A stretch of DNA of 64,000 nt from Spiribacter vilamensis. GTDB lineage: Bacteria; Pseudomonadota; Gammaproteobacteria; Nitrococcales; Nitrococcaceae. The notes under the pieces were generated by a model. It was not told the origin of the DNA and made no database searches. It saw nothing but the letters and a program-made list of their open reading frames with translations. Below are positions 1 through 64,000 of this stretch, piece after piece. The DNA lies in contig NZ_SHLI01000001.1 of assembly GCF_004217415.1 (NCBI RefSeq), positions 1,631,239-1,695,238 on the forward strand. The letters run 5' to 3'. Numbering within the stretch: the first letter of the stretch is position 1; the number at the start of each line of letters is the position of its first letter. The position numbers and the translations under genes are program-made.

Positions 1-195
1 CGCCCCCTCGGCATAGGCCGGCAGATAGGCGGGGCCGAGCGGGCAGACCTCGCCGACACCGGTGAGCCCCGCATCGGTCTCGATCTCGACGACCGTCGAG
101 TCGAAGACCTCGACGCTGTTGCCGCCCGACCAGGCGTAGCGCCCCTCGCTGAGAGGCAGATCGATCTGATAGATATTGATCGCGGTGATTTTCAT
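1..195 (-). CDS. Enolase-superfamily (mandelate racemase/muconate lactonizing) enzyme, N-terminal part
   Basis: Only the first 65 residues are in the window; the gene runs off the left edge. The start is the ATG at 195, preceded by a GGAGGG-like purine run on the minus strand. The visible part matches the N-terminal capping domain of MR/MLE enzymes: an opening [15 protein letters not shown] strand, then [19 protein letters not shown]. The catalytic barrel is outside the window. It lies 15 bp downstream of the GntR gene, so the two are probably co-transcribed, and it sits beside hydroxyproline genes. In that setting the likely job is cis-3-hydroxy-L-proline dehydratase, with hydroxyproline-betaine epimerase as the main alternative. 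The family is fairly sure; the substrate is inferred from context. Confidence 0.75.
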
Positions 196-210
196 GGAGG
201 GGGCTCTTTC

Positions 211-903
211 TCAGTCATGGGCCCGGCGCGCCGAGAGGAACTCGAGCAGATCGTCGCGGGCGGCAAGGATGTGTTCGTTGAGCAGTCGGCTGGCCTCGGC
301 GTTGTCGCGCTGCTCACAGAGTGCGACGAGCCGCTGGTGCTCCTCCCGCGCCCGGGCGTTGTTGTGCTCGGAGAGATTGAGTTGCAGGCGCAGATAGCGA
401 TCGGCATTGCGGTGGAGCTTGCGCAGGATGTCGAGGCTGCGATGCCGCCCGGCCGGCGCACACAGGGTCGCATGGAGCCGCCAGTTGAAATGCCCCCACT
501 GGCGCTCGGCGGACGGGGCGGCCAGGCTCTCGTCGAACTGCGCGAGCACCTGGCGTGCCTCGGCGATCACCGCCGAGGTGATATGCGGCAGCGCCCGCTG
601 GAGCAAGTCCACCTCGATGAGCGCGCGCAGATCGAAGATCTCGCGGATCTCTTCGAGCGACAGGACACTCACGGCGTAGCCCTTGTGGGCCGTCTGCGTG
701 ACGAGCCCCTCGCCCTCGAGCTGCAACAGCGCCTCGCGCAAGGGGATGCGGCTTACCCCGAACTCGGCGGCAAGGCTGTCCTGGCGCAGCGCCACGCCCT
801 CGGGGAATTCCAGGTTGAGAATCCGCGCGCGCATCTCGCTGACGAGCATGCCGGCCACGGTCTGCCGTTCACCGCCACTGTGCAGATTCATAGCATTGAC
901 CAT
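211..903 (-). CDS. GntR/FCD-family transcriptional regulator of the hydroxyproline locus
   Basis: The protein has an N-terminal winged helix (DSLAAEFGVSRIPLREALLQLEGEGLV, about residues 40-70) and a helical FCD ligand-binding domain with the usual FDLRALIE and conserved His/Asn residues (HFNWRLHATL). About 230 residues is normal for FCD regulators. The start is uncertain: ATG 903 and ATG 891 both have only weak ribosome-binding sites, and an upstream in-frame extension to 948 would run across the divergent promoter. It is divergent from the deaminase-epimerase operon and co-directional with the enolase-superfamily gene, so it most likely controls both units in response to a hydroxyproline or its breakdown product. 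Confidence 0.85.
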   Translation of the reverse strand: MVNAMNLHSGGERQTVAGMLVSEMRARILNLEFPEGVALRQDSLAAEFGVSRIPLREALLQLEGEGLVTQTAHKGYAVSVLSLEEIREIFDLRALIEVDLLQRALPHITSAVIAEARQVLAQFDESLAAPSAERQWGHFNWRLHATLCAPAGRHRSLDILRKLHRNADRYLRLQLNLSEHNNARAREEHQRLVALCEQRDNAEASRLLNEHILAARDDLLEFLSARRAHD

Positions 904-919
904 CCCTATCCCGCTCGAT

Positions 920-940
920 AACTTTATACAATATACGATG
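920..940. promoter_or_regulatory. Probable divergent promoter/GntR operator
   Basis: The gap between the GntR gene and the deaminase operon has an AT-rich patch unusual for this GC-rich DNA, containing TATACAATATAC (925-936), that is TATA-N3-TATA. GntR/FCD operators are short AT-rich dyads in divergent gaps, so this is a reasonable operator or -10 candidate. It is a pattern call only. Confidence 0.4.
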
Positions 941-982
941 GCCAGCAAGAAGCACGGTCACTTACCTGAGGAGGAAAGGCCC

Positions 983-1879
983 ATGACCCCTGACTGGCGC
1001 GGCATCTATCCGGCTGTCACCACGCAGTTCCATCCCGATCACCGGCTCGACATCGAGGCGACCGAGCGGGTTGTCGACAACCTCGTCCGCGATGGCGTGC
1101 ACGGGCTGGTCATGCTCGGCACCTGCGGCGAGAACACCTCGCTATCCGCCGACGAGAAGCTCGAGGTCATTCGTGCCGCCTGCCGGGCAAGTGACGGTCG
1201 CGTCCCGGTCATTACCGGCGTGGCCGAGTACACCACCGATACCGCCTGCCGGTTCGTCCGCGATGTCGAGGCCATCGGCGCGAACGGCATCATGATCCTG
1301 CCGGCGATGGTCTACAAGGCGGACCGTCGCGAGCTCGTCACCCATATCCGCAGCGTCGCCGAGGCCTGCTCGCTGCCCGCGATGATCTACAACAATCCCG
1401 CCTCCTACGGCATCGACATCGACCCGGAGACACTGATCGAGCTCTCGGCGACACCGAATATCGTCGCGGTCAAGGAGTCTTCCGAGGATCCGCGCCGGAT
1501 CAACGACCTCATCAATCTCGCCCCCGAGGCCCTCGCGATCATGGCCGGCGTCGATGACGTGGCGCTGGAGTGCATGACGGTCGGCGCGATCGGGTGGGTA
1601 TCCGGCTTCGCGAACGTCTACCCGCGCGAGAGCGTGGCGATCTACGACCATCTGCAGGCGGGACGCCTCGAGCCCGCGGTGCGCATCTATCGCTGGATGA
1701 TGGACTCGCTGCACATGGACACCCACCCCAAGCTCGTACAGATGATCAAGCTCGCGGAGCAGATCGCCGGCCGGGGCAGCGAAACGGTCCGCCCCCCGCG
1801 TCTACCCCTCGTCGGTGACGAGCGCGACCGGGTAAGCGCCATCATCGAAAAGGCCCTCGCCGCCCGGCCGTCGGTCTGA
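983..1879 (+). CDS. Dihydrodipicolinate synthase family lyase, probable 1-pyrroline-4-hydroxy-2-carboxylate deaminase
   Basis: The 298-residue TIM-barrel protein belongs to the DapA/N-acetylneuraminate lyase family. The phosphate/carboxylate-binding GTCGE motif is at 46-50, the catalytic Tyr at 136 (YNNP) and the Schiff-base Lys at 164 (AVKES). The start at 983 has a strong GAGGAGGAAAGG ribosome site. Genes of this family next to 4-hydroxyproline epimerase and ketoglutarate semialdehyde dehydrogenase act as the deaminase that converts 1-pyrroline-4-hydroxy-2-carboxylate to alpha-ketoglutarate semialdehyde. That role is assigned from neighbours; sequence alone does not separate it from other DapA-family lyases. 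First gene of a five-gene operon with gaps of 0-6 bp. Confidence 0.85.
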   Translation: MTPDWRGIYPAVTTQFHPDHRLDIEATERVVDNLVRDGVHGLVMLGTCGENTSLSADEKLEVIRAACRASDGRVPVITGVAEYTTDTACRFVRDVEAIGANGIMILPAMVYKADRRELVTHIRSVAEACSLPAMIYNNPASYGIDIDPETLIELSATPNIVAVKESSEDPRRINDLINLAPEALAIMAGVDDVALECMTVGAIGWVSGFANVYPRESVAIYDHLQAGRLEPAVRIYRWMMDSLHMDTHPKLVQMIKLAEQIAGRGSETVRPPRLPLVGDERDRVSAIIEKALAARPSV

Positions 1880-1882
1880 TCC

Positions 1883-2884
1883 ATGGCACGGCATACGTTT
1901 TTCTGCATCGACGGGCATACCTGCGGCAATCCGGTCCGGGTCGTCGCCGGAGGCGGTCCGCGCCTGCGCGGCGAGAGCCTCAGTGACTACCGGCAGGACT
2001 TCCTCGCCCATCACGACTGGATCCGCCAGGGGCTGATGTTCGAGCCCCGCGGTCACGACATGATGTCGGGCTCGATCCTCTACGCGCCCACCCGGCCCGA
2101 CTGCGAGCTCGGGGTCCTGTTCATCGAGACCTCGGGCTGCCTGCCGATGTGCGGCCACGGCACCATCGGCACGGTTACCACCGCCATCGAGGAGGGGCTG
2201 GTCGACCCCGCGATACCCGGCGCGCTGGCGCTCGAGACCCCGGCGGGCCGGGTGGACGTGACCTATGACCAGCGGGGGCGATTCGTCGAATCGGTGAGCC
2301 TGCGCAACGTCCCGGCCTGGCTCGAGGCCACCGACGTCGAGGTAGAGGTCCCCGGACTGGGCCTGTTGCGCTGCGATATCGCCTACGGGGGCAACTTCTA
2401 CGCCATCTTCGACCCCCAGCCCGGATTCGACGGCCTCGACAGCCTGCGCATCGACGACATCCTGCGCCTGTCCCCGGAGGTGCGCCGGCGCCTGAACGCG
2501 ATCGTCGATCCCGTCCACCCCGACGACCCGACCATTCACGGCGTATCGCACGTTATGTGGACCGGGCCCGCCCATGACCCGGGCGCCGATGCCCGCAACG
2601 CGGTGTTCTACGGCGACCGCGCCATCGACCGGTCGCCGTGTGGTACCGGCACCTCGGCCCGGATGGCCCAGCTCAATGGACGCGGCCGACTGGCGGTGGG
2701 GGATCGGTTCGTGCACGAGAGCGTGATCGGCAGCCTCTTCACCGGCGAGGTGATCGCCACCGAGACCGTTGGTCCACACGCCGGCATCCGGCCGCGGATC
2801 AGCGGCTGGGCCCGGGTCACCGGCTACAACACGATCTTCATCGATGATCGCGATCCCTTCGCCCACGGCTTTTCGGTGAACTGA
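1883..2884 (+). CDS. 4-hydroxyproline 2-epimerase (proline racemase family)
   Basis: The 333-residue protein has both catalytic cysteines of the racemase/epimerase class: Cys90 in MCGHGT and Cys253 in SPCGTGTSA. Having both marks an epimerase or racemase rather than a dehydratase. In hydroxyproline loci this enzyme converts trans-4-hydroxy-L-proline to cis-4-hydroxy-D-proline. It starts 3 bp after the upstream stop. The D-hydroxyproline oxidase expected next in the pathway is not in the window and may lie to the left or elsewhere. Confidence 0.9.
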   Translation: MARHTFFCIDGHTCGNPVRVVAGGGPRLRGESLSDYRQDFLAHHDWIRQGLMFEPRGHDMMSGSILYAPTRPDCELGVLFIETSGCLPMCGHGTIGTVTTAIEEGLVDPAIPGALALETPAGRVDVTYDQRGRFVESVSLRNVPAWLEATDVEVEVPGLGLLRCDIAYGGNFYAIFDPQPGFDGLDSLRIDDILRLSPEVRRRLNAIVDPVHPDDPTIHGVSHVMWTGPAHDPGADARNAVFYGDRAIDRSPCGTGTSARMAQLNGRGRLAVGDRFVHESVIGSLFTGEVIATETVGPHAGIRPRISGWARVTGYNTIFIDDRDPFAHGFSVN

Positions 2885-2886
2885 CC

Positions 2887-3834
2887 ATGCAGTTCCTCGA
2901 TCGCGAACAGACACTCGCGCGACTCGACTACCAGGCCGTGGCCGACGCCTGTGCCGACATCCTCGCCAGCGCCCGGGCGGGCGACACCGAATGCCCGCCC
3001 CGTGGCGCCATGTCGCTGGCCGAGGGCGGCACGCTCCTGCTGATGCCGGCCACCGACTCGCAGATTGCGATCACCAAGCTGGTCACGGTCCATCCGCATA
3101 ACGGCCGCCACCAGCGACCCACCATCCAGGGCGAGATGGTGGTGCTGGATGCCGCCACCGGCGAGCGCCGGCTGCTGGTGGATGGCGGTGCGGTATCGGC
3201 CCGGCGCACCGCCGCGGTCTCATTGCTCGCCGCGCAGCACCTGGCCCCGCGCACTGATACTCCGGTCCTCGTCTATGGCGCCGGCACACAGGCGCGGACG
3301 CATCTCGAGGCATTCCGGGACGGGCTCGGCGTGCGCCGGGCCTATCTAACCTCGCGCACCCGGTCACGGGCCGAGGCCCTCGCCACGGAGATGAACCGGG
3401 CCGGGATGGACGTCACGGTGATCGATGACCCGGCAACGGTCCTCGAGCAGGTACGCCTGATCGTGGCCGCCACGACCGCCACCGCGCCCATCCTGCCGGC
3501 GTCACTGCCTGCCGACACCTTCGTGGCCGCCGTGGGGGCATTCCGCGCCCACATGGCCGAGATCCCGCCTGAGCTGATCGCGCAGGGCCGGATCGTCATC
3601 GACAGCGCCGAAGGCGCCCGGGACGAGGCGGGCGACCTGATCAAGGCCCGTGCCTCGGGGCATTTCGACTGGGATCGGGCGACCACGCTGGAGGCGGTGG
3701 TCCTCGACAACACCCGACCGCCCGGCGACGGCCCCGTTATCTTCAAGAGCGTCGGCCAGTCGCTCTGGGACCTGGCCGCCGGTCGGGTCCTGGTCGCCGC
3801 CATGCCGACACAACCCACTTCGTCCAGCCGGTAA
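2887..3834 (+). CDS. Ornithine cyclodeaminase/mu-crystallin family, probable delta1-pyrroline-2-carboxylate reductase
   Basis: The 315-residue protein has the ornithine cyclodeaminase fold: a substrate-binding half with LLLMPA and a conserved Lys (AITKLVTVHP), then a Rossmann half with VYGAGTQARTHLEAF at about 137-151. In hydroxyproline gene clusters this family acts as an NAD(P)H-dependent reductase turning delta1-pyrroline-2-carboxylate, the product of 3-hydroxyproline dehydratases, into L-proline. True ornithine cyclodeaminase activity is possible but does not fit the neighbours. It sits 2 bp after the epimerase stop and 6 bp before the aldehyde dehydrogenase. Confidence 0.85.
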   Translation: MQFLDREQTLARLDYQAVADACADILASARAGDTECPPRGAMSLAEGGTLLLMPATDSQIAITKLVTVHPHNGRHQRPTIQGEMVVLDAATGERRLLVDGGAVSARRTAAVSLLAAQHLAPRTDTPVLVYGAGTQARTHLEAFRDGLGVRRAYLTSRTRSRAEALATEMNRAGMDVTVIDDPATVLEQVRLIVAATTATAPILPASLPADTFVAAVGAFRAHMAEIPPELIAQGRIVIDSAEGARDEAGDLIKARASGHFDWDRATTLEAVVLDNTRPPGDGPVIFKSVGQSLWDLAAGRVLVAAMPTQPTSSSR

Positions 3835-3840
3835 CCGCAT

Positions 3841-5424
3841 ATGACTCTGACCACCGATCAATTCATCGCCGGTGCACGCCGTGCAGCCGGCCACGCGACC
3901 TTCCAGGCCGAGGACGCCGCCAGCGGCGAGCGACTCGCGCCAGCGTTCGTCGAGGCAACGCCGGAGGAAATCGATGCGGCCTGCCAGGCCGCGGCAGCGG
4001 CGGCCGATCGCTTCGCCGACGCCCCGCTTGCGACGCGGGCCGGCCTCCTCGAGGCCATTGCCGAAGGACTCGAGGCCCGTGCCGATGCGTTTGTCGAGCG
4101 TGCCGGCGCCGAGACCGGCCTGCCCGAGCCGCGCATTCGCGGCGAGCTCGCTCGAACCACGGGTCAGCTGCGGATGTTCGCCCGGGTCGTGCGCGAGGGC
4201 GGCTTCCTGGGGGTGCGCATCGATCACGGCGATCCCGACCGGCAACCGGCCCCCAAACCCGATCTGCGCCAGCGCAACATCCCGCTGGGTCCGGTCGCGG
4301 TGTTCGGCGCCAGCAATTTCCCGCTGGCGTTCTCGGTCTGCGGCGGCGACACCGCCTCCGCCCTGGCGGCGGGCTGCCCGGTGGTGGTGAAGGCGCATCC
4401 GGCGCATCCCGGCACCTCGGCGCTCGCCGCCGAGGCGGTGGAGGCGGCCGTTGCCGACAGCGATCTGCCGGCGGGCGTGTTCTCGATGCTGCAGGGCGCC
4501 GGGCATGACCTGGGGGCGGCACTGGTCCGCCATCCGGCCATCGAGGCCGTGGGCTTTACCGGCTCGCAGCGCGGTGGACTGGCCCTGCAGCGCATCGCCG
4601 CCGAACGTGACCGACCCATCCCGGTGCATGCCGAGATGGGGAGCGTGAACCCGCTATTCGTCCTGCCCGGCGCCCTCGCCGACCGGCCCGAGGCCATCGC
4701 CCGGGGACTGGCCGGCTCGGTGGCGCTGGGCTGCGGGCAGTTCTGCACAAAGCCCGGCCTGGTCTTCGTGCGCCGGGGCGAGGGCTTCGAGACCTTTCGC
4801 GAACAGCTGATCCAGGCGGTCGAGGCGATGGCGCCGGCGATCATGCTGCATAGCGGTATCCTCGCCGCCTTCGAGGCGGGCTGTGAACGGCTCGCGGCGG
4901 CCGAGGGCGTGGAGCGGCTCGCGGCCGGCGACAGTGCCGAGCATCGGGCCCGGGCCACGGCCTTTATCACCGCTGCCGAGATACTCAACGCGCAGCCGGA
5001 CCTCGCCGACGAGGTGTTCGGCCCGGCGGTGCTGGTGGTCACGCTGGATGACGCCACCGGCTTCGAGACCGTCGCCGAGGGGCTGGTCGGGCAGCTCACC
5101 GCAGGTATCCATGCCCGCGACAGCGAGCTCGACGACCAGGCGGCGTTGATCACCCGGCTCGAGCAGCGTGCGGGCCGGGTCCTGTTCAATGGCTTTCCCA
5201 CCGGTGTCGAGGTGGGCGAGGCGATGGTCCATGGCGGCCCCTACCCGTCGACCACGGACAGCCGCACCACCTCGGTAGGGACCCGCGCGATCGAGCGATT
5301 CCTGCGCCCGGTAGCCCTGCAGGACATGCCGCCCGCAGCGCTGCCGCCGACCCTGCGGGACGACAATCCCCTCGGGCTGCCTCGTCGCGTGGATGGTGTC
5401 GACCAACCCGGAGCGGCGCATTGA
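3841..5424 (+). CDS. Alpha-ketoglutaric semialdehyde dehydrogenase (aldehyde dehydrogenase family)
   Basis: The 527-residue NAD(P)-dependent dehydrogenase carries FGASNFPLAFS (cofactor-site Asn), GFTGSQRGG, the general-base Glu in EMGSVNP and the nucleophilic Cys in GQFCTKPGLVFV. The EMGSVNP/FCTKPG pattern is typical of the ketoglutarate semialdehyde dehydrogenases in sugar-acid and hydroxyproline pathways. It would oxidise the deaminase product to alpha-ketoglutarate for the TCA cycle. It ends inside a TTGA overlap with the next gene, implying translational coupling. Confidence 0.88.
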   Translation: MTLTTDQFIAGARRAAGHATFQAEDAASGERLAPAFVEATPEEIDAACQAAAAAADRFADAPLATRAGLLEAIAEGLEARADAFVERAGAETGLPEPRIRGELARTTGQLRMFARVVREGGFLGVRIDHGDPDRQPAPKPDLRQRNIPLGPVAVFGASNFPLAFSVCGGDTASALAAGCPVVVKAHPAHPGTSALAAEAVEAAVADSDLPAGVFSMLQGAGHDLGAALVRHPAIEAVGFTGSQRGGLALQRIAAERDRPIPVHAEMGSVNPLFVLPGALADRPEAIARGLAGSVALGCGQFCTKPGLVFVRRGEGFETFREQLIQAVEAMAPAIMLHSGILAAFEAGCERLAAAEGVERLAAGDSAEHRARATAFITAAEILNAQPDLADEVFGPAVLVVTLDDATGFETVAEGLVGQLTAGIHARDSELDDQAALITRLEQRAGRVLFNGFPTGVEVGEAMVHGGPYPSTTDSRTTSVGTRAIERFLRPVALQDMPPAALPPTLRDDNPLGLPRRVDGVDQPGAAH

Positions 5425-6452
5425 CCGCCGAGACCCGGCGTTACCGCTATACCGACCTGCATGCCGCCGGCGAGCCGGTGCGCATCATTACCGGCGGGGC
5501 GCCGACGCTCGCCGGCGAAACACTGCTCGACAAGCGCCGCGATGCCATGGAGCGGCACGATGCCGTCCGCCGGCATCTCATGCTCGAGCCCCGCGGTCAT
5601 GCCGACATGTATGGCGTCTGGCCCACCGAGCCCGACCACCCGGACTGTGCGCTGGCGGTTCTGTTCATGCACAACGAGGGCTACAGCACCATGTGCGGCC
5701 ACGCCACGATCGCCCTTGGCCGCTGGGTGCTCGAGACCGGTCGCGTGACCCCGACCCCGCCGGTCACCCACTTTCATCTGCAATGCCCCTGCGGCCCGGT
5801 CGCGGTGCGCGTGACAACGCCCGCCGATGGCCCGATCGGCGCGGTGAGCTTTGACAGCGTACCGGTGTTCGCCGGCGCAACGGGACAGGCACTCTCCTTA
5901 CCAGACCACGGCCGCATCGATGTCGATATCGCCTACGGCGGCGCCTACTACGCCGTCCTGCCCGCCAGCCGGCTGGGGCTCGATCTCTACACAAGCGCGT
6001 ACGAGACATTGATTGCGGCGGCCCGGGCGATCATCGTCGCCGGCCGCGAGCAGCTCGTGATCGACCATCCAGATACGCCCGATCTGGGGTTCCTGTACGG
6101 CTGCCTGCTCACCGACGGCCAGGCCCCCTCGGCCAATGGCGAGACCCGTAATCTCTGCGTTTTCGGCGGCGGCCAGGTCGATCGCAGCGCCACGGGCTCG
6201 GGCATTGCCGGCCGGCTGGCGCTCGCCCATCAGGACAACGGCATTGCAGCGGGCGAGACCTGCGCAGTCTCGGGACTGAGCGGCATTGCCTTCGACGGCG
6301 CGATCCGCGAGGTACGGGAGGACGGACGATTGATCGTCACGGTCACCGGGACGGGATACCGGAGCGGCGCCGGCGAGTTCGAGGTGGAGAGAGACGACCC
6401 GCTGCGGGACGGGTTCGAGTTGCCGGCGCGCCTGGCGGAACAGGCCGGCTAA
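5421..6452 (+). CDS. trans-3-hydroxy-L-proline dehydratase (proline racemase family, Cys-to-Thr)
   Basis: The 343-residue protein is a paralogue of the epimerase at 1883. Cys92 (MCGHAT) is kept, but the position of the second catalytic Cys reads SATGSG, with Thr258. Replacing the second Cys by Thr is the known signature of trans-3-hydroxy-L-proline dehydratase, which eliminates water to give delta1-pyrroline-2-carboxylate for the reductase upstream. The start is TTG at 5421, overlapping the dehydrogenase stop as TTGA. A GGGACAGGCAC copy at 5882 encodes GQA at residues 155-157. Last gene of the operon; it ends back to back with a small gene on the other strand. Confidence 0.85.
   Translation: MTAETRRYRYTDLHAAGEPVRIITGGAPTLAGETLLDKRRDAMERHDAVRRHLMLEPRGHADMYGVWPTEPDHPDCALAVLFMHNEGYSTMCGHATIALGRWVLETGRVTPTPPVTHFHLQCPCGPVAVRVTTPADGPIGAVSFDSVPVFAGATGQALSLPDHGRIDVDIAYGGAYYAVLPASRLGLDLYTSAYETLIAAARAIIVAGREQLVIDHPDTPDLGFLYGCLLTDGQAPSANGETRNLCVFGGGQVDRSATGSGIAGRLALAHQDNGIAAGETCAVSGLSGIAFDGAIREVREDGRLIVTVTGTGYRSGAGEFEVERDDPLRDGFELPARLAEQAG
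5882..5892. repeat. GGGACAGGCAC copy in the 3-hydroxyproline dehydratase gene
   Basis: Reads TGQAL; one of only three copies left of 31 kb. Confidence 0.7.
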
Positions 6453-6635
6453 TCAGGCCGGTTTGAGGATCACCTGGTCGGATTCGGCGTGCGCCATCCG
6501 GTAGGGCACGGCACTACAGGCGAAGCGGCGGATGATCCGTTGTGCCTGGGCATGGGCCTCGCGCGCCGGGCCACTGATCACGATTTCCCGCCCGCGGTAT
6601 TCAACCCGGCAGTTCTGCTCCGACGTGCCTGCCAT
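6453..6635 (-). CDS. Small hypothetical protein (60 aa)
   Basis: Sixty codons with a convincing ribosome site (GGCGGAGGCGC just before the ATG). The product is a soluble basic protein with a possible beta-beta-alpha start (CRVEYRGREIVISGP) and an Arg-rich helix; no family recognised. It is convergent with the dehydratase gene with no gap. The clean start and conserved-looking composition make a real gene likelier than not. Confidence 0.5.
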   Translation of the reverse strand: MAGTSEQNCRVEYRGREIVISGPAREAHAQAQRIIRRFACSAVPYRMAHAESDQVILKPA

Positions 6636-6692
6636 GGATGCGCCTCCGCCTGGTTTGGTGCACTGCGAAATCGCGAAGTCTGACGCCCAGCC

Positions 6693-6713
6693 CGCGGGGC
6701 GTAAACCCCCGCG
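6693..6713. terminator. GC hairpin downstream of modC
   Basis: CGCGGGG (6693-6699) and CCCCGCG (6707-6713) form a 7-bp perfect stem with a 7-nt loop between the modC stop and the small gene. No long T run follows, so it is a weak or Rho-assisted terminator candidate. Confidence 0.4.
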
Positions 6714-6726
6714 TCATTAGCCTTTA

Positions 6727-7806
6727 TCAATGATCAAGGCCAAGCACTTCAGGCCTGATCAATGCATGGATGCGCCGGCCCGTCTCCAGTCGCAGCGCCG
6801 CCACCGACTGCCGCGTCACTTCGGTCCACAGCGAGGCCTTGTGACCGACGCCCAGCTGCACGCGCACCACGCCCTCGCGGACGGTCTGCAGCGACTCCAC
6901 CCGTACCGGCAGGCTATTGAGCATACTCGTCGCGGTGGGGGGTTCCAGGGTCAGCACGACGTCGCGGGCCGCCACCCGCAGTGCCACCGGGTCGCCGGGA
7001 TCGGCACTGATCTCACTGATCCGCAGTCGGCCGGCATCGGTGGCCAACACCGTCAGACCCCAGTCGTTATCGCGGGCGACGACCCGGCCCGGCCAGATCA
7101 CCACCGGCTCGGGCTGGCCGAGCAGCGCCCAGTAGTCCGGCGACGAGAACACGCTGCTGACCGATGCGTGGGTCAGCACGCCGCCTTCGCGCATCAGCAT
7201 TATCCGGTCCGCCAGCGCCAGCACCTCGTGACGGGCGTGGGTGACATACAGAACCGGGATCCCGAACCGCTCGGGGATGGTTCGCAGCAGCGGCATGATC
7301 TCGCGCTGGCGGGCGCTATCGAGGCCGGTCAGTGGCTCGTCGAGCAGCAGAAGACGCGGGCCGGCGAGCAGCGCCCGACCCAGCGCCACGCGCTGTGCCT
7401 CGCCGCCGGAGAGCGCCGACGGCGCCTGGTCAAGCAGTTTACGCAGCCCCAGCCCGTCGATGACCTCGGCGCGGCCGGGTCCATCCTCGCGCCGCCGCCG
7501 CTCGGCATAGTCGAGGTTGCCCCGGACACTCAGGTGCGGGAAAAGCCGGGCGTCCTGGAATACCAGCCCCACCGCACGCCGATGCGGCGGCAATGCGACC
7601 GCACGGCTCTGCCAGGGCTGCTCGCCATGGCGGATGGTGCCCCGGCAACCGCGCTCCAGCCCGGCGAGGCAGCGCAGCAGACTGGTCTTGCCGCAGCCGG
7701 AATGGCCGAAGAGCGCTGTCACGCCGGGTTCCAGCCGGCCCTCGGCGGCGAGGCTGAAGCCGGGTCGATCCAGCGTTACATCGAATTCGAGCGCGGCGGC
7801 GGTCAT
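6727..7806 (-). CDS. modC: Molybdate ABC transporter ATP-binding protein ModC
   Basis: The 359-residue protein has Walker A (GHSGCGKTS), Q-loop (VFQDARLFPHLSV), signature LSGGEAQRVALGRAL, Walker B (LLLLDEPLTGLD) and switch His (YVTHARHE). A C-terminal MOP/TOBE regulatory domain follows (from about residue 280, LNSLPVRVESLQTVREGVVRV), as in ModC. The start at 7806 overlaps the modB stop as ATGA. It powers molybdate import by ModB at the inner membrane. The same frame stays open upstream through modB, but that extension is antiparallel noise. Confidence 0.93.
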   Translation of the reverse strand: MTAAALEFDVTLDRPGFSLAAEGRLEPGVTALFGHSGCGKTSLLRCLAGLERGCRGTIRHGEQPWQSRAVALPPHRRAVGLVFQDARLFPHLSVRGNLDYAERRRREDGPGRAEVIDGLGLRKLLDQAPSALSGGEAQRVALGRALLAGPRLLLLDEPLTGLDSARQREIMPLLRTIPERFGIPVLYVTHARHEVLALADRIMLMREGGVLTHASVSSVFSSPDYWALLGQPEPVVIWPGRVVARDNDWGLTVLATDAGRLRISEISADPGDPVALRVAARDVVLTLEPPTATSMLNSLPVRVESLQTVREGVVRVQLGVGHKASLWTEVTRQSVAALRLETGRRIHALIRPEVLGLDH

Positions 7807-8471
7807 ACGCTCACCCCCACCCGGCGTCCGTTGAGGGTGTAAATCCCCAGCAGCGCGACGAACGAGAACACCAGCAACCCGGCGGACAGCGCATGGGCCG
7901 CACCGTATTCGAGGGTCTCGACATGCTCGAAGATCGCGATGGCGACCGCCCGCGTCTCGCCGGGAATACTGCCGCCCACCATCAGGATCGCGCCGAATTC
8001 CCCCAGGGTATGGGCAAAGCCGAGCACCCCCGCCGTCACGAACCCCCGCCTCGCCAGCGGGCAGGCGATCGTCAGGAATGCATCCCGCGGGCTTGCACCG
8101 AGCATGGCGGCGGTCTCCAGCGGTCGCCCGCCGACGCTGCTGAAAGCATCGCGCAGCGGCTGGACCACGAACGGCAGCGAATAGAGCACCGAGGTAATCA
8201 CCAGCCCCGTAAAGCTGAAGGTCAGCGTGTTGCCGGTCACCGCCAGCCACGGCCCCCCGACCGGCCCGTCGGGCCCGAGCAGGATGAGCATGTAAAAGCC
8301 CAGCACGGTGGGCGGCAGCACCAGCGGCAGGGCGACCAGGGCATCCACCGGCACCCGCCAGCGGCTGCGGCCCATCGCCAGCCACCAGGCGAGCGGCGTT
8401 CCCAGCACCAGCAGCACCGCAACGGTGACGCTCGCGAGCTGCAGACTGATCCACACCGGGGTGAGATTCAT
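7803..8471 (-). CDS. modB: Molybdate ABC transporter permease ModB
   Basis: The 222-residue membrane protein has about five hydrophobic segments and the coupling-helix EAA-like loop (ETAAMLGASPRDAFLTIACPLARRGF). The N-terminus LTPVWISLQLASVTVAVLLVLGTPLAWWLA is typical of ModB. It overlaps modC and modA by 4 bp each (ATGA), giving a tightly coupled operon. Confidence 0.93.
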   Translation of the reverse strand: MNLTPVWISLQLASVTVAVLLVLGTPLAWWLAMGRSRWRVPVDALVALPLVLPPTVLGFYMLILLGPDGPVGGPWLAVTGNTLTFSFTGLVITSVLYSLPFVVQPLRDAFSSVGGRPLETAAMLGASPRDAFLTIACPLARRGFVTAGVLGFAHTLGEFGAILMVGGSIPGETRAVAIAIFEHVETLEYGAAHALSAGLLVFSFVALLGIYTLNGRRVGVSV

Positions 8472-9274
8472 TGGGATTCATCCATAGGCTGATAACCGAA
8501 ATCCTGCAGGATACCCGTGGCGGCCGGACCCTGCATAAACGCGAGAAACGCCAGCGCCTGGTCGGGCGAATCGGTCCGCTCGAGAATGACTGCATCCTGG
8601 CGAACCGGGGCATGCCAGTCCGTATCAACCACCTGGTGTGCGCCCGCCGGGCGGTTGTCGTGCCGGGTGTAGGACGCCGCCACCAGCGCATGGCTGACAT
8701 TGCCAGTGGCGAGATACTGGAACGCCTGGCCGACGTTCTGCCCCTGGACGATGCGATCTTCCAGTGCCGCCCACTGACCGGTCGCCTCCAGCGCCTCCCG
8801 CGCGGCGCGGCCATACGGCGCCAGCGCTGGATTGGCGATGGCGAGACGGGTCACCAATTCGGGCCGTAGCCCGGCCAGGCCCTTTGCCGGCAGCGCGATG
8901 CCGGGCCGGGCCCAGAGCACCAGCTGGCCGCGGGCATAGGTGATATGCCGATCGGCGCGGGCCAGCCCCTCGTCCACCAGGCGTTGGGGACGGGCCTGAT
9001 CCGCCGCCAGGAAGACGTCATAGGGGGCGCCGTTGGTAATCTGTGTGTAGAGCTGGCCGGTGGCCCCGGCACTGATCAGCAGCTCACCCCCACCCTGCTC
9101 GGCGAAGGCGTCGGCCAGGGTCTCCAGCGGCGTGAGGAAGTTCGAGGCGACGGCGACATGCAGCGGCGCCGCGCCCGCCGGCACGGCCGCCGTCAGTAGC
9201 GCCATGGCGAGCAGCCACTGCCGCAGTGTCTGGCACCGTCCCTTTCGCGGCCCGCGCATCGTCCGATCGCCCAT
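8468..9274 (-). CDS. modA: Periplasmic molybdate-binding protein ModA
   Basis: The 268-residue protein has a signal peptide (basic start, then WLLAMALLTAAVPAGAA) and the ModA core: VAVASNFLTPLETLADAF, SAGATGQLYTQI, GAPYDVFLAADQARP. It captures molybdate in the periplasm for ModBC. The initiator may be ATG 9274 or ATG 9259; the second gives a more usual signal peptide length. First gene of modABC, divergent from asmA with a 55-bp gap. No ModE gene or obvious ModE box seen. Confidence 0.92.
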   Translation of the reverse strand: MGDRTMRGPRKGRCQTLRQWLLAMALLTAAVPAGAAPLHVAVASNFLTPLETLADAFAEQGGGELLISAGATGQLYTQITNGAPYDVFLAADQARPQRLVDEGLARADRHITYARGQLVLWARPGIALPAKGLAGLRPELVTRLAIANPALAPYGRAAREALEATGQWAALEDRIVQGQNVGQAFQYLATGNVSHALVAASYTRHDNRPAGAHQVVDTDWHAPVRQDAVILERTDSPDQALAFLAFMQGPAATGILQDFGYQPMDESQ

Positions 9275-9329
9275 TTTTCCCTTTCGGCGTTATGATTCCG
9301 AACAAGCATACCAACAAGAGAACCATTCC

Positions 9330-10814
9330 ATGAGAATGCTATTCATCGTGCTCGGCGGCCTCGTCGGGCTGATCGTTATCGCCGTGGCGGCCGTCGCCCT
9401 GCTCTTCGACCCCAACGACTACCGCGACCGGATCACCACCGCGGTCGAGGACCAGCTGGGCCGGTCGTTCGCCATTGACGACGAGATCGGCTGGAGCCTT
9501 TTCCCGCGGCTCGCCATCGACCTGGGCGGCATCCGGCTGGGCAGCGGTGGCGGCTTCGGCGATGAGCCGCTGGTCACCGCCGAGGGTGTCAGTGCCGGCA
9601 TGGCCGTCATGCCGCTGCTCTCCGGCGAAATCGAGCTCGAGACCCTGCGCATCGACCGGCCCGTTATCAACCTGATCCGCAACGAGGCGGGCGATGCCAA
9701 CTGGGCGTTCGCCGGCGCCGGGGGCCAGGCCGAGACCGTGGACGCCGGCGCGAGCGGCGGCGGCGCCCTGCCCGACTGGCTGGCCGGGCTGAGCCTGGGC
9801 GGCATCGATCTGTCCGGCGGGCGGGTGCGCTATACCGACGCCACCACCGGTGACAGCCTGACCATCGATCCGCTCAACCTCGACCTGGGCGCCATCGCCC
9901 TCGGCCGGACCGCCCCCATCAGCCTCGAGGCGATGGTTAAGCGTAACGGCGAGCAGTGGGACACCCGCATCGACGGCGACCTGGTGTTTCGTCGCGACGG
10001 CAGCCTGTCGCTACGCGACACCGACCTGCGCGCCAACGACCTGACCATCACCGAGCTAAGCGCCGATATCGCACCCACCGACGGGGGCTGGCGCGTCTAT
10101 CCCCTGTCCGCCCGCTTCTACGAGGGTGACTACGGCGGCGATATCCGCCTCGGTACCCAAAGTAGCCGGATGCCGCTCGCCTTCAACGAGGGCCTGAACG
10201 GCGTGGCGATGGGTCCCCTGCTGACCGCCCTGACCGGCTTCGAGCGCCTCACGGGCACGGCGGGCATCAACGCCAGTGGCGACATGGCGCTGTCGGCCGG
10301 TGACGCGCCGCTCGCCACCCTCAACGCCGACGGCGACTTCAGCATCCGCGATGGCGCCTTCCAGGGCGTGAACATCGCCCGGCTGATCCGTGCCGCCCTG
10401 GCACGGGTCCAGGGCGAGACACCACCCCCCGAAGACGAGAACCCGAGCACCGACTTCACCAGCCTAACCGGCAGCGTAACGGTCCGTGACGGTATTGCCC
10501 GCACCGACGACATCGCCATGGACTCGCCGGTGCTGCGCATCCGCGGCGACGGCCAGACCGACCTGGTCGAGCAGACCCTGGCACTCTCGCTGAACGTCGA
10601 TGTGGTCGGCAGCCTGCAGGGACAGGGTGGCCAGCCGCCGGAAGAGCTGCGCGGCGTGTCCATTCCGCTGCGGATCGAGGGTAACTGGGCGGATCCGAAA
10701 ATCCGTCTCGATATCGCCCGGGTGATCCAGGAGAGCCAGGGCACGCAGATCCGCGAGCGGGTGGAAGAGGAGGTCGACAAGGTCCGTGACCGGCTGGAGG
10801 GCCTGTTCAACTGA
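9330..10814 (+). CDS. AsmA family envelope protein
   Basis: The 494-residue protein has one N-terminal membrane helix (residues 2-26), then the AsmA N-terminal repeat [42 protein letters not shown] and a long beta-rich periplasmic part ending [19 protein letters not shown]. AsmA-like proteins are thought to move lipid between inner and outer membranes. The start at 9330 places the helix at the N-terminus. It shares 1 bp with mutY, an asmA-mutY-yggX order seen in many gammaproteobacteria. Confidence 0.88.
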
Positions 10815-11854
10815 TGGCGCCCGAGGGGTTCGCCGGGGCGGTGCTCGCGTGGTTCGACCAGCACGGGCGGCATGACCTGCCCTGGCAGCACCCGGCGACG
10901 CCCTATCGCGTGTGGATCTCGGAGGTGATGCTCCAGCAGACCCAGGTCGCGACGGTCATCCCCTATTTCGAGCGGTTCATGGCCCGTTTCCCCGACGTGG
11001 AGACCCTGGCGGCGGCGGATCGCGACGAGGTCCTCGCCCACTGGGCGGGGCTGGGCTACTACGCCCGGGCCCGCAACCTGCATGACTGTGCCCGGCGCCT
11101 GGTGGCGGAGTACGGCGGGGAGTTTCCCGACATGCGGGACGCCGTGGCCGATCTGCCGGGCATCGGCCGGTCCACCGCCGCCGCCATCCTGTCGCTGTCG
11201 CGCGATGCGCCTCATGCCATCCTCGATGGCAACGTCAAACGGGTACTGGCGCGCTACTTCGCCATCCCCGGCTGGCCCGGCCGCAGCGCCAACGAGAAGG
11301 CGCTCTGGGCGCGCAGCGAGGCGGTAACCCCCGCGCAGCGAACGGGTGACTTCAACCAGGCGATGATGGACCTGGGCGCCACGGTCTGTACCCGGCAGCC
11401 CCGGTGTCCGCACTGCCCGCTGCAGTCGGGCTGCCAGGCGTTCGCGCAGGGCAACCCGGGCGCCTATCCCGGTCGCAAGCCGAAGCGCGAGAAACCGCTG
11501 CGAACCACCACCATGATGATCATCCACGGCCCCCAGGGGATTCTGCTCGAGCGCCGACCACCTACCGGGATCTGGGCCGGGCTCTGGTCGCTGCCCGAGG
11601 CGACACCCCCGACCGAGGACTGGGCGCGGGATGAGCGCCGACTGGAGATCGAGCTGGTGGATGACGCACTGCCGCCGCTGCGCCACGAGTTCACGCATTT
11701 CAGCCTGACCATTCAGCCGGTCCGCGCACGGCTGCTGTCCGATCACGGCATCGAGGACGCCGACCGGCTCTGGTATAACCCGCACGCAGACAGCGCACCC
11801 GGGCTGCCGGCCCCGGTGCAACGCCTACTCCATCAAGAGGAGTCCCCGACATGA
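10814..11854 (+). CDS. mutY: A/G-specific adenine DNA glycosylase MutY
   Basis: The 346-residue base-excision enzyme removes A opposite 8-oxoG. It has the N-terminal catalytic block ([16 protein letters not shown]), the helix-hairpin-helix [13 protein letters not shown] with the catalytic Asp in LDGNVKR, the iron-sulfur ligands C-x6-C-x2-C-x5-C in the [10 protein letters not shown] region, and a C-terminal NUDIX-like domain ([19 protein letters not shown]). It works with MutM at 41502 in the oxidised-guanine pathway. TGATG overlap with asmA upstream; 4-bp overlap with yggX downstream. Confidence 0.95.
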
Positions 11855-12123
11855 GCGATGACACCATCCACTGCATCAAACTCGGTCGCGAAGGCCAGCG
11901 ACTCAAGCGCCAACCCTATCCCGGCGAACTCGGCCAGCGGATCCTGGAGAACGTCAGTCAGGAGGGCTGGAAGATGTGGGTCGGCCACCAGACCATGCTC
12001 ATCAATGAGTACCGCCTATCGCCCATGGACCCGAAGGCCCGGCAATTCCTCGAGCAGGAGATGGAGAAGTTCTTCTTCGGCCCCGGCTCGGCACCGCCGC
12101 CGGACTATCAGCCCGACGAGTGA
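11851..12123 (+). CDS. yggX: YggX family Fe(II)-trafficking/oxidative damage protein
   Basis: The 90-residue protein shows the family pattern: Cys near the N-terminus ([10 protein letters not shown]), [29 protein letters not shown] and [10 protein letters not shown]. YggX proteins protect iron-sulfur enzymes and are usually encoded right after mutY, as here (4-bp overlap). Good SD (AAGAGGAG) inside the mutY end. Confidence 0.95.
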
Positions 12124-12140
12124 ACCGTCGATGAGGCGGG

Positions 12141-13220
12141 TTACGCGCCGTCCAGCATCGCCGCCCAGCGAGGCCGCAGGGCGGTTGCCGTCCAGGCGCT
12201 GACATCCGGCGCGGCGGGCGGACTGTGGGCGAGCCAGTCGGCAAGCCGTGCCGCCAGGGCGCCGGCATCGCCGGCGGGATAGCGATGCACCGCCGGGTAC
12301 TGCTCGGGATAGACCAGGGCATCAGGCACCAGCGGCGTAGCACCGGCCGCCGTGGCCTCGAGCATGCCCAGCCCCTCGAACTCGTGGATGGCGGTGCTCA
12401 GCACGATCCCGGCGCGTCGCAGTAACGCATCGTAGTCGGCTCGCGGGACGCGGCCATTGGCGACGATGCGATCGCTCAGTGCCTCTTCGATCCGCGCCAG
12501 TGCCGCCGGCGTCCGGGCCGGACGGCCCCCCAGCAATGCCAGGCGGAACTCTACGCCGCGATCGGCCAGTGCCAGCAACGCCTCGGCGAACACCTCCGGC
12601 GCCTTGTCGTACTCCCAGCGGTGATTCCAGAGGATCAGGCGTGGATCGCGGTCGACGCGTTGACCATGATCGGCAGCACTACTCGGCGCCGATTCGACCG
12701 GCGTTATCGGGACAGGCACGACGTGGGCACGCGGCGCGAGGCGCTCGACGATCCTCGATGGCACCGCGTCGGGCATGCGGCGGAGCAATGTCCCGACGCC
12801 CTCCAGAAAGCTGGTGCGATTCCATTCGGAGTTGAACAGCAAGCGATCCGCCGCCAGCGCGCCGTAGAGCTGGACGATCTGTGGCTCCAGTGATGGCCGC
12901 TGGTCCGGCCCGACGGGATAGGCAAACTGATTTTCGTGGAAGTAGTAATCGGTCGGCAGCCCGGCGAGGGGCGGGTAGAGGCCGCGCAGCGTCGCCAGGT
13001 CCACCATGGAGGTGGCGATGACCCGGTCGACGCCCTCGCTGGCCGCCTCGATTTGATCGAGCCAGGACAGCGGGTTGCCGCGGATGCGCCACTTGAAATG
13101 CCGCCCGGGCAGCGTCAGCAGTCGCCACTCGATTTCGGGAAAGGCCTGTTGAAGCCAGCCCGTCCACCAGGCGTGGCTGTCGGCCTGGTAGGCGGAGAGG
13201 AGGAGGATACGTCGTGTCAT
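12141..13220 (-). CDS. DUF3524 glycosyltransferase, tRNA-queuosine mannosyltransferase-like
   Basis: The 359-residue protein starts MTRRILLLSAYQADSHAWWTGWL and contains LTLPGRHFKWRIRGNPLSW and YYFHENQFAYP, hallmarks of the DUF3524 N-terminal domain. A GT-B C-terminal half follows (LILWNHRWEYDKAPEVF, STAIHEFEGLGMLEATAAGATPLVPD). The animal members (GTDC1/QTMAN) attach mannose to queuosine in tRNA-Asp; the role of bacterial members is not settled as far as I know. The start is the first Met that gives the conserved N-terminus. A GGGACAGGCAC copy lies antisense (12709), giving VPVP. It sits beside tRNA-Phe, which is not a queuosine tRNA. Confidence 0.8.
   Translation of the reverse strand: MTRRILLLSAYQADSHAWWTGWLQQAFPEIEWRLLTLPGRHFKWRIRGNPLSWLDQIEAASEGVDRVIATSMVDLATLRGLYPPLAGLPTDYYFHENQFAYPVGPDQRPSLEPQIVQLYGALAADRLLFNSEWNRTSFLEGVGTLLRRMPDAVPSRIVERLAPRAHVVPVPITPVESAPSSAADHGQRVDRDPRLILWNHRWEYDKAPEVFAEALLALADRGVEFRLALLGGRPARTPAALARIEEALSDRIVANGRVPRADYDALLRRAGIVLSTAIHEFEGLGMLEATAAGATPLVPDALVYPEQYPAVHRYPAGDAGALAARLADWLAHSPPAAPDVSAWTATALRPRWAAMLDGA
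12709..12719. repeat. Antisense 11-mer copy in the DUF3524 gene
   Basis: Reads VVPVPITP on the coding (minus) strand, in the linker between the two domains. Confidence 0.75.
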
Positions 13221-13244
13221 GAGCGCGATTATAGGCGCTCGACC

Positions 13245-13273
13245 TTGACCCGTCCCGGCGCATCGGTTTGAAT
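13245..13273 (+). promoter_or_regulatory. Putative sigma70 promoter of tRNA-Phe
   Basis: TTGACC (13245-13250), a 17-nt spacer and TTGAAT (13268-13273) lie about 14 bp before the mature tRNA 5' end. The -35 matches 5 of 6 consensus bases, the -10 matches 4 of 6. Confidence 0.45.
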
Positions 13274-13286
13274 ACTCATCTCCGAT

Positions 13287-13362
13287 GGCCAGGTAGCTCA
13301 GTCGGTAGAGCAGACGACTGAAAATCGTCGTGTCGGGAGTTCGATTCTCTCCCTGGCCACCA
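13287..13362 (+). tRNA. tRNA-Phe (anticodon GAA)
   Basis: A 76-nt cloverleaf: acceptor arms GGCCAGG and CCTGGCC, D-arm region GCTCAGTCGGTAGAGC, anticodon loop CTGAAAA with GAA, TTCGATT T-loop, and an encoded 3' CCA. The sequence is close to the usual bacterial tRNA-Phe. A short T-rich stretch (CCCCTTTTTGG) follows and could end transcription. Confidence 0.97.
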
Positions 13363-13459
13363 ACCCCTTTTTGGTATTTCCTCTTCCTGCCCGTGGACCA
13401 CCTTGCAGCATCGTCGACCATTATTCCGGTATCACACGCGGTGACGGCCTGGTGAGCGA

Positions 13460-14095
13460 ATGATGCAGTCCCTTTTCCCGATTCTCGGCGTGTTCGCCGT
13501 TTTCTCGCCGGCGCTGATGCTGCCGGGTCCGGATTTCGTGGCGGTGGTGCGCAATACCATCGGCCGTGGCACCCGCGCGGGCGTGCTGACCGCCCTGGGG
13601 GTGAGCATCGGCATTACGTTCTACGCGGCGCTCAGCGCCATCGGGCTGTCGACGCTCACCAGTCGCTTCGACTGGTTCGAGGTGGTCATCCGCACCGGTG
13701 GTGCGCTCTTTCTGGGCTATCTCGGCCTCCGTCTTCTGCTGACGCGATCGCCCGTCCGGCATATCGAGGCAGAGCCGGTGAATGCCCCGGGTGGCCCCCG
13801 GAACCCGCTCCTTCTGGGACTACTCGTCAATCTGACCAACCCCAAGGCCATCGTCTTTTTCGCCAGCATCTTCGGTAGCGCCTTCAAACCCGAGACACCG
13901 CCGATCATCATCGCCGCAGTCATCGCCATCGTCGGGACCTGCGCCATGGCCTGGTTCTCGACGATCAGCCTGGTCACCGCCTCCACGGGCCTGCTGGTTC
14001 GGCTCGAGGACCATCAGCACTGGATCGAGCGGCTCGCCGGTATGGCGTTTCTGGGATTCGCGCTCAAGATCGCCTACGACCTGCTGCTCGCCTGA
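13460..14095 (+). CDS. LysE/RhtB family amino-acid exporter
   Basis: The 211-residue inner-membrane protein has about six hydrophobic segments and the family motifs MLPGPDFVAVVRNTIGRGTRAGVLTALG and NLTNPKAIVFFASIFG. Members export amino acids or homoserine lactones; the substrate cannot be read from sequence. Next to a divergent Lrp regulator and putA it may relieve proline or related amino-acid overload, but it is convergent with the lrp gene and probably a separate unit. Confidence 0.9.
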   Translation: MMQSLFPILGVFAVFSPALMLPGPDFVAVVRNTIGRGTRAGVLTALGVSIGITFYAALSAIGLSTLTSRFDWFEVVIRTGGALFLGYLGLRLLLTRSPVRHIEAEPVNAPGGPRNPLLLGLLVNLTNPKAIVFFASIFGSAFKPETPPIIIAAVIAIVGTCAMAWFSTISLVTASTGLLVRLEDHQHWIERLAGMAFLGFALKIAYDLLLA

Positions 14096-14101
14096 GGGTT
14101 T

Positions 14102-14575
14102 TCAGGGGCCGAGTTCCTTGACCGCCTCCATCGCGACGTAGGTACTGGTGGAGGCGACATGGGGCAGGCTGGAGATCGAGTCCGCAAGCACCCGGCGATA
14201 GCTCGAGATATCCGGTGTGCGCACCTTGAGCAGATAGTCGAACCCTCCCGCGATCAGGTGGCATTCCTCGATCTCCGGAACGCCCCGAGCGGCCTCGTTG
14301 AAATCCTTCAGCGCGGATTCGCGCGTATCTGACAGGCGCACTTCGACAAACGCCACATGGGCCGCACCGATCCCGATCGGATCGAGGATGGCCCGATAGC
14401 CCCGGATCACACGGTTTTTCTCCAGCCGCTGCAACCGCGCCTGGGTCGGAGTCTTGGAGCGGCCGATGCGCCGTGCCAGCTCGGCCACGCTGATCCGGCC
14501 GTTGACCGACAGCACGCGCAGGATTGTCTGGTCCAGGCGATCGAGCGCCGCCGTCCTGGCAGGTTCGTCTGTCAC
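14102..14575 (-). CDS. Lrp/AsnC family regulator, probable activator of putA
   Basis: The 157-residue protein has an N-terminal helix-turn-helix (LDQTILRVLSVNGRISVAELARRIGRSKTPTQARLQRLE) and a C-terminal RAM ligand-binding domain (CHLIAGGFDYLLKVRTPDISSYRRVL). It is divergent from putA across 88 bp. In alphaproteobacteria and others a PutR of this type activates putA in response to proline. Here PutA lacks its own DNA-binding domain, which makes that role plausible. Confidence 0.88.
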   Translation of the reverse strand: MTDEPARTAALDRLDQTILRVLSVNGRISVAELARRIGRSKTPTQARLQRLEKNRVIRGYRAILDPIGIGAAHVAFVEVRLSDTRESALKDFNEAARGVPEIEECHLIAGGFDYLLKVRTPDISSYRRVLADSISSLPHVASTSTYVAMEAVKELGP

Positions 14576-14663
14576 TTTATTACCCCTTAAAAAAGATCAA
14601 TTGACTAGTGCATCTGTTGTTTTAAGGACAAACTACCATTTCTTCTCGGTTATTGTGACTTCC

Positions 14664-17600
14664 ATGGACACAAGAATCAGTGCACTCGAGACCGATCGTC
14701 CCGTCGAGCTTCCGGCGGCCCTGACCCATGGCATGCGTCGCTCGGAGATCACGACGCTGCAACGGCTTGTCGACCGGGCCGACCTTGCACCCGAGCAGCG
14801 CCAGGCTATCGTCGCCAGCGCCGCCGACCTGGTCCGGGAGATCCGCCAGAGCGCCCGCCCGGGGCTGATGGAGGTCTTCCTTGCCGAGTACGGCCTGTCG
14901 ACCGACGAGGGCATCGCCCTCATGTGCCTGGCCGAAGCCCTGCTCCGCGTCCCGGACGCCCCCAGCATCGATGCCCTCATCGAAGACAAGATCCGTCCCT
15001 CTGACTGGGGTCAGCATATGGGGCATTCCAGCTCCAGCCTGGTGAATGCCTCGACCTGGGCACTCATGCTGACCGGGCGCATCCTCGACAACCCGAGCCA
15101 GGGCGTGACCCGTAACCTGCGGGGTGCCGTCAAGCGCCTCGGCGAGCCGGTCATTCGCACCGCCGTCGGGCGGGCCATGCGCGAAATGGGTCGGCAGTTC
15201 GTGCTCGGCGAGTCGATCGAGGCGGCGCTCAAGCGCGCCCGCGGGCAGGAGAAAAAGGGCTTTACCTACTCCTACGACATGCTCGGCGAGGCGGCGCGCA
15301 CGGCGGAAGACGCGAAGACGTATTACGAGTCCTACCGCGACGCGATCATCCGCATCAGCAACGCTGCCCAGTACAGTAGTGGTCGTGACAACCCGGGGAT
15401 CTCGGTGAAGCTCTCGGCGCTGCATCCGCGCTACGAACTCGCGCAGCGCGACCGGGTTCTGGACGAACTGGTACCGCGAGTGACCGCCCTTGCCCGGCTC
15501 GCGGCGGAGAAGGGACTGGGCTTCAACATCGATGCCGAGGAATCGGATCGACTGAACCTGTCCCTCGAGGTCGCCGAGGCCGTGCTCCAGGATCCCGCCA
15601 CCGCCAACTGGGATGGCTTTGGCATGGTGATCCAGGCCTACGGGCAGCGCGCGGCGGACACCGTCGACTGGCTCTATCAGCTGGCACAGCGCCTTGACCG
15701 CCAGATGACGCTGCGGCTGGTCAAGGGCGCGTACTGGGACACCGAGATCAAGCGCGCCCAGGCACTGGGCCTGGACGGATTCCCGGTCTTTACCCGCAAG
15801 GCGGGCAGCGATGTCAGCTACCTGGCCGTATCCCGCCAGCTTCTGGGCATGACCGATCGCCTCTATCCGCAGTTCGCCACCCACAATGCCCATTCAGTGG
15901 CGGCCGTACTGGCGATGGCCGAGGAAATGCAGGTACCGACGGAGGCATTCGAGTTCCAGCGACTGCATGGCATGGGCGAGCGGTTGCACGATATCGTCAG
16001 ACACCGTCATGGCACGCGTTGCCGGATCTATGCGCCGGTAGGCGAGCACCGCGACCTCCTTGCCTACCTGGTCCGGCGCCTGCTTGAAAACGGGGCCAAC
16101 TCCTCGTTCGTCAATCAGATCGTCGACGAGAACGTGCCGCCGGAGACCGTGGTTGCCTGTCCCTTCGAGGCGCTCGACGACGTCGTCCATCCGATCAATC
16201 CAAAGCTAGCCAACGGTCCGGAGATCTTCCTGCCGAGCCGCCGCAACGCCCGGGGCTTCGATCTCGGCGACCTGGCCGATCTCGACTGCATCGAGGGGGC
16301 CAGGCGTCCGTTCCGTGACCGGCGCTTCCAGGCAGCGCCGGTCCTCGGCGACGGCACCCGGTCCGATGCCGGCACTGATACCCATGGCGGGCATGACATG
16401 CCCAACCCCGCCGATCCGGATGATCTTGTCGGCCACGTCCGCGATGCCACGGCGGCGGAAGTCGAGCAGGCGATCGGCGCCGCGCTTCCCTGGACGGCGT
16501 CCGCCCGGGAGCGTGCCGGCGTCCTCGAGCGGGCGGCGGAGCTCTACGAGCGGGACTTTGGCGAGATCCTTGCCATTGTCGCCCGCGAGGCGGGCAAGAA
16601 CATGCTTGACGCGGTCGGTGAGCTGCGTGAGGCCATCGACTTCCTGTACTACTACGCCCGCCAGTGCCGGTCGCTCGAGCCGACACCGCGTGGCCGTTTC
16701 GCCTGTATTTCGCCCTGGAATTTCCCGCTCGCCATCTTCACCGGGCAGATCGCTGGCGCCCTGGCGGCGGGCAATGCGGTGCTCGCCAAGCCCGCGGAAC
16801 AGTCACCGTTGACGGCTGCCAAGGGCATCGCCCTGATGCACGAGGCGGGGGTACCGGCCTCGGCCCTGCAGTTCCTGCCTGGCGACGGCGCCACGGTGGG
16901 AGCGGCGCTGACGGGGGATGAGCGTATTGACGGCGTCGCCTTTACCGGTGGCACCGATACGGCAAGGGCGATCCATCGCAACATGCGCGGGCATCTCGAC
17001 CCCGGCGCACCGCTGATCGCCGAGACCGGTGGTCTGAACGCCATGATCGTCGACTCGACCGCCCTCCACGAGCAGGCGGTGCGCGATGTCATCGCCAGCG
17101 CGTTCCAGTCCGCCGGTCAGCGCTGCTCGGCCCTGCGCTGCCTCTACATTCAGGAGGATGTGCATGATGACTTCATGCGCATGCTGCTCGGGGCGATGGA
17201 CGAGCTGCGGCTGGGCAACCCCTGGCAGCTGTCGACCGACGTGGGTCCGGTTATTGACGCCGACGCCGCCGCCGACATCCAGCGGCATGTCGATACGGCG
17301 AAGCAGGAAGGCCGCCTCATCAAGCAGGTCGAGGCGCCGAATACCGGGTATTTCGTCGGACCGGCGGTGATCCGTGTTGACGGCATCGACGCCCTCGAGC
17401 GCGAGATATTCGGTCCGGTCCTGCATGTCGCCACGTACCGTGCCGATGCCCTGGACGGGGTGATCGAGGCCATCAACGCCCGCGGCTACGGCCTGACCTT
17501 CGGCGTCCACACCCGGATCGAGGATCGGGTCCAGCACATCGTTGACCGGGTCCATGCCGGCAATCTCTACGTCAACCGTAACCAGATCGGCGCGATCGTC

Positions 17601-18173
17601 GGCAGTCAGCCCTTCGGGGGCGAGGGACTGTCAGGGACCGGCCCCAAGGCGGGCGGCCCCGATTACGTCAAGCGGTTCGCGCAGGCTACTGCCCCGCAGA
17701 CGGCGACAGAGCCGCCGAGCGCGACGGCCGACCCGGACACGGTCCAGCAGCTGCTGGATGCGACACCCACCGCGGCCATGCCGGCCGAGGGCACGGACAT
17801 GCCCGGCCCCACTGGCGAGTCCAATCGGCTCTACCATGTCCCCCGGGCGCCACTGCTGTGCCTCGGCCCCGGTGCCGCGGCCGCCGCCGAGCAGCGGCGC
17901 CAGGTGGAGGCACTGGGTGGCGTCGGTATCGAGGTTACCGGGCAGCTGAATCCCGAGGCGCTCGGGACGCTGAACGGTTTCGCCGGCGTGATCTGGTGGG
18001 GTGATGCGGACGCCGGGCGGGCGCTGGCCAGCGCCCTCGCCCGACGCGACGGCGAGATCCTGCCGGTGATCACCGGTTGCCCGGATCGGGCGCACGTCAA
18101 TCACGAGCGCCATGTCTGTGTCGATGTCACCGCCTCCGGCGGTAACGCCCAGTTACTCGCCAAGGTGCAGTAA
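14664..18173 (+). CDS. putA: Bifunctional proline dehydrogenase/L-glutamate-5-semialdehyde dehydrogenase PutA
   Basis: The 1169-residue protein oxidises proline to glutamate in two steps. The N-terminal FAD-binding PRODH barrel (to about 480) has RLVKGAYWDTEIKRAQ, FATHNAH and FEFQRLHGMGE. The aldehyde dehydrogenase (about 560-1010) has ISPWNFPLAIF, ETGGLNAMIVD and catalytic Cys821 in AGQRCSALR. A C-terminal alpha/beta domain follows (about 1035-1169). The ribbon-helix-helix repressor domain of enterobacterial PutA is absent, since the protein begins directly at the arm/PRODH region. The start is the ATG at 14664; the upstream open frame overlaps the lrp gene. Proline made from 3-hydroxyproline at 1-6.5 kb would enter here. 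Confidence 0.96.
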   Translation: MDTRISALETDRPVELPAALTHGMRRSEITTLQRLVDRADLAPEQRQAIVASAADLVREIRQSARPGLMEVFLAEYGLSTDEGIALMCLAEALLRVPDAPSIDALIEDKIRPSDWGQHMGHSSSSLVNASTWALMLTGRILDNPSQGVTRNLRGAVKRLGEPVIRTAVGRAMREMGRQFVLGESIEAALKRARGQEKKGFTYSYDMLGEAARTAEDAKTYYESYRDAIIRISNAAQYSSGRDNPGISVKLSALHPRYELAQRDRVLDELVPRVTALARLAAEKGLGFNIDAEESDRLNLSLEVAEAVLQDPATANWDGFGMVIQAYGQRAADTVDWLYQLAQRLDRQMTLRLVKGAYWDTEIKRAQALGLDGFPVFTRKAGSDVSYLAVSRQLLGMTDRLYPQFATHNAHSVAAVLAMAEEMQVPTEAFEFQRLHGMGERLHDIVRHRHGTRCRIYAPVGEHRDLLAYLVRRLLENGANSSFVNQIVDENVPPETVVACPFEALDDVVHPINPKLANGPEIFLPSRRNARGFDLGDLADLDCIEGARRPFRDRRFQAAPVLGDGTRSDAGTDTHGGHDMPNPADPDDLVGHVRDATAAEVEQAIGAALPWTASARERAGVLERAAELYERDFGEILAIVAREAGKNMLDAVGELREAIDFLYYYARQCRSLEPTPRGRFACISPWNFPLAIFTGQIAGALAAGNAVLAKPAEQSPLTAAKGIALMHEAGVPASALQFLPGDGATVGAALTGDERIDGVAFTGGTDTARAIHRNMRGHLDPGAPLIAETGGLNAMIVDSTALHEQAVRDVIASAFQSAGQRCSALRCLYIQEDVHDDFMRMLLGAMDELRLGNPWQLSTDVGPVIDADAAADIQRHVDTAKQEGRLIKQVEAPNTGYFVGPAVIRVDGIDALEREIFGPVLHVATYRADALDGVIEAINARGYGLTFGVHTRIEDRVQHIVDRVHAGNLYVNRNQIGAIVGSQPFGGEGLSGTGPKAGGPDYVKRFAQATAPQTATEPPSATADPDTVQQLLDATPTAAMPAEGTDMPGPTGESNRLYHVPRAPLLCLGPGAAAAAEQRRQVEALGGVGIEVTGQLNPEALGTLNGFAGVIWWGDADAGRALASALARRDGEILPVITGCPDRAHVNHERHVCVDVTASGGNAQLLAKVQ

Positions 18174-18210
18174 TGGCCTGAGCGCCGCCAAACTTTACTT
18201 CCCCAGGTAC

Positions 18211-18245
18211 GCCCCCCAGAATAATGCGCTTTTATGATGGGGGGC
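18211..18245 (+). promoter_or_regulatory. Stem-loop covering the ribosome site of the BCCT gene
   Basis: GCCCCCCA (18211-18218) pairs perfectly with TGGGGGGC (18238-18245) across a 19-nt AT-rich loop. The G-run of the 3' arm is the only purine-rich stretch suited as ribosome-binding site, 7 nt before the ATG at 18253. Folding would hide it. Direct sequence observation; the regulatory role is inference. Confidence 0.5.
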
Positions 18246-18252
18246 ATCAAAA

Positions 18253-19812
18253 ATGGTGAACGCAGCAAACCAGTACGGGACAGGCACACAACGATCGACA
18301 CTGGGCGACCCATGGGTCCTTGGCCTCAGTGCCGGCTTCATCCTGCTATTCATCGCTCTCTCCATCTTTGATGTCGATCTTGTCAGTGGGCTCGTGGGCA
18401 GCGGGTTTGCCTGGACAGCGAAATACCTCGGCTCGTATTTCCAGCTACTGCTGCTGCTGACGTTCGTCATCGCCATCGGCGTGGCGATCTCGCCCGCCGG
18501 CGGGGCCGTGATGGGCGATCTCGAGAAACCCGAGATGAGTTCCTTCCGCTGGCTGGCCATCATCATGTGCACCCTCCTCGCCGGAGGGGGTGTGTTCTTT
18601 GCCGCGGGTGAGCCGGTCTACCACTTTATTGCCCAGACCCCACCCGCTTTTGATGCCGAGACCGGTACGGTCGAGGCCATACGCGGCGCGCTTGCACAGT
18701 CGTTCATGCACTGGGGCTTTCTCGCCTGGGCCGTGCTCGGCGGGCTCACCAGCCTGGTGCTGGCGCATGCGCACTATGTGAATGGCCAGCCCCTGCAGCC
18801 CCGTACCCTGCTCTACCCGGTGTTTGGCGACCGGGTCATGCACGGTGCCTTCGGCGGTATCGTCGATGCCGTCTGCGTCGTCGCCGTGGTGGCGGGGACG
18901 GTCGGCCCGATCGGCTTTCTCGCCACCCAGGTCGCCTACGGCGGCACCGTGCTCTTCGGCCTGCCCGGTGGCTACGGCACCCAGCTCGCGGTGCTCGTGG
19001 TGCTGGGCATTATCTATGTCTCCTCGGCGATCAGCGGTATCCATCGCGGCATCCAGCTGCTGAGCCGCCTCAACGTCTACCTGGCACTGGCCATCGGCGC
19101 CGTTATCCTGCTGTTCGGGCCAACGCTGTTCCTCATTGATGCCTATACCCAGGGAATGGGCGCCTATCTGGGCAACTTCCTGTCCATGGCCACAATGACC
19201 AGCCAGACCGCACCCGAGTGGTGGATGAAGTGGTGGACGGTGTTCTTCTTTGCCTGGTTTATCGGCTACGGGCCGCTGATGGCGCTATTCGTGGCCCGCA
19301 TCTCGCGGGGCCGGACCGTGCGCGAGATGATCCTCGCGGTCTGCGTCGCCGCGCCCATCGCCACCACGATCTGGTTCACGCTGCTCGGCGGCTCGGGGAT
19401 CTTCTACCAGTTGAACGGCGATATCGACCTCGCCGAGGCGCTGACCAACTTCCAGTTCGACGTCGCCACCCTGACCGTGGCCGAGGCCCTGCCCCTCGGC
19501 TCGGTGATGGCCGCCGCCATTCTCGTGCTCACCACGATCTTCGTGGCGACCACCGGTGACTCCATGAGCTACACCATCTCCATGGTGGCGACCGGTCATG
19601 ACCGGCCGAACACGGCGGTGCGGGCGTTCTGGGGCATCACGCTGGCGGTAATGGCCGCGATTCTGCTCTATATGGGGGCCGGCCAGATCTCGGCGCTCCA
19701 GCAGTTCATCGTGGTCACTGCTATCCCGGTGTCACTGGTTCTGCTGCCATCGCTGTGGACCGGTCCGAAGGCGGCCTATGCCATGGCCCGCGAGCAGGGG
19801 CTGGTGCGCTGA
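18253..19812 (+). CDS. BCCT family transporter (betaine/carnitine/choline type)
   Basis: The 519-residue inner-membrane protein has about 12 hydrophobic segments and the family core MKWWTVFFFAWFIGYGPLMALFVARISRGRTVREM; ALAQSFMHWGFLAWAV matches the first substrate-site helix. The usual WTxFYWAWW aromatic cage is modified (FFFAWFIGYGP), so the substrate may not be glycine betaine. Following putA by 79 bp on the same strand, it may import proline, hydroxyproline or a betaine. Residues 8-12 read YGTGT from a GGGACAGGCAC copy at 18277. The short C-terminus lacks an osmosensor extension. Confidence 0.9.
   Translation: MVNAANQYGTGTQRSTLGDPWVLGLSAGFILLFIALSIFDVDLVSGLVGSGFAWTAKYLGSYFQLLLLLTFVIAIGVAISPAGGAVMGDLEKPEMSSFRWLAIIMCTLLAGGGVFFAAGEPVYHFIAQTPPAFDAETGTVEAIRGALAQSFMHWGFLAWAVLGGLTSLVLAHAHYVNGQPLQPRTLLYPVFGDRVMHGAFGGIVDAVCVVAVVAGTVGPIGFLATQVAYGGTVLFGLPGGYGTQLAVLVVLGIIYVSSAISGIHRGIQLLSRLNVYLALAIGAVILLFGPTLFLIDAYTQGMGAYLGNFLSMATMTSQTAPEWWMKWWTVFFFAWFIGYGPLMALFVARISRGRTVREMILAVCVAAPIATTIWFTLLGGSGIFYQLNGDIDLAEALTNFQFDVATLTVAEALPLGSVMAAAILVLTTIFVATTGDSMSYTISMVATGHDRPNTAVRAFWGITLAVMAAILLYMGAGQISALQQFIVVTAIPVSLVLLPSLWTGPKAAYAMAREQGLVR
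18277..18287. repeat. GGGACAGGCAC copy at the start of the BCCT gene
   Basis: Reads YGTGTQ at residues 8-13, in the cytoplasmic N-terminal tail. Confidence 0.78.
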
Positions 19813-19815
19813 GCA

Positions 19816-20484
19816 TCACCCCTCGACGGGGTCGAGAAGCGTCGCATCATCCTCGCCGGGTCGATTGACACGGGTCGATACCGGCCAGGCGGAGAGCCTG
19901 TCCGGATCGAGCCGATGAACCGCCCGCCGGATCGCCTTTCGAGTGGTCAGTGACGGGTCGAGCCAGGTCGCTGCGGCCTCCGGCGCGAGCACCAGCGGCA
20001 TGCGGGGGTGAATCGTCTCGGCAACCCCTCGGGCCGGCTCGGTGATAATCGCGCAGCAGCGACCCGGCGCCTGATCCGAGTCGGCCCAGAGGCCGGCGTA
20101 GAAGATCAGTGGCGTATCCGTGGCGGTTACGTACCAGGGCTGCTTGCCGGTGGAGGTCTGTTGCCACTCGAACCAGCCATTGGCAGGGATCAGGCAACGG
20201 CGGCGGGCAAACGCGTCACGGAAATAGCGCGACGTTGCCACCGTTTCCGCCCGGGCATTGATCGGTGCCGGGGCATCATCGCCCGCCCATTGCGGACGAA
20301 AGCCCCACCCGGCAAGGCCGAGCGCCGGGGTATCCGGCGCCGGGCCCGCATACACCGTGAGGATCGACCGGCCCGGCGTGATGTTATATCCCTGCGCCGA
20401 GGCGAGGCCCGGCTCGGTGGCCGTCGCCCCGATCGAGCGGGCGACCGTATCGGGACGGGCATGCAGATCAAAGCGTCCGCACAT
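19816..20484 (-). CDS. yedK: SRAP domain protein YedK (abasic-site DNA-protein crosslinker)
   Basis: The 222-residue HMCES/YedK family protein has catalytic Cys2 exposed after Met removal (MCGRF), INARAET, the active-site Glu in NGWFEW and the His in HPRMPLVL. It shields single-stranded abasic sites by forming a thiazolidine crosslink. Convergent with the BCCT gene, 3 bp apart. Confidence 0.93.
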   Translation of the reverse strand: MCGRFDLHARPDTVARSIGATATEPGLASAQGYNITPGRSILTVYAGPAPDTPALGLAGWGFRPQWAGDDAPAPINARAETVATSRYFRDAFARRRCLIPANGWFEWQQTSTGKQPWYVTATDTPLIFYAGLWADSDQAPGRCCAIITEPARGVAETIHPRMPLVLAPEAAATWLDPSLTTRKAIRRAVHRLDPDRLSAWPVSTRVNRPGEDDATLLDPVEG

Positions 20485-20507
20485 CGGTCAAGCCGCGGCT
20501 GCCGGGC

Positions 20508-21524
20508 CTAGATGTCGATGCAGATCTTGCCGAAGTGGGCGCCGCTTTCCTCGTGCTGGAAGGCCGCTACCAACTCCTCGAGAGGGAAATGTCGATCAAT
20601 GACCGGACGGATCCCGGTGGCCTCCATCGCCTCGACCAGATCCTGCTGATCGCGCCGGCTGCCCACCAGCACCGCCTGCAGTCGCTGCTGCCGGACAAGC
20701 GCCTGGATCAGCGGGAAATCGCCGTTGACACCCGTTAGCACACCGATGAGTGCGATATGGCCGCCGACGGCCGCGGCCTTCATCGACTGCTGCAGTGTGC
20801 CGGGGCCGCCGACCTCGATCACATGATCGACGCCCCGCCCATCGGTGAGGTCGCGAACCGCCGCCCCCCACTCCGGGGTCTGGCGGTAATTGACCACGGC
20901 CTCGGCCCCCATCGCCTGCAGACGAGCGAGTTTTTCATCGCTCGACGAGGTGGCAATCACCCGTGCGCCAGCCGCCACCGCCATCTGGATCGCAAAGATC
21001 GACACACCGCCAGTGCCCAGGGTCAGTACGGTCTGACCGGGCTTGAGATTGCCATTGACGAACAGTGCCCGCCAGGCCGTCACGCCCGCCGTGGTCAGCG
21101 TCGCCGCCTCGGCATGACTCCATCCGGCCGGGATGCGCGTGAAGGCGTTCGCGGCGCGGGTCACGGCATCACGCGCATAGCCGTCAATGCCGTCCCCCGG
21201 CGTCCTGCCGAATCCCTCGTGGACGGCCGGCCCGTCGATCCAGTCGGGGAAAAAGGTGCTGACGACGGCGTCGCCAACGGCAAAGTCGCTGACACCTGCC
21301 CCCACCGCAACGACGTCGCCGGCGCCATCGGACAGGGGGATGCGCGCCTCGTTGCGGGGCGCCAACGGGCCTTTTACCACGCCGTAGTCGTGGAAATTCA
21401 GCGAGCTGGCGCGCAGCCGCACGGTGATCTCGCCACTGCCGGGCGCGGGCGGATCATCCACATGCTCGATGCCGACGTTATCGAAGCCGCCGCCGGGGGC
21501 GAGTCTGAGTACCCGATTGGCCAT
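20508..21524 (-). CDS. Zinc-independent alcohol dehydrogenase/quinone oxidoreductase (MDR family)
   Basis: The 338-residue protein has a GroES-like N-terminal half (SSLNFHDYGVVKG) and a Rossmann half with TLGTGGVSIFAIQMAVAAGARVIAT. The Cys/His zinc ligands of classical alcohol dehydrogenases are missing at the expected positions (NFHDY), as in the quinone-oxidoreductase branch. The start at 21524 is set by GGAGGAG seven bases upstream. Substrate unknown. Confidence 0.85.
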   Translation of the reverse strand: MANRVLRLAPGGGFDNVGIEHVDDPPAPGSGEITVRLRASSLNFHDYGVVKGPLAPRNEARIPLSDGAGDVVAVGAGVSDFAVGDAVVSTFFPDWIDGPAVHEGFGRTPGDGIDGYARDAVTRAANAFTRIPAGWSHAEAATLTTAGVTAWRALFVNGNLKPGQTVLTLGTGGVSIFAIQMAVAAGARVIATSSSDEKLARLQAMGAEAVVNYRQTPEWGAAVRDLTDGRGVDHVIEVGGPGTLQQSMKAAAVGGHIALIGVLTGVNGDFPLIQALVRQQRLQAVLVGSRRDQQDLVEAMEATGIRPVIDRHFPLEELVAAFQHEESGAHFGKICIDI

Positions 21525-21617
21525 GTCCATCTCCTCCACAGTGACCCGAATCCATCAATTCGGTCATGCTGAGCGCCCCGACGGCCGGAGGCAAGCCTCT
21601 CCTGCGTGCGGGTCGTG

Positions 21618-21974
21618 CTATTCGAGATGGGAACGCAGTCGGGACTGAAATGAATCACGCACCTCGGCAAAGGCATCCGTCACCCGCTCGGTGGGCAACA
21701 GCCGGACCAGGCGTCGATCCTCGCCCTGGCGGGACTTGATCAGCCAGCCATCGGCAACGAGCTGCGCGAGGTTGTAGCGGATCCCGGTCACGGAATACGG
21801 CAGTATCGCCAGCAACTGTTTGACACTCAGCGGCCGCTGACGATGATGCGCCCGGGTCACCGCGACCAGGATATCCAGCGGAATCAGTGATGCGCCGTAG
21901 GGAAGCGCAGGCGCAATCGCCTCCCTCAGCTGCTCGGTCAGGTGCGCATCGGTGAGCACCGTCTGCCGGTCCAT
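21618..21974 (-). CDS. Winged-helix (MarR-like) transcriptional regulator
   Basis: The 118-residue protein has LSVKQLLAILPYSVTGIRYNLAQLVADGWLIKSRQGEDRRLVRLLPTE, a winged helix with the DR wing motif of MarR proteins. ATG 21974 has an AGGGGG site; a GTG at 22001 is possible. It lies upstream of the oxidoreductase on the same strand with a 93-bp gap, so it may regulate that gene or an unseen target. Confidence 0.75.
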   Translation of the reverse strand: MDRQTVLTDAHLTEQLREAIAPALPYGASLIPLDILVAVTRAHHRQRPLSVKQLLAILPYSVTGIRYNLAQLVADGWLIKSRQGEDRRLVRLLPTERVTDAFAEVRDSFQSRLRSHLE

Positions 21975-22095
21975 GGCAACCCCCTGTTTCCCCAGACCCA
22001 CCGGACGCTAGCCACGCCACCAGCAAGTCGCAATCAAATTCGACTACTAAATTAGTTGATGCCTGGGCGGGAAACCGTGACCGGGTACCGGTTCG

Positions 22096-22734
22096 TCAGG
22101 TCGGTTGCTCGGGCTGACCGCGGGCCACGGAGAGGATATGTACCTGCATGAGGTCGCCGGCACGCTCGCCATCGCCATTGGCCAGCGCATCGACGATCCG
22201 GGCATGCTCATCGAGCGCATTCTCCATCACCGATCGGGTCAGTCCATAGGTGCTGCGCGCCGAAGTCGCCCCGTGCAGAACGGTTTCCAGCGAGCGTTGC
22301 AGCCGCCGGCTGCCGGCCGCGGCGAGGATGGTCTGGTGGAACTCGAGGTTGAGGTCGCTGAGCACGTCGTGTGGGGGCTCGGGACGTTGCACCAGCGTTA
22401 ATTCCTGATCGACAACGGTGCGCAGGCGCGCCAGCTGGGTGGCGCGGATACGGACCGCGGCACGCCGCGCGGCGTAGGCCTCGAGCAACGCCCGGAGCTC
22501 GAAGATCTCGTGGCTGTCCTCGCGGGTCCACTCGATTACCCGGGCTCCGCGATAGGGAATGATCTCGACCCAGCCATCGCCCGCAAGCCGTGCCAGTGCC
22601 TCGTGCACGCAGAGCGTCGATGCGCCCAGCTCGTCGGCGATGGCCTGTTCCGTGAGGAAGTCGCCGCCGTCGAAACCTCCCTGGAGAATGCGTAGACGGA
22701 CGCTGCGGCAAATCTGATCGGTCACGGTATCCAT
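22096..22734 (-). CDS. GntR/FCD family transcriptional regulator
   Basis: The 212-residue protein has an N-terminal winged helix (LTEQAIADELGASTLCVHEALARLAGDGWVEIIPYRGARV) and a C-terminal FCD domain (EIFELRALLEAYAARRAA, LNLEFHQTIL). It is the last gene of a three-gene operon with LysR and an alpha/beta hydrolase, 6 bp after the hydrolase. Recognition-helix residues differ from the usual SRTPVREAL (STLCVHEAL). Effector unknown. Confidence 0.85.
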   Translation of the reverse strand: MDTVTDQICRSVRLRILQGGFDGGDFLTEQAIADELGASTLCVHEALARLAGDGWVEIIPYRGARVIEWTREDSHEIFELRALLEAYAARRAAVRIRATQLARLRTVVDQELTLVQRPEPPHDVLSDLNLEFHQTILAAAGSRRLQRSLETVLHGATSARSTYGLTRSVMENALDEHARIVDALANGDGERAGDLMQVHILSVARGQPEQPT

Positions 22735-22740
22735 ACCGCG

Positions 22741-23640
22741 CTAATCGTGCCCGCGGTCTTTGCGGCTTGCAATGCCGTCCGCCACGGCGTCGAGGAAGGC
22801 GACGAGCCGCGGCCACTGCTCAGCCAGTTCGTCACTGAGGTCGTGATCACCCTCCAGCCACACCAGCGTGGTTGTCCCCGGATCGCCGGCCCGGGCGAGC
22901 GCCTCGGCGTCCACCGGCGGGATCACCCGGTCACGACGTCCATGGGCGATGAGCACGGGCACGCGGATCCGGCCGATGACCGACACCGGCGCAATGGTGG
23001 CAAAGCGGTGGCCGATGACGGCTTCCACGTAGCGCAGCACCAGCCAGCCAAAGGGGATGAACGGGACATGGCGGGCGGCGAGCCAGCGCTTCATCATCCG
23101 CTCGGGATGCACGAACCCGGACAGGCTGATCACACCATCGACGTCGTCCCGCCACGCCGCCGCCAGCAGAGTAGCGGCGGCGCCGACAGAGTGCCCGGCA
23201 ATGATCAGTGGACCCTCGTCGCCGTCATCATTGCGACGCAGCCACGCCACCGCGGCAACGATATCCTCGGCAAAGCGCGGCATGGACGAGAAATCGTCGG
23301 CATCGCTATTGCCGTGGTTGCGCACATCGAACAGCAGGACCTGCCAGCCGGCCCGTTGCAGCGGCCGTGCCAGCGAGAGCATGAACAGTCGGTTGACGCC
23401 CCAGCCGTGGCAAATGACCACCCGCCCGATGCGCGGGTCGCCGTCCAGCAACCAGCCCGACAGCCACCGGCCCCGCCGGGTGGGGAAACTCACCGCGATG
23501 CCGCTGACCCCGTGATCCGCCGGACTGCCCTCGACGGGTCGCCGCGGCGCCGCCAGGCTGTGTCGCAACCACCGCGTCGCCGCCCACGCGAGTGCCGCGA
23601 GGACCAGCAGCACCGCGCCGGTCCACACCAGCATCGTCAT
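22741..23640 (-). CDS. Alpha/beta hydrolase with N-terminal membrane anchor
   Basis: The 299-residue protein has one N-terminal transmembrane segment (LVWTGAVLLVLAALAWAA), then an alpha/beta hydrolase fold: oxyanion-region CHGWGVNR, nucleophile elbow GHSVGAAAT, catalytic Asp in HGRRDRVIP and His in EGDHDLSDE. It is probably an inner-membrane-anchored esterase. It overlaps the LysR gene by 4 bp and precedes the GntR gene by 6 bp. Confidence 0.85.
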   Translation of the reverse strand: MTMLVWTGAVLLVLAALAWAATRWLRHSLAAPRRPVEGSPADHGVSGIAVSFPTRRGRWLSGWLLDGDPRIGRVVICHGWGVNRLFMLSLARPLQRAGWQVLLFDVRNHGNSDADDFSSMPRFAEDIVAAVAWLRRNDDGDEGPLIIAGHSVGAAATLLAAAWRDDVDGVISLSGFVHPERMMKRWLAARHVPFIPFGWLVLRYVEAVIGHRFATIAPVSVIGRIRVPVLIAHGRRDRVIPPVDAEALARAGDPGTTTLVWLEGDHDLSDELAEQWPRLVAFLDAVADGIASRKDRGHD

Positions 23641-24506
23641 CCCGGCAGCACCTCGCGTAGCAGCGGATTGGGGAATCGGCGCTCGGTGGTCACCGCGTAG
23701 AACGTCTCACTCATGGCCGGCAGGCGATCGGCCTCGAGCAACTCCCCGCTGTCGAGCTCATCGCGCACCACGATCGGCGGAATGACCGCGAGCCCGATCC
23801 CCTCCCGGGTCAGGAGCCGGAGCATGGCCATGTCATCGATTTCCGCGGCAATCTGGGGCCGGATATCGTACTGCGAGAGTACGGCTTCAAAGGCGGTGCG
23901 CAGGCCACTGGAGCGGGTCGGCAGGAGGAGTGGCGCCGTTGCCAGCCGACTCGCCAGCGGCTGCTCGCCACCCACGCGCGCCGGCACGCCGATCAGGCTG
24001 ACCGGCTGTTCGGCGAGGCGATGGGTAATAAACGGGTGCAGCGCATCCAGCCGCGGCGGGGCGTTGGTCAGGACGACATCCAGCTGCAGCGTACTCAGCG
24101 CGTCAAAGAGCTCGCCGGCACCGCCGGCGCGAAGCACTACCTCGACATCGGTGCGATCGAGCACCGGGCGCAGAAAGGCGAGCTGGAAATTCCGCGACAG
24201 CGTGGCGAGCGCCCCGACCCGCAGCGCCTGCCGGGTACGCCCCGTCTGCTGGAGGGTAGCGAGCAGTTCATCCCCCGTGGCGAAAATCGTATCCGCATGA
24301 TCGAGCGCGATCCGCCCGGCCTCGGTCAGGTGCAGGGCGCGCCCGCGCCGATCGAACAGCGGTTGACCGAGGCGCTCCTCGAGCTGACGGATCTGTGATG
24401 ACAGCGCCGACTGGGAGATGCGCAGTCGCCGAGCCGCCCGTGTGAGGTGGCCCTCGTGGGCGACCACCTGGAAATACTGCAGATGATGATAGTTGAGCTG
24501 CGCCAT
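23637..24506 (-). CDS. LysR family regulator divergent from the dab operon
   Basis: The 289-residue protein has the LysR helix-turn-helix (LTRAARRLRISQSALSSQIRQLEERLGQPLFDRRGRALHLTEAG) and a periplasmic-binding-like effector domain. It resembles the NhaR/CysB-like branch only loosely. It is divergent from dabB across 98 bp; LysR genes beside DAB operons usually control them in response to inorganic carbon. A T-N11-A dyad overlaps its start region. Confidence 0.9.
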   Translation of the reverse strand: MAQLNYHHLQYFQVVAHEGHLTRAARRLRISQSALSSQIRQLEERLGQPLFDRRGRALHLTEAGRIALDHADTIFATGDELLATLQQTGRTRQALRVGALATLSRNFQLAFLRPVLDRTDVEVVLRAGGAGELFDALSTLQLDVVLTNAPPRLDALHPFITHRLAEQPVSLIGVPARVGGEQPLASRLATAPLLLPTRSSGLRTAFEAVLSQYDIRPQIAAEIDDMAMLRLLTREGIGLAVIPPIVVRDELDSGELLEADRLPAMSETFYAVTTERRFPNPLLREVLPG

Positions 24507-24509
24507 ATC

Positions 24510-24526
24510 GTTCTATTTTATCGAAC
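24510..24526. promoter_or_regulatory. Candidate LysR operator (T-N11-A dyad)
   Basis: GTTC (24510-24513) N9 GAAC (24523-24526) is a perfect interrupted dyad in AT-rich DNA just upstream of the LysR start and 79 bp from dabB. It fits the LysR rule T-N11-A (T24512, A24524) and the usual autoregulatory position. Confidence 0.5.
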
Positions 24527-24604
24527 AATAAGCGCGGATATCAGTATTTTTAACCGATGAATGACTTCATTAGGATGTCGCGAGCCTGATCACCGGGGGA
24601 ATCA

Positions 24605-26164
24605 ATGAGTCTTTATTTTCTACCATTAGTGAGTGCCGCGATACTGGCACTGGCCGCCGTGCTGGCCATCCGGGCACCTGGTCAGCGGCCGCGACGACTG
24701 CTGATCGCCGCCGAGGCCGCGACCCTCACCGGCCTCGCTGTCGCCATCGCCACGGCGATCGTGTTCGCACTCGACGGACCGGGCACCAGTCTCCTGGTCG
24801 GCGCCGGCGGTATCGGCTTCAGTGCCCGTGTCGATAGCGTCAGTGTCCCGATGATCCTGCTGGTGGGTTTCATCGGCTGGGTGGTAGTGCGCTATGCCCG
24901 GGTCTACCTCGACGGCGAGGCCCGGCAAGGCGTCTTCATGGGCTGGCTGCTGGCGGCACTGGCCGCCGTTCTGCTCCTGGTGCAATCGGGCAACCTGGTC
25001 CAGCTCGCGCTCGCCTGGATCGTCACCGGTCGCTGTCTCCAGCAACTCCTGTGCTTTTATGCCGAGCGCCCCCGGGCGGTCAGGGCCGCCCGTAACCGGC
25101 TGGTGTTCGTGCGGGTCGGTGATCTCGCCCTGCTGGGCGCACTCGGGCTGCTGATCTGGCAATTCGGCAGCACGGACATCGCGTCTGTCCTCGAGAGCGC
25201 TCGATCCGTGACCGGCACGGCCGTCACTCAGACAGCCGTAGCCCTGCTGGCTATCACCGCACTGCTCAAGTCGGCCCAGTTTCCCACCCATGGCTGGCTC
25301 ACCACCGTGATGGAGGCCCCGACGCCGGTCTCGGCCCTGCTCCATGCCGGTGTGGTCAATGCCGGCGGATTTCTTTTGATCCGTCTGGCCGACGTGGCTC
25401 TGCTCAGCCCCGCAGTCCTCGCCTTACTGGTCGTGGTAGGTGGTTTCACGGCCCTGTTCGGCGCCATGGTCATGCTGACCCAGTCGGCGGTTAAGACCTC
25501 GCTCGCCTGGTCAACCATCGCCCAGATGGGCTTCATGATCATGCAGTGCGGACTGGCGCTGTTCCCGCTGGCGCTTTTGCACATCGTCGCGCATTCCCTC
25601 TACAAGGCGCATGCGTTCCTGTTCTCCGGTGCCGCCATTGAGGGTGTCGCCAACATCCGTCGCCCCGGGCCCGTGGCGACGCCGAGTCCGGGGGCGGTCG
25701 GCCGTGCATTCCTCATCGCGCTGCTGATCTACGGGATCATCGGGTTTGCATTCGGCCTGGACGAAAAGCCCCCCCAGGCCATCGCCCTTGGCGCCATGCT
25801 GATCTTCGGTGTGGCGTATCTGATCGCCCAGGGGCTCGCGGATGCCGCACCGCGGACGCTGACCCGGCGTACCGCCCTGTACTCGGTTGGCGCCTCGATC
25901 AGCTATTTCACGCTCCAGGTGGGCGCCGACGCGTTCACCGCCCGCGCGTTGCCGGTGGCGCCCGCGCCCGGCCCCCTGGAATGGGCCCTGCTGATCCTGA
26001 CCGTTGCCAGCTTCGGACTGGTCGCGCTCGCCCAGGCGCTCTTCCCGCTGTGGGCCTATCACCCGGCCATGGGCGGATTGCGCGTGCACCTCGCCAACGG
26101 CCTGTATATCCACGTCCTCGTCGAGCGGCTGCTCGGCCACTACGGAGACCCCCATGTCCGCTGA
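24605..26164 (+). CDS. dabB: DabB, NuoL-like membrane subunit of the DAB inorganic carbon transporter
   Basis: The 519-residue polytopic protein of the complex I antiporter-subunit family has FPTHGWLTTVMEAPTPVSALLHAGVVNAGGFLLIR, with the conserved Lys in TALLKSAQFPTHGWL, and VKTSLAWSTIAQMGFM. Encoded beside a DUF2309 gene, it is the proton-coupled membrane partner in the DabAB CO2/bicarbonate uptake complex rather than part of complex I. It shares 11 bp with dabA. Confidence 0.9.
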   Translation: MSLYFLPLVSAAILALAAVLAIRAPGQRPRRLLIAAEAATLTGLAVAIATAIVFALDGPGTSLLVGAGGIGFSARVDSVSVPMILLVGFIGWVVVRYARVYLDGEARQGVFMGWLLAALAAVLLLVQSGNLVQLALAWIVTGRCLQQLLCFYAERPRAVRAARNRLVFVRVGDLALLGALGLLIWQFGSTDIASVLESARSVTGTAVTQTAVALLAITALLKSAQFPTHGWLTTVMEAPTPVSALLHAGVVNAGGFLLIRLADVALLSPAVLALLVVVGGFTALFGAMVMLTQSAVKTSLAWSTIAQMGFMIMQCGLALFPLALLHIVAHSLYKAHAFLFSGAAIEGVANIRRPGPVATPSPGAVGRAFLIALLIYGIIGFAFGLDEKPPQAIALGAMLIFGVAYLIAQGLADAAPRTLTRRTALYSVGASISYFTLQVGADAFTARALPVAPAPGPLEWALLILTVASFGLVALAQALFPLWAYHPAMGGLRVHLANGLYIHVLVERLLGHYGDPHVR

Positions 26165-28571
26165 TCCGATGAGCCTCGCCGATGAGGTCGGTCGCCAGAT
26201 CCCGCCGCTCTGGCCGCTGTCCGCCTCGGTGGCAGTCAATCCGTTTCTCGGCCAGGCGGATCAGACACTCGCATTCACCCATGCCCAGCTGCGCCGGGTG
26301 GGCGGTGTCGACGCGATCGCCCCGCGTGCCTTTCGCTGCCGGCAGGTAGACAGCGGGACGATCACCCGGGCCGATCTGGCGGCGGCACTGATGGCGTCAC
26401 CGCACGCGGACCGGCCCGCCAACTGCGAGCAGCTGATGGCGGCGGCGCGGGCACCTCGCCCCGCGGCTGACCCCGCGCCCACCCTTGCCGAGCTGGCAAA
26501 ATCGATCTCCGGGACGGACTGGCCGGAGATTGTCGAGGAGCGTTTCGGCCACTGGGCGGCCGGCTACTTCGACCAGGGCCAGGCCCTGTGGGCGGCGCCC
26601 CGGCGCGGTGACACCTGGACCGCCTTTCGCAGCCACGCCGTTCACGACCTGACGCCGGAAATTCTCGGTCTCAAAGGATTTGCCCGCTTTGTCGCCGACG
26701 CGCCGGATCGCCCCGGCACCTACCTGCAACGCGCCATCGACCGGCTCGGACTGAGTCCCGAAATGCTGCCCGCCTACTGGCACACACTGCTGCTTACGCT
26801 GGGTGGGTGGGCGCAGTATGCCCGCTATCAGCAGTGGCAGGCGGAGCTCGAGGGCGGTACCGATTCCACCCTCGTCGAACTGCTGGCGATCCGGCTACTC
26901 TGGGACGAGGCGCTGTTCACCCATTACGGCGATGCCCTCGGCCCGGCCTGGGCGGAGGCGAAAGCGCGCTATGCACAGCCCGTCACCGTGACGCCGGACG
27001 ATGTGGTCGACGAAATCCTCCAGGAGGCGGCCGAGCGCGCCGGTCAGCGCCAGCTTGCCGCGGTAGTGGGCACCGCCGGGCATGAGACCGAATCGGCCAT
27101 GGCGCAATCCGCGGAGCGTCCGGCCCTGCAGGCGGCGTTCTGCATCGATGTCCGCTCGGAGGTCTTTCGGCGGGCACTGGAAAAGGTCGCTCCCTCGACG
27201 CAAACCTTCGGATTCGCCGGCTTTTTCGGTCTCCCGGTCTCGCACCAGGGCTTCGCCTCCGACGTGCAGGAGTCACGGCTGCCGGCACTGCTCGCTCCCG
27301 GCCTTCACTCGCGTGCGGGGGGCGGCGACCAGGATCCGGCGGATGCGGCGAAACGCCATACCGCGCGTGCCAAGCGGGCCTGGGGGCGGTTCAAGCTGGC
27401 GGCGGTGTCGTCCTTCGCGTTTGTCGAGGCCATGGGACCGGTCTACATCACGCGGCTGATCCGGGAATCCCTGGGACTTGCCGAGAAAACCCTACCCGGC
27501 GAGCCGACACCGCATTTCACGCCAGTGCCGGATGCCGACGAGCGTGTCGATACCGCCGAGACAATCCTGCGGGCGATGTCGCTGACCGAGGGGTTCGCGC
27601 CCCTTGTCCTTCTCATGGCCCATCACGCGAGCGTCACGAACAATCCCCATGGCAGTGCCCTGCAGTGCGGCGCCTGTGGGGGTTATGCGGGTGACGTCAA
27701 CGCACGGCTGCTGGCCTCGTTACTCAATGATTCGACCGTTCGGGCCGGGCTCACGAATCGGGGTATCGACATCCCCGACGACACCTGTTTCATGGCCGGG
27801 CTCCATGACACGACCCGCGACCGGGTCCGGCTCTACGACCAGGATGTCGACAGGCCGGTGGACGGAAATCGGCTGAAACGCGTGCAGACCTGGATGGCCG
27901 GTGCCGGCGAGCTCGCCCGCACCGAGCGCGGCCGATCGCTGCCGCGGGCCGACAGCACCCGCGCCATCGAGCGGCGCGCCCGGGACTGGTCCGAGGTCCG
28001 GCCCGAGTGGGGACTGGCCGGCTGTCAGATCCTGATTGCCGCCCCCCGGACCGCTACCCGGGGCGTCGATCTGGGCGGACGGGCGTTCCTCCATGACTAC
28101 GACTGGCGGCCGGATGCCGGCCAGGACTATCCGGTCCTCGAGCTGATCCTGACCGCGCCGGTGATCGTCGCCAGCTGGATCAGTCTCCAGTACTACGGCT
28201 CCGCCGTCGCCCCGGAGCTGTTCGGCGCCGGCAACAAGCTGATTCACAACATCGTCGGTGGCATCGGCGTGCTCGAGGGCAACGGGGGCATGCTGCGGAC
28301 GGGATTACCGTGGCAGTCGGTCCACGATGGCGAGCGTCAACGCCACGACCCGTTGCGCCTGACCGTTGCCATCCAGGCACCGAAAGAGGCGATCAGCGAC
28401 ACGCTTGCGCGGCATCCGTCGGTGCAATCACTGTTCGACAATCGCTGGCTCCACCTGCTGGCGATGGACAACCACGGCCGGCTCGCCTGGCGTTATACCA
28501 TCGACGGGCAATGGTCGGCGCTGACGCATCACCCCGAGGCAGACACGGCTTCGACGTCGACAAGCGCCTGA
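26154..28571 (+). CDS. dabA: DabA (DUF2309), zinc-containing subunit of the DAB inorganic carbon transporter
   Basis: The 805-residue DUF2309/UPF0753 protein starts at the ATG inside the end of dabB and has the early AVNPFLGQ motif. The predicted zinc/active-site residues, related to beta-carbonic anhydrase, are Cys330 and Asp332 (AFCIDVRSEVFRRALE), His490 (MAHHASV) and Cys505 (ALQCGACGG). With DabB it is thought to hydrate CO2 one way inside the cell, driven by the cation gradient. In a heterotroph it would supply bicarbonate for carboxylases; no RuBisCO gene is in this window. Confidence 0.92.
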   Translation: MSADPMSLADEVGRQIPPLWPLSASVAVNPFLGQADQTLAFTHAQLRRVGGVDAIAPRAFRCRQVDSGTITRADLAAALMASPHADRPANCEQLMAAARAPRPAADPAPTLAELAKSISGTDWPEIVEERFGHWAAGYFDQGQALWAAPRRGDTWTAFRSHAVHDLTPEILGLKGFARFVADAPDRPGTYLQRAIDRLGLSPEMLPAYWHTLLLTLGGWAQYARYQQWQAELEGGTDSTLVELLAIRLLWDEALFTHYGDALGPAWAEAKARYAQPVTVTPDDVVDEILQEAAERAGQRQLAAVVGTAGHETESAMAQSAERPALQAAFCIDVRSEVFRRALEKVAPSTQTFGFAGFFGLPVSHQGFASDVQESRLPALLAPGLHSRAGGGDQDPADAAKRHTARAKRAWGRFKLAAVSSFAFVEAMGPVYITRLIRESLGLAEKTLPGEPTPHFTPVPDADERVDTAETILRAMSLTEGFAPLVLLMAHHASVTNNPHGSALQCGACGGYAGDVNARLLASLLNDSTVRAGLTNRGIDIPDDTCFMAGLHDTTRDRVRLYDQDVDRPVDGNRLKRVQTWMAGAGELARTERGRSLPRADSTRAIERRARDWSEVRPEWGLAGCQILIAAPRTATRGVDLGGRAFLHDYDWRPDAGQDYPVLELILTAPVIVASWISLQYYGSAVAPELFGAGNKLIHNIVGGIGVLEGNGGMLRTGLPWQSVHDGERQRHDPLRLTVAIQAPKEAISDTLARHPSVQSLFDNRWLHLLAMDNHGRLAWRYTIDGQWSALTHHPEADTASTSTSA

Positions 28572-28649
28572 ATACGCTAGACTCGGTGCCATGAATGATC
28601 ATGCGATGCCATGGTCACACCGTGTGGAACGTAACGATGGAGCAAACCC

Positions 28650-29345
28650 ATGCCGAGTACACGGCGTTTATCGACTCTCGGGATTTTAGTGGCGATCGCG
28701 CTGCTGATCGCGGGCTGCGCCTCCGTGAGCGGCAGCGGGGAATACAATCGCAGCTACGACTTCAACACGGTGGAGCGCACCGCCGTCATCTCGGTGGACG
28801 GGATCGGGGGCCAGGCGGCCCGTGATCAGGTCGCCAGCATGTTCAACCAGGCACTGCTGGGGCGGGGCTATAGCCCGATCGAGCGCAGCCAGATCAAGGC
28901 GGTGCTCACCGAGCAGGATTTCTCGCGCTCCGACGTAACGACAGCCTCCGGCGCCGCACGAGCGGGCCAGATCCTCAACGTCGACAGCGTCATACTGGTC
29001 AACGTCCCCGAGTTCGGCGATGACATGAGCATGAGCGCCCAGATGGTGGATGTGAACGACGGCACCATCCTCTGGTCGGCCTCCGGCAGTGCGCGTTCCG
29101 GCGCGAACATGAGCCGCCGGGCAGGCCAGATACTCGGCGCAATCGGCGGCGGCATCATTGGCGCAGAAGTCGGCAGTGACAGCGGTACCGGTGCCATTGT
29201 CGGTGGCGTGGGCGGCGCCGTGGGCGGCGATGTCATTGGCAATGCCCTGTCCACCCGGCGCCAGGAGCAGACCGCCGTGCTGGTGGATCAGCTGACGCGG
29301 AGCCTGCCGACGCGCGGGATGGCGGGCGGCGACCCAACGAGATAG
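28650..29345 (+). CDS. Outer-membrane lipoprotein, CsgG/LpoB-like with glycine zipper
   Basis: The 231-residue protein has a lipoprotein signal (LGILVAIALLIAGCAS, lipidated Cys23), a CsgG-like alpha/beta domain (TAVISVDGIGG, ALLGRGYSPIERSQIKAVL) and a C-terminal Gly-rich zipper (GAIGGGIIGAEVGSDSGTGAIVGGVGGAVGG). The GGAGCAAA site supports ATG 28650. No curli genes are nearby. An envelope-assembly role is inference. Confidence 0.75.
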   Translation: MPSTRRLSTLGILVAIALLIAGCASVSGSGEYNRSYDFNTVERTAVISVDGIGGQAARDQVASMFNQALLGRGYSPIERSQIKAVLTEQDFSRSDVTTASGAARAGQILNVDSVILVNVPEFGDDMSMSAQMVDVNDGTILWSASGSARSGANMSRRAGQILGAIGGGIIGAEVGSDSGTGAIVGGVGGAVGGDVIGNALSTRRQEQTAVLVDQLTRSLPTRGMAGGDPTR

Positions 29346-29441
29346 GCGGCGGCTATCAATCCGGCCGGACTATTGCATTTTCCCCGCCGCTCGTTCCGGC
29401 CTATCATTCCTACTCAATCTCAATTGCAAGGTCTTACCGAC

Positions 29442-30566
29442 ATGCCGATGTTCAGTTCCAAGCCCAACGCCCGTCATGATGATGTCCCGCGGCTGGGCAT
29501 CCTCGTGACCAACCTGGGCACACCCGATGCGCCGACAACGCCGGCACTCCGACGCTATCTGGCGGAGTTTCTGGGTGACCCGCGCGTCGTCGAGATCAAC
29601 CGGGTGCTCTGGTGGCTGCTGCTGCACGGGGTCATCCTCCGCACCCGGCCGAAGAAGTCCGCTGCTGCCTATGCCGAGGTCTGGGAGGAAGGCGGTTCGC
29701 CGTTGCTGACCATCGGCAAGAAACAGACCGCGGCGATCGAAGAGCGGCTTCAGGAGCGCCTTCCCGGCCCGGTCTCGGTCAAGCTTGCGATGCGCTATGG
29801 CAACCCGTCCATCCGCGAGAAACTCCAGGAGCTTAGGGACGAAGGGGCGGAGCGCATCGTGGTGCTGCCGCTCTATCCGCAGTACTCGGCAACCACCGTC
29901 GGCTCGACCTACGACGCCGTCTTTGACGAACTCAAGAAGTGGCGCAAGATCCCCGAGCTGCGGCTGGTCGGGCAGTACCACGATGATCCCGGCTACATCG
30001 AGGCCCTCGCGAACAGCATCCGCGAGCACCGCGAGGCGAATGGCAAGCCCGAGAAAATGCTCTTTTCCTTCCACGGGATGCCGCGGCGTTACCTGCTCAA
30101 CGGCGACAACTATCACTGCCAGTGCCAGAAAACCGCCCGCCTGGTCGCGGAGCGCCTGGGACTGGCCGACGATGAGTGGCAGGTGACGTTCCAGTCACTG
30201 TTCGGTCGCGAGGTCTGGCTGAAGCCCTACACCGACGAGACCGTCAAGGCGCTCGCGGAATCCGGCATGAAGACCCTCGACGTGATCTGCCCCGGCTTCT
30301 CCGCCGACTGCCTCGAGACACTCGAGGAAATCGAGGGCGAGAACGCCGAGATCTTCGAGGATAACGGCGGTGAGCATCTGCGCTACATCCGCGCGCTGAA
30401 CGCCCGCGAGGATCATGTCGACATGCTGACCGACCTGGTGGTCGATCATGTGCAGGGCTGGCCGGAGGCCGATCCGACCGTCAAGCGCAGTCGCCGTGAT
30501 CCGCAGGCCACGCTCGAGCGTGCGCAGGCAATGGGCAGTGACCAGGCGATGAGCGGCGATCACTGA
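29442..30566 (+). CDS. hemH: Ferrochelatase HemH
   Basis: The 374-residue enzyme inserts Fe(II) into protoporphyrin IX. It has LVTNLGTPDAPT near the start, YPQYSATTVGST, the catalytic His in FSFHGMPRRYL and the Glu region in PGFSADCLETLEEI. The start at 29442 follows CAAGG and gives the normal N-terminus; the open frame upstream adds an unlikely basic extension. Supplies heme for, among others, the bd oxidase at 33.8 kb. Confidence 0.95.
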   Translation: MPMFSSKPNARHDDVPRLGILVTNLGTPDAPTTPALRRYLAEFLGDPRVVEINRVLWWLLLHGVILRTRPKKSAAAYAEVWEEGGSPLLTIGKKQTAAIEERLQERLPGPVSVKLAMRYGNPSIREKLQELRDEGAERIVVLPLYPQYSATTVGSTYDAVFDELKKWRKIPELRLVGQYHDDPGYIEALANSIREHREANGKPEKMLFSFHGMPRRYLLNGDNYHCQCQKTARLVAERLGLADDEWQVTFQSLFGREVWLKPYTDETVKALAESGMKTLDVICPGFSADCLETLEEIEGENAEIFEDNGGEHLRYIRALNAREDHVDMLTDLVVDHVQGWPEADPTVKRSRRDPQATLERAQAMGSDQAMSGDH

Positions 30567-30592
30567 CCATTGTCTTTCTCACCGGTCTCGCG

Positions 30593-31189
30593 GTGGGCCT
30601 CGGGCTCATCGTCGCGATCGGTGCCCAGAACGCCTTCGTCCTTAAGCAGGGTCTCCTCGGCCGGCACGTCCTTGCGGTGTGCCTGACCTGCGCGGTCTCC
30701 GACGCGATCCTCATCACCGTGGGCGTTACCAGCTTCGGCCGAGTCACCGAGTGGCTGCCATGGCTCGAGCCGGCGATGCGGACGGCCGGCGCGCTTTTCC
30801 TCTTCCTCTACGGCGGGCGGAGCCTGCTAGCCGCCCTGCGCACCCGTGGCGGCCTGCAACCGGACGCTGCCGGCACATATGCCGGTAGCGATCGAGCGAA
30901 TTCACTGGGGACGACGCTGCTCACCTGTCTCGCGATCACGTGGCTCAATCCGCACGTCTACCTGGACACGGTGGTGATGCTGGGAACGGTCTCGTCGCAG
31001 TACGAGGGCGCGCGGGGTGCATTCGCCGGTGGCGCGATCGCGGGGTCTTTCCTGTTCTTCTTTGCGCTTGGCTACGGCGCGCGAGGGTTGCAACGCCTGC
31101 TCGCCCGCCCGCTGGCCTGGCGCCTGCTCGAGGCAACTATCGGCGTCCTCATGTGGCTGATCGCCGCGCAGCTGGCTTTGGGGGAATAG
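30593..31189 (+). CDS. ArgO/LysE family amino-acid exporter
   Basis: The product has about five hydrophobic segments and the signature IVAIGAQNAFVLKQG plus ITWLNPHVYLDTVVMLG, the ArgO/LysE branch for basic amino acids. Annotated from GTG 30593, but the first helix then lacks its front half. The frame is open back to ATT 30569 (IVFLTGLAVGLGLIVAIGAQNAFV), only 2 bp after the hemH stop, so initiation at a non-standard codon coupled to hemH is possible. No ATG/GTG/TTG lies between. Confidence 0.85.
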   Translation: MGLGLIVAIGAQNAFVLKQGLLGRHVLAVCLTCAVSDAILITVGVTSFGRVTEWLPWLEPAMRTAGALFLFLYGGRSLLAALRTRGGLQPDAAGTYAGSDRANSLGTTLLTCLAITWLNPHVYLDTVVMLGTVSSQYEGARGAFAGGAIAGSFLFFFALGYGARGLQRLLARPLAWRLLEATIGVLMWLIAAQLALGE

Positions 31190-31197
31190 AGAGGTTC

Positions 31198-31250
31198 GGG
31201 ACAGGCACAAAGTTAAAGTTCGGGACAGGCACGAAGCCGGCCCCGAACTT
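31198..31250. repeat. Paired GGGACAGGCAC element between convergent genes
   Basis: Two direct copies (31198-31208, 31222-31232) occupy the 67-bp gap between argO and the rhodanese gene. The second is framed by AAGTTCGGG (31216-31224) and CCCGAACTT (31242-31250), a perfect 9-bp inverted repeat that would form a stem-loop, as REP elements do between convergent genes. Confidence 0.8.
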
Positions 31251-31256
31251 CATGGC

Positions 31257-32207
31257 TTATTCGCCGATCACGAGCGAGCGATCACCGTCCAGCGTCCACT
31301 CATGCAGCGAACCGTCATAGAGCGAGACATCCGGCAGATCGGCGATCTCGGACATACCGAACCAGGCAAGCGACGATACGTGCCCCGAGTTGCAGTAACT
31401 GATCATCGGACCATCCACGCCCGGTAGCATCGCCGAGACGATTTCGCGCGCCGATTCCGGAGAGCGCCAGTAGATGACGCCATCCCGAGACTCGACAAAG
31501 AGCGTAAACGGTACGGGACGGGCTCCCGGCAGGTAGCCGCTACCGTCCACGTAATCCTTGCTCATCTGGCCCGTGAACTGCGCCAGCGGACGATTATCCA
31601 CTAGCTGGGCCGACTGCTCGCCGTCAATCACGGCCTCGACGTCCTCAGTGGACGAAAACAGGGCGTCCCTCGGCGAGCCCGCGGTATAAGTGCCACCCGC
31701 CGACGACCCGGGCGAATCCGACACCTGTCCGCCCGCGGCATCCCAGGCGGCCGCACCGCCATCGAGGAGCGCGACGTTGTCATGCCCCAGATACTTCAGT
31801 TGCCAGTAAAGGCGCGTGGCGGCCGTGGCATCGCCGTAGACCTTGTCGCCCGCCGGTGCGATGACGATCGCATCGCCATCATCCACACCCAGGCCCTGCA
31901 TGACGGTCTCGAAGCGCTCCGGTGACGGCGCCAGATACCGAATCGTGCCCTTCATGCCCGGACGCTCGGTCATGAATTCCGACATCCCGACAAACGGCGC
32001 ACCATCGACGAACCCGGTGGCGTCATAATTGGATGGACGACGCGAGACGTTGATCAGGGTGATTCCCCCTTCGTGATCCAGCGCCCAGTCCGCGTCGACA
32101 ACCGGTCCGGGGACCGTCACGGGCTCCGTCGTCTGCGCGACCGCGGCTCCGGGCAGCGCGATGGCCACCCCGAGAAGGGCCACGGGAATCAACTCGGGTA
32201 CTCGCAT
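31257..32207 (-). CDS. Periplasmic thiosulfate sulfurtransferase (tandem rhodanese)
   Basis: The 316-residue protein has a signal peptide (IPVALLGVAIALPGAAVAQ) and two rhodanese domains; the second carries the catalytic Cys in SYCNSGHVSS. It would transfer sulfane sulfur from thiosulfate to a thiol or cyanide in the periplasm. ATG 32207 is preceded by GGAGGAG at ideal spacing. Co-directional with the DsrE-like and DUF2892 genes. Confidence 0.9.
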   Translation of the reverse strand: MRVPELIPVALLGVAIALPGAAVAQTTEPVTVPGPVVDADWALDHEGGITLINVSRRPSNYDATGFVDGAPFVGMSEFMTERPGMKGTIRYLAPSPERFETVMQGLGVDDGDAIVIAPAGDKVYGDATAATRLYWQLKYLGHDNVALLDGGAAAWDAAGGQVSDSPGSSAGGTYTAGSPRDALFSSTEDVEAVIDGEQSAQLVDNRPLAQFTGQMSKDYVDGSGYLPGARPVPFTLFVESRDGVIYWRSPESAREIVSAMLPGVDGPMISYCNSGHVSSLAWFGMSEIADLPDVSLYDGSLHEWTLDGDRSLVIGE

Positions 32208-32224
32208 TTTCACTCCTCCGGTCA

Positions 32225-32659
32225 TCAGAATGTGAAACGACGGACATCCGGATCCGCCACAAGCGCGCCAATCGCCGGTGGCTGAGCGACGCCCACGCCC
32301 TCAATCAGATCGGCCTCGGTGAACTCGCGGTTGGGCAGGTAAATAGCGCAGACGTCTACCTGGACACCGTTGTTGATCAGCCCCTGGATCATCTGCGCCG
32401 GGCTCGCGTCGGGTCCGCGCAGGGTCTCCGACTCGCCCACCTCCGAGGTCACGGCGAGATCGCCCGCATCGTCGCAAAGCAGGATCTGCGGGTTTGCCCC
32501 GTTCTTCTGGGCCTGCATGGTGAGGATCAGGGCCATTGCCTGTGTCTCGTCCTCATCACTGGTCAGGATAGTGAGCATGTCGGGACCGTTCTGCGCCATC
32601 GCAACGGCGGAGAACAGGGTCAGGACAAGGGCGGCGAGAAACTGATGCATTGTCTTCAT
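32225..32659 (-). CDS. Periplasmic DsrE-like protein
   Basis: The 144-residue protein has a signal peptide (MHQFLAALVLTLFSAVAMAQ) and a DsrE/YchN-type fold: LTILTSDEDETQAMALILTMQAQKNG, LLCDDAG and an internal Cys in QVDVCAIYL. Cytoplasmic DsrE proteins relay sulfane sulfur; an exported version beside a periplasmic rhodanese suggests sulfur or persulfide handling in the periplasm. 17 bp separate it from the rhodanese gene. Confidence 0.75.
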   Translation of the reverse strand: MKTMHQFLAALVLTLFSAVAMAQNGPDMLTILTSDEDETQAMALILTMQAQKNGANPQILLCDDAGDLAVTSEVGESETLRGPDASPAQMIQGLINNGVQVDVCAIYLPNREFTEADLIEGVGVAQPPAIGALVADPDVRRFTF

Positions 32660-32691
32660 GATAGGTAACCCTGTTGTATCGTGGTGGTAGA

Positions 32692-32886
32692 TCAGTTCTT
32701 GCTGCCGCAAGTGTTGACGCCAATCAGGCTGTAGGCCGGGCAGCTACTGAATACGGCGGTGGCGAGTGGCACCACGCCGATCCAGCCCCAGGCCATGCCC
32801 TGGCTGAAGACTGCCAGCGCGATCAGCGCCAGCCCCACCACGGCGCGCAGGGCGCGATCGACGGATCCGATGTTTTTATTGAGCAT
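32692..32886 (-). CDS. DUF2892 inner-membrane protein
   Basis: The 64-residue protein matches DUF2892: NIGSVDRALRAVVGLALIALAV, a second hydrophobic segment and CPAYSLIGVNTC with two cysteines. The same domain forms the membrane anchor of the rhodanese YgaP. AAGGAGAAAAG supports the start. First gene of the DUF2892-DsrE-rhodanese unit, divergent from a Crp/Fnr regulator. Confidence 0.88.
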   Translation of the reverse strand: MLNKNIGSVDRALRAVVGLALIALAVFSQGMAWGWIGVVPLATAVFSSCPAYSLIGVNTCGSKN

Positions 32887-32960
32887 CTCTTTTCTCCTTA
32901 CGGTACAAGTCTGGTTCAGGTTTAATGGCATTTGCAGTAGGCGCCTCCTGGCGATGACCG

Positions 32961-32972
32961 TTCAGTGATGAA
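32961..32972. promoter_or_regulatory. Candidate Crp/Fnr-type operator
   Basis: TTCA-N4-TGAA in the gap between the DUF2892 gene and the Crp/Fnr gene has the spacing of Crp/Fnr family half-sites, though not the exact FNR sequence. It lies 28 bp before the regulator start, so autoregulation is possible. Confidence 0.35.
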
Positions 32973-32999
32973 GTCACACAACGCGAGTGGATTAGTGCA

Positions 33000-33686
33000 G
33001 TGAAAGAAGTCGAAGAGCCCGCAGTGACAGGCAATGCGTTGCTCAAAGCGCTCGATGAAACCACATGGCAACGCGTAGCCGAAGGCGGGAAGCGTCTGCA
33101 GATGCCCGCTGGTACGCCGGTCTTCGCGGCCGGCAACCCGTGCCAGGGCCTGCCGCTGGTACTCAGCGGCGAGATCCGCGTCCAGATGATCGGGGCGTCC
33201 GGGAACGAAATCGTCCTCTACCGGATCCAATCGGGTGAAATATGTGCGTTGTCTTTCAGCTGCCTGCTCACGCATAGCCATCATCAATCCGAGGCGGTTG
33301 TTGAAAAAGACAGCGAGGTGCTGATGATACCGGGAGCACTCACCGAGCGACTGATGGATGACGCGGTGTGCTTTCGGCGGGCGATACTCGAGAGTTACGG
33401 CCAGCGGTTGCAGTCGCTGATGCTGGTGATTGAAGAGGTTGCTTTCCGGCGCCTGGATGAGCGACTTGCCCAACGACTTGTCGAGCGTCAAGTGAACGGT
33501 CGATTATCCGCCACGCACCAGGATCTTGCGGTAGAATTAGGATCCGCTCGCGAGGTTGTTAGTCGGCTCCTGAAAGAGTTCGAACGTCGCGGGCTCGTTA
33601 AACTCGAGCGCGGGCTGATCACTATCACCGATCTTCCGGCGCTCAATCGAATCTGCCAGGTGAAAGCGGACGAAAATACCGCTTGA
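33000..33686 (+). CDS. Crp/Fnr family transcriptional regulator
   Basis: The 228-residue protein has a cyclic-nucleotide-binding-like beta-roll (about 25-125) and a C-terminal helix-turn-helix (SATHQDLAVELGSAREVVSRLLKEFERRGLVKLERG). The N-terminal FNR iron-sulfur Cys cluster is absent, but Cys occur at GEICALSFSCLL, possibly redox or sulfide sensing. The start is GTG 33000; no other in-frame start is close. It lies between the sulfur genes and cydABDC and could control both sides. Confidence 0.85.
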   Translation: MKEVEEPAVTGNALLKALDETTWQRVAEGGKRLQMPAGTPVFAAGNPCQGLPLVLSGEIRVQMIGASGNEIVLYRIQSGEICALSFSCLLTHSHHQSEAVVEKDSEVLMIPGALTERLMDDAVCFRRAILESYGQRLQSLMLVIEEVAFRRLDERLAQRLVERQVNGRLSATHQDLAVELGSAREVVSRLLKEFERRGLVKLERGLITITDLPALNRICQVKADENTA

Positions 33687-33768
33687 AGCCGGGGCCGGCG
33701 GTGCCGGCACAGGGTAGAGACAAGGCGCATGTGTTGCGCCCTGGTTGCAAAAGACAGAGGCAAATGTC

Positions 33769-35190
33769 ATGGAATTTGATCCGGTACTGATATCGCGAAT
33801 CCAGTTCGCCTTCATCATATCGTTCCACGCTATCTTCCCGGTGTTCACCATCGGGCTGGCGTCCTACGTCGCACTGCTGGAAAGTCTGCACTTCAAGACC
33901 GGCAACCCGGCCTGGGCGCAGCTGTCCCGGTTCTGGACCAAGGTGTTTGCCGTTGCGTTCGGTATGGGCGTGGTCTCGGGCATCGTCATGTCGTTCCAGT
34001 TCGGTACCAACTGGAGTAACTTTTCGCAGGCGACGGCCAATTTCCTCGGACCCATTCTGAGTTACGAGGTCGTGACCGCGTTCTTCCTGGAAGCCGCGTT
34101 CCTCGGAGTGCTGCTGTTCGGGCGGGACAAGGTTCCACGGGGCACCCACCTGTTCGCAGCATGCATGGTCGCGCTCGGCACCTTCATTTCGGCATTCTGG
34201 ATCCTTTCCGCCAACAGCTGGATGCATACGCCGGCCGGGTTCGAGGTTCGCGATGGTATGTTCCACGTCACGAGCTGGATGGAGGCGATCTTCAATCCGT
34301 CGCTCCCGTATCGGTTCACGCACATGGTGGTCGCCAGCTTCCTGACCGGCAGTTTCGTGGTCGCCGGTGTCAGCGCCTGGTATCTGCTGAAGGGTCACAT
34401 GGTCGAGGCGAACAAGAAGGCCTTGTCGATGTGTCTCTGGATGATCCTGTTTCTCGCGCCGGCGCAGGCCGTTATCGGTGATTTCCATGGCCTGAACACG
34501 ATGGAGTACCAGCCGACCAAGCTTGCGGCGATGGAAGGTAACTGGGAGACCCAGGCCGGTGCGCCGCTTCTTCTGTTCGCGCTGCCGAGCAAGGACGCGC
34601 AGGGCAACCTGTTCGAGGTCGGAATTCCCAACCTGGCAAGCATCGTCCTCACCCATCATGCGGATGGCGTGGTACCGGGTATAAATGAGGCCTCGCCGGC
34701 CGAGCAGCCGCCTGCGTCCATCGTCTTCTGGACCTTCCGGGCGATGGTGGGCATCGGCTTCCTGATGATCGGTGTCGGGCTCTGGGGGCTGGTCCTGCGG
34801 CTTCGCCGGCAGCTCTACGAGCCGGGGATTTTCCATCGCCTGATGCCGTTGATGATCGCCGCTCCGTTCATCGCCGTTGTCGCGGGCTGGTTCACCACGG
34901 AATCCGGACGCGCGCCCTGGCTGGTCTACGGCATGGTCAGCTTCAGCGAGGGCATCACACCATCGCTGACCGGGTGGATGGCCCTTACCAGCCTGATCGG
35001 TTACATGGCGGTCTATGCCGTGATCTACAGCGCGGGTGGCTACTACCTGTGGCGGGTCGTCAAGGGCGGTATGGAAGATTCGGTCCCCGACAATGACGAG
35101 GCCGGCGCCCATCCCAAGCGTCCGCTTTCCGGTGGTGGTCCGATCGGTAATGCAACGCCTGCCGCTCCGCTGAAGGGAGACTGGACATGA
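33769..35190 (+). CDS. cydA: Cytochrome bd quinol oxidase subunit I
   Basis: The 473-residue membrane protein has the heme b595 ligand His20 (SFHAIFPVFTIG), the second His region YRFTHMVVASF, the short quinol loop (GDFHGLNTMEYQPTKLAAMEG) and WFTTESGRAPW. The short Q-loop and GRAPW place it in the cyanide-insensitive (CIO) branch. The start at 33769 gives the canonical N-terminus. It overlaps cydB by 4 bp. Confidence 0.95.
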   Translation: MEFDPVLISRIQFAFIISFHAIFPVFTIGLASYVALLESLHFKTGNPAWAQLSRFWTKVFAVAFGMGVVSGIVMSFQFGTNWSNFSQATANFLGPILSYEVVTAFFLEAAFLGVLLFGRDKVPRGTHLFAACMVALGTFISAFWILSANSWMHTPAGFEVRDGMFHVTSWMEAIFNPSLPYRFTHMVVASFLTGSFVVAGVSAWYLLKGHMVEANKKALSMCLWMILFLAPAQAVIGDFHGLNTMEYQPTKLAAMEGNWETQAGAPLLLFALPSKDAQGNLFEVGIPNLASIVLTHHADGVVPGINEASPAEQPPASIVFWTFRAMVGIGFLMIGVGLWGLVLRLRRQLYEPGIFHRLMPLMIAAPFIAVVAGWFTTESGRAPWLVYGMVSFSEGITPSLTGWMALTSLIGYMAVYAVIYSAGGYYLWRVVKGGMEDSVPDNDEAGAHPKRPLSGGGPIGNATPAAPLKGDWT

Positions 35191-36185
35191 TTGACTTCAC
35201 GATGATCTGGGCGGCGATTATCGCCTTCGGCGTCATCATGTACGTCCTCATGGACGGCTTCGATCTGGGCGTAGGGATTCTCTATCCCTTCGCCCCGGAC
35301 GAGGAGTCACGGGATGTCATGATGAATTCCGTCGCGCCCTTCTGGGACGGTAACGAGACCTGGCTGGTGCTGGGCGGTGCCGGCCTGCTGGGCGCCTTCC
35401 CGCTGGTCTACTCGGTACTCCTGCCGGCCCTGTACCTGGGTGTTTTCGTCCTGCTTGCCGGCCTGATCTTCCGTGGCGTGGCCTTTGAATTCCGCTTCAA
35501 GGCAAGTCGCGAGAGGAAGGGCTACTGGAGCGCGGCGTTCTGCATAGGATCCGGAGTGGCCGCTCTGGCCCAGGGGATCGTTGTCGGTTCCTACATACAG
35601 GGCTATCAGACCGAGAACATGGTCTACACGGGCGGTGCTTTCGACTGGTTGACGCCTTTTACACTGGTTACCGGCGTGGGGCTTCTCGTTGGCTACGCGC
35701 TGCTTGGCAGCACCTGGCTGATCATGAAAACCGAGGGGGCGGTGCAGGACTGGGCCTATCGAATGGCACCGAGGCTTCTGGCGGGGCTGCTGGGTGTGTT
35801 CCTGATCATCAGTTTCTGGACGCCACTGGTCGACGAATTCGTACGCGATCGCTGGTTCAGCAACCTGTTCGTGATCTGGCTACTGCCGGCCGGGGCAATG
35901 GGCTGTGCCTACCTTGTCATGCGAGCCGTGCGTCGGCGTGACGAGGGAGTACCGTTCGTCGCCACGATGGGGCTTTTCATCTTTACCTATCTGGGGTTGC
36001 TCGCCAGCAAGTGGCCGTATGTCGTGCCCCCGGATTACACGCTGTATGACGCCGCTTCGGCGCCCGAGTCGCAGGCGTTCCTGTTGGTTGGTGTGCTTTT
36101 CGTGATCCCTGTCGTTCTGGCCTACACCGCGTGGACCTATTGGGTTTTCCGCGGCAAAGTGCGGGTCGGCGACGGTTATCACTAG
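35187..36185 (+). CDS. cydB: Cytochrome bd quinol oxidase subunit II
   Basis: The 332-residue membrane protein begins MIDFTMIWAAIIAFGVIMYVLMDGFDLGVGILYPF, with NSVAPFWDGNETWLVLGG, the standard CydB signature. It packs against CydA to form the oxygen-reducing oxidase. ATGA overlap with cydA; 3 bp before cydD. Confidence 0.96.
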   Translation: MIDFTMIWAAIIAFGVIMYVLMDGFDLGVGILYPFAPDEESRDVMMNSVAPFWDGNETWLVLGGAGLLGAFPLVYSVLLPALYLGVFVLLAGLIFRGVAFEFRFKASRERKGYWSAAFCIGSGVAALAQGIVVGSYIQGYQTENMVYTGGAFDWLTPFTLVTGVGLLVGYALLGSTWLIMKTEGAVQDWAYRMAPRLLAGLLGVFLIISFWTPLVDEFVRDRWFSNLFVIWLLPAGAMGCAYLVMRAVRRRDEGVPFVATMGLFIFTYLGLLASKWPYVVPPDYTLYDAASAPESQAFLLVGVLFVIPVVLAYTAWTYWVFRGKVRVGDGYH

Positions 36186-36188
36186 GGA

Positions 36189-37856
36189 ATGACGCCGAAG
36201 GCATGGCTGGCCCGGCAACGCCGTGAAGTTGTCGGGCCACTCCGGCTGGCCGCGCTGTGCGGCACCATTGAAGGTGGATTGATTATTGCCCAGGCGGGTT
36301 TCATCGCCTGGCTGATCCAGCAAGTCATCATGAATGAGCGGCCGCTGGCCGATTTCATGCTCCCGGCCTTGGGCCTGATCGGCGTTGTGGCGCTGCGTCC
36401 GGTCTTTGCATCACTCCGATCAGCCGCGGGCATCTCGGCCGCAGCAACGGTCCGGGCTACCGTTCGCCGACGACTCATCCATCATGTCGAGTCTCTGGGG
36501 CCAGCAGGCCTGGCCGACGTGAGCAGCGGTGAGCTGAGCAGTCAGCTGACCGATCAGGTGGATGCACTCGACGGATATTTCGCCCGCTACGTTCCGCAGA
36601 TGACCATCGCCGTGATCGTGCCGCTTTCCATTGCGGTCGCGGCCTATTCCCAGGACTGGATCGCCGCCAGCTTTCTGTTGCTCTCCGCACCGCTCATCCC
36701 GCTTTTCATGGCGCTGGTGGGCATGGGCGCGGAACGGCTCAACCGGGATCAATTCCTGGCGCTGGGGCGCCTCTCCGGACAGTTCCTGGATCGCGTTCGC
36801 GGTCTGACCACGCTGCGGCTTTTCGGACGAACGCAAGATGCCGCCGATGGCATCGTTTCCGGATCGGACGAGTATCGGCAACGAAGCATGCGCGTCCTGC
36901 GCGTCGCGTTCCTGTCCTCCGCCGTCCTAGAGTTTTTCGCCTCGGTTGCGATCGCGGTGGTCGCCATCTATATCGGCTTCGGACTGCTCGGGTACATCGA
37001 GTATGGCCCGTCGCCACAGCTCACGCTCTTCAGCGGCCTGTTCATCCTCCTGCTTGCGCCGGAATTCTTCCAGCCGCTGCGGACACTCGCCCAGCACTAC
37101 CACGACCGCGCCACCGCACTCGGCGCCGCCGAACTGCTTAACGAACTCGAATCACGGCCGACGGCGGAAGAAGGGTTCGGGACAGGCACGTTGCTCGAGG
37201 GTGAAAACTTCGGGACAGGCACGTTGCAGATATCCGGCCTGCGCGTCGACCGGGTCGGGCGGGGGACGGTCCTCTACGCAGAGTCCTTCAACGTGGATGC
37301 CGGCGAGCGGGTTCTCATTGAAGGCCCATCGGGGACAGGGAAGACCTCCCTCCTCCTGGCCATCGCGGGCCTCCTTCCGCCCGCCTCGGGCGAGATCGAT
37401 CGCCGCTTCCCGGATCCGCGGATCGGCTGGCTCGGTTCACCGCCTTTCCTCGCCAATGCGAGCATTCGCGCCAATATCCGCTTCGGCAATCCCGAGGCCG
37501 ATGATCCGATGATCCTCGAGGCAGCCCGACAGGCCGGCGTTATGGAATTCACGGAACGACTGGAACAGGGGCTCGACACCGTCGTTGGTGAACGCGGTCT
37601 TTCGCTTTCAGGCGGACAGGCACAGCGCGTCGCCCTTGCCAGGGCACTGGTATCACCGGCGCCGATGATCCTGCTCGATGAGCCCACCAACGCCCTGGAC
37701 GCGACGACCGAGGCCTACGTTCTACAGGCTATCAACGCGCTGGCAAGCGAGGGTCGGGCCATCGTGATCAGCAGTCATGATGCAGCGCTCCGCACCGTGG
37801 CCGATCGACGGTACCGCATCAGTGAGCAGAGGCTCGAGATGATCGCCGATGAATGA
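36189..37856 (+). CDS. cydD: Cysteine/glutathione ABC exporter subunit CydD
   Basis: The 555-residue half-transporter has an N-terminal membrane domain (to about 310) and an ATPase with Walker A GPSGTGKTS, signature LSGGQAQRVALARAL and Walker B MILLDEPTNALD. With CydC it exports thiols needed for bd oxidase assembly. The linker between the domains (about 330-345) carries two in-frame GGGACAGGCAC copies, reading GFGTGTLL and NFGTGTLQ, which look like inserted sequence. 8-bp overlap with cydC. Confidence 0.94.
   Translation: MTPKAWLARQRREVVGPLRLAALCGTIEGGLIIAQAGFIAWLIQQVIMNERPLADFMLPALGLIGVVALRPVFASLRSAAGISAAATVRATVRRRLIHHVESLGPAGLADVSSGELSSQLTDQVDALDGYFARYVPQMTIAVIVPLSIAVAAYSQDWIAASFLLLSAPLIPLFMALVGMGAERLNRDQFLALGRLSGQFLDRVRGLTTLRLFGRTQDAADGIVSGSDEYRQRSMRVLRVAFLSSAVLEFFASVAIAVVAIYIGFGLLGYIEYGPSPQLTLFSGLFILLLAPEFFQPLRTLAQHYHDRATALGAAELLNELESRPTAEEGFGTGTLLEGENFGTGTLQISGLRVDRVGRGTVLYAESFNVDAGERVLIEGPSGTGKTSLLLAIAGLLPPASGEIDRRFPDPRIGWLGSPPFLANASIRANIRFGNPEADDPMILEAARQAGVMEFTERLEQGLDTVVGERGLSLSGGQAQRVALARALVSPAPMILLDEPTNALDATTEAYVLQAINALASEGRAIVISSHDAALRTVADRRYRISEQRLEMIADE
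37179..37222. repeat. Two GGGACAGGCAC copies in the CydD linker
   Basis: Direct copies at 37179-37189 and 37212-37222, 33 bp apart, each in the context TTCGGGACAGGCACGTTG. Both read as FGTGTL, duplicating a peptide in the poorly conserved linker between membrane and ATPase domains. Confidence 0.85.
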
Positions 37857-39540
37857 GCTTAAACCCTATCTACAGATGCTCACCCGTTATCGTGGACGGC
37901 TCATGCTGGGCGCGCTGCTCATGCTCGCGACCAGCGCCTCCGGGATCGGCCTTCTCGCCCTGTCGGGGTGGTTCATCACGGCTACGGCCGTCACCGGTGC
38001 GCTACTTGCCGCCGGCGTCGCCGCCACACTCGACGTCTACGTGCCCGGGGGAGGTATTCGGGCGTTCGCGGTGTCCCGGACCGCCGCCCGGTACTTCGAG
38101 CGCATCTTCAATCACGACACGGTACTGCGACTCCTGCGGGACCTGCGTGGCCGCGTCTTTACCATGCTCAGCCACCTCAACCCCGCCGAGATGGCGCGTC
38201 TTCGCAGTGGCGAGCTCCTGAATCGACTGACCACCGATATCGATCGCCTCGACGGGCTGTACCTTCGCGGTCTCTCTCCTCCGCTAGTCGCGCTCCTCGC
38301 CATCTTTATCGTCGGCGCCCTGCTCGCGATCGGCGCACCCTGGCTCGGCGGAATCGTTATTTTGGTGCTGACCACCATGGCGGGCGGGTCACTGCTGGTG
38401 TCGTGGCGGACCGGTCAGCGCCTTACCCGCGATGCGGCAGAGTCGTCGGCGGCACTGCGGGCAACCGCCATGGATCACGTCACCGGGCTCTCAGAGCTGA
38501 CCGCCTTCGGCAGTCTCGACTATCACCGACAGGCGGTTATGGATGCCGATGAACAGGCCCGTCACCGGGACGAACGGCTCGCGAAGCGGATGGCGTATGG
38601 CGAGGCATTTCTCAACAGCGGTGTGCAATTAACCGCCATCGGTGTCCTGCTCGTCGCGTTGCACCTCGTCCAGACCGATCAGATCAGCGGCCCCGTCGCT
38701 GTCATGATGCCGCTGGCCGTGCTCGCCCTCCTCGAGCCCCTGGGCGTGCTGCCGGCCGCCGGCCTCCAGCTCGCCCGGGCTCGGGCCTCCGCCGAACGAC
38801 TGCACTACGGGACAGGCACAATCGAGGAGTCTGGCTACAGCACAGAGCCGGCGCTACGCACGAGCGGCCTCCCCGCTGCACCGCGGGTCAGTATTGATTC
38901 GGTATCGCTGATCCGGGGCGCGGGGGCGAGGGTCCTTGATCGCTTGAGTCTCGATATCCGGCCGGCAGAGACCGTCGGTATCATCGGGATGTCGGGATGC
39001 GGAAAATCCAGCATCGCCGCCATGGTGGCGGGGCAAATCAAGGCTGATAGCGGCACGATCCGGATCGACGGCACCAACATCGGCGACTTCAGCGTCGACT
39101 CGCTCTACGCAGACCTGGCCTACCTCACCCAGCAGACCGACCTTTTCAGCGGCACGTTTGCCGGCAACCTCCGGATTGCCAGTCGCGATGCGGATGAGCC
39201 GACAATGTGGGCGGCACTCAAGCGTGTCGAACTGGCTGACTTTGTCGCATCCACCGACAACGGGCTCCATACCTGGGTCGGCGAATCGGGAATGGAGTTA
39301 TCAGCGGGACAGGCACGACGTCTTGCGCTCGCGCGACTTTTCATGCGCAATCCTGCAATCGTGATTCTCGATGAACCGCTCACCGGTCTCGACGAAGACA
39401 CCGCCCGGGCGGTCTCGGCCACCCTCTCGGAGTGGCTGGCCGAGCGCACCGCGATCGTTCTGGGGCACGGATCGGAGGCGCTGCCAGGCGTTGACCGTTG
39501 CCTGGTCCTGCGTGCGGGCGGCCTTTCCGAGGCGATCTGA
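37849..39540 (+). CDS. cydC: Cysteine/glutathione ABC exporter subunit CydC
   Basis: The 563-residue half-transporter has a membrane domain followed by an ATPase with Walker A GMSGCGKSS, Q-loop YLTQQTDLFSGTFAGN, signature LSAGQARRLALARLF and Walker B VILDEPLTGLDED. Partner of CydD. The inter-domain linker has an in-frame repeat copy at 38809 (HYGTGTIEE), and the signature itself contains an 11-mer copy at 39306. Last gene of cydABDC. Confidence 0.94.
   Translation: MNELKPYLQMLTRYRGRLMLGALLMLATSASGIGLLALSGWFITATAVTGALLAAGVAATLDVYVPGGGIRAFAVSRTAARYFERIFNHDTVLRLLRDLRGRVFTMLSHLNPAEMARLRSGELLNRLTTDIDRLDGLYLRGLSPPLVALLAIFIVGALLAIGAPWLGGIVILVLTTMAGGSLLVSWRTGQRLTRDAAESSAALRATAMDHVTGLSELTAFGSLDYHRQAVMDADEQARHRDERLAKRMAYGEAFLNSGVQLTAIGVLLVALHLVQTDQISGPVAVMMPLAVLALLEPLGVLPAAGLQLARARASAERLHYGTGTIEESGYSTEPALRTSGLPAAPRVSIDSVSLIRGAGARVLDRLSLDIRPAETVGIIGMSGCGKSSIAAMVAGQIKADSGTIRIDGTNIGDFSVDSLYADLAYLTQQTDLFSGTFAGNLRIASRDADEPTMWAALKRVELADFVASTDNGLHTWVGESGMELSAGQARRLALARLFMRNPAIVILDEPLTGLDEDTARAVSATLSEWLAERTAIVLGHGSEALPGVDRCLVLRAGGLSEAI
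38809..38819. repeat. GGGACAGGCAC copy in the CydC linker
   Basis: Context ACTACGGGACAGGCACAAT; reads YGTGTI between membrane and ATPase domains, the same place as in CydD. Confidence 0.8.
39306..39316. repeat. GGGACAGGCAC within the CydC ABC signature
   Basis: Reads AGQAR of LSAGQARR. Conserved protein sequence forces most of these bases, so this copy may be coincidental. Confidence 0.5.
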
Positions 39541-39557
39541 ACAACAAAGGGACTCGT

Positions 39558-40616
39558 ATGACGCACCGCATTGCATTGATCCCCGGAGACGGCATCGGCA
39601 AAGAGGTCATGCCCAGCGCCGTTCGCTGCCTCGACGCCCTGGCGCGCCGTCCGGGCCTTGATTTCGAGCTCACCGACTTTCCCTACTCCTGCGAGTACTA
39701 CGCCCGACACGGCGCGATGATGCCGGACGACGGCATTGATCAGCTGCGCCCGCATGACGCGATTCTGCTGGGTGCGGTTGGTTATCCGGGCGTCCCCGAT
39801 CACGTCTCGCTGTGGGGCCTGCTACTGCCGATTCGCCGGGAATTCGGGCAGTACGTCAATCTACGGCCCGTCCGGCTCCTCCGTGGTCTGACGTCTGCCC
39901 TGCGCGACCGCGGGCCCGAAGATCTCAACTACCTCGTGATCCGCGAGAACAACGAGGGCGAATACTCCGATATCGGCGGTCGGCTCTATGACGGGCTTCC
40001 CGAGGCCATGGCAATCCAGGCAAATGTCATCACGCGCAAGGGTAGTGAACGGATCCTGGACTATGCCTTCCGAACGGCACAGTCACGGCCGCGACAGACG
40101 CTCGCGTATGCGACCAAGTCCAACGGCATCAAACACAGCATGCCCTTCTGGGACGAACAGGTCGCAGCGATGGCGCCGCGCTATCCCGATGTCGCGGTCG
40201 AGCAGTACCACGTGGACATCCTTGCCGCGAATCTGGTCACCCACCCGGACTGGTTCGACGTAATCGTCGGAACGAATCTGTTCGGCGATATCCTCTCCGA
40301 TCTCGGGCCGGCAACCGCGGGCGGCATCGGCGTCGCGCCCTCGGCAAATATCAACCCCGATCCGGCAATACCCTCCATGTTCGAGCCGGTGCACGGCTCG
40401 GCGCCGGATATCGCCGGTCAAGATATCGCCAACCCCATCGCAATGATCTGGACCGTCGTCATGATGCTTGAGGACCTCAAGGAGTACGACGCGGCCCGGG
40501 ATCTGATGGGCGCCCTCGAGACCGTTACCGGCGAGGGCAAAGTCCTGACCCGCGACCTCGGCGGTACCGCGGGCACCGTCGAATTCACGGATCGACTGCT
40601 GGCGGAGCTGGAGTAG
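39558..40616 (+). CDS. Tartrate/D-malate dehydrogenase (decarboxylating, isocitrate/isopropylmalate dehydrogenase family)
   Basis: The 352-residue NAD-dependent enzyme has IALIPGDGIGKEV, VRLLRG, RENNEGEYSDIGGR, the catalytic Tyr/Lys region, NLFGDILSDLGPATAGGIGVAPSANINP and FEPVHGSAPDIAGQDIANP. The GLLLPIRREFGQYVNLRPVRLL segment and NNEGEYSDIGG favour the tartrate dehydrogenase/DmlA subgroup over LeuB. 17 bp after cydC, possibly co-transcribed. Which hydroxy acid it uses is not decidable here. Confidence 0.87.
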   Translation: MTHRIALIPGDGIGKEVMPSAVRCLDALARRPGLDFELTDFPYSCEYYARHGAMMPDDGIDQLRPHDAILLGAVGYPGVPDHVSLWGLLLPIRREFGQYVNLRPVRLLRGLTSALRDRGPEDLNYLVIRENNEGEYSDIGGRLYDGLPEAMAIQANVITRKGSERILDYAFRTAQSRPRQTLAYATKSNGIKHSMPFWDEQVAAMAPRYPDVAVEQYHVDILAANLVTHPDWFDVIVGTNLFGDILSDLGPATAGGIGVAPSANINPDPAIPSMFEPVHGSAPDIAGQDIANPIAMIWTVVMMLEDLKEYDAARDLMGALETVTGEGKVLTRDLGGTAGTVEFTDRLLAELE

Positions 40617-40620
40617 GTTC

Positions 40621-40666
40621 GTAGGTTCGGGACAGGCACAAAACAGGCTAGGTTTGGGACAGGCAC
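40621..40666. repeat. Paired GGGACAGGCAC element
   Basis: Copies at 40629-40639 and 40656-40666 in the gap before the dienelactone hydrolase gene. The block starts with GTAGGTTC, part of a tandem TAGGTTCG repeat (from 40615), so a GTAG tetranucleotide precedes the first copy. Confidence 0.8.
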
Positions 40667-40709
40667 GATACTGCCGCCGCCAACTTCAAAAATGATCCAG
40701 GGTAAAGCA

Positions 40710-41492
40710 ATGCGAATCTTGCGTGGAATGACGGCAACCGCAGTGATCCTGGCCGTCCTGTCTGTGGCGGCAAAGGCGGAGATCGTGACCGATTCGATCC
40801 GTTACAGCCACGACGGCGAGGCCTTCGAGGGTTATGCCGCCTATAACGATGCACTGGGCGATGAACAGCCAACAGTGATCATTATCCACGACTGGGATGG
40901 TCTGGGCGATTACGAAAAAACACGCGCAGAGATGCTCGCGCGCAGCGGTTACGCTGCCTTTGCGATCGACCTCTACGGCACCGGCATCCGTCCCGAGCGG
41001 GTTGAGCGTCGGCGTGAACTGACGAATGCCCTCTACGCCGATCGGGCGCGGATGCGCGCGCTCATGCAAGCGGGGCTCGAGGCTGCCGGCACGCAGCAGG
41101 TAATGGACACTGATAACGCCGTCGCCATTGGCTATTGCTTTGGTGGCGCTGCATTGCTCGAACTGGCGCGCTCAGGGGCAGCGCTTGATGGCTTTGTGTC
41201 TTTCCACGGTGGGCTGGGCACACCGGAAGAGCAGAACTATGAACAGGTGGATGGGCCACTGCTCATCCTTCACGGGAGCAGTGACCAGGTAGCGCCGATG
41301 AGCGAGGTCGCCAACCTCACCTCCAGGCTGGACGAGGATGGAGCCACCTACACCATGGAGATTTACGGCGGCGCACGTCATGCATTCACCGATTGGGGAG
41401 CGTCGGATCGATACAACGCCTCCGCGGATCTGCAATCCTGGGCAGCGATGGAGCGATTTTTGGGACAGGCACTTTCCGAGCCGGCTGACTAG
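40710..41492 (+). CDS. Exported dienelactone hydrolase family protein
   Basis: The 260-residue protein has a signal peptide (TATAVILAVLSVAAKA) and the dienelactone hydrolase fold: IIIHDWDGLGDYEK, nucleophile Cys in GYCFGGAAL, Asp in HGSSDQVAP and His in GARHAF. AGGGTAAAG supports ATG 40710. A GGGACAGGCAC copy at 41462 encodes LGQAL in the last turn of the protein. Substrate unknown. Confidence 0.85.
   Translation: MRILRGMTATAVILAVLSVAAKAEIVTDSIRYSHDGEAFEGYAAYNDALGDEQPTVIIIHDWDGLGDYEKTRAEMLARSGYAAFAIDLYGTGIRPERVERRRELTNALYADRARMRALMQAGLEAAGTQQVMDTDNAVAIGYCFGGAALLELARSGAALDGFVSFHGGLGTPEEQNYEQVDGPLLILHGSSDQVAPMSEVANLTSRLDEDGATYTMEIYGGARHAFTDWGASDRYNASADLQSWAAMERFLGQALSEPAD
41462..41472. repeat. 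GGGACAGGCAC copy near the end of the hydrolase gene
   Basis: Reads LGQAL eight codons before the stop. Confidence 0.75.
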
Positions 41493-41501
41493 CCGGATGA
41501 C

Positions 41502-42320
41502 TCAGCGCTGACAGCCGGGACAGTAGACCGTCGCGCGCTGGGCAAGGCGTACCGAGCGCATGGTTCTCCCGCACCGAGCGCACGGCTTACCTCCGTGCCC
41601 GTACGCATGCAGTGCCTGCTGAAAGTAACCCGGCTGGCCATCGCTACGGGCGAAATCGCGTAGGGTCGTGCCACCCGCGTCGATGGCTTCGCTTAGGACG
41701 TCCTGAATGGTGGCAGCGAGCCGATCGAACCGTTGTCGAGAAATCCGCCCCGCTCCACGCCCTGGGTGGATACCGGCCCGATACAGGGCCTCGGTCGCGT
41801 AAATGTTGCCGACACCGACAACGACCTGGCTATCCATGATGAATGACTTAACGGCTAACCGGCGGTTGCCTGCCCTCGCGTGCAAATAGCCGCCATCAAA
41901 CGCCTCGCCGAGCGGCTCCGGTCCGAGTGAGCTCAACAGCGAATGGGATTCAGCGGGTCCCTCGGTCAGATGGACGCTCCCGAATCGTCGGGGATCATGG
42001 AAACGCAGGCATCGATCGTTATCGAACATCAAATCGATATGATCATGTTTTCGAGGGGTGGCGGTTGGCGACACGACACGGATGTAGCCAGACATGCCCA
42101 GGTGAAGAATGAGTGATCGTCCCGAGTCAAACCGCATGATCAGATACTTGCCGCGACGATCAAGGTGCTGCAGGCGCGCTCCCGTCAAACGCTCTGCAAG
42201 GGACGCGGGCACGGGCCAGCGCAGCCTCGTCTCACGAACCGCTACATGGGTAATGACCGCGCCAACACAATGAGGCGCCAACCCCCTTCGCGTCGTTTCA
42301 ACTTCCGGCAGCTCAGGCAT
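41502..42320 (-). CDS. mutM: Formamidopyrimidine-DNA glycosylase MutM/Fpg
   Basis: The 272-residue enzyme has the N-terminal catalytic PELPEVETTRRGL (Pro after Met removal), LHLGMSGYIRV, the H2TH region VVGVGNIYATEALYRAGIHP and a C-terminal zinc finger (CARCGRTMRS ... CPGC). It excises 8-oxoguanine, partner of MutY. ATG 42320 is required to expose the catalytic Pro. It lies behind the rpmBG terminator, so it needs its own promoter or read-through. Confidence 0.96.
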   Translation of the reverse strand: MPELPEVETTRRGLAPHCVGAVITHVAVRETRLRWPVPASLAERLTGARLQHLDRRGKYLIMRFDSGRSLILHLGMSGYIRVVSPTATPRKHDHIDLMFDNDRCLRFHDPRRFGSVHLTEGPAESHSLLSSLGPEPLGEAFDGGYLHARAGNRRLAVKSFIMDSQVVVGVGNIYATEALYRAGIHPGRGAGRISRQRFDRLAATIQDVLSEAIDAGGTTLRDFARSDGQPGYFQQALHAYGHGGKPCARCGRTMRSVRLAQRATVYCPGCQR

Positions 42321-42350
42321 CAGGTCTCGGTCCATCCGGGATGCCGACAC

Positions 42351-42374
42351 AAAAAGGCCCGCACGCGGCGGGCC
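42351..42374 (-). terminator. Intrinsic terminator of the rpmB-rpmG operon
   Basis: GGCCCGC (42356-42362) and GCGGGCC (42368-42374) form a 7-bp GC stem with a 5-nt loop; on the minus strand it is followed by TTTTT (42355-42351). A textbook Rho-independent terminator between rpmG and mutM. Confidence 0.9.
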
Positions 42375-42399
42375 CTGGAATCGGCGGTTTCAGACGCTT

Positions 42400-42555
42400 T
42401 TATTTGATTTTCGCTTCCTTGTAGACCACGTGCTTGCGGACTACAGGGTCGAACTTCCGGAACTCGAGCTTGTGCGGCGTGTTCCGGCGGTTCTTGTCGG
42501 TCGTGTAGAAGTGCCCTGTCCCGGCGGACGACACAAGTTTGATCTTATCGCGCAT
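42400..42555 (-). CDS. rpmG: 50S ribosomal protein L33
   Basis: The 51-residue protein begins [20 protein letters not shown] and ends [21 protein letters not shown], the normal L33 length and sequence. It is the zinc-free (Cys-minus) type. 8 bp after rpmB, ending at the terminator. Confidence 0.98.
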
Positions 42556-42563
42556 GATTTACC

Positions 42564-42800
42564 TCAGACCTTCTCGCCGCGGCTACGCAGGTCGGAAACG
42601 ACCTGCTCAATGCCGAGCTTATCAATAAGCCGCATTCCCTTGCTGGAAATCCGCAGCCTCACCCAGCGGCTCTCGCTTTCGAGCCAGAAGCGGTGGTAGC
42701 GCAGATTGGGCAGGAACCGACGGCGCGTCTTGTTGTTGGCGTGTGAGACGTTGTTTCCGGTCATCGGGCGCTTGCCGGTGACCTGACAGACTTTGGCCAT
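42564..42800 (-). CDS. rpmB: 50S ribosomal protein L28
   Basis: The 78-residue protein begins [23 protein letters not shown] and ends in the usual Lys/Arg-rich [17 protein letters not shown] before the ATG supports the start. First gene of rpmBG. Confidence 0.98.
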
Positions 42801-42952
42801 TTGGCCCTCCCGAAATCCGTTACAGAGCCGATGCGCAATTGCGCTCACTGAGCCGTGTTTTATACCAGCATCGATCGGCTACTGCAACGTCAGCGACCCT
42901 TACTCCTTGAATTTACTCCGGGAAAGCACAAAGTCTACTCATAAGAAAGTTT

Positions 42953-42963
42953 GGGACAGGCAC
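42953..42963. repeat. GGGACAGGCAC copy next to the cbpA ribosome site
   Basis: Context AAGTTTGGGACAGGCACAAA, the fullest consensus form, immediately before AAAGGAA and the cbpA ATG at 42973; it becomes part of the cbpA leader. Confidence 0.85.
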
Positions 42964-42972
42964 AAAAAGGAA

Positions 42973-43899
42973 ATGGAGTATCAGGACTACTACAAGACGC
43001 TTGGCATCAGCCAGGACGCGTCGGCTGAAGAGATAAAGAAGGCATACCGCCGGCTTGCCCGCCGGTATCACCCGGATGTAAGCAAAGAGCCTGACGCGGA
43101 AGCCCAATTCAAGCGCATCTCCGAGGCGTACGAGGTCTTGAAAGACCCGGAAAAACGCAGACTTTACGATCAGCTCGGGGAAAACTATCAAGCTGGTCAG
43201 GACTTTACACCACCGCCAAGCGGCCAACGCTACGGCTCACGGCGAACTTCCGGAGCTGGCACCGAGGAGAACTTCGGCGACTTCAGCGACTTCTTCGAGA
43301 GCCTTTTCGGAGGTGGCGCGAAGACTTCGGGATGGGACAGGCACTATGCCTCCTCGCGTGGTCGCGACACCAATGCCGAGCTGACCATTGACCTTGAGGA
43401 CGTCTACGCCGGCTCAACGAAGACACTTACCCTGAGCACAGCGGGACAGGCACAACGCGAATTGAAGGTAAAAATCCCCGCCGGCGTAACTGACGGGCAA
43501 AAAATTCGGCTCAAGGGACAGGGCGAACCGTCACCGGATGGCAGCGACAGCGGTGACCTTCTAATCAGAATCATGATCAGGCCGCACAGGCACTTTCAGC
43601 TCGATGGGAAAGATGTCTATCTCACGCTCCCGATTTCCCCCTGGGAAGCCGCGCTCGGCGCCACGGTTGCAGTACCAACGCTCGGCGGCAGGGTGGATTT
43701 GAATATCCCGGCCGAGAGCCAGAGTCAGAAGCGTTTACGATTAAAGGGGCGCGGATTGCCGGGGAAGAAAACCGGCGACCAGTACGTTAGCCTTTTGATC
43801 GTGAATCCGCCGGTAGATGGGGAAGCAGCGAAGTCGATGTTCGAATCGATGCAAGCGACACTGGACTTTAATCCAAGAGCTAACCTCCTGTCGGATTGA
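42973..43899 (+). CDS. cbpA: DnaJ-class co-chaperone CbpA
   Basis: The 308-residue protein has a J domain (DYYKTLGISQDASAEEIKKAYRRLARRYHPDVSK, with the HPD motif), a Gly/Phe-rich linker with FGDFSDFFESLFGG, and two C-terminal substrate-binding domains (LKVKIPAGVTDGQKIRLKGQG, PISPWEAALGATVAVPTLGG). No zinc finger, as in CbpA rather than DnaJ. AAAGGAA sets the start at 42973. Repeat copies at 43334 (WDRH, in the linker) and 43443 (GQA). Its last 20 bp overlap the transposase gene on the other strand. Confidence 0.93.
   Translation: MEYQDYYKTLGISQDASAEEIKKAYRRLARRYHPDVSKEPDAEAQFKRISEAYEVLKDPEKRRLYDQLGENYQAGQDFTPPPSGQRYGSRRTSGAGTEENFGDFSDFFESLFGGGAKTSGWDRHYASSRGRDTNAELTIDLEDVYAGSTKTLTLSTAGQAQRELKVKIPAGVTDGQKIRLKGQGEPSPDGSDSGDLLIRIMIRPHRHFQLDGKDVYLTLPISPWEAALGATVAVPTLGGRVDLNIPAESQSQKRLRLKGRGLPGKKTGDQYVSLLIVNPPVDGEAAKSMFESMQATLDFNPRANLLSD
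43334..43344. repeat. GGGACAGGCAC copy in the cbpA linker
   Basis: Reads WDRH in the variable linker after the Gly/Phe-rich region. Confidence 0.8.
43443..43453. repeat. GGGACAGGCAC copy in cbpA
   Basis: Reads AGQAQ within the first substrate-binding domain. Confidence 0.75.
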
Positions 43900-44896
43900 A
43901 TCCACGGTCGGCAGCCGTAAACAGTCTCGCGGCGCTGCGATAGCCCCTGACATAGTGGCGCCCGAGCTGGCGCGCGAGCCCCGCCGAGTGGTCGGGACGC
44001 CCGAGCATCGACTGGCTGTATCGCCGTCGGCCAGTGACAAATTCAATCACTCCGGACGCGGCCAGACCAAGCCGCGCTACGATTGGCGGTAAATCAGCCG
44101 CTATGACCGCCGAGTCTGGTCGCGACATGAATCGCCCGGTCCAGTCGAGGAGTTGCAGATACTCAAGCTCGGGGCCGGGCAGCTTGTCATCCACCGCATC
44201 CCGATCGCCGTTATCGAACGACATGATTGCGGGGTTCTTTGATTCGGGGCCAAGTCTTGATCGGGCAGCACTGAATCGTTGTAGCGCCGAGCATTCCGAA
44301 GCGGCTTCCGGACGGTCTGCCATCCCCGCCCTCACCGGGTTGAGATCAACGTAGGCCATGGCGGCAAGCACGGCACCCTCATCCGCCAGGGCCTGACAAC
44401 GGTAACGGCCCTGCCAGAAGTGGCCGGTCACCCCATCCTCGCGATTGGCGCGTCGGGCAATCGGCTCGTTCAGGCACCGCATGAACCAGGATAGGCTCAT
44501 CAGCCGCGAGCGGTACGCCTCGATCATGCGGTGCACTCCGGGATGAAAAGCAGTCGAGTGATCGGCGTTGATGATTTCATGCATCCAGGCAGGCCCCTTG
44601 AACACGGATAGCCAGCGACGCAGCACCTCGGCGGGCGACCACGACCTTGCTGCTGACTCATCGATCCGAACGACCAGGTGGTAGTGATTCGACATAACCG
44701 CATAGGCGCACAGATCAACGGCGAAGGCATCGACAAGCCGACCGAGCCGCCGGCGAATCCACTCGCGTCGATAGGAGTAATCCTTGCCGGTCAGTGGGTC
44801 ATCGCCGCACAGGAATTGTCGCCGCACGCAGCGCGAGACCAGATGGTAGTAAGGCGTCACATCAAGGGCGATTTGGTTGCGGCGTGGCTGTCCCAT
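43880..44896 (-). CDS. REP-associated tyrosine transposase-type protein (Y1 HUH superfamily)
   Basis: The 338-residue protein has the HUH metal-binding motif in SNHYHLVVRID, the conserved WFMRCLNEPIARRANRE and GHFWQGRYRCQAL block, and AYVDLNPVRAGM, which mark the IS200-like/TnpA-REP group. It is single copy here with no terminal inverted repeats and no accessory gene, as for domesticated REP transposases that act on short palindromic repeats. The N-terminus (MGQPRR) is coded by a one-mismatch copy of the 11-mer (44883-44893). Its 3' end overlaps cbpA by 20 bp; upstream lies a 600-bp gap with repeat copies. Confidence 0.88.
   Translation of the reverse strand: MGQPRRNQIALDVTPYYHLVSRCVRRQFLCGDDPLTGKDYSYRREWIRRRLGRLVDAFAVDLCAYAVMSNHYHLVVRIDESAARSWSPAEVLRRWLSVFKGPAWMHEIINADHSTAFHPGVHRMIEAYRSRLMSLSWFMRCLNEPIARRANREDGVTGHFWQGRYRCQALADEGAVLAAMAYVDLNPVRAGMADRPEAASECSALQRFSAARSRLGPESKNPAIMSFDNGDRDAVDDKLPGPELEYLQLLDWTGRFMSRPDSAVIAADLPPIVARLGLAASGVIEFVTGRRRYSQSMLGRPDHSAGLARQLGRHYVRGYRSAARLFTAADRGFNPTGG
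44883..44893. repeat. Variant 11-mer GGGACAGCCAC at the transposase start
   Basis: On the minus strand GGGACAGCCAC, one base from the main motif, overlaps codons 1-5 of the transposase gene. The same variant occurs at 46043 and 46600. Confidence 0.55.
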
Positions 44897-45171
44897 CCGA
44901 AATAGCTCCCTGACCGGACTGTTCGTGTGGTGGTGTTGAGTAGCAAAAGAGTGGAGCAGTCGCCGGCCGCGCGGTTTGGCATCCTTTCCTCAACCGCGTT
45001 GCCGCCGACTGACCACGGTTTGAGTATTACCTGACAGGAAAACTTTCGCCAGCCGGATCAGAGGCTTAGGGATCGGGCGGTAGCAGATATTCGACAGGCG
45101 GAGGAATCCATCGGCAAACGCTGCGCAGCCGAGAGGATGTCGTGCGGTAAAAGTCGCCTCACCGAGACTAC

Positions 45172-45182
45172 GGGACAGGCAC
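45172..45182. repeat. GGGACAGGCAC copy upstream of the transposase
   Basis: Context GACTACGGGACAGGCACAAA, 276 bp from the transposase start codon. Confidence 0.8.
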
Positions 45183-45332
45183 AAACATGACAGGGAGACT
45201 AAAGGGGAGTTATCCAAGGTAAATAGGTGACCAGCCGCCGATCCGAGGACATATCAGCGTCCCTGCTGCCAAATCCGACGGGTCAGCGGCTGGTCGACTT
45301 TCAGTATCCACACCCTTTAACCCTGGTGGTAT

Positions 45333-45348
45333 CCCCCATATGAGGGGG
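45333..45348. repeat. CCCCC-N6-GGGGG dyad
   Basis: Five C (45333-45337), ATATGA, five G (45344-45348), with further partial pairing outside (TAT/GTA). Possible hairpin or operator; function unknown. Confidence 0.4.
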
Positions 45349-45402
45349 TAGGAGTCGTGCTTGTCGCGCTCTACTAAACCCCTTAACCTTCGACATGACA
45401 GT

Positions 45403-45438
45403 GTAGTTCGGGACAGGCACATTATCGGGGCTGTCCCG
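45403..45438 (+). repeat. REP-like element: GTAG plus stem-loop containing the 11-mer
   Basis: GTAG (45403-45406), TT, then CGGGACAG (45409-45416) pairing perfectly with CTGTCCCG (45431-45438) across 14 nt. REP sequences recognised by REP-associated transposases have a GTAG/GTGG tetranucleotide just 5' of such a stem, and a transposase of that group lies about 0.5 kb away. Confidence 0.6.
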
Positions 45439-45512
45439 CAAACAACGCGCAGCTCGCGCACCGACCTCCATGCAGAACTGAATTCGACTACCTTAATTAT
45501 GGGTTTAGCTTG

Positions 45513-46175
45513 ATGACCGACGTGAACCTCGCCACAGCGCAGGAAAACATGGTGGAGCAGCAGTTACGGACCTGGGACGTGCTCAACGAACGAGTTCTCG
45601 AGGTCATGCAGAAGCTGCCGCGCCATGAGTTCGTGCCGACGGCATTCGCGAACCTCGCTTATGCCGATATGCAGCTGCCCCTCGGATATGACCAGGTCAT
45701 GCTGGAACCGAAAGTCGAAGCGCGCCTGCTACAGGCACTCGATCCGCAACCCAACGAGCGGGTACTGGAGATTGGCACCGGTACGGGCTTTCTGACGGCC
45801 TGCCTGGGTGAGATGGCCGCGAATGTCACCAGCGTCGACATTTATGCCGATTTCACCGAGCTCGCATCGTCCAACCTCAAGCAGGCGGGGATCGACAACA
45901 CCCGTCTTGAGACCGCAGATGCCGCAGCGGGCTGGGATGATGGGCAGCGCTATGACGTAATTGCCGTCACGGGGTCTCTACCCGAACTCCATCAGGGGTT
46001 TCACCGCAGTCTCGCAGAAGGCGGGCGATTGTTTTTAATAGTGGGACAGCCACCAATCATGGAGGCCGTTTTGATTACACGAGTATCGGATGATCAGTGG
46101 GCATGCGAGAGCCTGTTTGATACGAGTGCACCCGCACTGGTTGGCGCGCCCGTCACCCGCAGCTTCGCGGTCTGA
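45513..46175 (+). CDS. Protein-L-isoaspartate O-methyltransferase family protein
   Basis: The 220-residue SAM-dependent methyltransferase has MVEQQLRTWDVLNERVLEVM, RHEFVP, YADMQLPLGYDQVMLEPKV and the SAM-binding VLEIGTGTGFLTACLGEMA. It belongs to the Pcm-like branch encoded before tolC in many gammaproteobacteria, which may not have classical repair activity. ATG 45513 is preferred to the adjacent TTG. Confidence 0.85.
   Translation: MTDVNLATAQENMVEQQLRTWDVLNERVLEVMQKLPRHEFVPTAFANLAYADMQLPLGYDQVMLEPKVEARLLQALDPQPNERVLEIGTGTGFLTACLGEMAANVTSVDIYADFTELASSNLKQAGIDNTRLETADAAAGWDDGQRYDVIAVTGSLPELHQGFHRSLAEGGRLFLIVGQPPIMEAVLITRVSDDQWACESLFDTSAPALVGAPVTRSFAV
46043..46053. repeat. Variant 11-mer GGGACAGCCAC in the methyltransferase gene
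   Basis: One mismatch to the main motif; reads VGQPP. Confidence 0.45.
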
Positions 46176-46201
46176 CGACTACCTCTCATCGGATCGACGC
46201 C

Positions 46202-46525
46202 TTGCTAACCGTCACACCCACGGAATTGTACGAGCAGTTAAGTACGGGACAGGCACGTCTCACACTGCTCGACGTCCGCGAAGACTGGGAGACTGCCATT
46301 AATCATCTCGAGGGCAGTGTTTTCGCACCCATGAGCCGGCTCAGTCCCGAGTTTTTAAACGAGCTACCGCAGGATAGAGATACAGTGGTGATATGCCATC
46401 ACGGCATGCGAAGCGCTCAGGTAGTAAACTGGCTCGAGCAAAACGGACACCAGCGAGTCTTCAATTTGAGCGGCGGAATCGATGCCTGGTGCCGTTCCGT
46501 CGACCCCGATCTCCCGCAATACTGA
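46202..46525 (+). CDS. Single-domain rhodanese
   Basis: The 107-residue rhodanese has LLDVREDWE, the catalytic Cys in ICHHGMRSAQ and VFNLSGGIDAW. GlpE-like cytoplasmic sulfurtransferase. The start appears to be TTG 46202; an alternative is not visible without losing the first strand. A GGGACAGGCAC copy at 46246 reads TGQAR just before the VRE motif. Lies between pcm-like and tolC genes. Confidence 0.88.
   Translation: MLTVTPTELYEQLSTGQARLTLLDVREDWETAINHLEGSVFAPMSRLSPEFLNELPQDRDTVVICHHGMRSAQVVNWLEQNGHQRVFNLSGGIDAWCRSVDPDLPQY
46246..46256. repeat. GGGACAGGCAC copy in the rhodanese gene
   Basis: Reads STGQAR in the N-terminal turn before the first core strand. Confidence 0.8.
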
Positions 46526-46542
46526 TCAGACAGGATCTACTC

Positions 46543-47862
46543 ATGCTTTACCCGGAAAAAAGACCCACGGCCGCTGCCCTGTTCGTCGCCGCCCTTATGG
46601 TGGCTGTCCCAAACCTCGTTAGCGCCGAAGGTCTTTCCAGCATCTACGAACAGGCGCGCAGTAGCGATCCCCAGTTCCAGCAGGACGTGGCCGACCTTAA
46701 TGCCAGAGAGGAGCTGCTGCCCCAGGCGAAGGCCGGGCTGCGGCCGGATGTCTCGCTGAATTCAACATTCGATGCGATAGACAACCGCAATCTGAACGAT
46801 CAGTACCGTGAACTGACCTACGGGATCTCACTCAATCAGCCACTCTATCGCTATTCACAGAGCCAGGCGGTGGATCAGGCAGATGCGCAGGTCAGTCAGG
46901 CTCAGGCCGAGTTCGCGTTCGCGGAGCAGGAACTCATCCTGCGAGTGGCTGAACGGTATTTCGCCGTTCTCGACGCACGCGAAGCTCTGGATGCCGCCGA
47001 GGCCAATCTCGAGGCCATTCAGCGTCAGCTCGATCAGGCCGAGCAGCGCTTCGAGGTCGGCGTCATTGCTCGAACCGACGTTGAGGAAGCACGCGCCCAG
47101 GCGGATCTGGCACGTGCCGAACGGCTACAGGCGAAAGACGATCTTGCCAGCCGGCGCGAGGAACTCAGGGAACTGACGAACCGGGCACCCGCGGAGCTCA
47201 ATCCCGTTAAAAGCGGCGTCTCGCTGACGCCGCCAGAGCCTGCAGAGTCCGCCGCCTGGAGAGCGCGGGCAGAAGAAGAAAACCGACAGCTCGCCGCCGC
47301 ACGGTTCGCAGCCGAGGCCGCGATGGAAGGGGTGGATATACAACGCGGTGGACGCCTGCCAACAGCCGATCTGGTCGCCGGATACAACCGCTCACGTGAG
47401 TACGGAAAGCCTGGCCCCGAAACCGAAGCGAATCAGTTGAGCGCCGGCGTAGAGCTGAACCTTCCACTGTATCAGGGGGGTGAAGTATCCTCCGGCATTC
47501 GCGAGGCACAGGCCCGTTACACCGAAGCGCGCGGAGCGCTGGAACAAACCCGCCGCACAGTCGCCCGTAACGCGGCCAACGCCTACCGAGGCGTTCTGAC
47601 AGCTCTTGAGCGGGTGCGGGCGCTTGACCAGGCACGGGTATCAACCCGGGCGGCCGTTGAGGCCACCGAGGCCGGCTTTGAGGTGGGCACCCGGACGATT
47701 GTCGACGTGCTTAACGCTCAGCGGGAACTGTTCAATGCGGAACGCGATTACGAGCAGGCGCGGCACGCTTACCTGCTCAATACCCTGAGACTGCAGCAGG
47801 CCGCCGGGACGCTGACCGAAGCGGATCTCGAGCGGGTCAACGCACTACTCGGACAGACTTGA
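46543..47862 (+). CDS. tolC: TolC family outer-membrane efflux channel
   Basis: The 439-residue protein has a signal peptide (AALFVAALMVAVPNLVSAEG) and two repeats of coiled-coil hairpins (QADAQVSQAQAEFAFAEQELILRVAERYFAVLDA; ARYTEARGALEQTRRTVARNAANAYRGVL), with GTRTIVDVLNAQRELFNAERDYEQARHAYLL near the end, the classic TolC signature. It forms the trimeric exit duct for efflux pumps and type I secretion. The signal peptide contains a one-mismatch antisense 11-mer (46600). Overlaps the convergent waaA end by 18 bp. Confidence 0.95.
   Translation: MLYPEKRPTAAALFVAALMVAVPNLVSAEGLSSIYEQARSSDPQFQQDVADLNAREELLPQAKAGLRPDVSLNSTFDAIDNRNLNDQYRELTYGISLNQPLYRYSQSQAVDQADAQVSQAQAEFAFAEQELILRVAERYFAVLDAREALDAAEANLEAIQRQLDQAEQRFEVGVIARTDVEEARAQADLARAERLQAKDDLASRREELRELTNRAPAELNPVKSGVSLTPPEPAESAAWRARAEEENRQLAAARFAAEAAMEGVDIQRGGRLPTADLVAGYNRSREYGKPGPETEANQLSAGVELNLPLYQGGEVSSGIREAQARYTEARGALEQTRRTVARNAANAYRGVLTALERVRALDQARVSTRAAVEATEAGFEVGTRTIVDVLNAQRELFNAERDYEQARHAYLLNTLRLQQAAGTLTEADLERVNALLGQT
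46600..46610. repeat. Variant antisense 11-mer in the tolC signal peptide
   Basis: GTGGCTGTCCC followed by AAACC, one mismatch to GTGCCTGTCCC; reads VAVPN. Confidence 0.45.
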
Positions 47863-49149
47863 CCCATCGTTAGCGGCCAGAAGCGTCTCGTTAAGAATCT
47901 GCCGCGTCCGAGCGCTCGCGCCGCGGTGCGCCTGGATGACGGCCTCCGCGCTTCGGCCGGTCGCATCAAGAAAGTGCCTGTCCCGAACCAGGCGCTGCAG
48001 TGAATCGGCGAGTTCGTTCGCACCGTGCACCCTTATCCGTGCGCCCTGGTCCTCGAGAAGCCGGTCCACTTGCTGGAAATTCGTGACATGAGGCCCCATT
48101 AGTACGGGCTTACCGAGGGCAGCGGGCTCGAGCGGATTATGACCGCCAACGGGCACCAGGCTTCCACCAACAAACGCGACATCCCCCGCCGACAGATACT
48201 TGATCATTTCCCCGACGGTATCTGCCAGCAGTACGTGAGCGGTCTGATACCGATCGTCGTCCTTGCCGAGCTGCGACGCCTTGATAACGTGCCTGTCCCA
48301 AACCTCGGCCCCCTCACCAGCCGGCCACCGAAACCGTTCCGGATGCCGAGGCACGACGATGAGCATCGCGTCGGGAAAAGCCGCAAGCAGTGCCTCGTGT
48401 GCCTCGCGGACCTGGTCCGCCTCTCCCTGCCTGAGACTCGCCGCTACCCAGACGAAACGTTCAGGCCCGATCCGCGCTCGTAACCTTTGACCCGCCACAA
48501 CCTGTCTGTGGTCAATCGCCTGGTCGAATTTGAGATTGCCGGTGACATGGATCTTCCGGTTCGGGACACCCATATTGTGAAAACGCCCAGCGTCTTCCTC
48601 GGTTTGCGCGCAAAGGCAGGCTATACCTTGAAGCGACTGGCGTATCAGCGCGCCAAAACGCGCGTAACGCGCCAGGCTCGCGGGGCTCAGCCTGGCGTTG
48701 ATCAAGGCGACCGGGATACCGCGTGCCGCCAACGCCGCGAACCGGTTGGGCCAGATCTCGAGCTCGATGAAAATCGCCGCCCGGGGTGACAGGGCGCCGA
48801 CAAAGCGGTCGACCGCCGTCGGCACATCAACGGGTGGATAGCCGCTTTGCACGCTCGCTCCGTAGCGACTGCGGATCGTTTCCAGTCCGGTTGGCGTATT
48901 CGTGGTGATGAAAAGCGGCCAGCCATCTTCAAGCAACCGGTCGATAAAGCTCTGCGCAGCGCGCGCTTCGCCGACCGATGCAGCGTGGACCCAGATCGCT
49001 CCCGGGGCCGGCGGTTGATCACGATAGTCGCCCCAGCGCTGGTGCAGCCCCCCTTTATACGCCGGGTTCCTGCGCCGGAGTCGCCACAGATAAAACCGGT
49101 AGGCGGGCGAGAGACAGCGTGACAGCATGCGATACGTGGTCAGATTCAT
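47845..49149 (-). CDS. waaA: 3-deoxy-D-manno-octulosonic acid (Kdo) transferase
   Basis: The 434-residue inner-membrane glycosyltransferase adds Kdo to lipid A precursor. It has an N-terminal anchor helix region, IWVHAASVGEARAA, IFIELEIWPN, TGNLKFD, and the GT-B donor site AFVGGSLVPVGGHNPLEPAALGKPVLMGPH. The start at 49149 gives the conserved N-terminus; an in-frame ATG at 49194 would add a leader made partly of the 11-mer (MGQAR). Internal copies at 47974 (RDRHF) and 48289 (WDRHV). With kdkA next door, this is probably a monofunctional Kdo transferase. Confidence 0.95.
   Translation of the reverse strand: MNLTTYRMLSRCLSPAYRFYLWRLRRRNPAYKGGLHQRWGDYRDQPPAPGAIWVHAASVGEARAAQSFIDRLLEDGWPLFITTNTPTGLETIRSRYGASVQSGYPPVDVPTAVDRFVGALSPRAAIFIELEIWPNRFAALAARGIPVALINARLSPASLARYARFGALIRQSLQGIACLCAQTEEDAGRFHNMGVPNRKIHVTGNLKFDQAIDHRQVVAGQRLRARIGPERFVWVAASLRQGEADQVREAHEALLAAFPDAMLIVVPRHPERFRWPAGEGAEVWDRHVIKASQLGKDDDRYQTAHVLLADTVGEMIKYLSAGDVAFVGGSLVPVGGHNPLEPAALGKPVLMGPHVTNFQQVDRLLEDQGARIRVHGANELADSLQRLVRDRHFLDATGRSAEAVIQAHRGASARTRQILNETLLAANDGSSLSE
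47974..47984 (-). repeat. GGGACAGGCAC copy in waaA
   Basis: On the coding strand; reads VRDRHFL near the C-terminus. Confidence 0.8.
48289..48299 (-). repeat. GGGACAGGCAC copy in waaA
   Basis: Context GGTTTGGGACAGGCACGTT on the coding strand; reads VWDRHV in a loop between domains. Confidence 0.8.
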
Positions 49150-49181
49150 CGGCTCAATCGCTTGTCGGCGGGCATTACAAC

Positions 49182-49192
49182 GTGCCTGTCCC
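49182..49192 (-). repeat. GGGACAGGCAC copy in the waaA leader
   Basis: Overlaps a possible upstream start ATG 49194 (MGQAR) and lies in the divergent waaA-kdkA gap. Confidence 0.75.
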
Positions 49193-49270
49193 ATTGCTTT
49201 GTCCCGTCGCTTCCGCGCTGAGTGATAACCTCAACGCCGTCGGTGAGGATTCACGGGGATAGGTGCGGTG

Positions 49271-49981
49271 ATGGCCCATATCAACTTCCGACAACAGGAA
49301 CGCGATTACTTTATCAGTCCGGCCTCCGCAGCACCTGATGACCTGCCGGCGTACCTGTTCGATGCGGAGTCACTCGAAGCGCGGGGAGCCATCGAGAGTC
49401 AGGCCCGGGGCCGTGCCGAGGCCTATTTCCTTCGCTTCAACGATCAGCGCCTCGTGCTTCGCCACTATCGTCGGGGCGGGCTACCCCGCCATCTCAGTAA
49501 TGATCGATTCATCTGGGCCGGCCTCTCCCGCTGCCGACCTTGGCGGGAACTTGCAGTCACCGCTCGCCTCCGTGAGCTCGGGCTTTCCGTGCCTGTCCCG
49601 TACGGTGGGCATATCCAAAGGCTGGGACTGAGCTACACCGCGGATATCGTCACGGAACAGATCGCGGGTGCCCGACCTTTGGCCGACCTGGCCAGCGGCG
49701 GTATGCCCGACGCAATCTGGCGCGAAGTCGGTCGAGTGATCCGGTGTTTCCACGACGCAGGCGTTCATCATGCGGATCTCAATGTCCGTAACATCCTTAT
49801 CGATGACCGTTTGAAGGCCTGGCTGATCGACTGGGATCGGGGTCATCTACGGGCAAACACCGCGATGAAGGCACGGAGCCTGGCGCGGCTGCGACGCTCT
49901 TTCAGCCGCGAGCCCACCCTGGCATCGGCTGCAGCTACTGGCTGGCCCGCTCTGATCGAGGCCTACAAGGAGGGTCCCTGA
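49271..49981 (+). CDS. kdkA: 3-deoxy-D-manno-octulosonic acid kinase
   Basis: The 236-residue Kdo kinase of the protein-kinase-like fold has LRHYRRGGL, GVHHADLNVRNILI (catalytic Asp loop) and LIDWDRGHLR (metal-binding Asp). It phosphorylates the single Kdo of lipid A. ATG 49271 is preferred over the adjacent GTG 49268. Antisense repeat copy at 49589 reads VPVPYG. Divergent from waaA, convergent overlap of 19 bp with hldE. Confidence 0.93.
   Translation: MAHINFRQQERDYFISPASAAPDDLPAYLFDAESLEARGAIESQARGRAEAYFLRFNDQRLVLRHYRRGGLPRHLSNDRFIWAGLSRCRPWRELAVTARLRELGLSVPVPYGGHIQRLGLSYTADIVTEQIAGARPLADLASGGMPDAIWREVGRVIRCFHDAGVHHADLNVRNILIDDRLKAWLIDWDRGHLRANTAMKARSLARLRRSFSREPTLASAAATGWPALIEAYKEGP
49589..49599 (-). 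repeat. Antisense 11-mer copy in kdkA
   Basis: GTGCCTGTCCC on the coding strand, reading SVPVPYG. Confidence 0.75.
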
Positions 49982-51423
49982 ATCCGGTCGATGATCGCGC
50001 TGGTGGACTCTCCCTCGATGAAGTCGAGGACTTTGACCTCCCCGCCTGCCGCCGTGACGGCGTCGTAACCGGCAATAGCCTGTGGCTGATAGTCCCCGCC
50101 CTTGACCAGCACGTCCGGCAGTATCGCTTCGATTAGCGCCGCCGGCGTATCTTCCGAAAAAGCAATCACCCAATCCACGGATCCCAGCGCAGCGACAACC
50201 GCCATGCGCTGGGCGAGTGACATCACCGGGCGGCCGGCCCCCTTGAGACGTCTCACGGATTCATCGTCATTGATCGCGACGATCAGGCGATCGCCCAGCG
50301 AACGTGCCTGTCGCAAATAATGGACGTGGCCGGCATGGAGCAAATCGAAACAGCCGTTTGTCATCACAATGCGCTCGCCCCGCTGGCGGAGCGGTTCCAG
50401 AAGCCTGACCAGTGACTGCGGATCGGTGACCTGGTAGTCACCCGGTGACTGACCGGTGGCGGCCTCCAGCTCGGGCACGGTGACTGACGCCGTACCCACC
50501 TTGGCAACGACCAGCGACGCCGCGAGATTCGCCAGTGCCGTGGCCTGCCGCAAATCGACGCCCGCCGCCAGCGACGCCGCCAGCAGTGCGATAACGGTGT
50601 CACCCGCCCCCGTGACATCGAAAACCTCCCGCGCATGGGCCGGCAAATGGAAAGGCTCTGCTCCACGGCGTAGCAGGCTCATACCCGCCTCGCCCCGCGT
50701 CACCAGCATTCCGTCGAGGGAGAGTTCATCGAGGGCTGCGGGAACAACTTCCTCGAGACCGTGCCTGTCCCAAACCTCCTGATCCCGATCAACTCCGCTC
50801 GCCCCCTGCTTTTCCTGGTAGCGCTTGAACTCGCCAACATTCGGGGTCAGCAGTGTTGCGCCTGCGTATCCATGCCAGTCCGTGCCCTTGGGGTCGACGA
50901 GGATCGGGACAGGCACTTCTCTTGCCTTGCCGATCAGTGCCTCGACATGCGAGAGGGTTCCCTTGGCGTAGTCGGAGATGATGACGACATCGGTCTCTGC
51001 GAGCGCCTGCGCGAACACGTCCGTCAGGCCGTTCGTTTCCGTGGCGGTGAACGGCCGCTCGAAATCGAGCCGCATTAGCTGCTGACGCTGACTGAGGACC
51101 CGCAGCTTGCAGATGGTCGGATGGGTGTCGACACGCTGTAGCAGTGGCTCAACGCCCCCCTCCCGCAGGCGAGACTCGAGGAGCCGGCCGTGATCATCGT
51201 CACCGATCAGCCCGATAACACGCACTTGGGCGCCCAGCGCGCCGAGGTTCATCGCAACGTTCGCGGCACCACCGGGGCGCATGTCTTCGCCATCCACCCG
51301 CAGCACCGGCACCGGCGCCTCCGGCGAGATCCGGCTGGTGGGTCCATGCCAGTAGCGATCGAGCATGACATCACCGACCACGAGTACTCGGGCGCTACCA
51401 AAATCCGGCAATTCCAGCTGCAT
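49963..51423 (-). CDS. hldE: Bifunctional heptose 7-phosphate kinase/heptose 1-phosphate adenylyltransferase
   Basis: The 486-residue protein has an N-terminal ribokinase-like domain (VVGDVMLDRYWHG, MRPGGAANVAMNLGALGA, DVTGAGDTVIALLAASLAAG) and a C-terminal cytidylyltransferase-like domain (MTNGCFDLLHAGHVHYLRQARSLGD). It makes ADP-heptose for LPS with HldD at 59757. GAGGG before ATG 51423 sets the start. Repeat copies: antisense at 50906 (EVPVPI) and sense at 50761 (VWDRHG), both in the kinase domain. Confidence 0.95.
   Translation of the reverse strand: MQLELPDFGSARVLVVGDVMLDRYWHGPTSRISPEAPVPVLRVDGEDMRPGGAANVAMNLGALGAQVRVIGLIGDDDHGRLLESRLREGGVEPLLQRVDTHPTICKLRVLSQRQQLMRLDFERPFTATETNGLTDVFAQALAETDVVIISDYAKGTLSHVEALIGKAREVPVPILVDPKGTDWHGYAGATLLTPNVGEFKRYQEKQGASGVDRDQEVWDRHGLEEVVPAALDELSLDGMLVTRGEAGMSLLRRGAEPFHLPAHAREVFDVTGAGDTVIALLAASLAAGVDLRQATALANLAASLVVAKVGTASVTVPELEAATGQSPGDYQVTDPQSLVRLLEPLRQRGERIVMTNGCFDLLHAGHVHYLRQARSLGDRLIVAINDDESVRRLKGAGRPVMSLAQRMAVVAALGSVDWVIAFSEDTPAALIEAILPDVLVKGGDYQPQAIAGYDAVTAAGGEVKVLDFIEGESTSAIIDRIQGPSL
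50761..50771 (-). repeat. GGGACAGGCAC copy in hldE
   Basis: Coding-strand context GGTTTGGGACAGGCACGG; reads VWDRHG in a loop of the kinase domain, where canonical HldE has no such peptide that I recall. Confidence 0.8.
50906..50916 (+). repeat. Antisense 11-mer copy in hldE
   Basis: Reads EVPVPI; VPVPILVDPKG is close to the normal family sequence, so this copy may partly reflect protein constraint. Confidence 0.6.
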
Positions 51424-51522
51424 CAAGACCCTCAAAACGGTAAATTGTGCGAATAATGATTCAGATTCTAGCAGGCACCAAGATCGATCACCCGCCAGCG
51501 CTCAATCAGGGCAGGCGCTAAC

Positions 51523-52482
51523 GTGTCCGACTCCAGCACACCATCGACGGGCACGCGTCATCGCATCGGGCAGCGCCTCTCGCTGGCACTGCTCTGGATG
51601 CTCGGCAAACTGCCGCCGCGTATTGCCCTGTTTATCGGCGAGACCATCGGTCGCCTCTTCAACCGCCTCCCGACCCAGCGACGCCGGGTCGCGCAGAGAA
51701 ACCTCGAGCTCTGCTTCCCGGAGTTGGGACAGGCACAACGTGAGCACATCACTCGCGCCAACCTGCGCTACACCGGGCGAGGGATCGCGGAAACCGCGCT
51801 TGCCTGGTTCGGGGGAGCACGCGTGGATCATATTCCCTGCGACGTCCACGGGCTGGAAAACCTTGAGGCCGCGCAATCCGGCGGATCGCCGGTCATTCTG
51901 TTGTCAGGGCATTTTTTGTGTATCGAGCTTGCCGCGAGACTGATCGGGCCCCGGATCCGGATGGCTGCGATCTACAAGCCGATGCGCAAAAAACCGCTGA
52001 TGGACCGGACAATGCTGCGGAGCCGGTCGCGGACACTGGCGGATGTGCTGCCAAGGACAGACCTCCGCAAAATCGTGCGGGTTCTCAGACAGGGAACGCC
52101 GGTGTGGTATGCGGGAGACCAGGATTACGGCGTCCGCAACAGCGAGTTCGTGTCCTTTATGGGTGTCCAGACACCCACCACCACCGGATTGATGCGTCTC
52201 AGTCGAATGAGCAGCGCGAAGGTCGTACCGCTTTTTTTCAACATCAACGCCGATGGCAACGGCTATGAGATATGGCTGGAGCCGGCGATGGAGGGATTCC
52301 CCACCGGCAACGATCGTACCGATGCCCAGTGGATGAACGCGGTGATCGAGCGCGGGATTCGCGCCCACCCCGAGCAGTACCTCTGGCTCCACCGCCGGTT
52401 CAAGCACCCGCCTCCGGGTGAGCGGCCGGCCTACGGCGATGCGCTGCAGAAACCCCGCAACCGTTATGGAGCAGCACCGTGA
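51523..52482 (+). CDS. Lipid A biosynthesis lauroyl-type acyltransferase (LpxL/LpxM family)
   Basis: The 319-residue inner-membrane acyltransferase has the catalytic H-x4-E motif in LSGHFLCIEL, RRVAQRNLELCFPEL near the start, and GDQDYG and PEQYLWLHRRFKHPP at the end. It adds a secondary acyl chain to Kdo-lipid A. Start GTG 51523. Repeat copy at 51726 (LGQAQ). 4-bp overlap with waaF. Confidence 0.92.
   Translation: MSDSSTPSTGTRHRIGQRLSLALLWMLGKLPPRIALFIGETIGRLFNRLPTQRRRVAQRNLELCFPELGQAQREHITRANLRYTGRGIAETALAWFGGARVDHIPCDVHGLENLEAAQSGGSPVILLSGHFLCIELAARLIGPRIRMAAIYKPMRKKPLMDRTMLRSRSRTLADVLPRTDLRKIVRVLRQGTPVWYAGDQDYGVRNSEFVSFMGVQTPTTTGLMRLSRMSSAKVVPLFFNINADGNGYEIWLEPAMEGFPTGNDRTDAQWMNAVIERGIRAHPEQYLWLHRRFKHPPPGERPAYGDALQKPRNRYGAAP
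51726..51736. repeat. GGGACAGGCAC copy in the lpxL-like gene
   Basis: Reads LGQAQRE after CFPE; context GAGTTGGGACAGGCACAAC. Confidence 0.75.
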
Positions 52483-53534
52483 CTAACCAGCCCGAGGACG
52501 CCGTCCTGGTCGTCGGACCCGGCTGGGTGGGCGACATGGTGATGGCGCAGAGCCTTTTCAAAGCGCTTCGAGAGCAGGCACCCGACCGGCCGGTCGATGT
52601 CGTAGCACCCCCTTGGGGACAGGCACTTCTCGAGAGAATGCCGGAGGTTCGCCACACGTTCACTTTACCGGTACCGCATGGCGAGTTCGGACTGAGTCGG
52701 CGCTGGAGTTTGGGACAGGCACTAAAACGACTCGGCCACTCCCAGGCGATCGTATTGCCACGATCGGCGAAAGCCGCCCTTGTCCCGTGGCTCGCGCGCA
52801 TCCCAAAACGCACGGGCTACCTCGGCGAGCATCGCTACGGGCTGCTTAACGACATCAGACCGCTCGACCGGCAGAGCACCTACCGAACGGTCGATCGTTT
52901 CGTCGCGCTGGGTGATCCGAATGGGTCGGAGTTTGGGACAGGCACAAACCAGCCCACCATCCAGCCACCCGCACTCACCACTTCCCGCGATCAGCAGCAG
53001 GCAACCCTCGAAACTTTGGGAATCGCTGATAAGTTCGGGACAGGCACAATCCTCACCCTCTGCCCCGGCGCCGAGTACGGTCCCGCCAAGCGCTGGCCGG
53101 CGGCGTCGTTTGCGGCACTGGCGAACAGATACCTGGAGCGCGGCTGCCAGGTGGTGTTGCTGGGTTCTGACAAGGATAGTGAGCTGACCCGGGATATCGC
53201 CGCTGCAGCGCCCGGCGTACTCGACCTGGCTGGCCAAACCACGCTGAGCCAGGCGATTGATCTGCTCGCAGCCAGCTCGGTCGTCGTCACCAACGATTCC
53301 GGGCTCATGCACATCGCCGCCGCGACATCCGCGCCGGTCATCGCCCTGTACGGTTCGTCAGATCCTCAATATACTCCGCCACTTAGCGATCGCGCGGAGA
53401 TCATCTACCGCGGCCTCGAGTGCAGCCCCTGCTTCCAGCGACACTGCCCGCTCGGGCACCTTAACTGCCTGCGGGGCATCACACCGGACCATGTAACCCA
53501 CATGATCGACCAGCAACTGGGCCAGATCGCCTGA
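52479..53534 (+). CDS. waaF: ADP-heptose:LPS heptosyltransferase II
   Basis: The 351-residue GT9 enzyme has VVGPGWVGDMVMAQSLFKAL, LCPGAEYGPAKRWP, the donor-site TNDSGLMHIAAATSAPVIALYGSSDPQYTPP and a C-terminal CSPCFQRHCPLGHLNCL. Start GTG 52479. It carries four in-frame repeat copies (52616, 52712, 52935, 53037); two flank a poorly conserved stretch before the LCPGAEYG strand (EFGTGTNQ and KFGTGTIL), so the protein appears lengthened by repeat sequence. Confidence 0.94.
   Translation: MTNQPEDAVLVVGPGWVGDMVMAQSLFKALREQAPDRPVDVVAPPWGQALLERMPEVRHTFTLPVPHGEFGLSRRWSLGQALKRLGHSQAIVLPRSAKAALVPWLARIPKRTGYLGEHRYGLLNDIRPLDRQSTYRTVDRFVALGDPNGSEFGTGTNQPTIQPPALTTSRDQQQATLETLGIADKFGTGTILTLCPGAEYGPAKRWPAASFAALANRYLERGCQVVLLGSDKDSELTRDIAAAAPGVLDLAGQTTLSQAIDLLAASSVVVTNDSGLMHIAAATSAPVIALYGSSDPQYTPPLSDRAEIIYRGLECSPCFQRHCPLGHLNCLRGITPDHVTHMIDQQLGQIA
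52616..52626. repeat. GGGACAGGCAC copy in waaF
   Basis: Reads WGQALLE. Confidence 0.75.
52712..52722. repeat. GGGACAGGCAC copy in waaF
   Basis: Reads LGQALKR; context GAGTTTGGGACAGGCACTAA. Confidence 0.78.
52935..53047. repeat. Two GGGACAGGCAC copies bounding a 102-bp segment in waaF
   Basis: Copies at 52935-52945 (GAGTTTGGGACAGGCACAAA) and 53037-53047 (AAGTTCGGGACAGGCACAAT), both reading FGTGT, 34 codons apart, in the inter-domain region. Confidence 0.82.
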
Positions 53535-54084
53535 ATGGGTATTCTCCGTACCAGTGCTTTCTGCGGCACATGATGACTGTACAAATGGCAGTAGCACATA
53601 ATTGCAGTTTCCAGACCCGAACGGGATCGAAGCGATGGCTCACCAACACTTCGGTCGTGCGGCGATGATTCGCTCAGTCATGCCAATCATCTGCAAAGTT
53701 CGAAACGCCGATAAGCGGCGACAGATACTGTTGACACCGCTCAAGCATAGAAAATTTGATCGTCCATAGGCTGATGTGTCCAATGAAGACGGGAAGAGAC
53801 ACTTTATCGGTGTCTCTGAGTAACTCACGGACAAGGACGGCGGCTCTGGCGCGGAGCGCCTTTAGCAGAGGTGTAACCGTCTGAGCGTTTTTAGGGGTCT
53901 TCGTTCCGGCATCGACTGAGCGCGTGCCCCGGTCACTGGCAACGAGCAGATATCGATGAAATCCGGCGTGGTCTCGCTCCCTGCGAACGAAAGATATAGC
54001 CGATATTCAAATAAACATACTTTTTGCTATTTCGTTAGCGCTGTCTTAACGACTTCGTCCGACGTTTCACCAATCGAGGATGAC
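53535..54084. other. Gene-free gap at the GC-to-AT transition
   Basis: About 550 bp between waaF and the membrane-protein gene. Only short open frames with no family resemblance. Base composition drops here, marking the left edge of the AT-richer polysaccharide region. Confidence 0.6.
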
Positions 54085-54726
54085 ATGAACACTCACTTAG
54101 ATGCCACCTGGGCAATTACTTTTCGCACGCTTTTTTTTCGCGCCATAATCTATGTCCTCGTCATAGGAGCAATTGCACAAGGGGCTTATTGGGAGGCGCA
54201 GTATTTGCCAGAGGTGCGTTTCTCAGAGCTTGGCTTTACCGAGTTAACGCAAACCTGTGTTCTTATTACTTCATGCTTACTACTCGTATACATTCGCCAA
54301 GTTTTGCAGATTTGGCCCAATTTGACCTTACTGCTCTTAGCTTTCGTTGCCGCCTCACTGGTGCGCGAACAAGACGCGTTTCTCGATCATTATGTCGCAA
54401 CACACACCTGGAAAATATTAGTCTCGCTGATCGTTATCCCCTCTATTACATGGGTAGTGATCCAGCGACGCCGATTTCTGGCCGAATTCGCCCGCTACAG
54501 CAACACACTCTCATTAGGGTTATTTACTGCGGGCATACTCGTTACCTATGCCTTTTCTCGCCTGTTCGGACGCCAGGTTTTCTGGCGAGCCGTGATGCAG
54601 GAAGGTTACATGCGTGACGTGAAAGACATGGCCGAAGAAGTCATCGAGCTTTTGGGTTACAGCATTATATTGATCGCAATAGTGGAGCTACTATTGCTTG
54701 CGAGGCGTATCTATCGATCCCACTAA
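54085..54726 (+). CDS. Hypothetical six-helix membrane protein
   Basis: The 213-residue protein has about six hydrophobic segments (starting at 20, 47, 73, 102, 137 and 190) and a conserved-looking polar patch LVREQDAFLDHY between the third and fourth. GAGGATGAC supports ATG 54085. I do not recognise the family. It is in AT-rich DNA and convergent with the GT90 gene, within the surface-polysaccharide region. Confidence 0.7.
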   Translation: MNTHLDATWAITFRTLFFRAIIYVLVIGAIAQGAYWEAQYLPEVRFSELGFTELTQTCVLITSCLLLVYIRQVLQIWPNLTLLLLAFVAASLVREQDAFLDHYVATHTWKILVSLIVIPSITWVVIQRRRFLAEFARYSNTLSLGLFTAGILVTYAFSRLFGRQVFWRAVMQEGYMRDVKDMAEEVIELLGYSIILIAIVELLLLARRIYRSH

Positions 54727-54856
54727 TTCAGCACTTAACGCTGCGGCAAGACTCAGTACTTAACAGAACATCCTACACCCGGTATCAATATACCGCTCTA
54801 GCAGTGGAGCCCTAGACACCCTGCCAATCAAACGAGCGTTTATAGCTCGCATGCGG

Positions 54857-55846
54857 CTATTCCCATAGCCTCAACCCTAAAGGCGTCGTTTGTTCGGTTT
54901 TCTCAAAATATTTCTGCATTACCAATAGCCCGATAAGGTGCTCTCTAGGTTCATTTAGAAAGGGCTTGACGTAGTTATTGGCGTTGCGAACAATTGCTTT
55001 AGCCTGTTCCGGATGATCTATGTAATACTGCACCTTACTGTCAAGATCGCTGTAATCGTCAGAGACCTGAACGTAATGAAATCCTGCCACCAAAGCACCT
55101 TCCATAAACCAGGTTTCAAATTTTGGCTTAGTCATAAAGCATAATGAATTAGAAGCCATGATCCATTTCAAGTTGGTAGCGACATCATTACCTTCGATAC
55201 TTAAAATGAACTTGTAACCGAGCTGCTGCGAAATACCCAAAAATCCTTTATTGCATACCTCGTCGCTAGACTCTTGACGACTGTCCCCCACGTCACACAA
55301 GGGATGATCGCAAAAGCGCTTGACGAATTCTTTGCGATGTTGCTGATGGCAACCACCGCGCCAGACAAGCAGATTCTTTTTATGCTCGAACGGCTGTTGG
55401 TCATTAACGAAAAAATAGTGTCTTACGCGATTCAATTTGAGCAAAACCGAGGTGTGATTATCATGACGGATCGGGCGGCTTTTAAGAAACGTGAGCTGGT
55501 CTGTTACCCTCGTGACATCACCCGGCTGATAGAAAAGTCGGACTGATGGATCGAAGGCCATCAAATATCTTTTCATATCGATGTAATAAGCCCAACTTTT
55601 CCCTTTGGTGAAATCACCCGCCCGTTCTGCTCCGGAGGCTAAACGCGCTGTCTTCTGCCACTGGTTGTAATAGTTAACTCGTCTCTGGATATCTTCAATA
55701 TCACCCTCTGATCGGTGCGCTTCCAGACACTTAAACCAGCGCTTCCTCTGGTTAATATAGTAACTTCTTGGCAGGCCTATCTCGCTTATCCCTTTAAGAT
55801 AGAACGTAAGTTTGTGACGGTTTTTTCTCAATTTGTCTTTTAGCAA
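54857..55846 (-). CDS. Glycosyltransferase family 90 (CAP10/LpsA-like)
   Basis: The 329-residue protein has the CAP10 core LLVWRGGCHQQHRKEFV, then LGYKFILSIEGNDVATNLKWIMASNSLCFM and a C-terminal VSDDYSDLDSKVQYYIDHPEQAKAIVRNANNYV. Bacterial GT90 enzymes add glucose or xylose to LPS outer core or capsule. Cytoplasmic, no signal peptide. It has AT-rich codon choice unlike genes before 53.5 kb, pointing to acquired outer-core DNA. Confidence 0.85.
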   Translation of the reverse strand: MLKDKLRKNRHKLTFYLKGISEIGLPRSYYINQRKRWFKCLEAHRSEGDIEDIQRRVNYYNQWQKTARLASGAERAGDFTKGKSWAYYIDMKRYLMAFDPSVRLFYQPGDVTRVTDQLTFLKSRPIRHDNHTSVLLKLNRVRHYFFVNDQQPFEHKKNLLVWRGGCHQQHRKEFVKRFCDHPLCDVGDSRQESSDEVCNKGFLGISQQLGYKFILSIEGNDVATNLKWIMASNSLCFMTKPKFETWFMEGALVAGFHYVQVSDDYSDLDSKVQYYIDHPEQAKAIVRNANNYVKPFLNEPREHLIGLLVMQKYFEKTEQTTPLGLRLWE

Positions 55847-56448
55847 GGCAAAACTCTCATTTCTGACCTGGGCGTCTAACAGTCAACCAATAGCTAGCAA
55901 GGCCTTTATCACTGAGGGCGCAGACATCCTCTAACGCGATCAATATTCCAGCGGAATCTCCACCTTTTCGGTTCGTGCAGGTAACCGGGCTCGGCGGCCA
56001 TAGTGCTCGTGTGCTACATCTGGGCCCTCTAGGAACAATAACAGCAGAGGGTTCAAGCGGAGGCCGACGAGATAGTTCATGGCTATTGTTACAAGTTACA
56101 AGACTATACATGCTTAGGGGAGCTCTATATCACGCGTTAGCTGCTCTTGAGGTCCTCGGTGAAAGGTTCGTAGCGGAAACCTCAGGGGCTCAACACAGGG
56201 GGTGCGATGATCTACAAACACCGCCAAACGACGCCACGTTTGCGCGAATGGCTCCGCGATTCGGACTTGCCCGAGTGAGCGCCAGCGAACAGATACAACT
56301 CCGCGCGGTCGATGGTGCTAAGTTGGCGGCACCTCAAAATCCGCATAGACCGTAGCCATAGCCCCGCGACCTTCACGCCGCGCTGCCAGCCGGGTAATAA
56401 ATCAATTATAATGAGGCTACAGCGCACACTGCTACCGACCACCCGCTT

Positions 56449-56472
56449 CGACACCGACACCGACACCGACAT
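56449..56472. repeat. CGACAC hexamer tandem repeat
   Basis: Three CGACAC units and one CGACAT in a row. In one forward frame (56411-56509) it reads Asp-Thr repeats within a 32-codon open frame; no support that this is expressed. Confidence 0.7.
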
Positions 56473-56610
56473 CGGTCGAGCCTTGGTGTTGTCGGACTAT
56501 ACCCGATAATCCAATCATCACTTTCCGTGGCGAACCCTGCGCCACATCACTTTGATTCAAACAGTCAAGCGCTAGCGGACGGAAACGTGATTATTGCAGA
56601 CCCGGGTATA

Positions 56611-56638
56611 TGGACAGGCAGATCTCGATAGGTATAAT
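56611..56638 (+). promoter_or_regulatory. Sigma70-type promoter for the O-antigen ligase gene
   Basis: TGGACA (56611-56616), 16-nt spacer, TATAAT (56633-56638): 5/6 and 6/6 matches. It lies about 95 bp upstream of the waaL start, in the right orientation. Confidence 0.65.
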
Positions 56639-56733
56639 TCATTGCCTCGAGCAAGATTCATAAAATTCACCAAAATTTTTGGCAAAAGAAAATAAATCCT
56701 TTGTTGCAAAGAAATAATATAATACCTTTCGTC

Positions 56734-58041
56734 ATGCGTAAGTTGAATATCAATGCGGGTGGTTTTGCCCATTCCGCGACGGACAACAGCCTCGCGTTTG
56801 GAATCTTTCTATTACCGACCCTTTCACTTGCCCTCCCATCGGGCTATTCGTACGGTATTATCATCATATTATTGAGCGCCATCGCAATTCGGGTTTTTGA
56901 CTCGGAAAAATACCAGTCTGGCTTCGCGCTCTCGACACCGGTCAGTCTTATTATACTATCTCTCGTTCTGTACGCTGTTTTCTGGATCGGCGATGCCGCA
57001 TTACGTGGCGAAGGCGTAAGTGACTTCGATCGGCCGATTCGGTTCCTAATAGCAGCCCTATGCCTTAGCGTTATTGCACGCACACGAATCGACTCGGCAT
57101 GGCTCTGGATGGGCCTTGGCCTTGGGAGTATCAATGCGGGAAGCGTAGCACTCTGGCAATGGACCGTTAATGGAGCATCACGAGCAAGCGGATTCGCACC
57201 GACAAATAAATTTGGCCTGATTGCAATCACTATGGCGTTAATGTGTTTGAGTGGACTCATCTGGAGCACCAGCACTTCTTGTTCCGGCAAAAAGAGATTC
57301 TTCATCTCGGGTCTGCTTGTAATCGGATCTTTTTTCGGATTTACAGCAGCAATGTTATCCGGTAGCCGTGGGGCTTGGATTGCGCTGATACCTGCGACGA
57401 TCGTTTATTCGCTAGTGCTTACGCGAATACTCCAGGCGAAATACATATTACGCCTAACGTCAATGTTAGGCCTGTTTGTAATCCTTCTAGTCTATATTTT
57501 ACCCACAAGTAATATCGTAAATCGCCTAGAAGATGCCGGCAGCCAACTAGAGGCCTACGTTAACGGGGATTTTGTTGGTGGTAGCGTCGGCTTCCGACTA
57601 GAGATGTGGAAAGGTGCGGGCCTCCTTTTCATAGAGCGACCATACATTGGTTGGGGTGAGCTTGGGTATTATTCGAAAATGCATGAACTGGAAACCAATG
57701 GTGCCATTCAAGAACATACAGCACGTTTTACCCACGCTCATAATGACTGGTTCAACGTCCTCGCTAAGAAAGGCTTAGCCGGTGGACTTATCCTCCTCGC
57801 GGTATATTTCACACCGTTGGTTTTTTTCATACAAACGACACTACGCGCAGGAAGAGCAAAGGTTGTGAACACACACATGCTTGCTTTATCAGTTTCTGGC
57901 ATCGTACTGGTGTGCAGCTTTATGTCTGTCGGTATCGCACAGGTAACATTCAACCGGAATATTGGCATCATGTTTTATGCGTTCATGATCGCAGTACTGG
58001 TCGGTCTGTTAGCCCGTGACCGATTGCCGCAAGAAAACTAA
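56734..58041 (+). CDS. O-antigen ligase family membrane protein
   Basis: The 435-residue polytopic protein (about 11-12 hydrophobic segments) has LSGSRGAWIALIPA and the periplasmic-loop motif TARFTHAHNDWFNVLAKKGLAGG of the Wzy_C/WaaL family. It would join polymer to lipid A-core in the periplasm, or polymerise repeats. ATG 56734 is chosen over the TTG at 56701. No strong SD. AT-rich composition. Ligase versus polymerase cannot be decided from sequence. Confidence 0.88.
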   Translation: MRKLNINAGGFAHSATDNSLAFGIFLLPTLSLALPSGYSYGIIIILLSAIAIRVFDSEKYQSGFALSTPVSLIILSLVLYAVFWIGDAALRGEGVSDFDRPIRFLIAALCLSVIARTRIDSAWLWMGLGLGSINAGSVALWQWTVNGASRASGFAPTNKFGLIAITMALMCLSGLIWSTSTSCSGKKRFFISGLLVIGSFFGFTAAMLSGSRGAWIALIPATIVYSLVLTRILQAKYILRLTSMLGLFVILLVYILPTSNIVNRLEDAGSQLEAYVNGDFVGGSVGFRLEMWKGAGLLFIERPYIGWGELGYYSKMHELETNGAIQEHTARFTHAHNDWFNVLAKKGLAGGLILLAVYFTPLVFFIQTTLRAGRAKVVNTHMLALSVSGIVLVCSFMSVGIAQVTFNRNIGIMFYAFMIAVLVGLLARDRLPQEN

Positions 58042-58696
58042 GGTCAAGAAATTAAACAGCATCGCCTCCGTAGAATTTAACGAGTTACTGCAGTCAATCA
58101 GCTAACCAAGAGAGACATTTTGTAGGCCGTAGACTTTTTCATAAACCCTCAAGGAAAACCGCCCACTCCGAGAAACTTTTACAAAAGCCTTTCCGCTTAT
58201 TATACGGGTGCAACTTCTATGCTGATCCGCTCGCAGCACTTAGACCGATTGCTTTTTCCTGCTATATCGCGACATTTATTTTTTGGTGGCTCTCCGGTTT
58301 TTAGGGCCTGCGTGTCGTAAAAAATTCCGCAGACGGCAAGCAGGTTTTGTCTACCTCCCAAAATAATGAAGAAAAGTCGGTCTAAGCAGAAAAGCGTACG
58401 TCAGCCGACGTTGAGTTGTTCGTGCGATTTGCGAAAGGACGTAAACCATTTAGCGTCTTTGTGATCTTGGTTCTCGAGGAGCTATCACACACTAATATTC
58501 TGAATCTATGTATTCAGTCATCTTCAGGGTCAGTACAAGTCCCGATTTTAACGAAGAACCTTATTGCTCCATCTGATGTATCGGCATCACCTTTCTATAA
58601 AATTCGTACCACCGAGGCGAAAGGATTAAAGTAAATAATGAAAACACAGGAATTGACTATTTGTATTGTTAGTCAGATAAGATGCACTTCGGTCTG
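58042..58696. other. AT-rich gap with no recognised gene
   Basis: About 650 bp between convergent waaL-like and GT4 genes. The longest open frame (58416-58634 +, 72 codons) has no recognisable domain. A poly-T stretch near 58250-58290 is not clearly a terminator. Confidence 0.55.
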
Positions 58697-59791
58697 TTAC
58701 TCTCTAGCACTAGCTACTAAACTATCATAAACACAGATATATTTTTCCACCATTCTTTCAGGGCCCATCGACTCTGCGACACGCCTTCCCTCAGTACTGA
58801 ACTTTAACGCGAGATCCGGCGTATCAATCACCTTCGAAATGGCAGTGGCGAGGGCATCAGCGGTTTCAGGCTCAACGAGGAGCCCCGAAACAGAATCGGT
58901 AACAATATCGGGTATACCTCCAACCTGCGAGGCAACAATTGGCACTTCAGCCGTCATTGCCTCTAGCAGCACGGAGCCCAGGCCCTCGTGACGGGACGGA
59001 AACGCAAATACGTCCAGTGCTCCAAGGTAATCCTCAATAGGAGTGACATGACCCGGAAAGTGGATCCACTTCAGGCCCTGCGCTGCGCGCTCAAGGACCG
59101 CCCGATCCTCTCCCTCTCCGAAGAAGACCAACTCTACAGGGTACCCCGCGGCGCGTAGCTGCTCCCCAGCCTGGATAAGGATCGTCTGCCCCTTGTCAGA
59201 ATCCCTCAACGCACCCGCATTGCCGATCAGGATATTGGCGGGGTCCGTCATCAGGTGGTCTCGTATCGCCGGTGTGGCGCTACGAGTCGGCGTCAGGCCG
59301 GAATGGGCGGAAGGTATCAGGAAGACCTCATGTCCCGGACAGAATGACTGCAGCCCGTCTCGTGCTGCCGAGGATATGGCAACGAGGGCGTCCGCCTGGT
59401 GATACGCGAGACGCGTGAGAAACCGGTCCTTGGGGGCCTGCTGCATTCGCCGCGTCACAACATATCTGATCCCACGCAGCTTTTTCAGCCACCAGGCCCA
59501 GTAAATCCCTCGTCCGTCGTGGACATGGGAGATACCCCAGTTCCCGATGGTCCATGGCCGACGCAGGCACTGGCGAGGAGAGAACGTGACCACCCCTTCA
59601 AGATCCAGAGCGGCTTTTGCCAACGGTTCATCGGGATATGCACAGAGCCCTTGTCGGTACCCTCTTGCCGCAAGCTCCCGCATTAGAAGCCAGGTCTGCT
59701 GTTCACCACCTCGCCACCCGCGGGCAACGTTGATATGCAAAACACGGGGCGTTGCTTCAGCCACCTTGACGGCTCGCTGGCGCATTCGCAT
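58697..59791 (-). CDS. Glycosyltransferase family 4
   Basis: The 364-residue GT-B enzyme has an N-terminal acceptor domain (VLHINVARGWRGGEQQTWLLMRELAARG) and a C-terminal donor domain with LIGNAGALRDSDKGQ, VFAFPSRHEGLGSVLLEAMTAEVPIVASQVGGIPDIV (E-x7-E type). It likely adds a core sugar to LPS. It overlaps hldD by 35 bp, so the true start could be a later codon such as GTG 59764. Co-transcribed with hldD and the sulfotransferase gene. Confidence 0.9.
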   Translation of the reverse strand: MRMRQRAVKVAEATPRVLHINVARGWRGGEQQTWLLMRELAARGYRQGLCAYPDEPLAKAALDLEGVVTFSPRQCLRRPWTIGNWGISHVHDGRGIYWAWWLKKLRGIRYVVTRRMQQAPKDRFLTRLAYHQADALVAISSAARDGLQSFCPGHEVFLIPSAHSGLTPTRSATPAIRDHLMTDPANILIGNAGALRDSDKGQTILIQAGEQLRAAGYPVELVFFGEGEDRAVLERAAQGLKWIHFPGHVTPIEDYLGALDVFAFPSRHEGLGSVLLEAMTAEVPIVASQVGGIPDIVTDSVSGLLVEPETADALATAISKVIDTPDLALKFSTEGRRVAESMGPERMVEKYICVYDSLVASARE

Positions 59792-60722
59792 CCAGCCACT
59801 TCATGTAATCTGCAACGCCATCAGACACGGATCGGAATGTACCGGTATACCCAGCTGCGCGGAGTGCATTCAGATCGGCCTCCGTGTAGCTCTGATAGGC
59901 CCCGCGGAGGTCGTCCGGAAAAGGTATGTATTCAATCCCCCCATAACCGAAATGCCGCGTTACCGCGTTCGCCACCTCATTGAAGCTCTCTGCAGCCCCG
60001 GTACCACAGTTGAACACGCCACTGACTTGCGGATGGTCCAGCAACCAGAGATTGACGCTCACGACGTCGTCAACATAGACAAAATCACGCTTTTGTTCGC
60101 CGGCACTATAGCCGTCGTACTCGCCGAAAAGCTTGACTGTTGCTCCGGCGTGGAGCTGTCTGTAGTGATGATAGGCGATGCTCGCCATACGTCCCTTATG
60201 GGTTTCTCCGGGACCGTATACATTGAAATACCGCAGCCCGGCGATTTGCGAATCCGTTGCTTGCATTTGCCGCTCGACATATCGATCGAATAACGCCTTG
60301 GTATAGCCGTAGACATTGAGGGGCCGCTCTTTGCCGATCCGCTCTTTGAAATCCGTACCCATGCCGTAAACGGCTGCCGAGGATGCGTAAATAAATGGAA
60401 TCTGGTACGCAATCGCGATATCCAGCGCGCCTTTGGAAAACGCGTAATTGTTCTCCATCATGTATCGACCGTTCCATTCGGTCGTGTCGGATGAAGCACC
60501 AAGGTGGAAAATGGCATCTACGCCATCGTCACCATTTTCTACCAACCAGTCCAGAAATTCGTCTTGATCCAGGTATTGGTCGATATTCGCATCGCGAATA
60601 TTGAAGAACTTCTCGCCGCGCTCCAGGTTATCGACAACGACGATATCATCGCGATCGTGGGCATTGAGGCCATGAACGAGGTTGCTCCCAATGAACCCTG
60701 CACCTCCGGTTACAACTATCAT
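59757..60722 (-). CDS. hldD: ADP-L-glycero-D-manno-heptose-6-epimerase
   Basis: The 321-residue SDR enzyme begins MIVVTGGAGFIGSNLVHGLN and has the catalytic Tyr in NVYGYTKALFDRYV, YASSAAVYG, and RYFNVYGPGETHKGRMASI, the HldD-specific block. It converts ADP-D-glycero-D-manno-heptose to the L-glycero form used by WaaF. It is separated from hldE by the AT-rich insert, yet has intermediate GC. Confidence 0.95.
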   Translation of the reverse strand: MIVVTGGAGFIGSNLVHGLNAHDRDDIVVVDNLERGEKFFNIRDANIDQYLDQDEFLDWLVENGDDGVDAIFHLGASSDTTEWNGRYMMENNYAFSKGALDIAIAYQIPFIYASSAAVYGMGTDFKERIGKERPLNVYGYTKALFDRYVERQMQATDSQIAGLRYFNVYGPGETHKGRMASIAYHHYRQLHAGATVKLFGEYDGYSAGEQKRDFVYVDDVVSVNLWLLDHPQVSGVFNCGTGAAESFNEVANAVTRHFGYGGIEYIPFPDDLRGAYQSYTEADLNALRAAGYTGTFRSVSDGVADYMKWLDANAPASRQGG

Positions 60723-61462
60723 ACCTTCTCCAGAACCGGGCCTTCATACCCGAACGTGTCGATTTCGAACTGACATTTACGACGCACTAACCGGTCGGCT
60801 TTCGGTGCTTTACTGAAAAGCTCAGCGACGCTAGGACCTGATTTGGGGCGAATACCTTTTTTCGCAGTCATCCCGGAAAAATTATCCGCCAGACCGGAAA
60901 GACCACTGAACTCTTCTTCCAGGGATAGAAGATCCTCGCGGAAGTTTTCATAGCGAATGAAGCGATCGATTACGCATCGATTGCCAATAAAGTACTGCCT
61001 GTGATTACGATTCATGAGACGCTTTTTTTCCAGGCACCAGGACTGGAAAGCAGGAAGTTCGCCTTGATCGCGGTTACCCCAGTAGTAAGAGGACACCATA
61101 TAGTCCCAAGGATTTCTCACGATAGAGACCTTGGTCATTTGCTCCCAGCGTTTTTTACCCAGATGTAATCTGGCTCTCGATGCTGAGCAATGATGATGAT
61201 ACCTAACTACTTCTTTCCCTCTTAATGCGTACCGCAGATCTCGAATTGTTGGACGAACAAAGACTTCAGCCGTCGACTTCTCATAATTCATGGGTCCTGG
61301 ATAACCGAGCTTTTCTCTTACCTGGTCATCTCCTTCTTTCGGGTCAATAGGCGTTATCACATCACCACTCTGAGCAAACGCCGATAACGCAATCTCGAGG
61401 GAACTGCCAGCAGTCTTTCGAGACTTAAGAAAAATAATACCAGGATCATGCAGAACGATCAT
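60719..61462 (-). CDS. Sulfotransferase family protein
   Basis: The 247-residue PAPS-dependent sulfotransferase-like protein has the 5'-phosphosulfate loop at the start (GIIFLKSRKTAGSSLEIAL) and the 3'-phosphate-binding strand KVSIVRNPWDYMVSSYYW. In a surface-polysaccharide locus it may sulfate a core or O-chain sugar; the substrate is inference. ATGA overlap with hldD; 1 bp after the acyltransferase. Confidence 0.83.
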   Translation of the reverse strand: MIVLHDPGIIFLKSRKTAGSSLEIALSAFAQSGDVITPIDPKEGDDQVREKLGYPGPMNYEKSTAEVFVRPTIRDLRYALRGKEVVRYHHHCSASRARLHLGKKRWEQMTKVSIVRNPWDYMVSSYYWGNRDQGELPAFQSWCLEKKRLMNRNHRQYFIGNRCVIDRFIRYENFREDLLSLEEEFSGLSGLADNFSGMTAKKGIRPKSGPSVAELFSKAPKADRLVRRKCQFEIDTFGYEGPVLEKV

Positions 61463-61463
61463 T

Positions 61464-62402
61464 TCAAGCCTTTTGCTTTTTGTAGGGATTCGGGCGTCCG
61501 GATTCTCTTTTTTCGAAACGGGTGTAGGTCCACAGATACTGCTCCGGCTTTTCCCTCACAACCCCTTCAATCTCCCGATTGAGCGCCGCCGCGGCAACCG
61601 CCGGATCCACATCCCCCACCGGCTCCGTCACCTGCCGCCAGTGCAGACGATACCCCGTCCCCCGCTCCAGCCGCTCCGCCCAGCCGATCACCACCGGCAC
61701 CCCGGTTCGCCCGGCCAGCTTGCCAAACAACGTCATGGTTTTGGCGTCACGGCCAAAGAATGGCGCAAACACGCCCTCACTCGGCGGCGACTGGTCGGGC
61801 AGCACACCCACCGCCTCACCCGCTTTAAGCGCTTTGAACAATGCCCGGATGCCCGAGGGCCGCGCCGGCCACAACATCGCACCGCTGCGTGAACGCCCGC
61901 GATTGAGCAGCACCTCCAGCTCTTTCCAGCGCGGCGGGCGGTACAGCGAATTGAGACGAACCCGCTGGGCGAGCCACATCTGCAGCATCTCCCACGAACC
62001 GTGGTGGGGGGCAATAACCAGCAGCCCGCGTCCCTCGGCGAGTAGCTCGTCGACGACATCAGCGCCTTCCACTTCCCGGATCAGCCCCAGCAACCGGGGC
62101 ACCGGCCAGTGCCAAATCGCAGCGAGTTCGATGAGTCCTTTGGCGTTCTCGCGCAGCGCTGCCCGTGCCAGGTGCTCGCGCTCGACTTCGGACCAGTCCG
62201 GAAAGCAGATATCGGCATTGACGCGTGCGACGCGCCACTCCTCACGCCTCAGGCGCTCGGTCAGCCATCCGACCGCGCTGCCGAGGCGATGCAGGGCAGA
62301 CAGGGACAGCCGGGAGAGGACTCGGAGGGCGATATCAATCGCCTTCGCCCGCCCGTGCAGGGGAGCGCTGCCGGCGTCGGAAGGAGGGGCCGAGTCAGTC
62401 AC
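61464..62402 (-). CDS. Second lipid A-type acyltransferase (LpxL/LpxM family)
   Basis: The 312-residue protein has H-x4-E in IAPHHGSWEML, RVARVNADICFPDW, GVLPDQSPPSEGVFAPFFGRDA and PEQYLWTYTRFEKR. A paralogue of the gene at 51523; the two may add the two secondary acyl chains of lipid A. GC-rich like the genes to its right. It overlaps the zinc-finger gene by 4 bp. Confidence 0.9.
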   Translation of the reverse strand: MTDSAPPSDAGSAPLHGRAKAIDIALRVLSRLSLSALHRLGSAVGWLTERLRREEWRVARVNADICFPDWSEVEREHLARAALRENAKGLIELAAIWHWPVPRLLGLIREVEGADVVDELLAEGRGLLVIAPHHGSWEMLQMWLAQRVRLNSLYRPPRWKELEVLLNRGRSRSGAMLWPARPSGIRALFKALKAGEAVGVLPDQSPPSEGVFAPFFGRDAKTMTLFGKLAGRTGVPVVIGWAERLERGTGYRLHWRQVTEPVGDVDPAVAAAALNREIEGVVREKPEQYLWTYTRFEKRESGRPNPYKKQKA

Positions 62403-62653
62403 TCCCGGCGATGGTGTTCGGCCAGTGCCGGATCATCCGGATCGAAGTCACGAATGAAGAACTCCGCCCCGCAATAGTGGCACTTCGCGTGTCCCGTCTT
62501 GTGCACCGGCAGATAGACCCGGGGGTGGCTGTTCCAGAGATACATCCCAGGCATCGGGCAGGAGAGCGGGAGGTCGTCCACCGTGATCTCGTAGCGGTTC
62601 TCGCTATTGGGTCGGATCAGGTCTTTTCGATCATGCGTCTGTGGATCGGGCAC
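62399..62653 (-). CDS. Zinc-finger (CHCC type) protein
   Basis: The 84-residue protein has the zf-CHCC pattern: CPMPGMYLWNSHPRVYLP, then CHYCGAEF, giving Cys, His, Cys, Cys ligands, like the mitochondrial NDUFS6 domain. Such genes often sit beside ilvE and LPS genes in gammaproteobacteria. Function not established. Confidence 0.88.
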   Translation of the reverse strand: MPDPQTHDRKDLIRPNSENRYEITVDDLPLSCPMPGMYLWNSHPRVYLPVHKTGHAKCHYCGAEFFIRDFDPDDPALAEHHRRE

Positions 62654-62686
62654 GTCAGTCTCCTCGATTCGGTTCCGCGCCGGCGT

Positions 62687-63610
62687 TCAGACGACGCGGG
62701 TCAGCCAGTCGCCGTGGATCTCCGAACGGCCCTCGACGGCGGCGAAGAAGCGGCTCTGGACGTCGGTGGTAATCGGGCCGCGCCGGCCTTCACCGATCAT
62801 CCGGTTATCCAGCTCACGGATCGGTGTCACCTCGGCGGCGGTTCCGGTAAAGAAGGCCTCGTCACAGACGTAGACCTCGTCACGGGTGATCCGGCGCTCG
62901 CGGACCTCGTAACCTGCCTCGCGGGCGATCGTCATGATGGCATCCCGCGTCACGCCGGCGAGCGCCGAGTGGAGCTCCGGGGTATGGATGACGCCATCCC
63001 GCACCATGAATAGGTTCTCGCCGGTGCCCTCGGCCACGAACCCTTCCGGGTCGAGCATCATGGCCTCGTCGTAACCGCAGGCCACCGCTTCCTGGAGCGC
63101 CATCATGGAGTTGATGTACTGCCCGTTCGCCTTGGCGCGACACATCGCGATGTTGACGTGGTGACGAGTGAACGAGGAGGTGCGGACCCGAATGCCCCGC
63201 TCCATGTTCTCCTCGCCCATGTACGAGCCCCAGCTCCATGCGGCAACGATCAGATGCGTCTGGAGGTTGTCGGCCCGCAGCCCCATGCTCTCGGCCCCGA
63301 GAAAGGCCATGGGCCGGATATAGCCACTGTCGAGGCCGTTCTCACGCACGGCGTTGACACAGGCGTCGCGCACCGTCTCCGGCGTCCAGGGGATAGTCAT
63401 CCCGAGGATCTTCGCCGAGTCGAACAGCCGGCGGATATGCTCCGGCAACCGGAAGATCGCCGGCCCCTGTTGTGTGTTGTAGGCCCGGATCCCCTCGAAC
63501 ACGCCCATACCGTAGTGGAGCGTGTGTGTGAGCACATGCACCTGGGCATCGCGCCAGGGCACCAGCTCGCCGTCCATCCAGATCCAGCCATCCTGCTCGG
63601 CCATGCTCAT
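62687..63610 (-). CDS. ilvE: Branched-chain amino-acid aminotransferase
   Basis: The 307-residue fold-type IV PLP enzyme has HTLHYGMGVFEGIRAY, the PLP Lys in CRAKANGQYINSMMA, GYDEAMMLDPEGFVAEGTGENLFMV and FFTGTAAEVTPIRELD. It catalyses the last step of Ile, Leu and Val synthesis. ATG 63610 shares a base with the glnE stop; ATG 63604 is an alternative. Confidence 0.96.
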   Translation of the reverse strand: MSMAEQDGWIWMDGELVPWRDAQVHVLTHTLHYGMGVFEGIRAYNTQQGPAIFRLPEHIRRLFDSAKILGMTIPWTPETVRDACVNAVRENGLDSGYIRPMAFLGAESMGLRADNLQTHLIVAAWSWGSYMGEENMERGIRVRTSSFTRHHVNIAMCRAKANGQYINSMMALQEAVACGYDEAMMLDPEGFVAEGTGENLFMVRDGVIHTPELHSALAGVTRDAIMTIAREAGYEVRERRITRDEVYVCDEAFFTGTAAEVTPIRELDNRMIGEGRRGPITTDVQSRFFAAVEGRSEIHGDWLTRVV

Positions 63611-64000
63611 CAGCCGCTCTCCTCAGCGTTCGTGTCCGATCCTGGCTCCATGACCGTGTTCCAGACGTCGATGACCGCTGCACGGGGACCTTCGACGGCC
63701 GCCTCGGATACCCGCGCGGACTGCTCCTGGAGGGTTAATCGATGGACCATGCCGCGATATTGACGATAGGCGTCGGCCAGGACTCGGGCTTGTTCGGTGG
63801 TTAACTCGCCCGCCCGTTCGAGCTCGTCGAGCAGGCGGATGTTGTCGGTATAACGCAGTATGCCGGGATACTGTTGCACCCCGGCCAACGTGCCGTATTG
63901 AACCATGAATTCAATATCCGCGATACCGCCCCGGTCCTGTTTGATGTTGAACTCACCGGCACGGCTCGAGCCCAGTTCACGCCGCATGCGCTCGCGCATC
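63610..64000 (-). CDS. glnE: Glutamine synthetase adenylyltransferase, C-terminal part
   Basis: The last 129 or so residues of GlnE; the gene continues past the right edge. Visible motifs include FNIKQDRGGIADIEFMVQYG, the second nucleotidyltransferase-domain block, and the C-terminal helical bundle (LTLQEQSARVSE). It regulates glutamine synthetase by adenylylation. Confidence 0.93.
   Translation of the reverse strand, partial: MRERMRRELGSSRAGEFNIKQDRGGIADIEFMVQYGTLAGVQQYPGILRYTDNIRLLDELERAGELTTEQARVLADAYRQYRGMVHRLTLQEQSARVSEAAVEGPRAAVIDVWNTVMEPGSDTNAEESG

Follow-up and report, generated by a model that had tools for sequence, protein, structure and literature searches.

The stretch of Spiribacter vilamensis DNA analysed here (64,000 nucleotides, hereafter the window) carries a transposase gene inside a cloud of copies of an 11-base word. 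The first-pass annotation had reported 29 exact copies, and all 29 lie where it placed them, 24 on the forward and 5 on the reverse strand:

5882..5892, +, outlying copy, exact match, 38 kb from the transposase; tail or chance
12709..12719, +, outlying copy, exact match; tail or chance
18277..18287, +, outlying copy, exact match; tail or chance
31198..31208, +, first copy of an intergenic pair (spacing 24), exact match
31222..31232, +, second copy of that pair, exact match
37179..37189, +, in cydD-like ABC gene, linker, encodes GTGT; in 4/14 aligned genomes, its own included
37212..37222, +, in cydD-like gene, the linker's second GTGT; in 4/14 aligned genomes
38809..38819, +, in cydC-like gene, linker GTGT; G000, G001, G013
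39306..39316, +, in cydC-like gene, within ABC signature LSAGQA; G000, G001, G013, G012; G010 three substitutions off
40629..40639, +, first copy of leuB-like/DLH intergenic pair; pair also in G013, G010; single in G012; near-copies in G008
40656..40666, +, second copy of that pair; same species pattern
41462..41472, +, near 3' end of dienelactone-hydrolase-like gene (LGQAL); also G013, G012; not G008, G010
42953..42963, +, directly upstream of cbpA (DnaJ-like); exact in 5/6 locus-A species shown; G008 one mismatch
43334..43344, +, in cbpA (DRH frame); 6/7 aligned species
43443..43453, +, in cbpA (GQA frame); G000, G001, G012; G013 one base off
43880..44896, -, Y1/HUH tyrosine transposase gene (RAYT type, TnpA-Y1 subclass 2.3-like), 338 aa, inside the cloud
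45172..45182, +, between transposase and pcm, exact match
45410..45420, +, between transposase and pcm; one copy in a similar place in G001, G013, G008, G010; none in G012
46246..46256, +, in rhodanese-like gene (GQA); 5 species; G012 two substitutions off
47974..47984, -, in kdtA-like gene (DRH); 5 species; G010 one base off
48289..48299, -, in kdtA-like gene (WDRH); 5 species; G008 one base off
49182..49192, -, 5' end of kdtA-like ORF (may precede the true start); G000 only
49589..49599, -, antisense in kinase-like gene (VPVP); 6/7 aligned species; G010 two substitutions off
50761..50771, -, in hldE-like gene (WDRH); 4 species
50906..50916, +, antisense in hldE-like gene (VPVP); 4 species; G008, G010 two substitutions off, ungapped
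51726..51736, +, in lpxL-like gene (GQA); 6 species
52616..52626, +, in waaF-like gene (WGQAL); 6 species; G011 ungapped WSLPI
52712..52722, +, in waaF-like gene (LGQAL); 4 species; G012, G010 one base off
52935..52945, +, in waaF-like gene, variable linker GTGT; 6 species
53037..53047, +, in waaF-like gene, GTGT; 6 species

The word and the transposase gene

Across the genome (2,076,021 bases in 2 contigs) the word occurs 35 times, against 6 for the same word written backwards, and the density is uneven, with 26 of the 35 packed into a core of 21.9 kb (31198-53047). The remaining nine are spread as three elsewhere in the window, three at most 20 kb from its ends and three far away. The earlier remark that no copy follows after 53.1 kb is right inside the window; past its end there are two more, at 1.7 and 2.6 kb. 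Dinucleotide shuffles gave a mean of 0.03 copies (maximum 1) against the 29 observed, and codon shuffles that keep the proteins gave a mean of 0.29 (maximum 2) against the 19 observed in 14 cluster ORFs, so codon usage is not the explanation. Together with the backward count, these controls leave an artefact of composition or codon usage with a negligible probability, the one thing in its favour being peptides like GQA and GTGT in the reading frames that the copies use; composition, codon bias and chance were all rejected.

Only 7 one-mismatch versions occur in the window, and the word is thus exact. The flank bias proposed at first, GTTY before and RAA after, was borne out on the 5' side of the 26 core copies (G at -4 in 17, T at -3 in 20, T at -2 in 18, C/T at -1 in 25), but the 3' side, with A/G at +1 in 20, A/T at +2 in 24 and never G at +3, is rather R-W-H. 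Nineteen of the core copies lie inside ORFs, 17 sense and 2 antisense, so that the strand is mostly that of the gene; in the TGGACACCCA dialect both orientations are common. An orientation linked to replication was unsupported, as judged from the coding strand, on which the copies mostly lie. The word is not palindromic and is without GTAG, and no hairpin or REP structure was found in the folding of the 26 word windows, which at a flank of 10 are less structured than random windows (mean MFE -1.98 vs -3.09).

The transposase matches Pfam PF01797 (E 1.5e-5) and, at 41.5 bits and under the cut-off of 80, NF047646 REP_Tyr_transpos. It carries H71-Y-H73 and Y182 (YVDLNP), and H71, H73 and Y182 are invariant across the 13 sequences of alignment A1. 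The best PDB fold for the AF2 model (pTM 0.90) is 4er8 TnpAREP (4er8_A, E 7.2e-4); a search of solved structures by sequence gave weak matches, the best being 3khe (E 0.041), with one transposase, 2f4f (E 0.32). In a 2018 survey, subclass 2.3 is defined by a long protein (median 325 aa), a HuH-Y spacing of ~110 and Y---NP (PMC6006769). With 338 aa, 109-111 from H71-H73 to Y182, and YVDLNP, the window protein appears to fit this subclass by length, spacing and signature, the profiles used being generic (PF01797, NF047646). The locus-A gene is under purifying selection; its dN/dS of ~0.08-0.13 is within the range of neighbouring genes. Its flanks carry linear words, the folding having covered the 26 word windows, and the window copy is without the usual end pair, the nearest words (45172 and 43443) both being on the + strand.

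Clouds, dialects and residue 159

Such clouds recur in the genus. One word family is the strongest k-mer in 12 of the 12 Spiribacter regions with such a transposase gene, and there is one dialect per transposase. The gene occupies two syntenic loci, A among cydDC and LPS-type genes and B among genes resembling polA, glmU and glmS, and other dialects are found in species that have the gene at the second locus. With its two RAYTs, G011 also has two clouds, in which GGACAGGCA counts 44 vs 5 and GACACCCAC 4 vs 54. Some 20-50 solo sites surround the gene, densest within ~10 kb; the pooled density is 1.0-1.5/kb within 7.5 kb, 0.83 at 7.5-10 kb and 0.15 at 15-20 kb. The cloud is not always centred: the pooled density has its maximum at 5-7.5 kb and still stands at 0.40 at 20-25 kb, and the locus-B words of G011 extend ~40 kb in one direction. 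Of the 64 site groups at locus B, 48 were seen in a single species, a figure based on 9-10-mers and unequal coverage. G003 (H159) is mixed, having within 12.5 kb 38 words of the GACAG type and 21 of the GACAC type, and G034 has five clustered copies with no RAYT detected. G004 and G005 keep the cydDC-cbpA-pcm genes (cbpA only in G005) with no adjoining RAYT; GGGACAGGCAC is found twice in G004 and never in G005, where the cbpA-pcm gap is 88 bp vs 1501-1639 and the copy upstream of cbpA (42953) is absent.

Outside the genus, in mobile relatives, a word of the NGACASNCAY type forms the inverted ends of an element of roughly 1.3 kb. The ends are shown in one relative, Sedimenticola (L110/L114, a MAG), where two copies with different flanks have the word as their end. 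Among 80 named relatives NGACASNCAY lies in sense upstream at 54 and inverted downstream at 44, with 1 and 6 in the opposite orientation. Around 78 loci outside the genus GACASNCAY has 2.88 copies per kb within 300 bp and 0.09-0.12 at 8-10 kb, and four altered patterns at the same loci reach at most 0.44 and 0.22. The family word is absent within 1.5 kb at 13 of the 80 named loci and is among the top four k-mers at only 23; no such word was among the top k-mers of the short stretches G018, G054 and G036-C43. In Marinomonas, truncated left-end copies start at the word itself; those of Shewanella start within ~20 bp of it. Many copies lie outside ORFs of at least 150 aa (16/16 in L138, 17/21 in L141, 9/10 in L119), and these look like insertions, as do the in-frame arrays of the word in G038; in L153 (Alteromonas) 8 of 10 copies are inside such ORFs.

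Residue 159 of the transposase predicts the S base of the word across the compared sequences, R going with C and H with G. The labels of the scan were fixed beforehand: 64 named loci took the flanking word that lies nearest, and 10 genus rows took the word of their cloud. The residue is R in 33 of 36 rows with C, whereas 36 of the 38 rows with G have another residue, and 5 of 74 rows break the rule (p 4.9e-15 among 1160 states; of the independent pairs 5.5 support the rule, 0 oppose it and 1.5 show no difference). The tree leaves out 16 of the 80 named loci, which have no flanking word, an odd length or a stop. An alternative label, the majority word within 2 kb, alters 5 of 74 rows, some to stray-looking matches, and was not adopted. 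At further loci R goes with C in 22/24 and H with G in 5/7, with 4 of the 31 R/H rows breaking the rule, and residue 159 also agrees with the S base that most words carry in each of the 12 genus regions.

Origin and maintenance of the sites

Alignment with relatives, proposed at first as a way to find empty sites, gave mostly ungapped homologues: species without a given genic copy have an ungapped homologous 11-mer in 47 of 63 comparisons and a gapped one in 16. Eighteen of the 47 are one or two bases off the word, and it is often substitution that separates the genic copies from their counterparts in relatives. Where the encoded residues are unchanged, two congeners each keep 15/15 copies, while only 18% and 12% of the control 11-mers are kept; over all comparisons retention is 15/15, 15/15, 15/16, 6/7 and 4/4 against 0.18-0.08. 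On this comparison passive inheritance was judged insufficient.

The first-pass annotation favoured a REP-like repeat moved by the nearby transposase. The link to the transposase stood and proved stronger than the sequence alone could show, with clouds in all 12 genus regions and a co-varying residue 159; the word, however, has no palindrome and less structure than random windows, and the retention at synonymous level and the mostly ungapped homologous sites argue that it is not simply a REP pasted around. That the transposase pastes short word-bearing pieces nearby, which are then passively inherited, we regard as improbable. Hairpin REPs accumulating near rayt genes in marine gammaproteobacteria are described in published work (PMC2817692; PMC8266576), and the truncated left ends, the arrays in G038 and the non-ORF copies are what such pasting would give, but the Alteromonas copies inside ORFs, the ungapped near-matches, the retention and the absence of a hairpin weaken it. 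The DNA-uptake signal also considered at first would, like a recombination signal, act in trans on the whole cell. A short exact word, tolerated in coding frames and spread by substitution, would suit it, but 9 copies in ~2.05 Mb outside the core, against 6 of the backward word in the genome, and a dialect per transposase even inside one genome make it very unlikely. A chromosome-organising motif is not supported: other species have the cloud at another locus, with the transposase, and the strand mostly follows the genes.

We give about an even chance to the reading that the 11-mer is the recognition sequence of the transposase at 43880-44896 (-), its sites being kept near the gene by biased exchange. 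Binding or nicking at the word is suggested by the co-variation, and the cloud would consist of recognition sites that are actively retained close to the gene, through biased recombination or a benefit to the host. The protein would act mainly close to its own gene, a cis preference, where it may bind or nick single-stranded DNA at the word, and alleles bearing the word would be favoured when chromosomes exchange strands or recombine. Sites born by mutation could thereby be fixed and kept, much like uptake sequences but only near the transposase, and with a shift in the specificity of the protein the cloud would shift dialect. A host benefit would yield the same retention as biased exchange. 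A domesticated transposase, with sites that make up a local domain around the gene (nucleoprotein, repair or regulatory) and are each kept by selection on the organism, we consider somewhat unlikely. It agrees with a RAYT dN/dS like that of its neighbours, with the exact retention and with the synteny common to two loci, but the neighbourhoods of loci A and B differ, so no common gene set is served, and a host function alone leaves the proximity of the sites unexplained unless the protein acts in cis too. Tentatively, we propose that biased exchange here amounts to a cis-limited sequence drive, in which an HUH transposase would have founded a local, self-reinforcing code of sites: it would favour neighbouring alleles that spell its word, and dozens of positions within core genes would thereby be rewritten. 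If so, this drive stands between transposition and uptake-sequence drive, and a change in one DNA-reading residue would re-spell a neighbourhood.

DNA uptake sequences (DUS/USS) are short exact words with dialects that spread in coding sequence by substitution. The cloud shares all three features, but it is local instead of genome-wide, and its presumed reader is a transposase and not an uptake receptor. With the REPtrons (RAYT/TnpAREP-REP) it has in common a Y1 transposase gene with the HUH fold, a short word particular to each transposase, flanking copies and further copies concentrated near the gene, as seen for rayt-proximal REPs in marine gammaproteobacteria (PMC2817692). REPs differ in being hairpins with a GT[AG]G head and essentially extragenic; here the word is linear and without a GTAG head, lies in ORFs in most core copies, is conserved exactly across species and follows a one-residue rule of specificity. 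IS200/IS605 elements share the Y1 fold, and the mobile relatives here have defined ends, but those elements recognise subterminal secondary structures (PMC6006769), and the ends here are inverted and of 9-11 bases. Members of subclass 2.3 in the same survey share the length, HuH-Y spacing, Y---NP, Gammaproteobacteria and long C-terminal tail with our protein; the survey gives no REP-like partner for them, and we find a linear word at ends and in clouds. No published account of the cloud was found in a search that missed most subscription papers and all bioRxiv preprints, and of 194 papers in which the word's letters or one of five related strings occur, the 30 listed look unrelated by title.

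The analysis puts forward a DNA partner for subclass 2.3, to which the 2018 survey assigned none. Exact DNA words are kept within core protein genes, and only over a limited stretch around a single gene; this makes the reason for retention of RAYT genes directly testable, and the one-residue specificity rule can be tested in the test tube.

Word clouds around the transposase gene

All 29 copies of the 11-mer that the first-pass annotation had found by eye are present in the window, and its clustering holds as well, with 26 of the 35 exact copies in the genome lying within 21.9 kb. The backward word, counted as a control, occurs six times genome-wide. The codon-preserving control that the annotation had proposed, a shuffle with proteins kept in 14 ORFs of the cluster, gave a mean of 0.29 copies against 19 observed, and in five congeners means of 0.13-0.24 against 18, 20, 18, 13 and 10. 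The window has only seven one-mismatch versions of the word; three of them (44884, 46043 and 46600) are one common variant, GGGACAGCCAC, and the copy at 44884 overlaps the start codon of the transposase itself. This gene (RAYT) and its counterparts, found in the genus at two syntenic loci, are:

43880-44896 (-): Y1 transposase, 338 aa, PF01797
Locus A, between cbpA and pcm: RAYT in genomes G000 (the window's own), G001, G013, G012, G008, G010 and G011
Locus B: RAYT in genomes G005, G004, G002, G003 and G011

The top k-mer around the locus-A gene is GGGACAGGCAC in six regions; in G011 it is GGACAGGCA. The top k-mers at locus B are TGGACACCCA in G005, GGACAGACA in G004, TGGACAGGCA or TGGACAGGCAC in G002 and G003, and AGACACCCAC in G011, where both loci are occupied and two clouds are found. 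Across 14 genomes TGGACACCCA occurs 58 times in G005 and 1-19 times in the others, and AGACACCCAC 78 times in G011 and 1-21 times in the others (raised in G003 and G007), each being mainly confined to its own genome. G005 has no RAYT at locus A, where the cbpA-pcm gap is 88 bp against 1501-1639 elsewhere, and its genome has zero GGGACAGGCAC. The word cloud is an accompaniment of the transposase gene. G003 has a mixture: the 25 kb around its RAYT contain 38 words of the GACAG type and 21 of the GACAC type. The neighbours at locus B (stretches L083-L084 and L080-L081) resemble parA, parB, atp, glmU, glmS and polA, judged by eye, and this is perhaps the origin region.

Taken together, the 12 regions have 1.0, 1.07 and 1.5 words per kb at 0-2.5, 2.5-5 and 5-7.5 kb from the RAYT, 0.83, 0.54 and 0.48 at 7.5-10, 10-12.5 and 12.5-15 kb, and 0.15, 0.40 and 0.19 at 15-20, 20-25 and 25-30 kb, so the cloud is a wide uneven plateau without a sharp peak. 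The locus-B words of G011 extend about 40 kb, on one side only.

Element ends and relatives beyond the genus

A collection of 84,980 species was scanned for relatives and the best 80 named loci were kept. In 78 of these (L100 and L125 were omitted as genus members) the family word GACASNCAY has a density of 2.88/kb adjoining the gene, which drops to 0.09-0.12/kb at a distance of 8-10 kb; for four altered patterns the maximum is 0.44/kb within 300 bp of the gene and 0.22/kb further out. Among the best 80, the word family is within the top four k-mers at 23 loci and is the top one at 19, and no family word lies within 1.5 kb of the gene at 13. A sense copy stands 73-210 bp upstream at 54 of the 80, and at 44 the 600 bp downstream of the gene contain an inverse copy, the opposite orientations being found once upstream and six times downstream (full flanks were present for 69). 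The variable dinucleotide is identical in the upstream and downstream copies in 28 of 33 cases (expected 27%).

One Sedimenticola MAG has two element copies, 98% identical with differing flanks, and both start exactly at the word and stop 7 bases past the inverse word, which has one base change in the copy L114. For this relative, computation supports the word as the terminal sequence of an element. Shortened left-end copies, which start at or near the word and close to a full copy, possibly reflect one-ended transposition:

L108, 4338-5043: left-end copy
L163, 9180-9909: left-end copy
L124/L145, 9665-10008: left-end copy

Outside the genus, top k-mers were determined for six RAYT regions, five of them as stretches of 6-15 kb. 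GGGACAGGCAC is strong in G038 and GGACACCCA is weak in the stretches of G047 and G029; no family word stood among the top k-mers in those of G018, G054 and G036-C43. In G038 (L093, about 8830-9610) 13 word copies form two arrays inside open frames, one resembling glycogen synthase by eye, with steps of 18-33 bases in multiples of three that encode KGQAQ-type repeats, a pattern suggestive of sites being inserted, or multiplying in tandem, within genes. In G034 (L180, 10700-16201) there are five GGGGACAGGCACCC copies on the same strand, but no transposase of the RAYT kind was detected in that genome; the cluster may be a relic cloud or the mark of an assembly gap.

A transposase residue that follows the word

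H71-Y-H73 and Y182-V-D-L-N-P are invariant or almost so among relatives of the window transposase. Its length, HuH-Y spacing and signature agree with subclass 2.3 in the accessible text of Quentin et al. (2018, PMC6006769), where the authors saw no REP-like sequences adjoining genes of this subclass. The AlphaFold model (48 sequences as input) has a pTM of 0.90, and the predicted fold has as its sole PDB match at E ≤ 0.001 the entry 4er8, TnpAREP in complex with a REP hairpin.

Mapped onto a tree built from 74 transposases, the variable dinucleotide requires 25 changes, against 38.6 in shuffles. Of the 1160 residue states compared with the S base, R159 is outstanding, with R and C together in 33, non-R and C in 3, R and G in 2 and non-R and G in 36 (p 4.9e-15), and independent pairs (starred branches) give 5.5 same, 0 other and 1.5 without difference. 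For the base after S the candidates, residues 140 and 163, are weaker. The majority S base fits residue 159 in the 12 genus regions (R in G005 and at locus B of G011, H in ten). When 41 further loci were checked, residue and word were both obtained for 34: R with C in 22, R with G in 2, H with G in 5, H with C or T in 2 and other residues with C in 3. Computation supports a tie between the word and the transposase, as well as the co-variation of the word with a single residue of the protein, and the enzyme very probably recognises the word. Residue 159 is placed by the model in the loop joining helix 135-154 and strand 166-170; this loop may be equivalent to the E. coli segment W94 to R104, included among the residues tied to GTAG reading in the accessible text of PMC6006769.

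Retention and origin of sites inside genes

The first-pass annotation favoured a transposase-linked repeat and proposed a search for empty sites in relatives. Where a genic copy is absent, the homologous 11-mer is ungapped, not empty, in 47 of 63 comparisons (11 one base off, 7 two bases off, and one exact case that is an alignment shift). Orthologue alignments have the word at the same place across a wide range of protein identity, and the residues that the word encodes in the linkers of cydD and waaF are kept amid variable surroundings.

Table. Window genic sites kept in congeners
Genome; kept exactly (expected); kept where all overlapped residues are unchanged (control 11-mers)
G001; 17/18 (1.95); 15/15 (0.179)
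G013; 17/19 (1.09); 15/15 (0.123)
G012; 16/19 (1.06); 15/16 (0.123)
G008; 9/19 (0.49); 6/7 (0.086)
G010; 7/19 (0.47); 4/4 (0.081)

In G011, with its shorter dialect, 0 of 15 are kept exactly. That sites near the RAYT are kept at the DNA level is supported by computation. With genes around them that look like core genes and a neighbouring transposase that is sedentary and conserved, the sites appear to be more than leftovers of insertion. We propose that the transposase would act mainly in cis, near its own gene, and that alleles bearing the word would gain an advantage; the whole statement, recognition sites together with biased exchange favouring word-bearing alleles, has about even chances of being right, and its main rival is that a benefit to the host keeps the sites.

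Turnover at locus B is high: among 64 site groups, some of which are chance since only 9-10-mers were used (coverage of G002 and G003 was partial), 48 are confined to a single species, and 13, 2 and 1 are shared by two, three and four species. Places shared between species, one of them in a polA-like gene (LDTH, EDRH, VDRH), are nevertheless spelled in each species' own dialect.

That REPs gather close to rayt genes was reported in 2010 (PMC2817692) and noted again in 2021 (PMC8266576), so clustering near the gene is not in itself new. REPs and REPINs are mostly extragenic and palindromic according to the accessible text of PMC3116915, whereas here the word is linear and has conserved genic sites. 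As far as literature searches go, the linear word, its subclass, the conserved genic sites, the dialects and the residue rule are new.

The G+C content falls to 0.51-0.54 at 52001-60000 of the window, against 0.59-0.70 in the rest, and this stretch is possibly acquired DNA.
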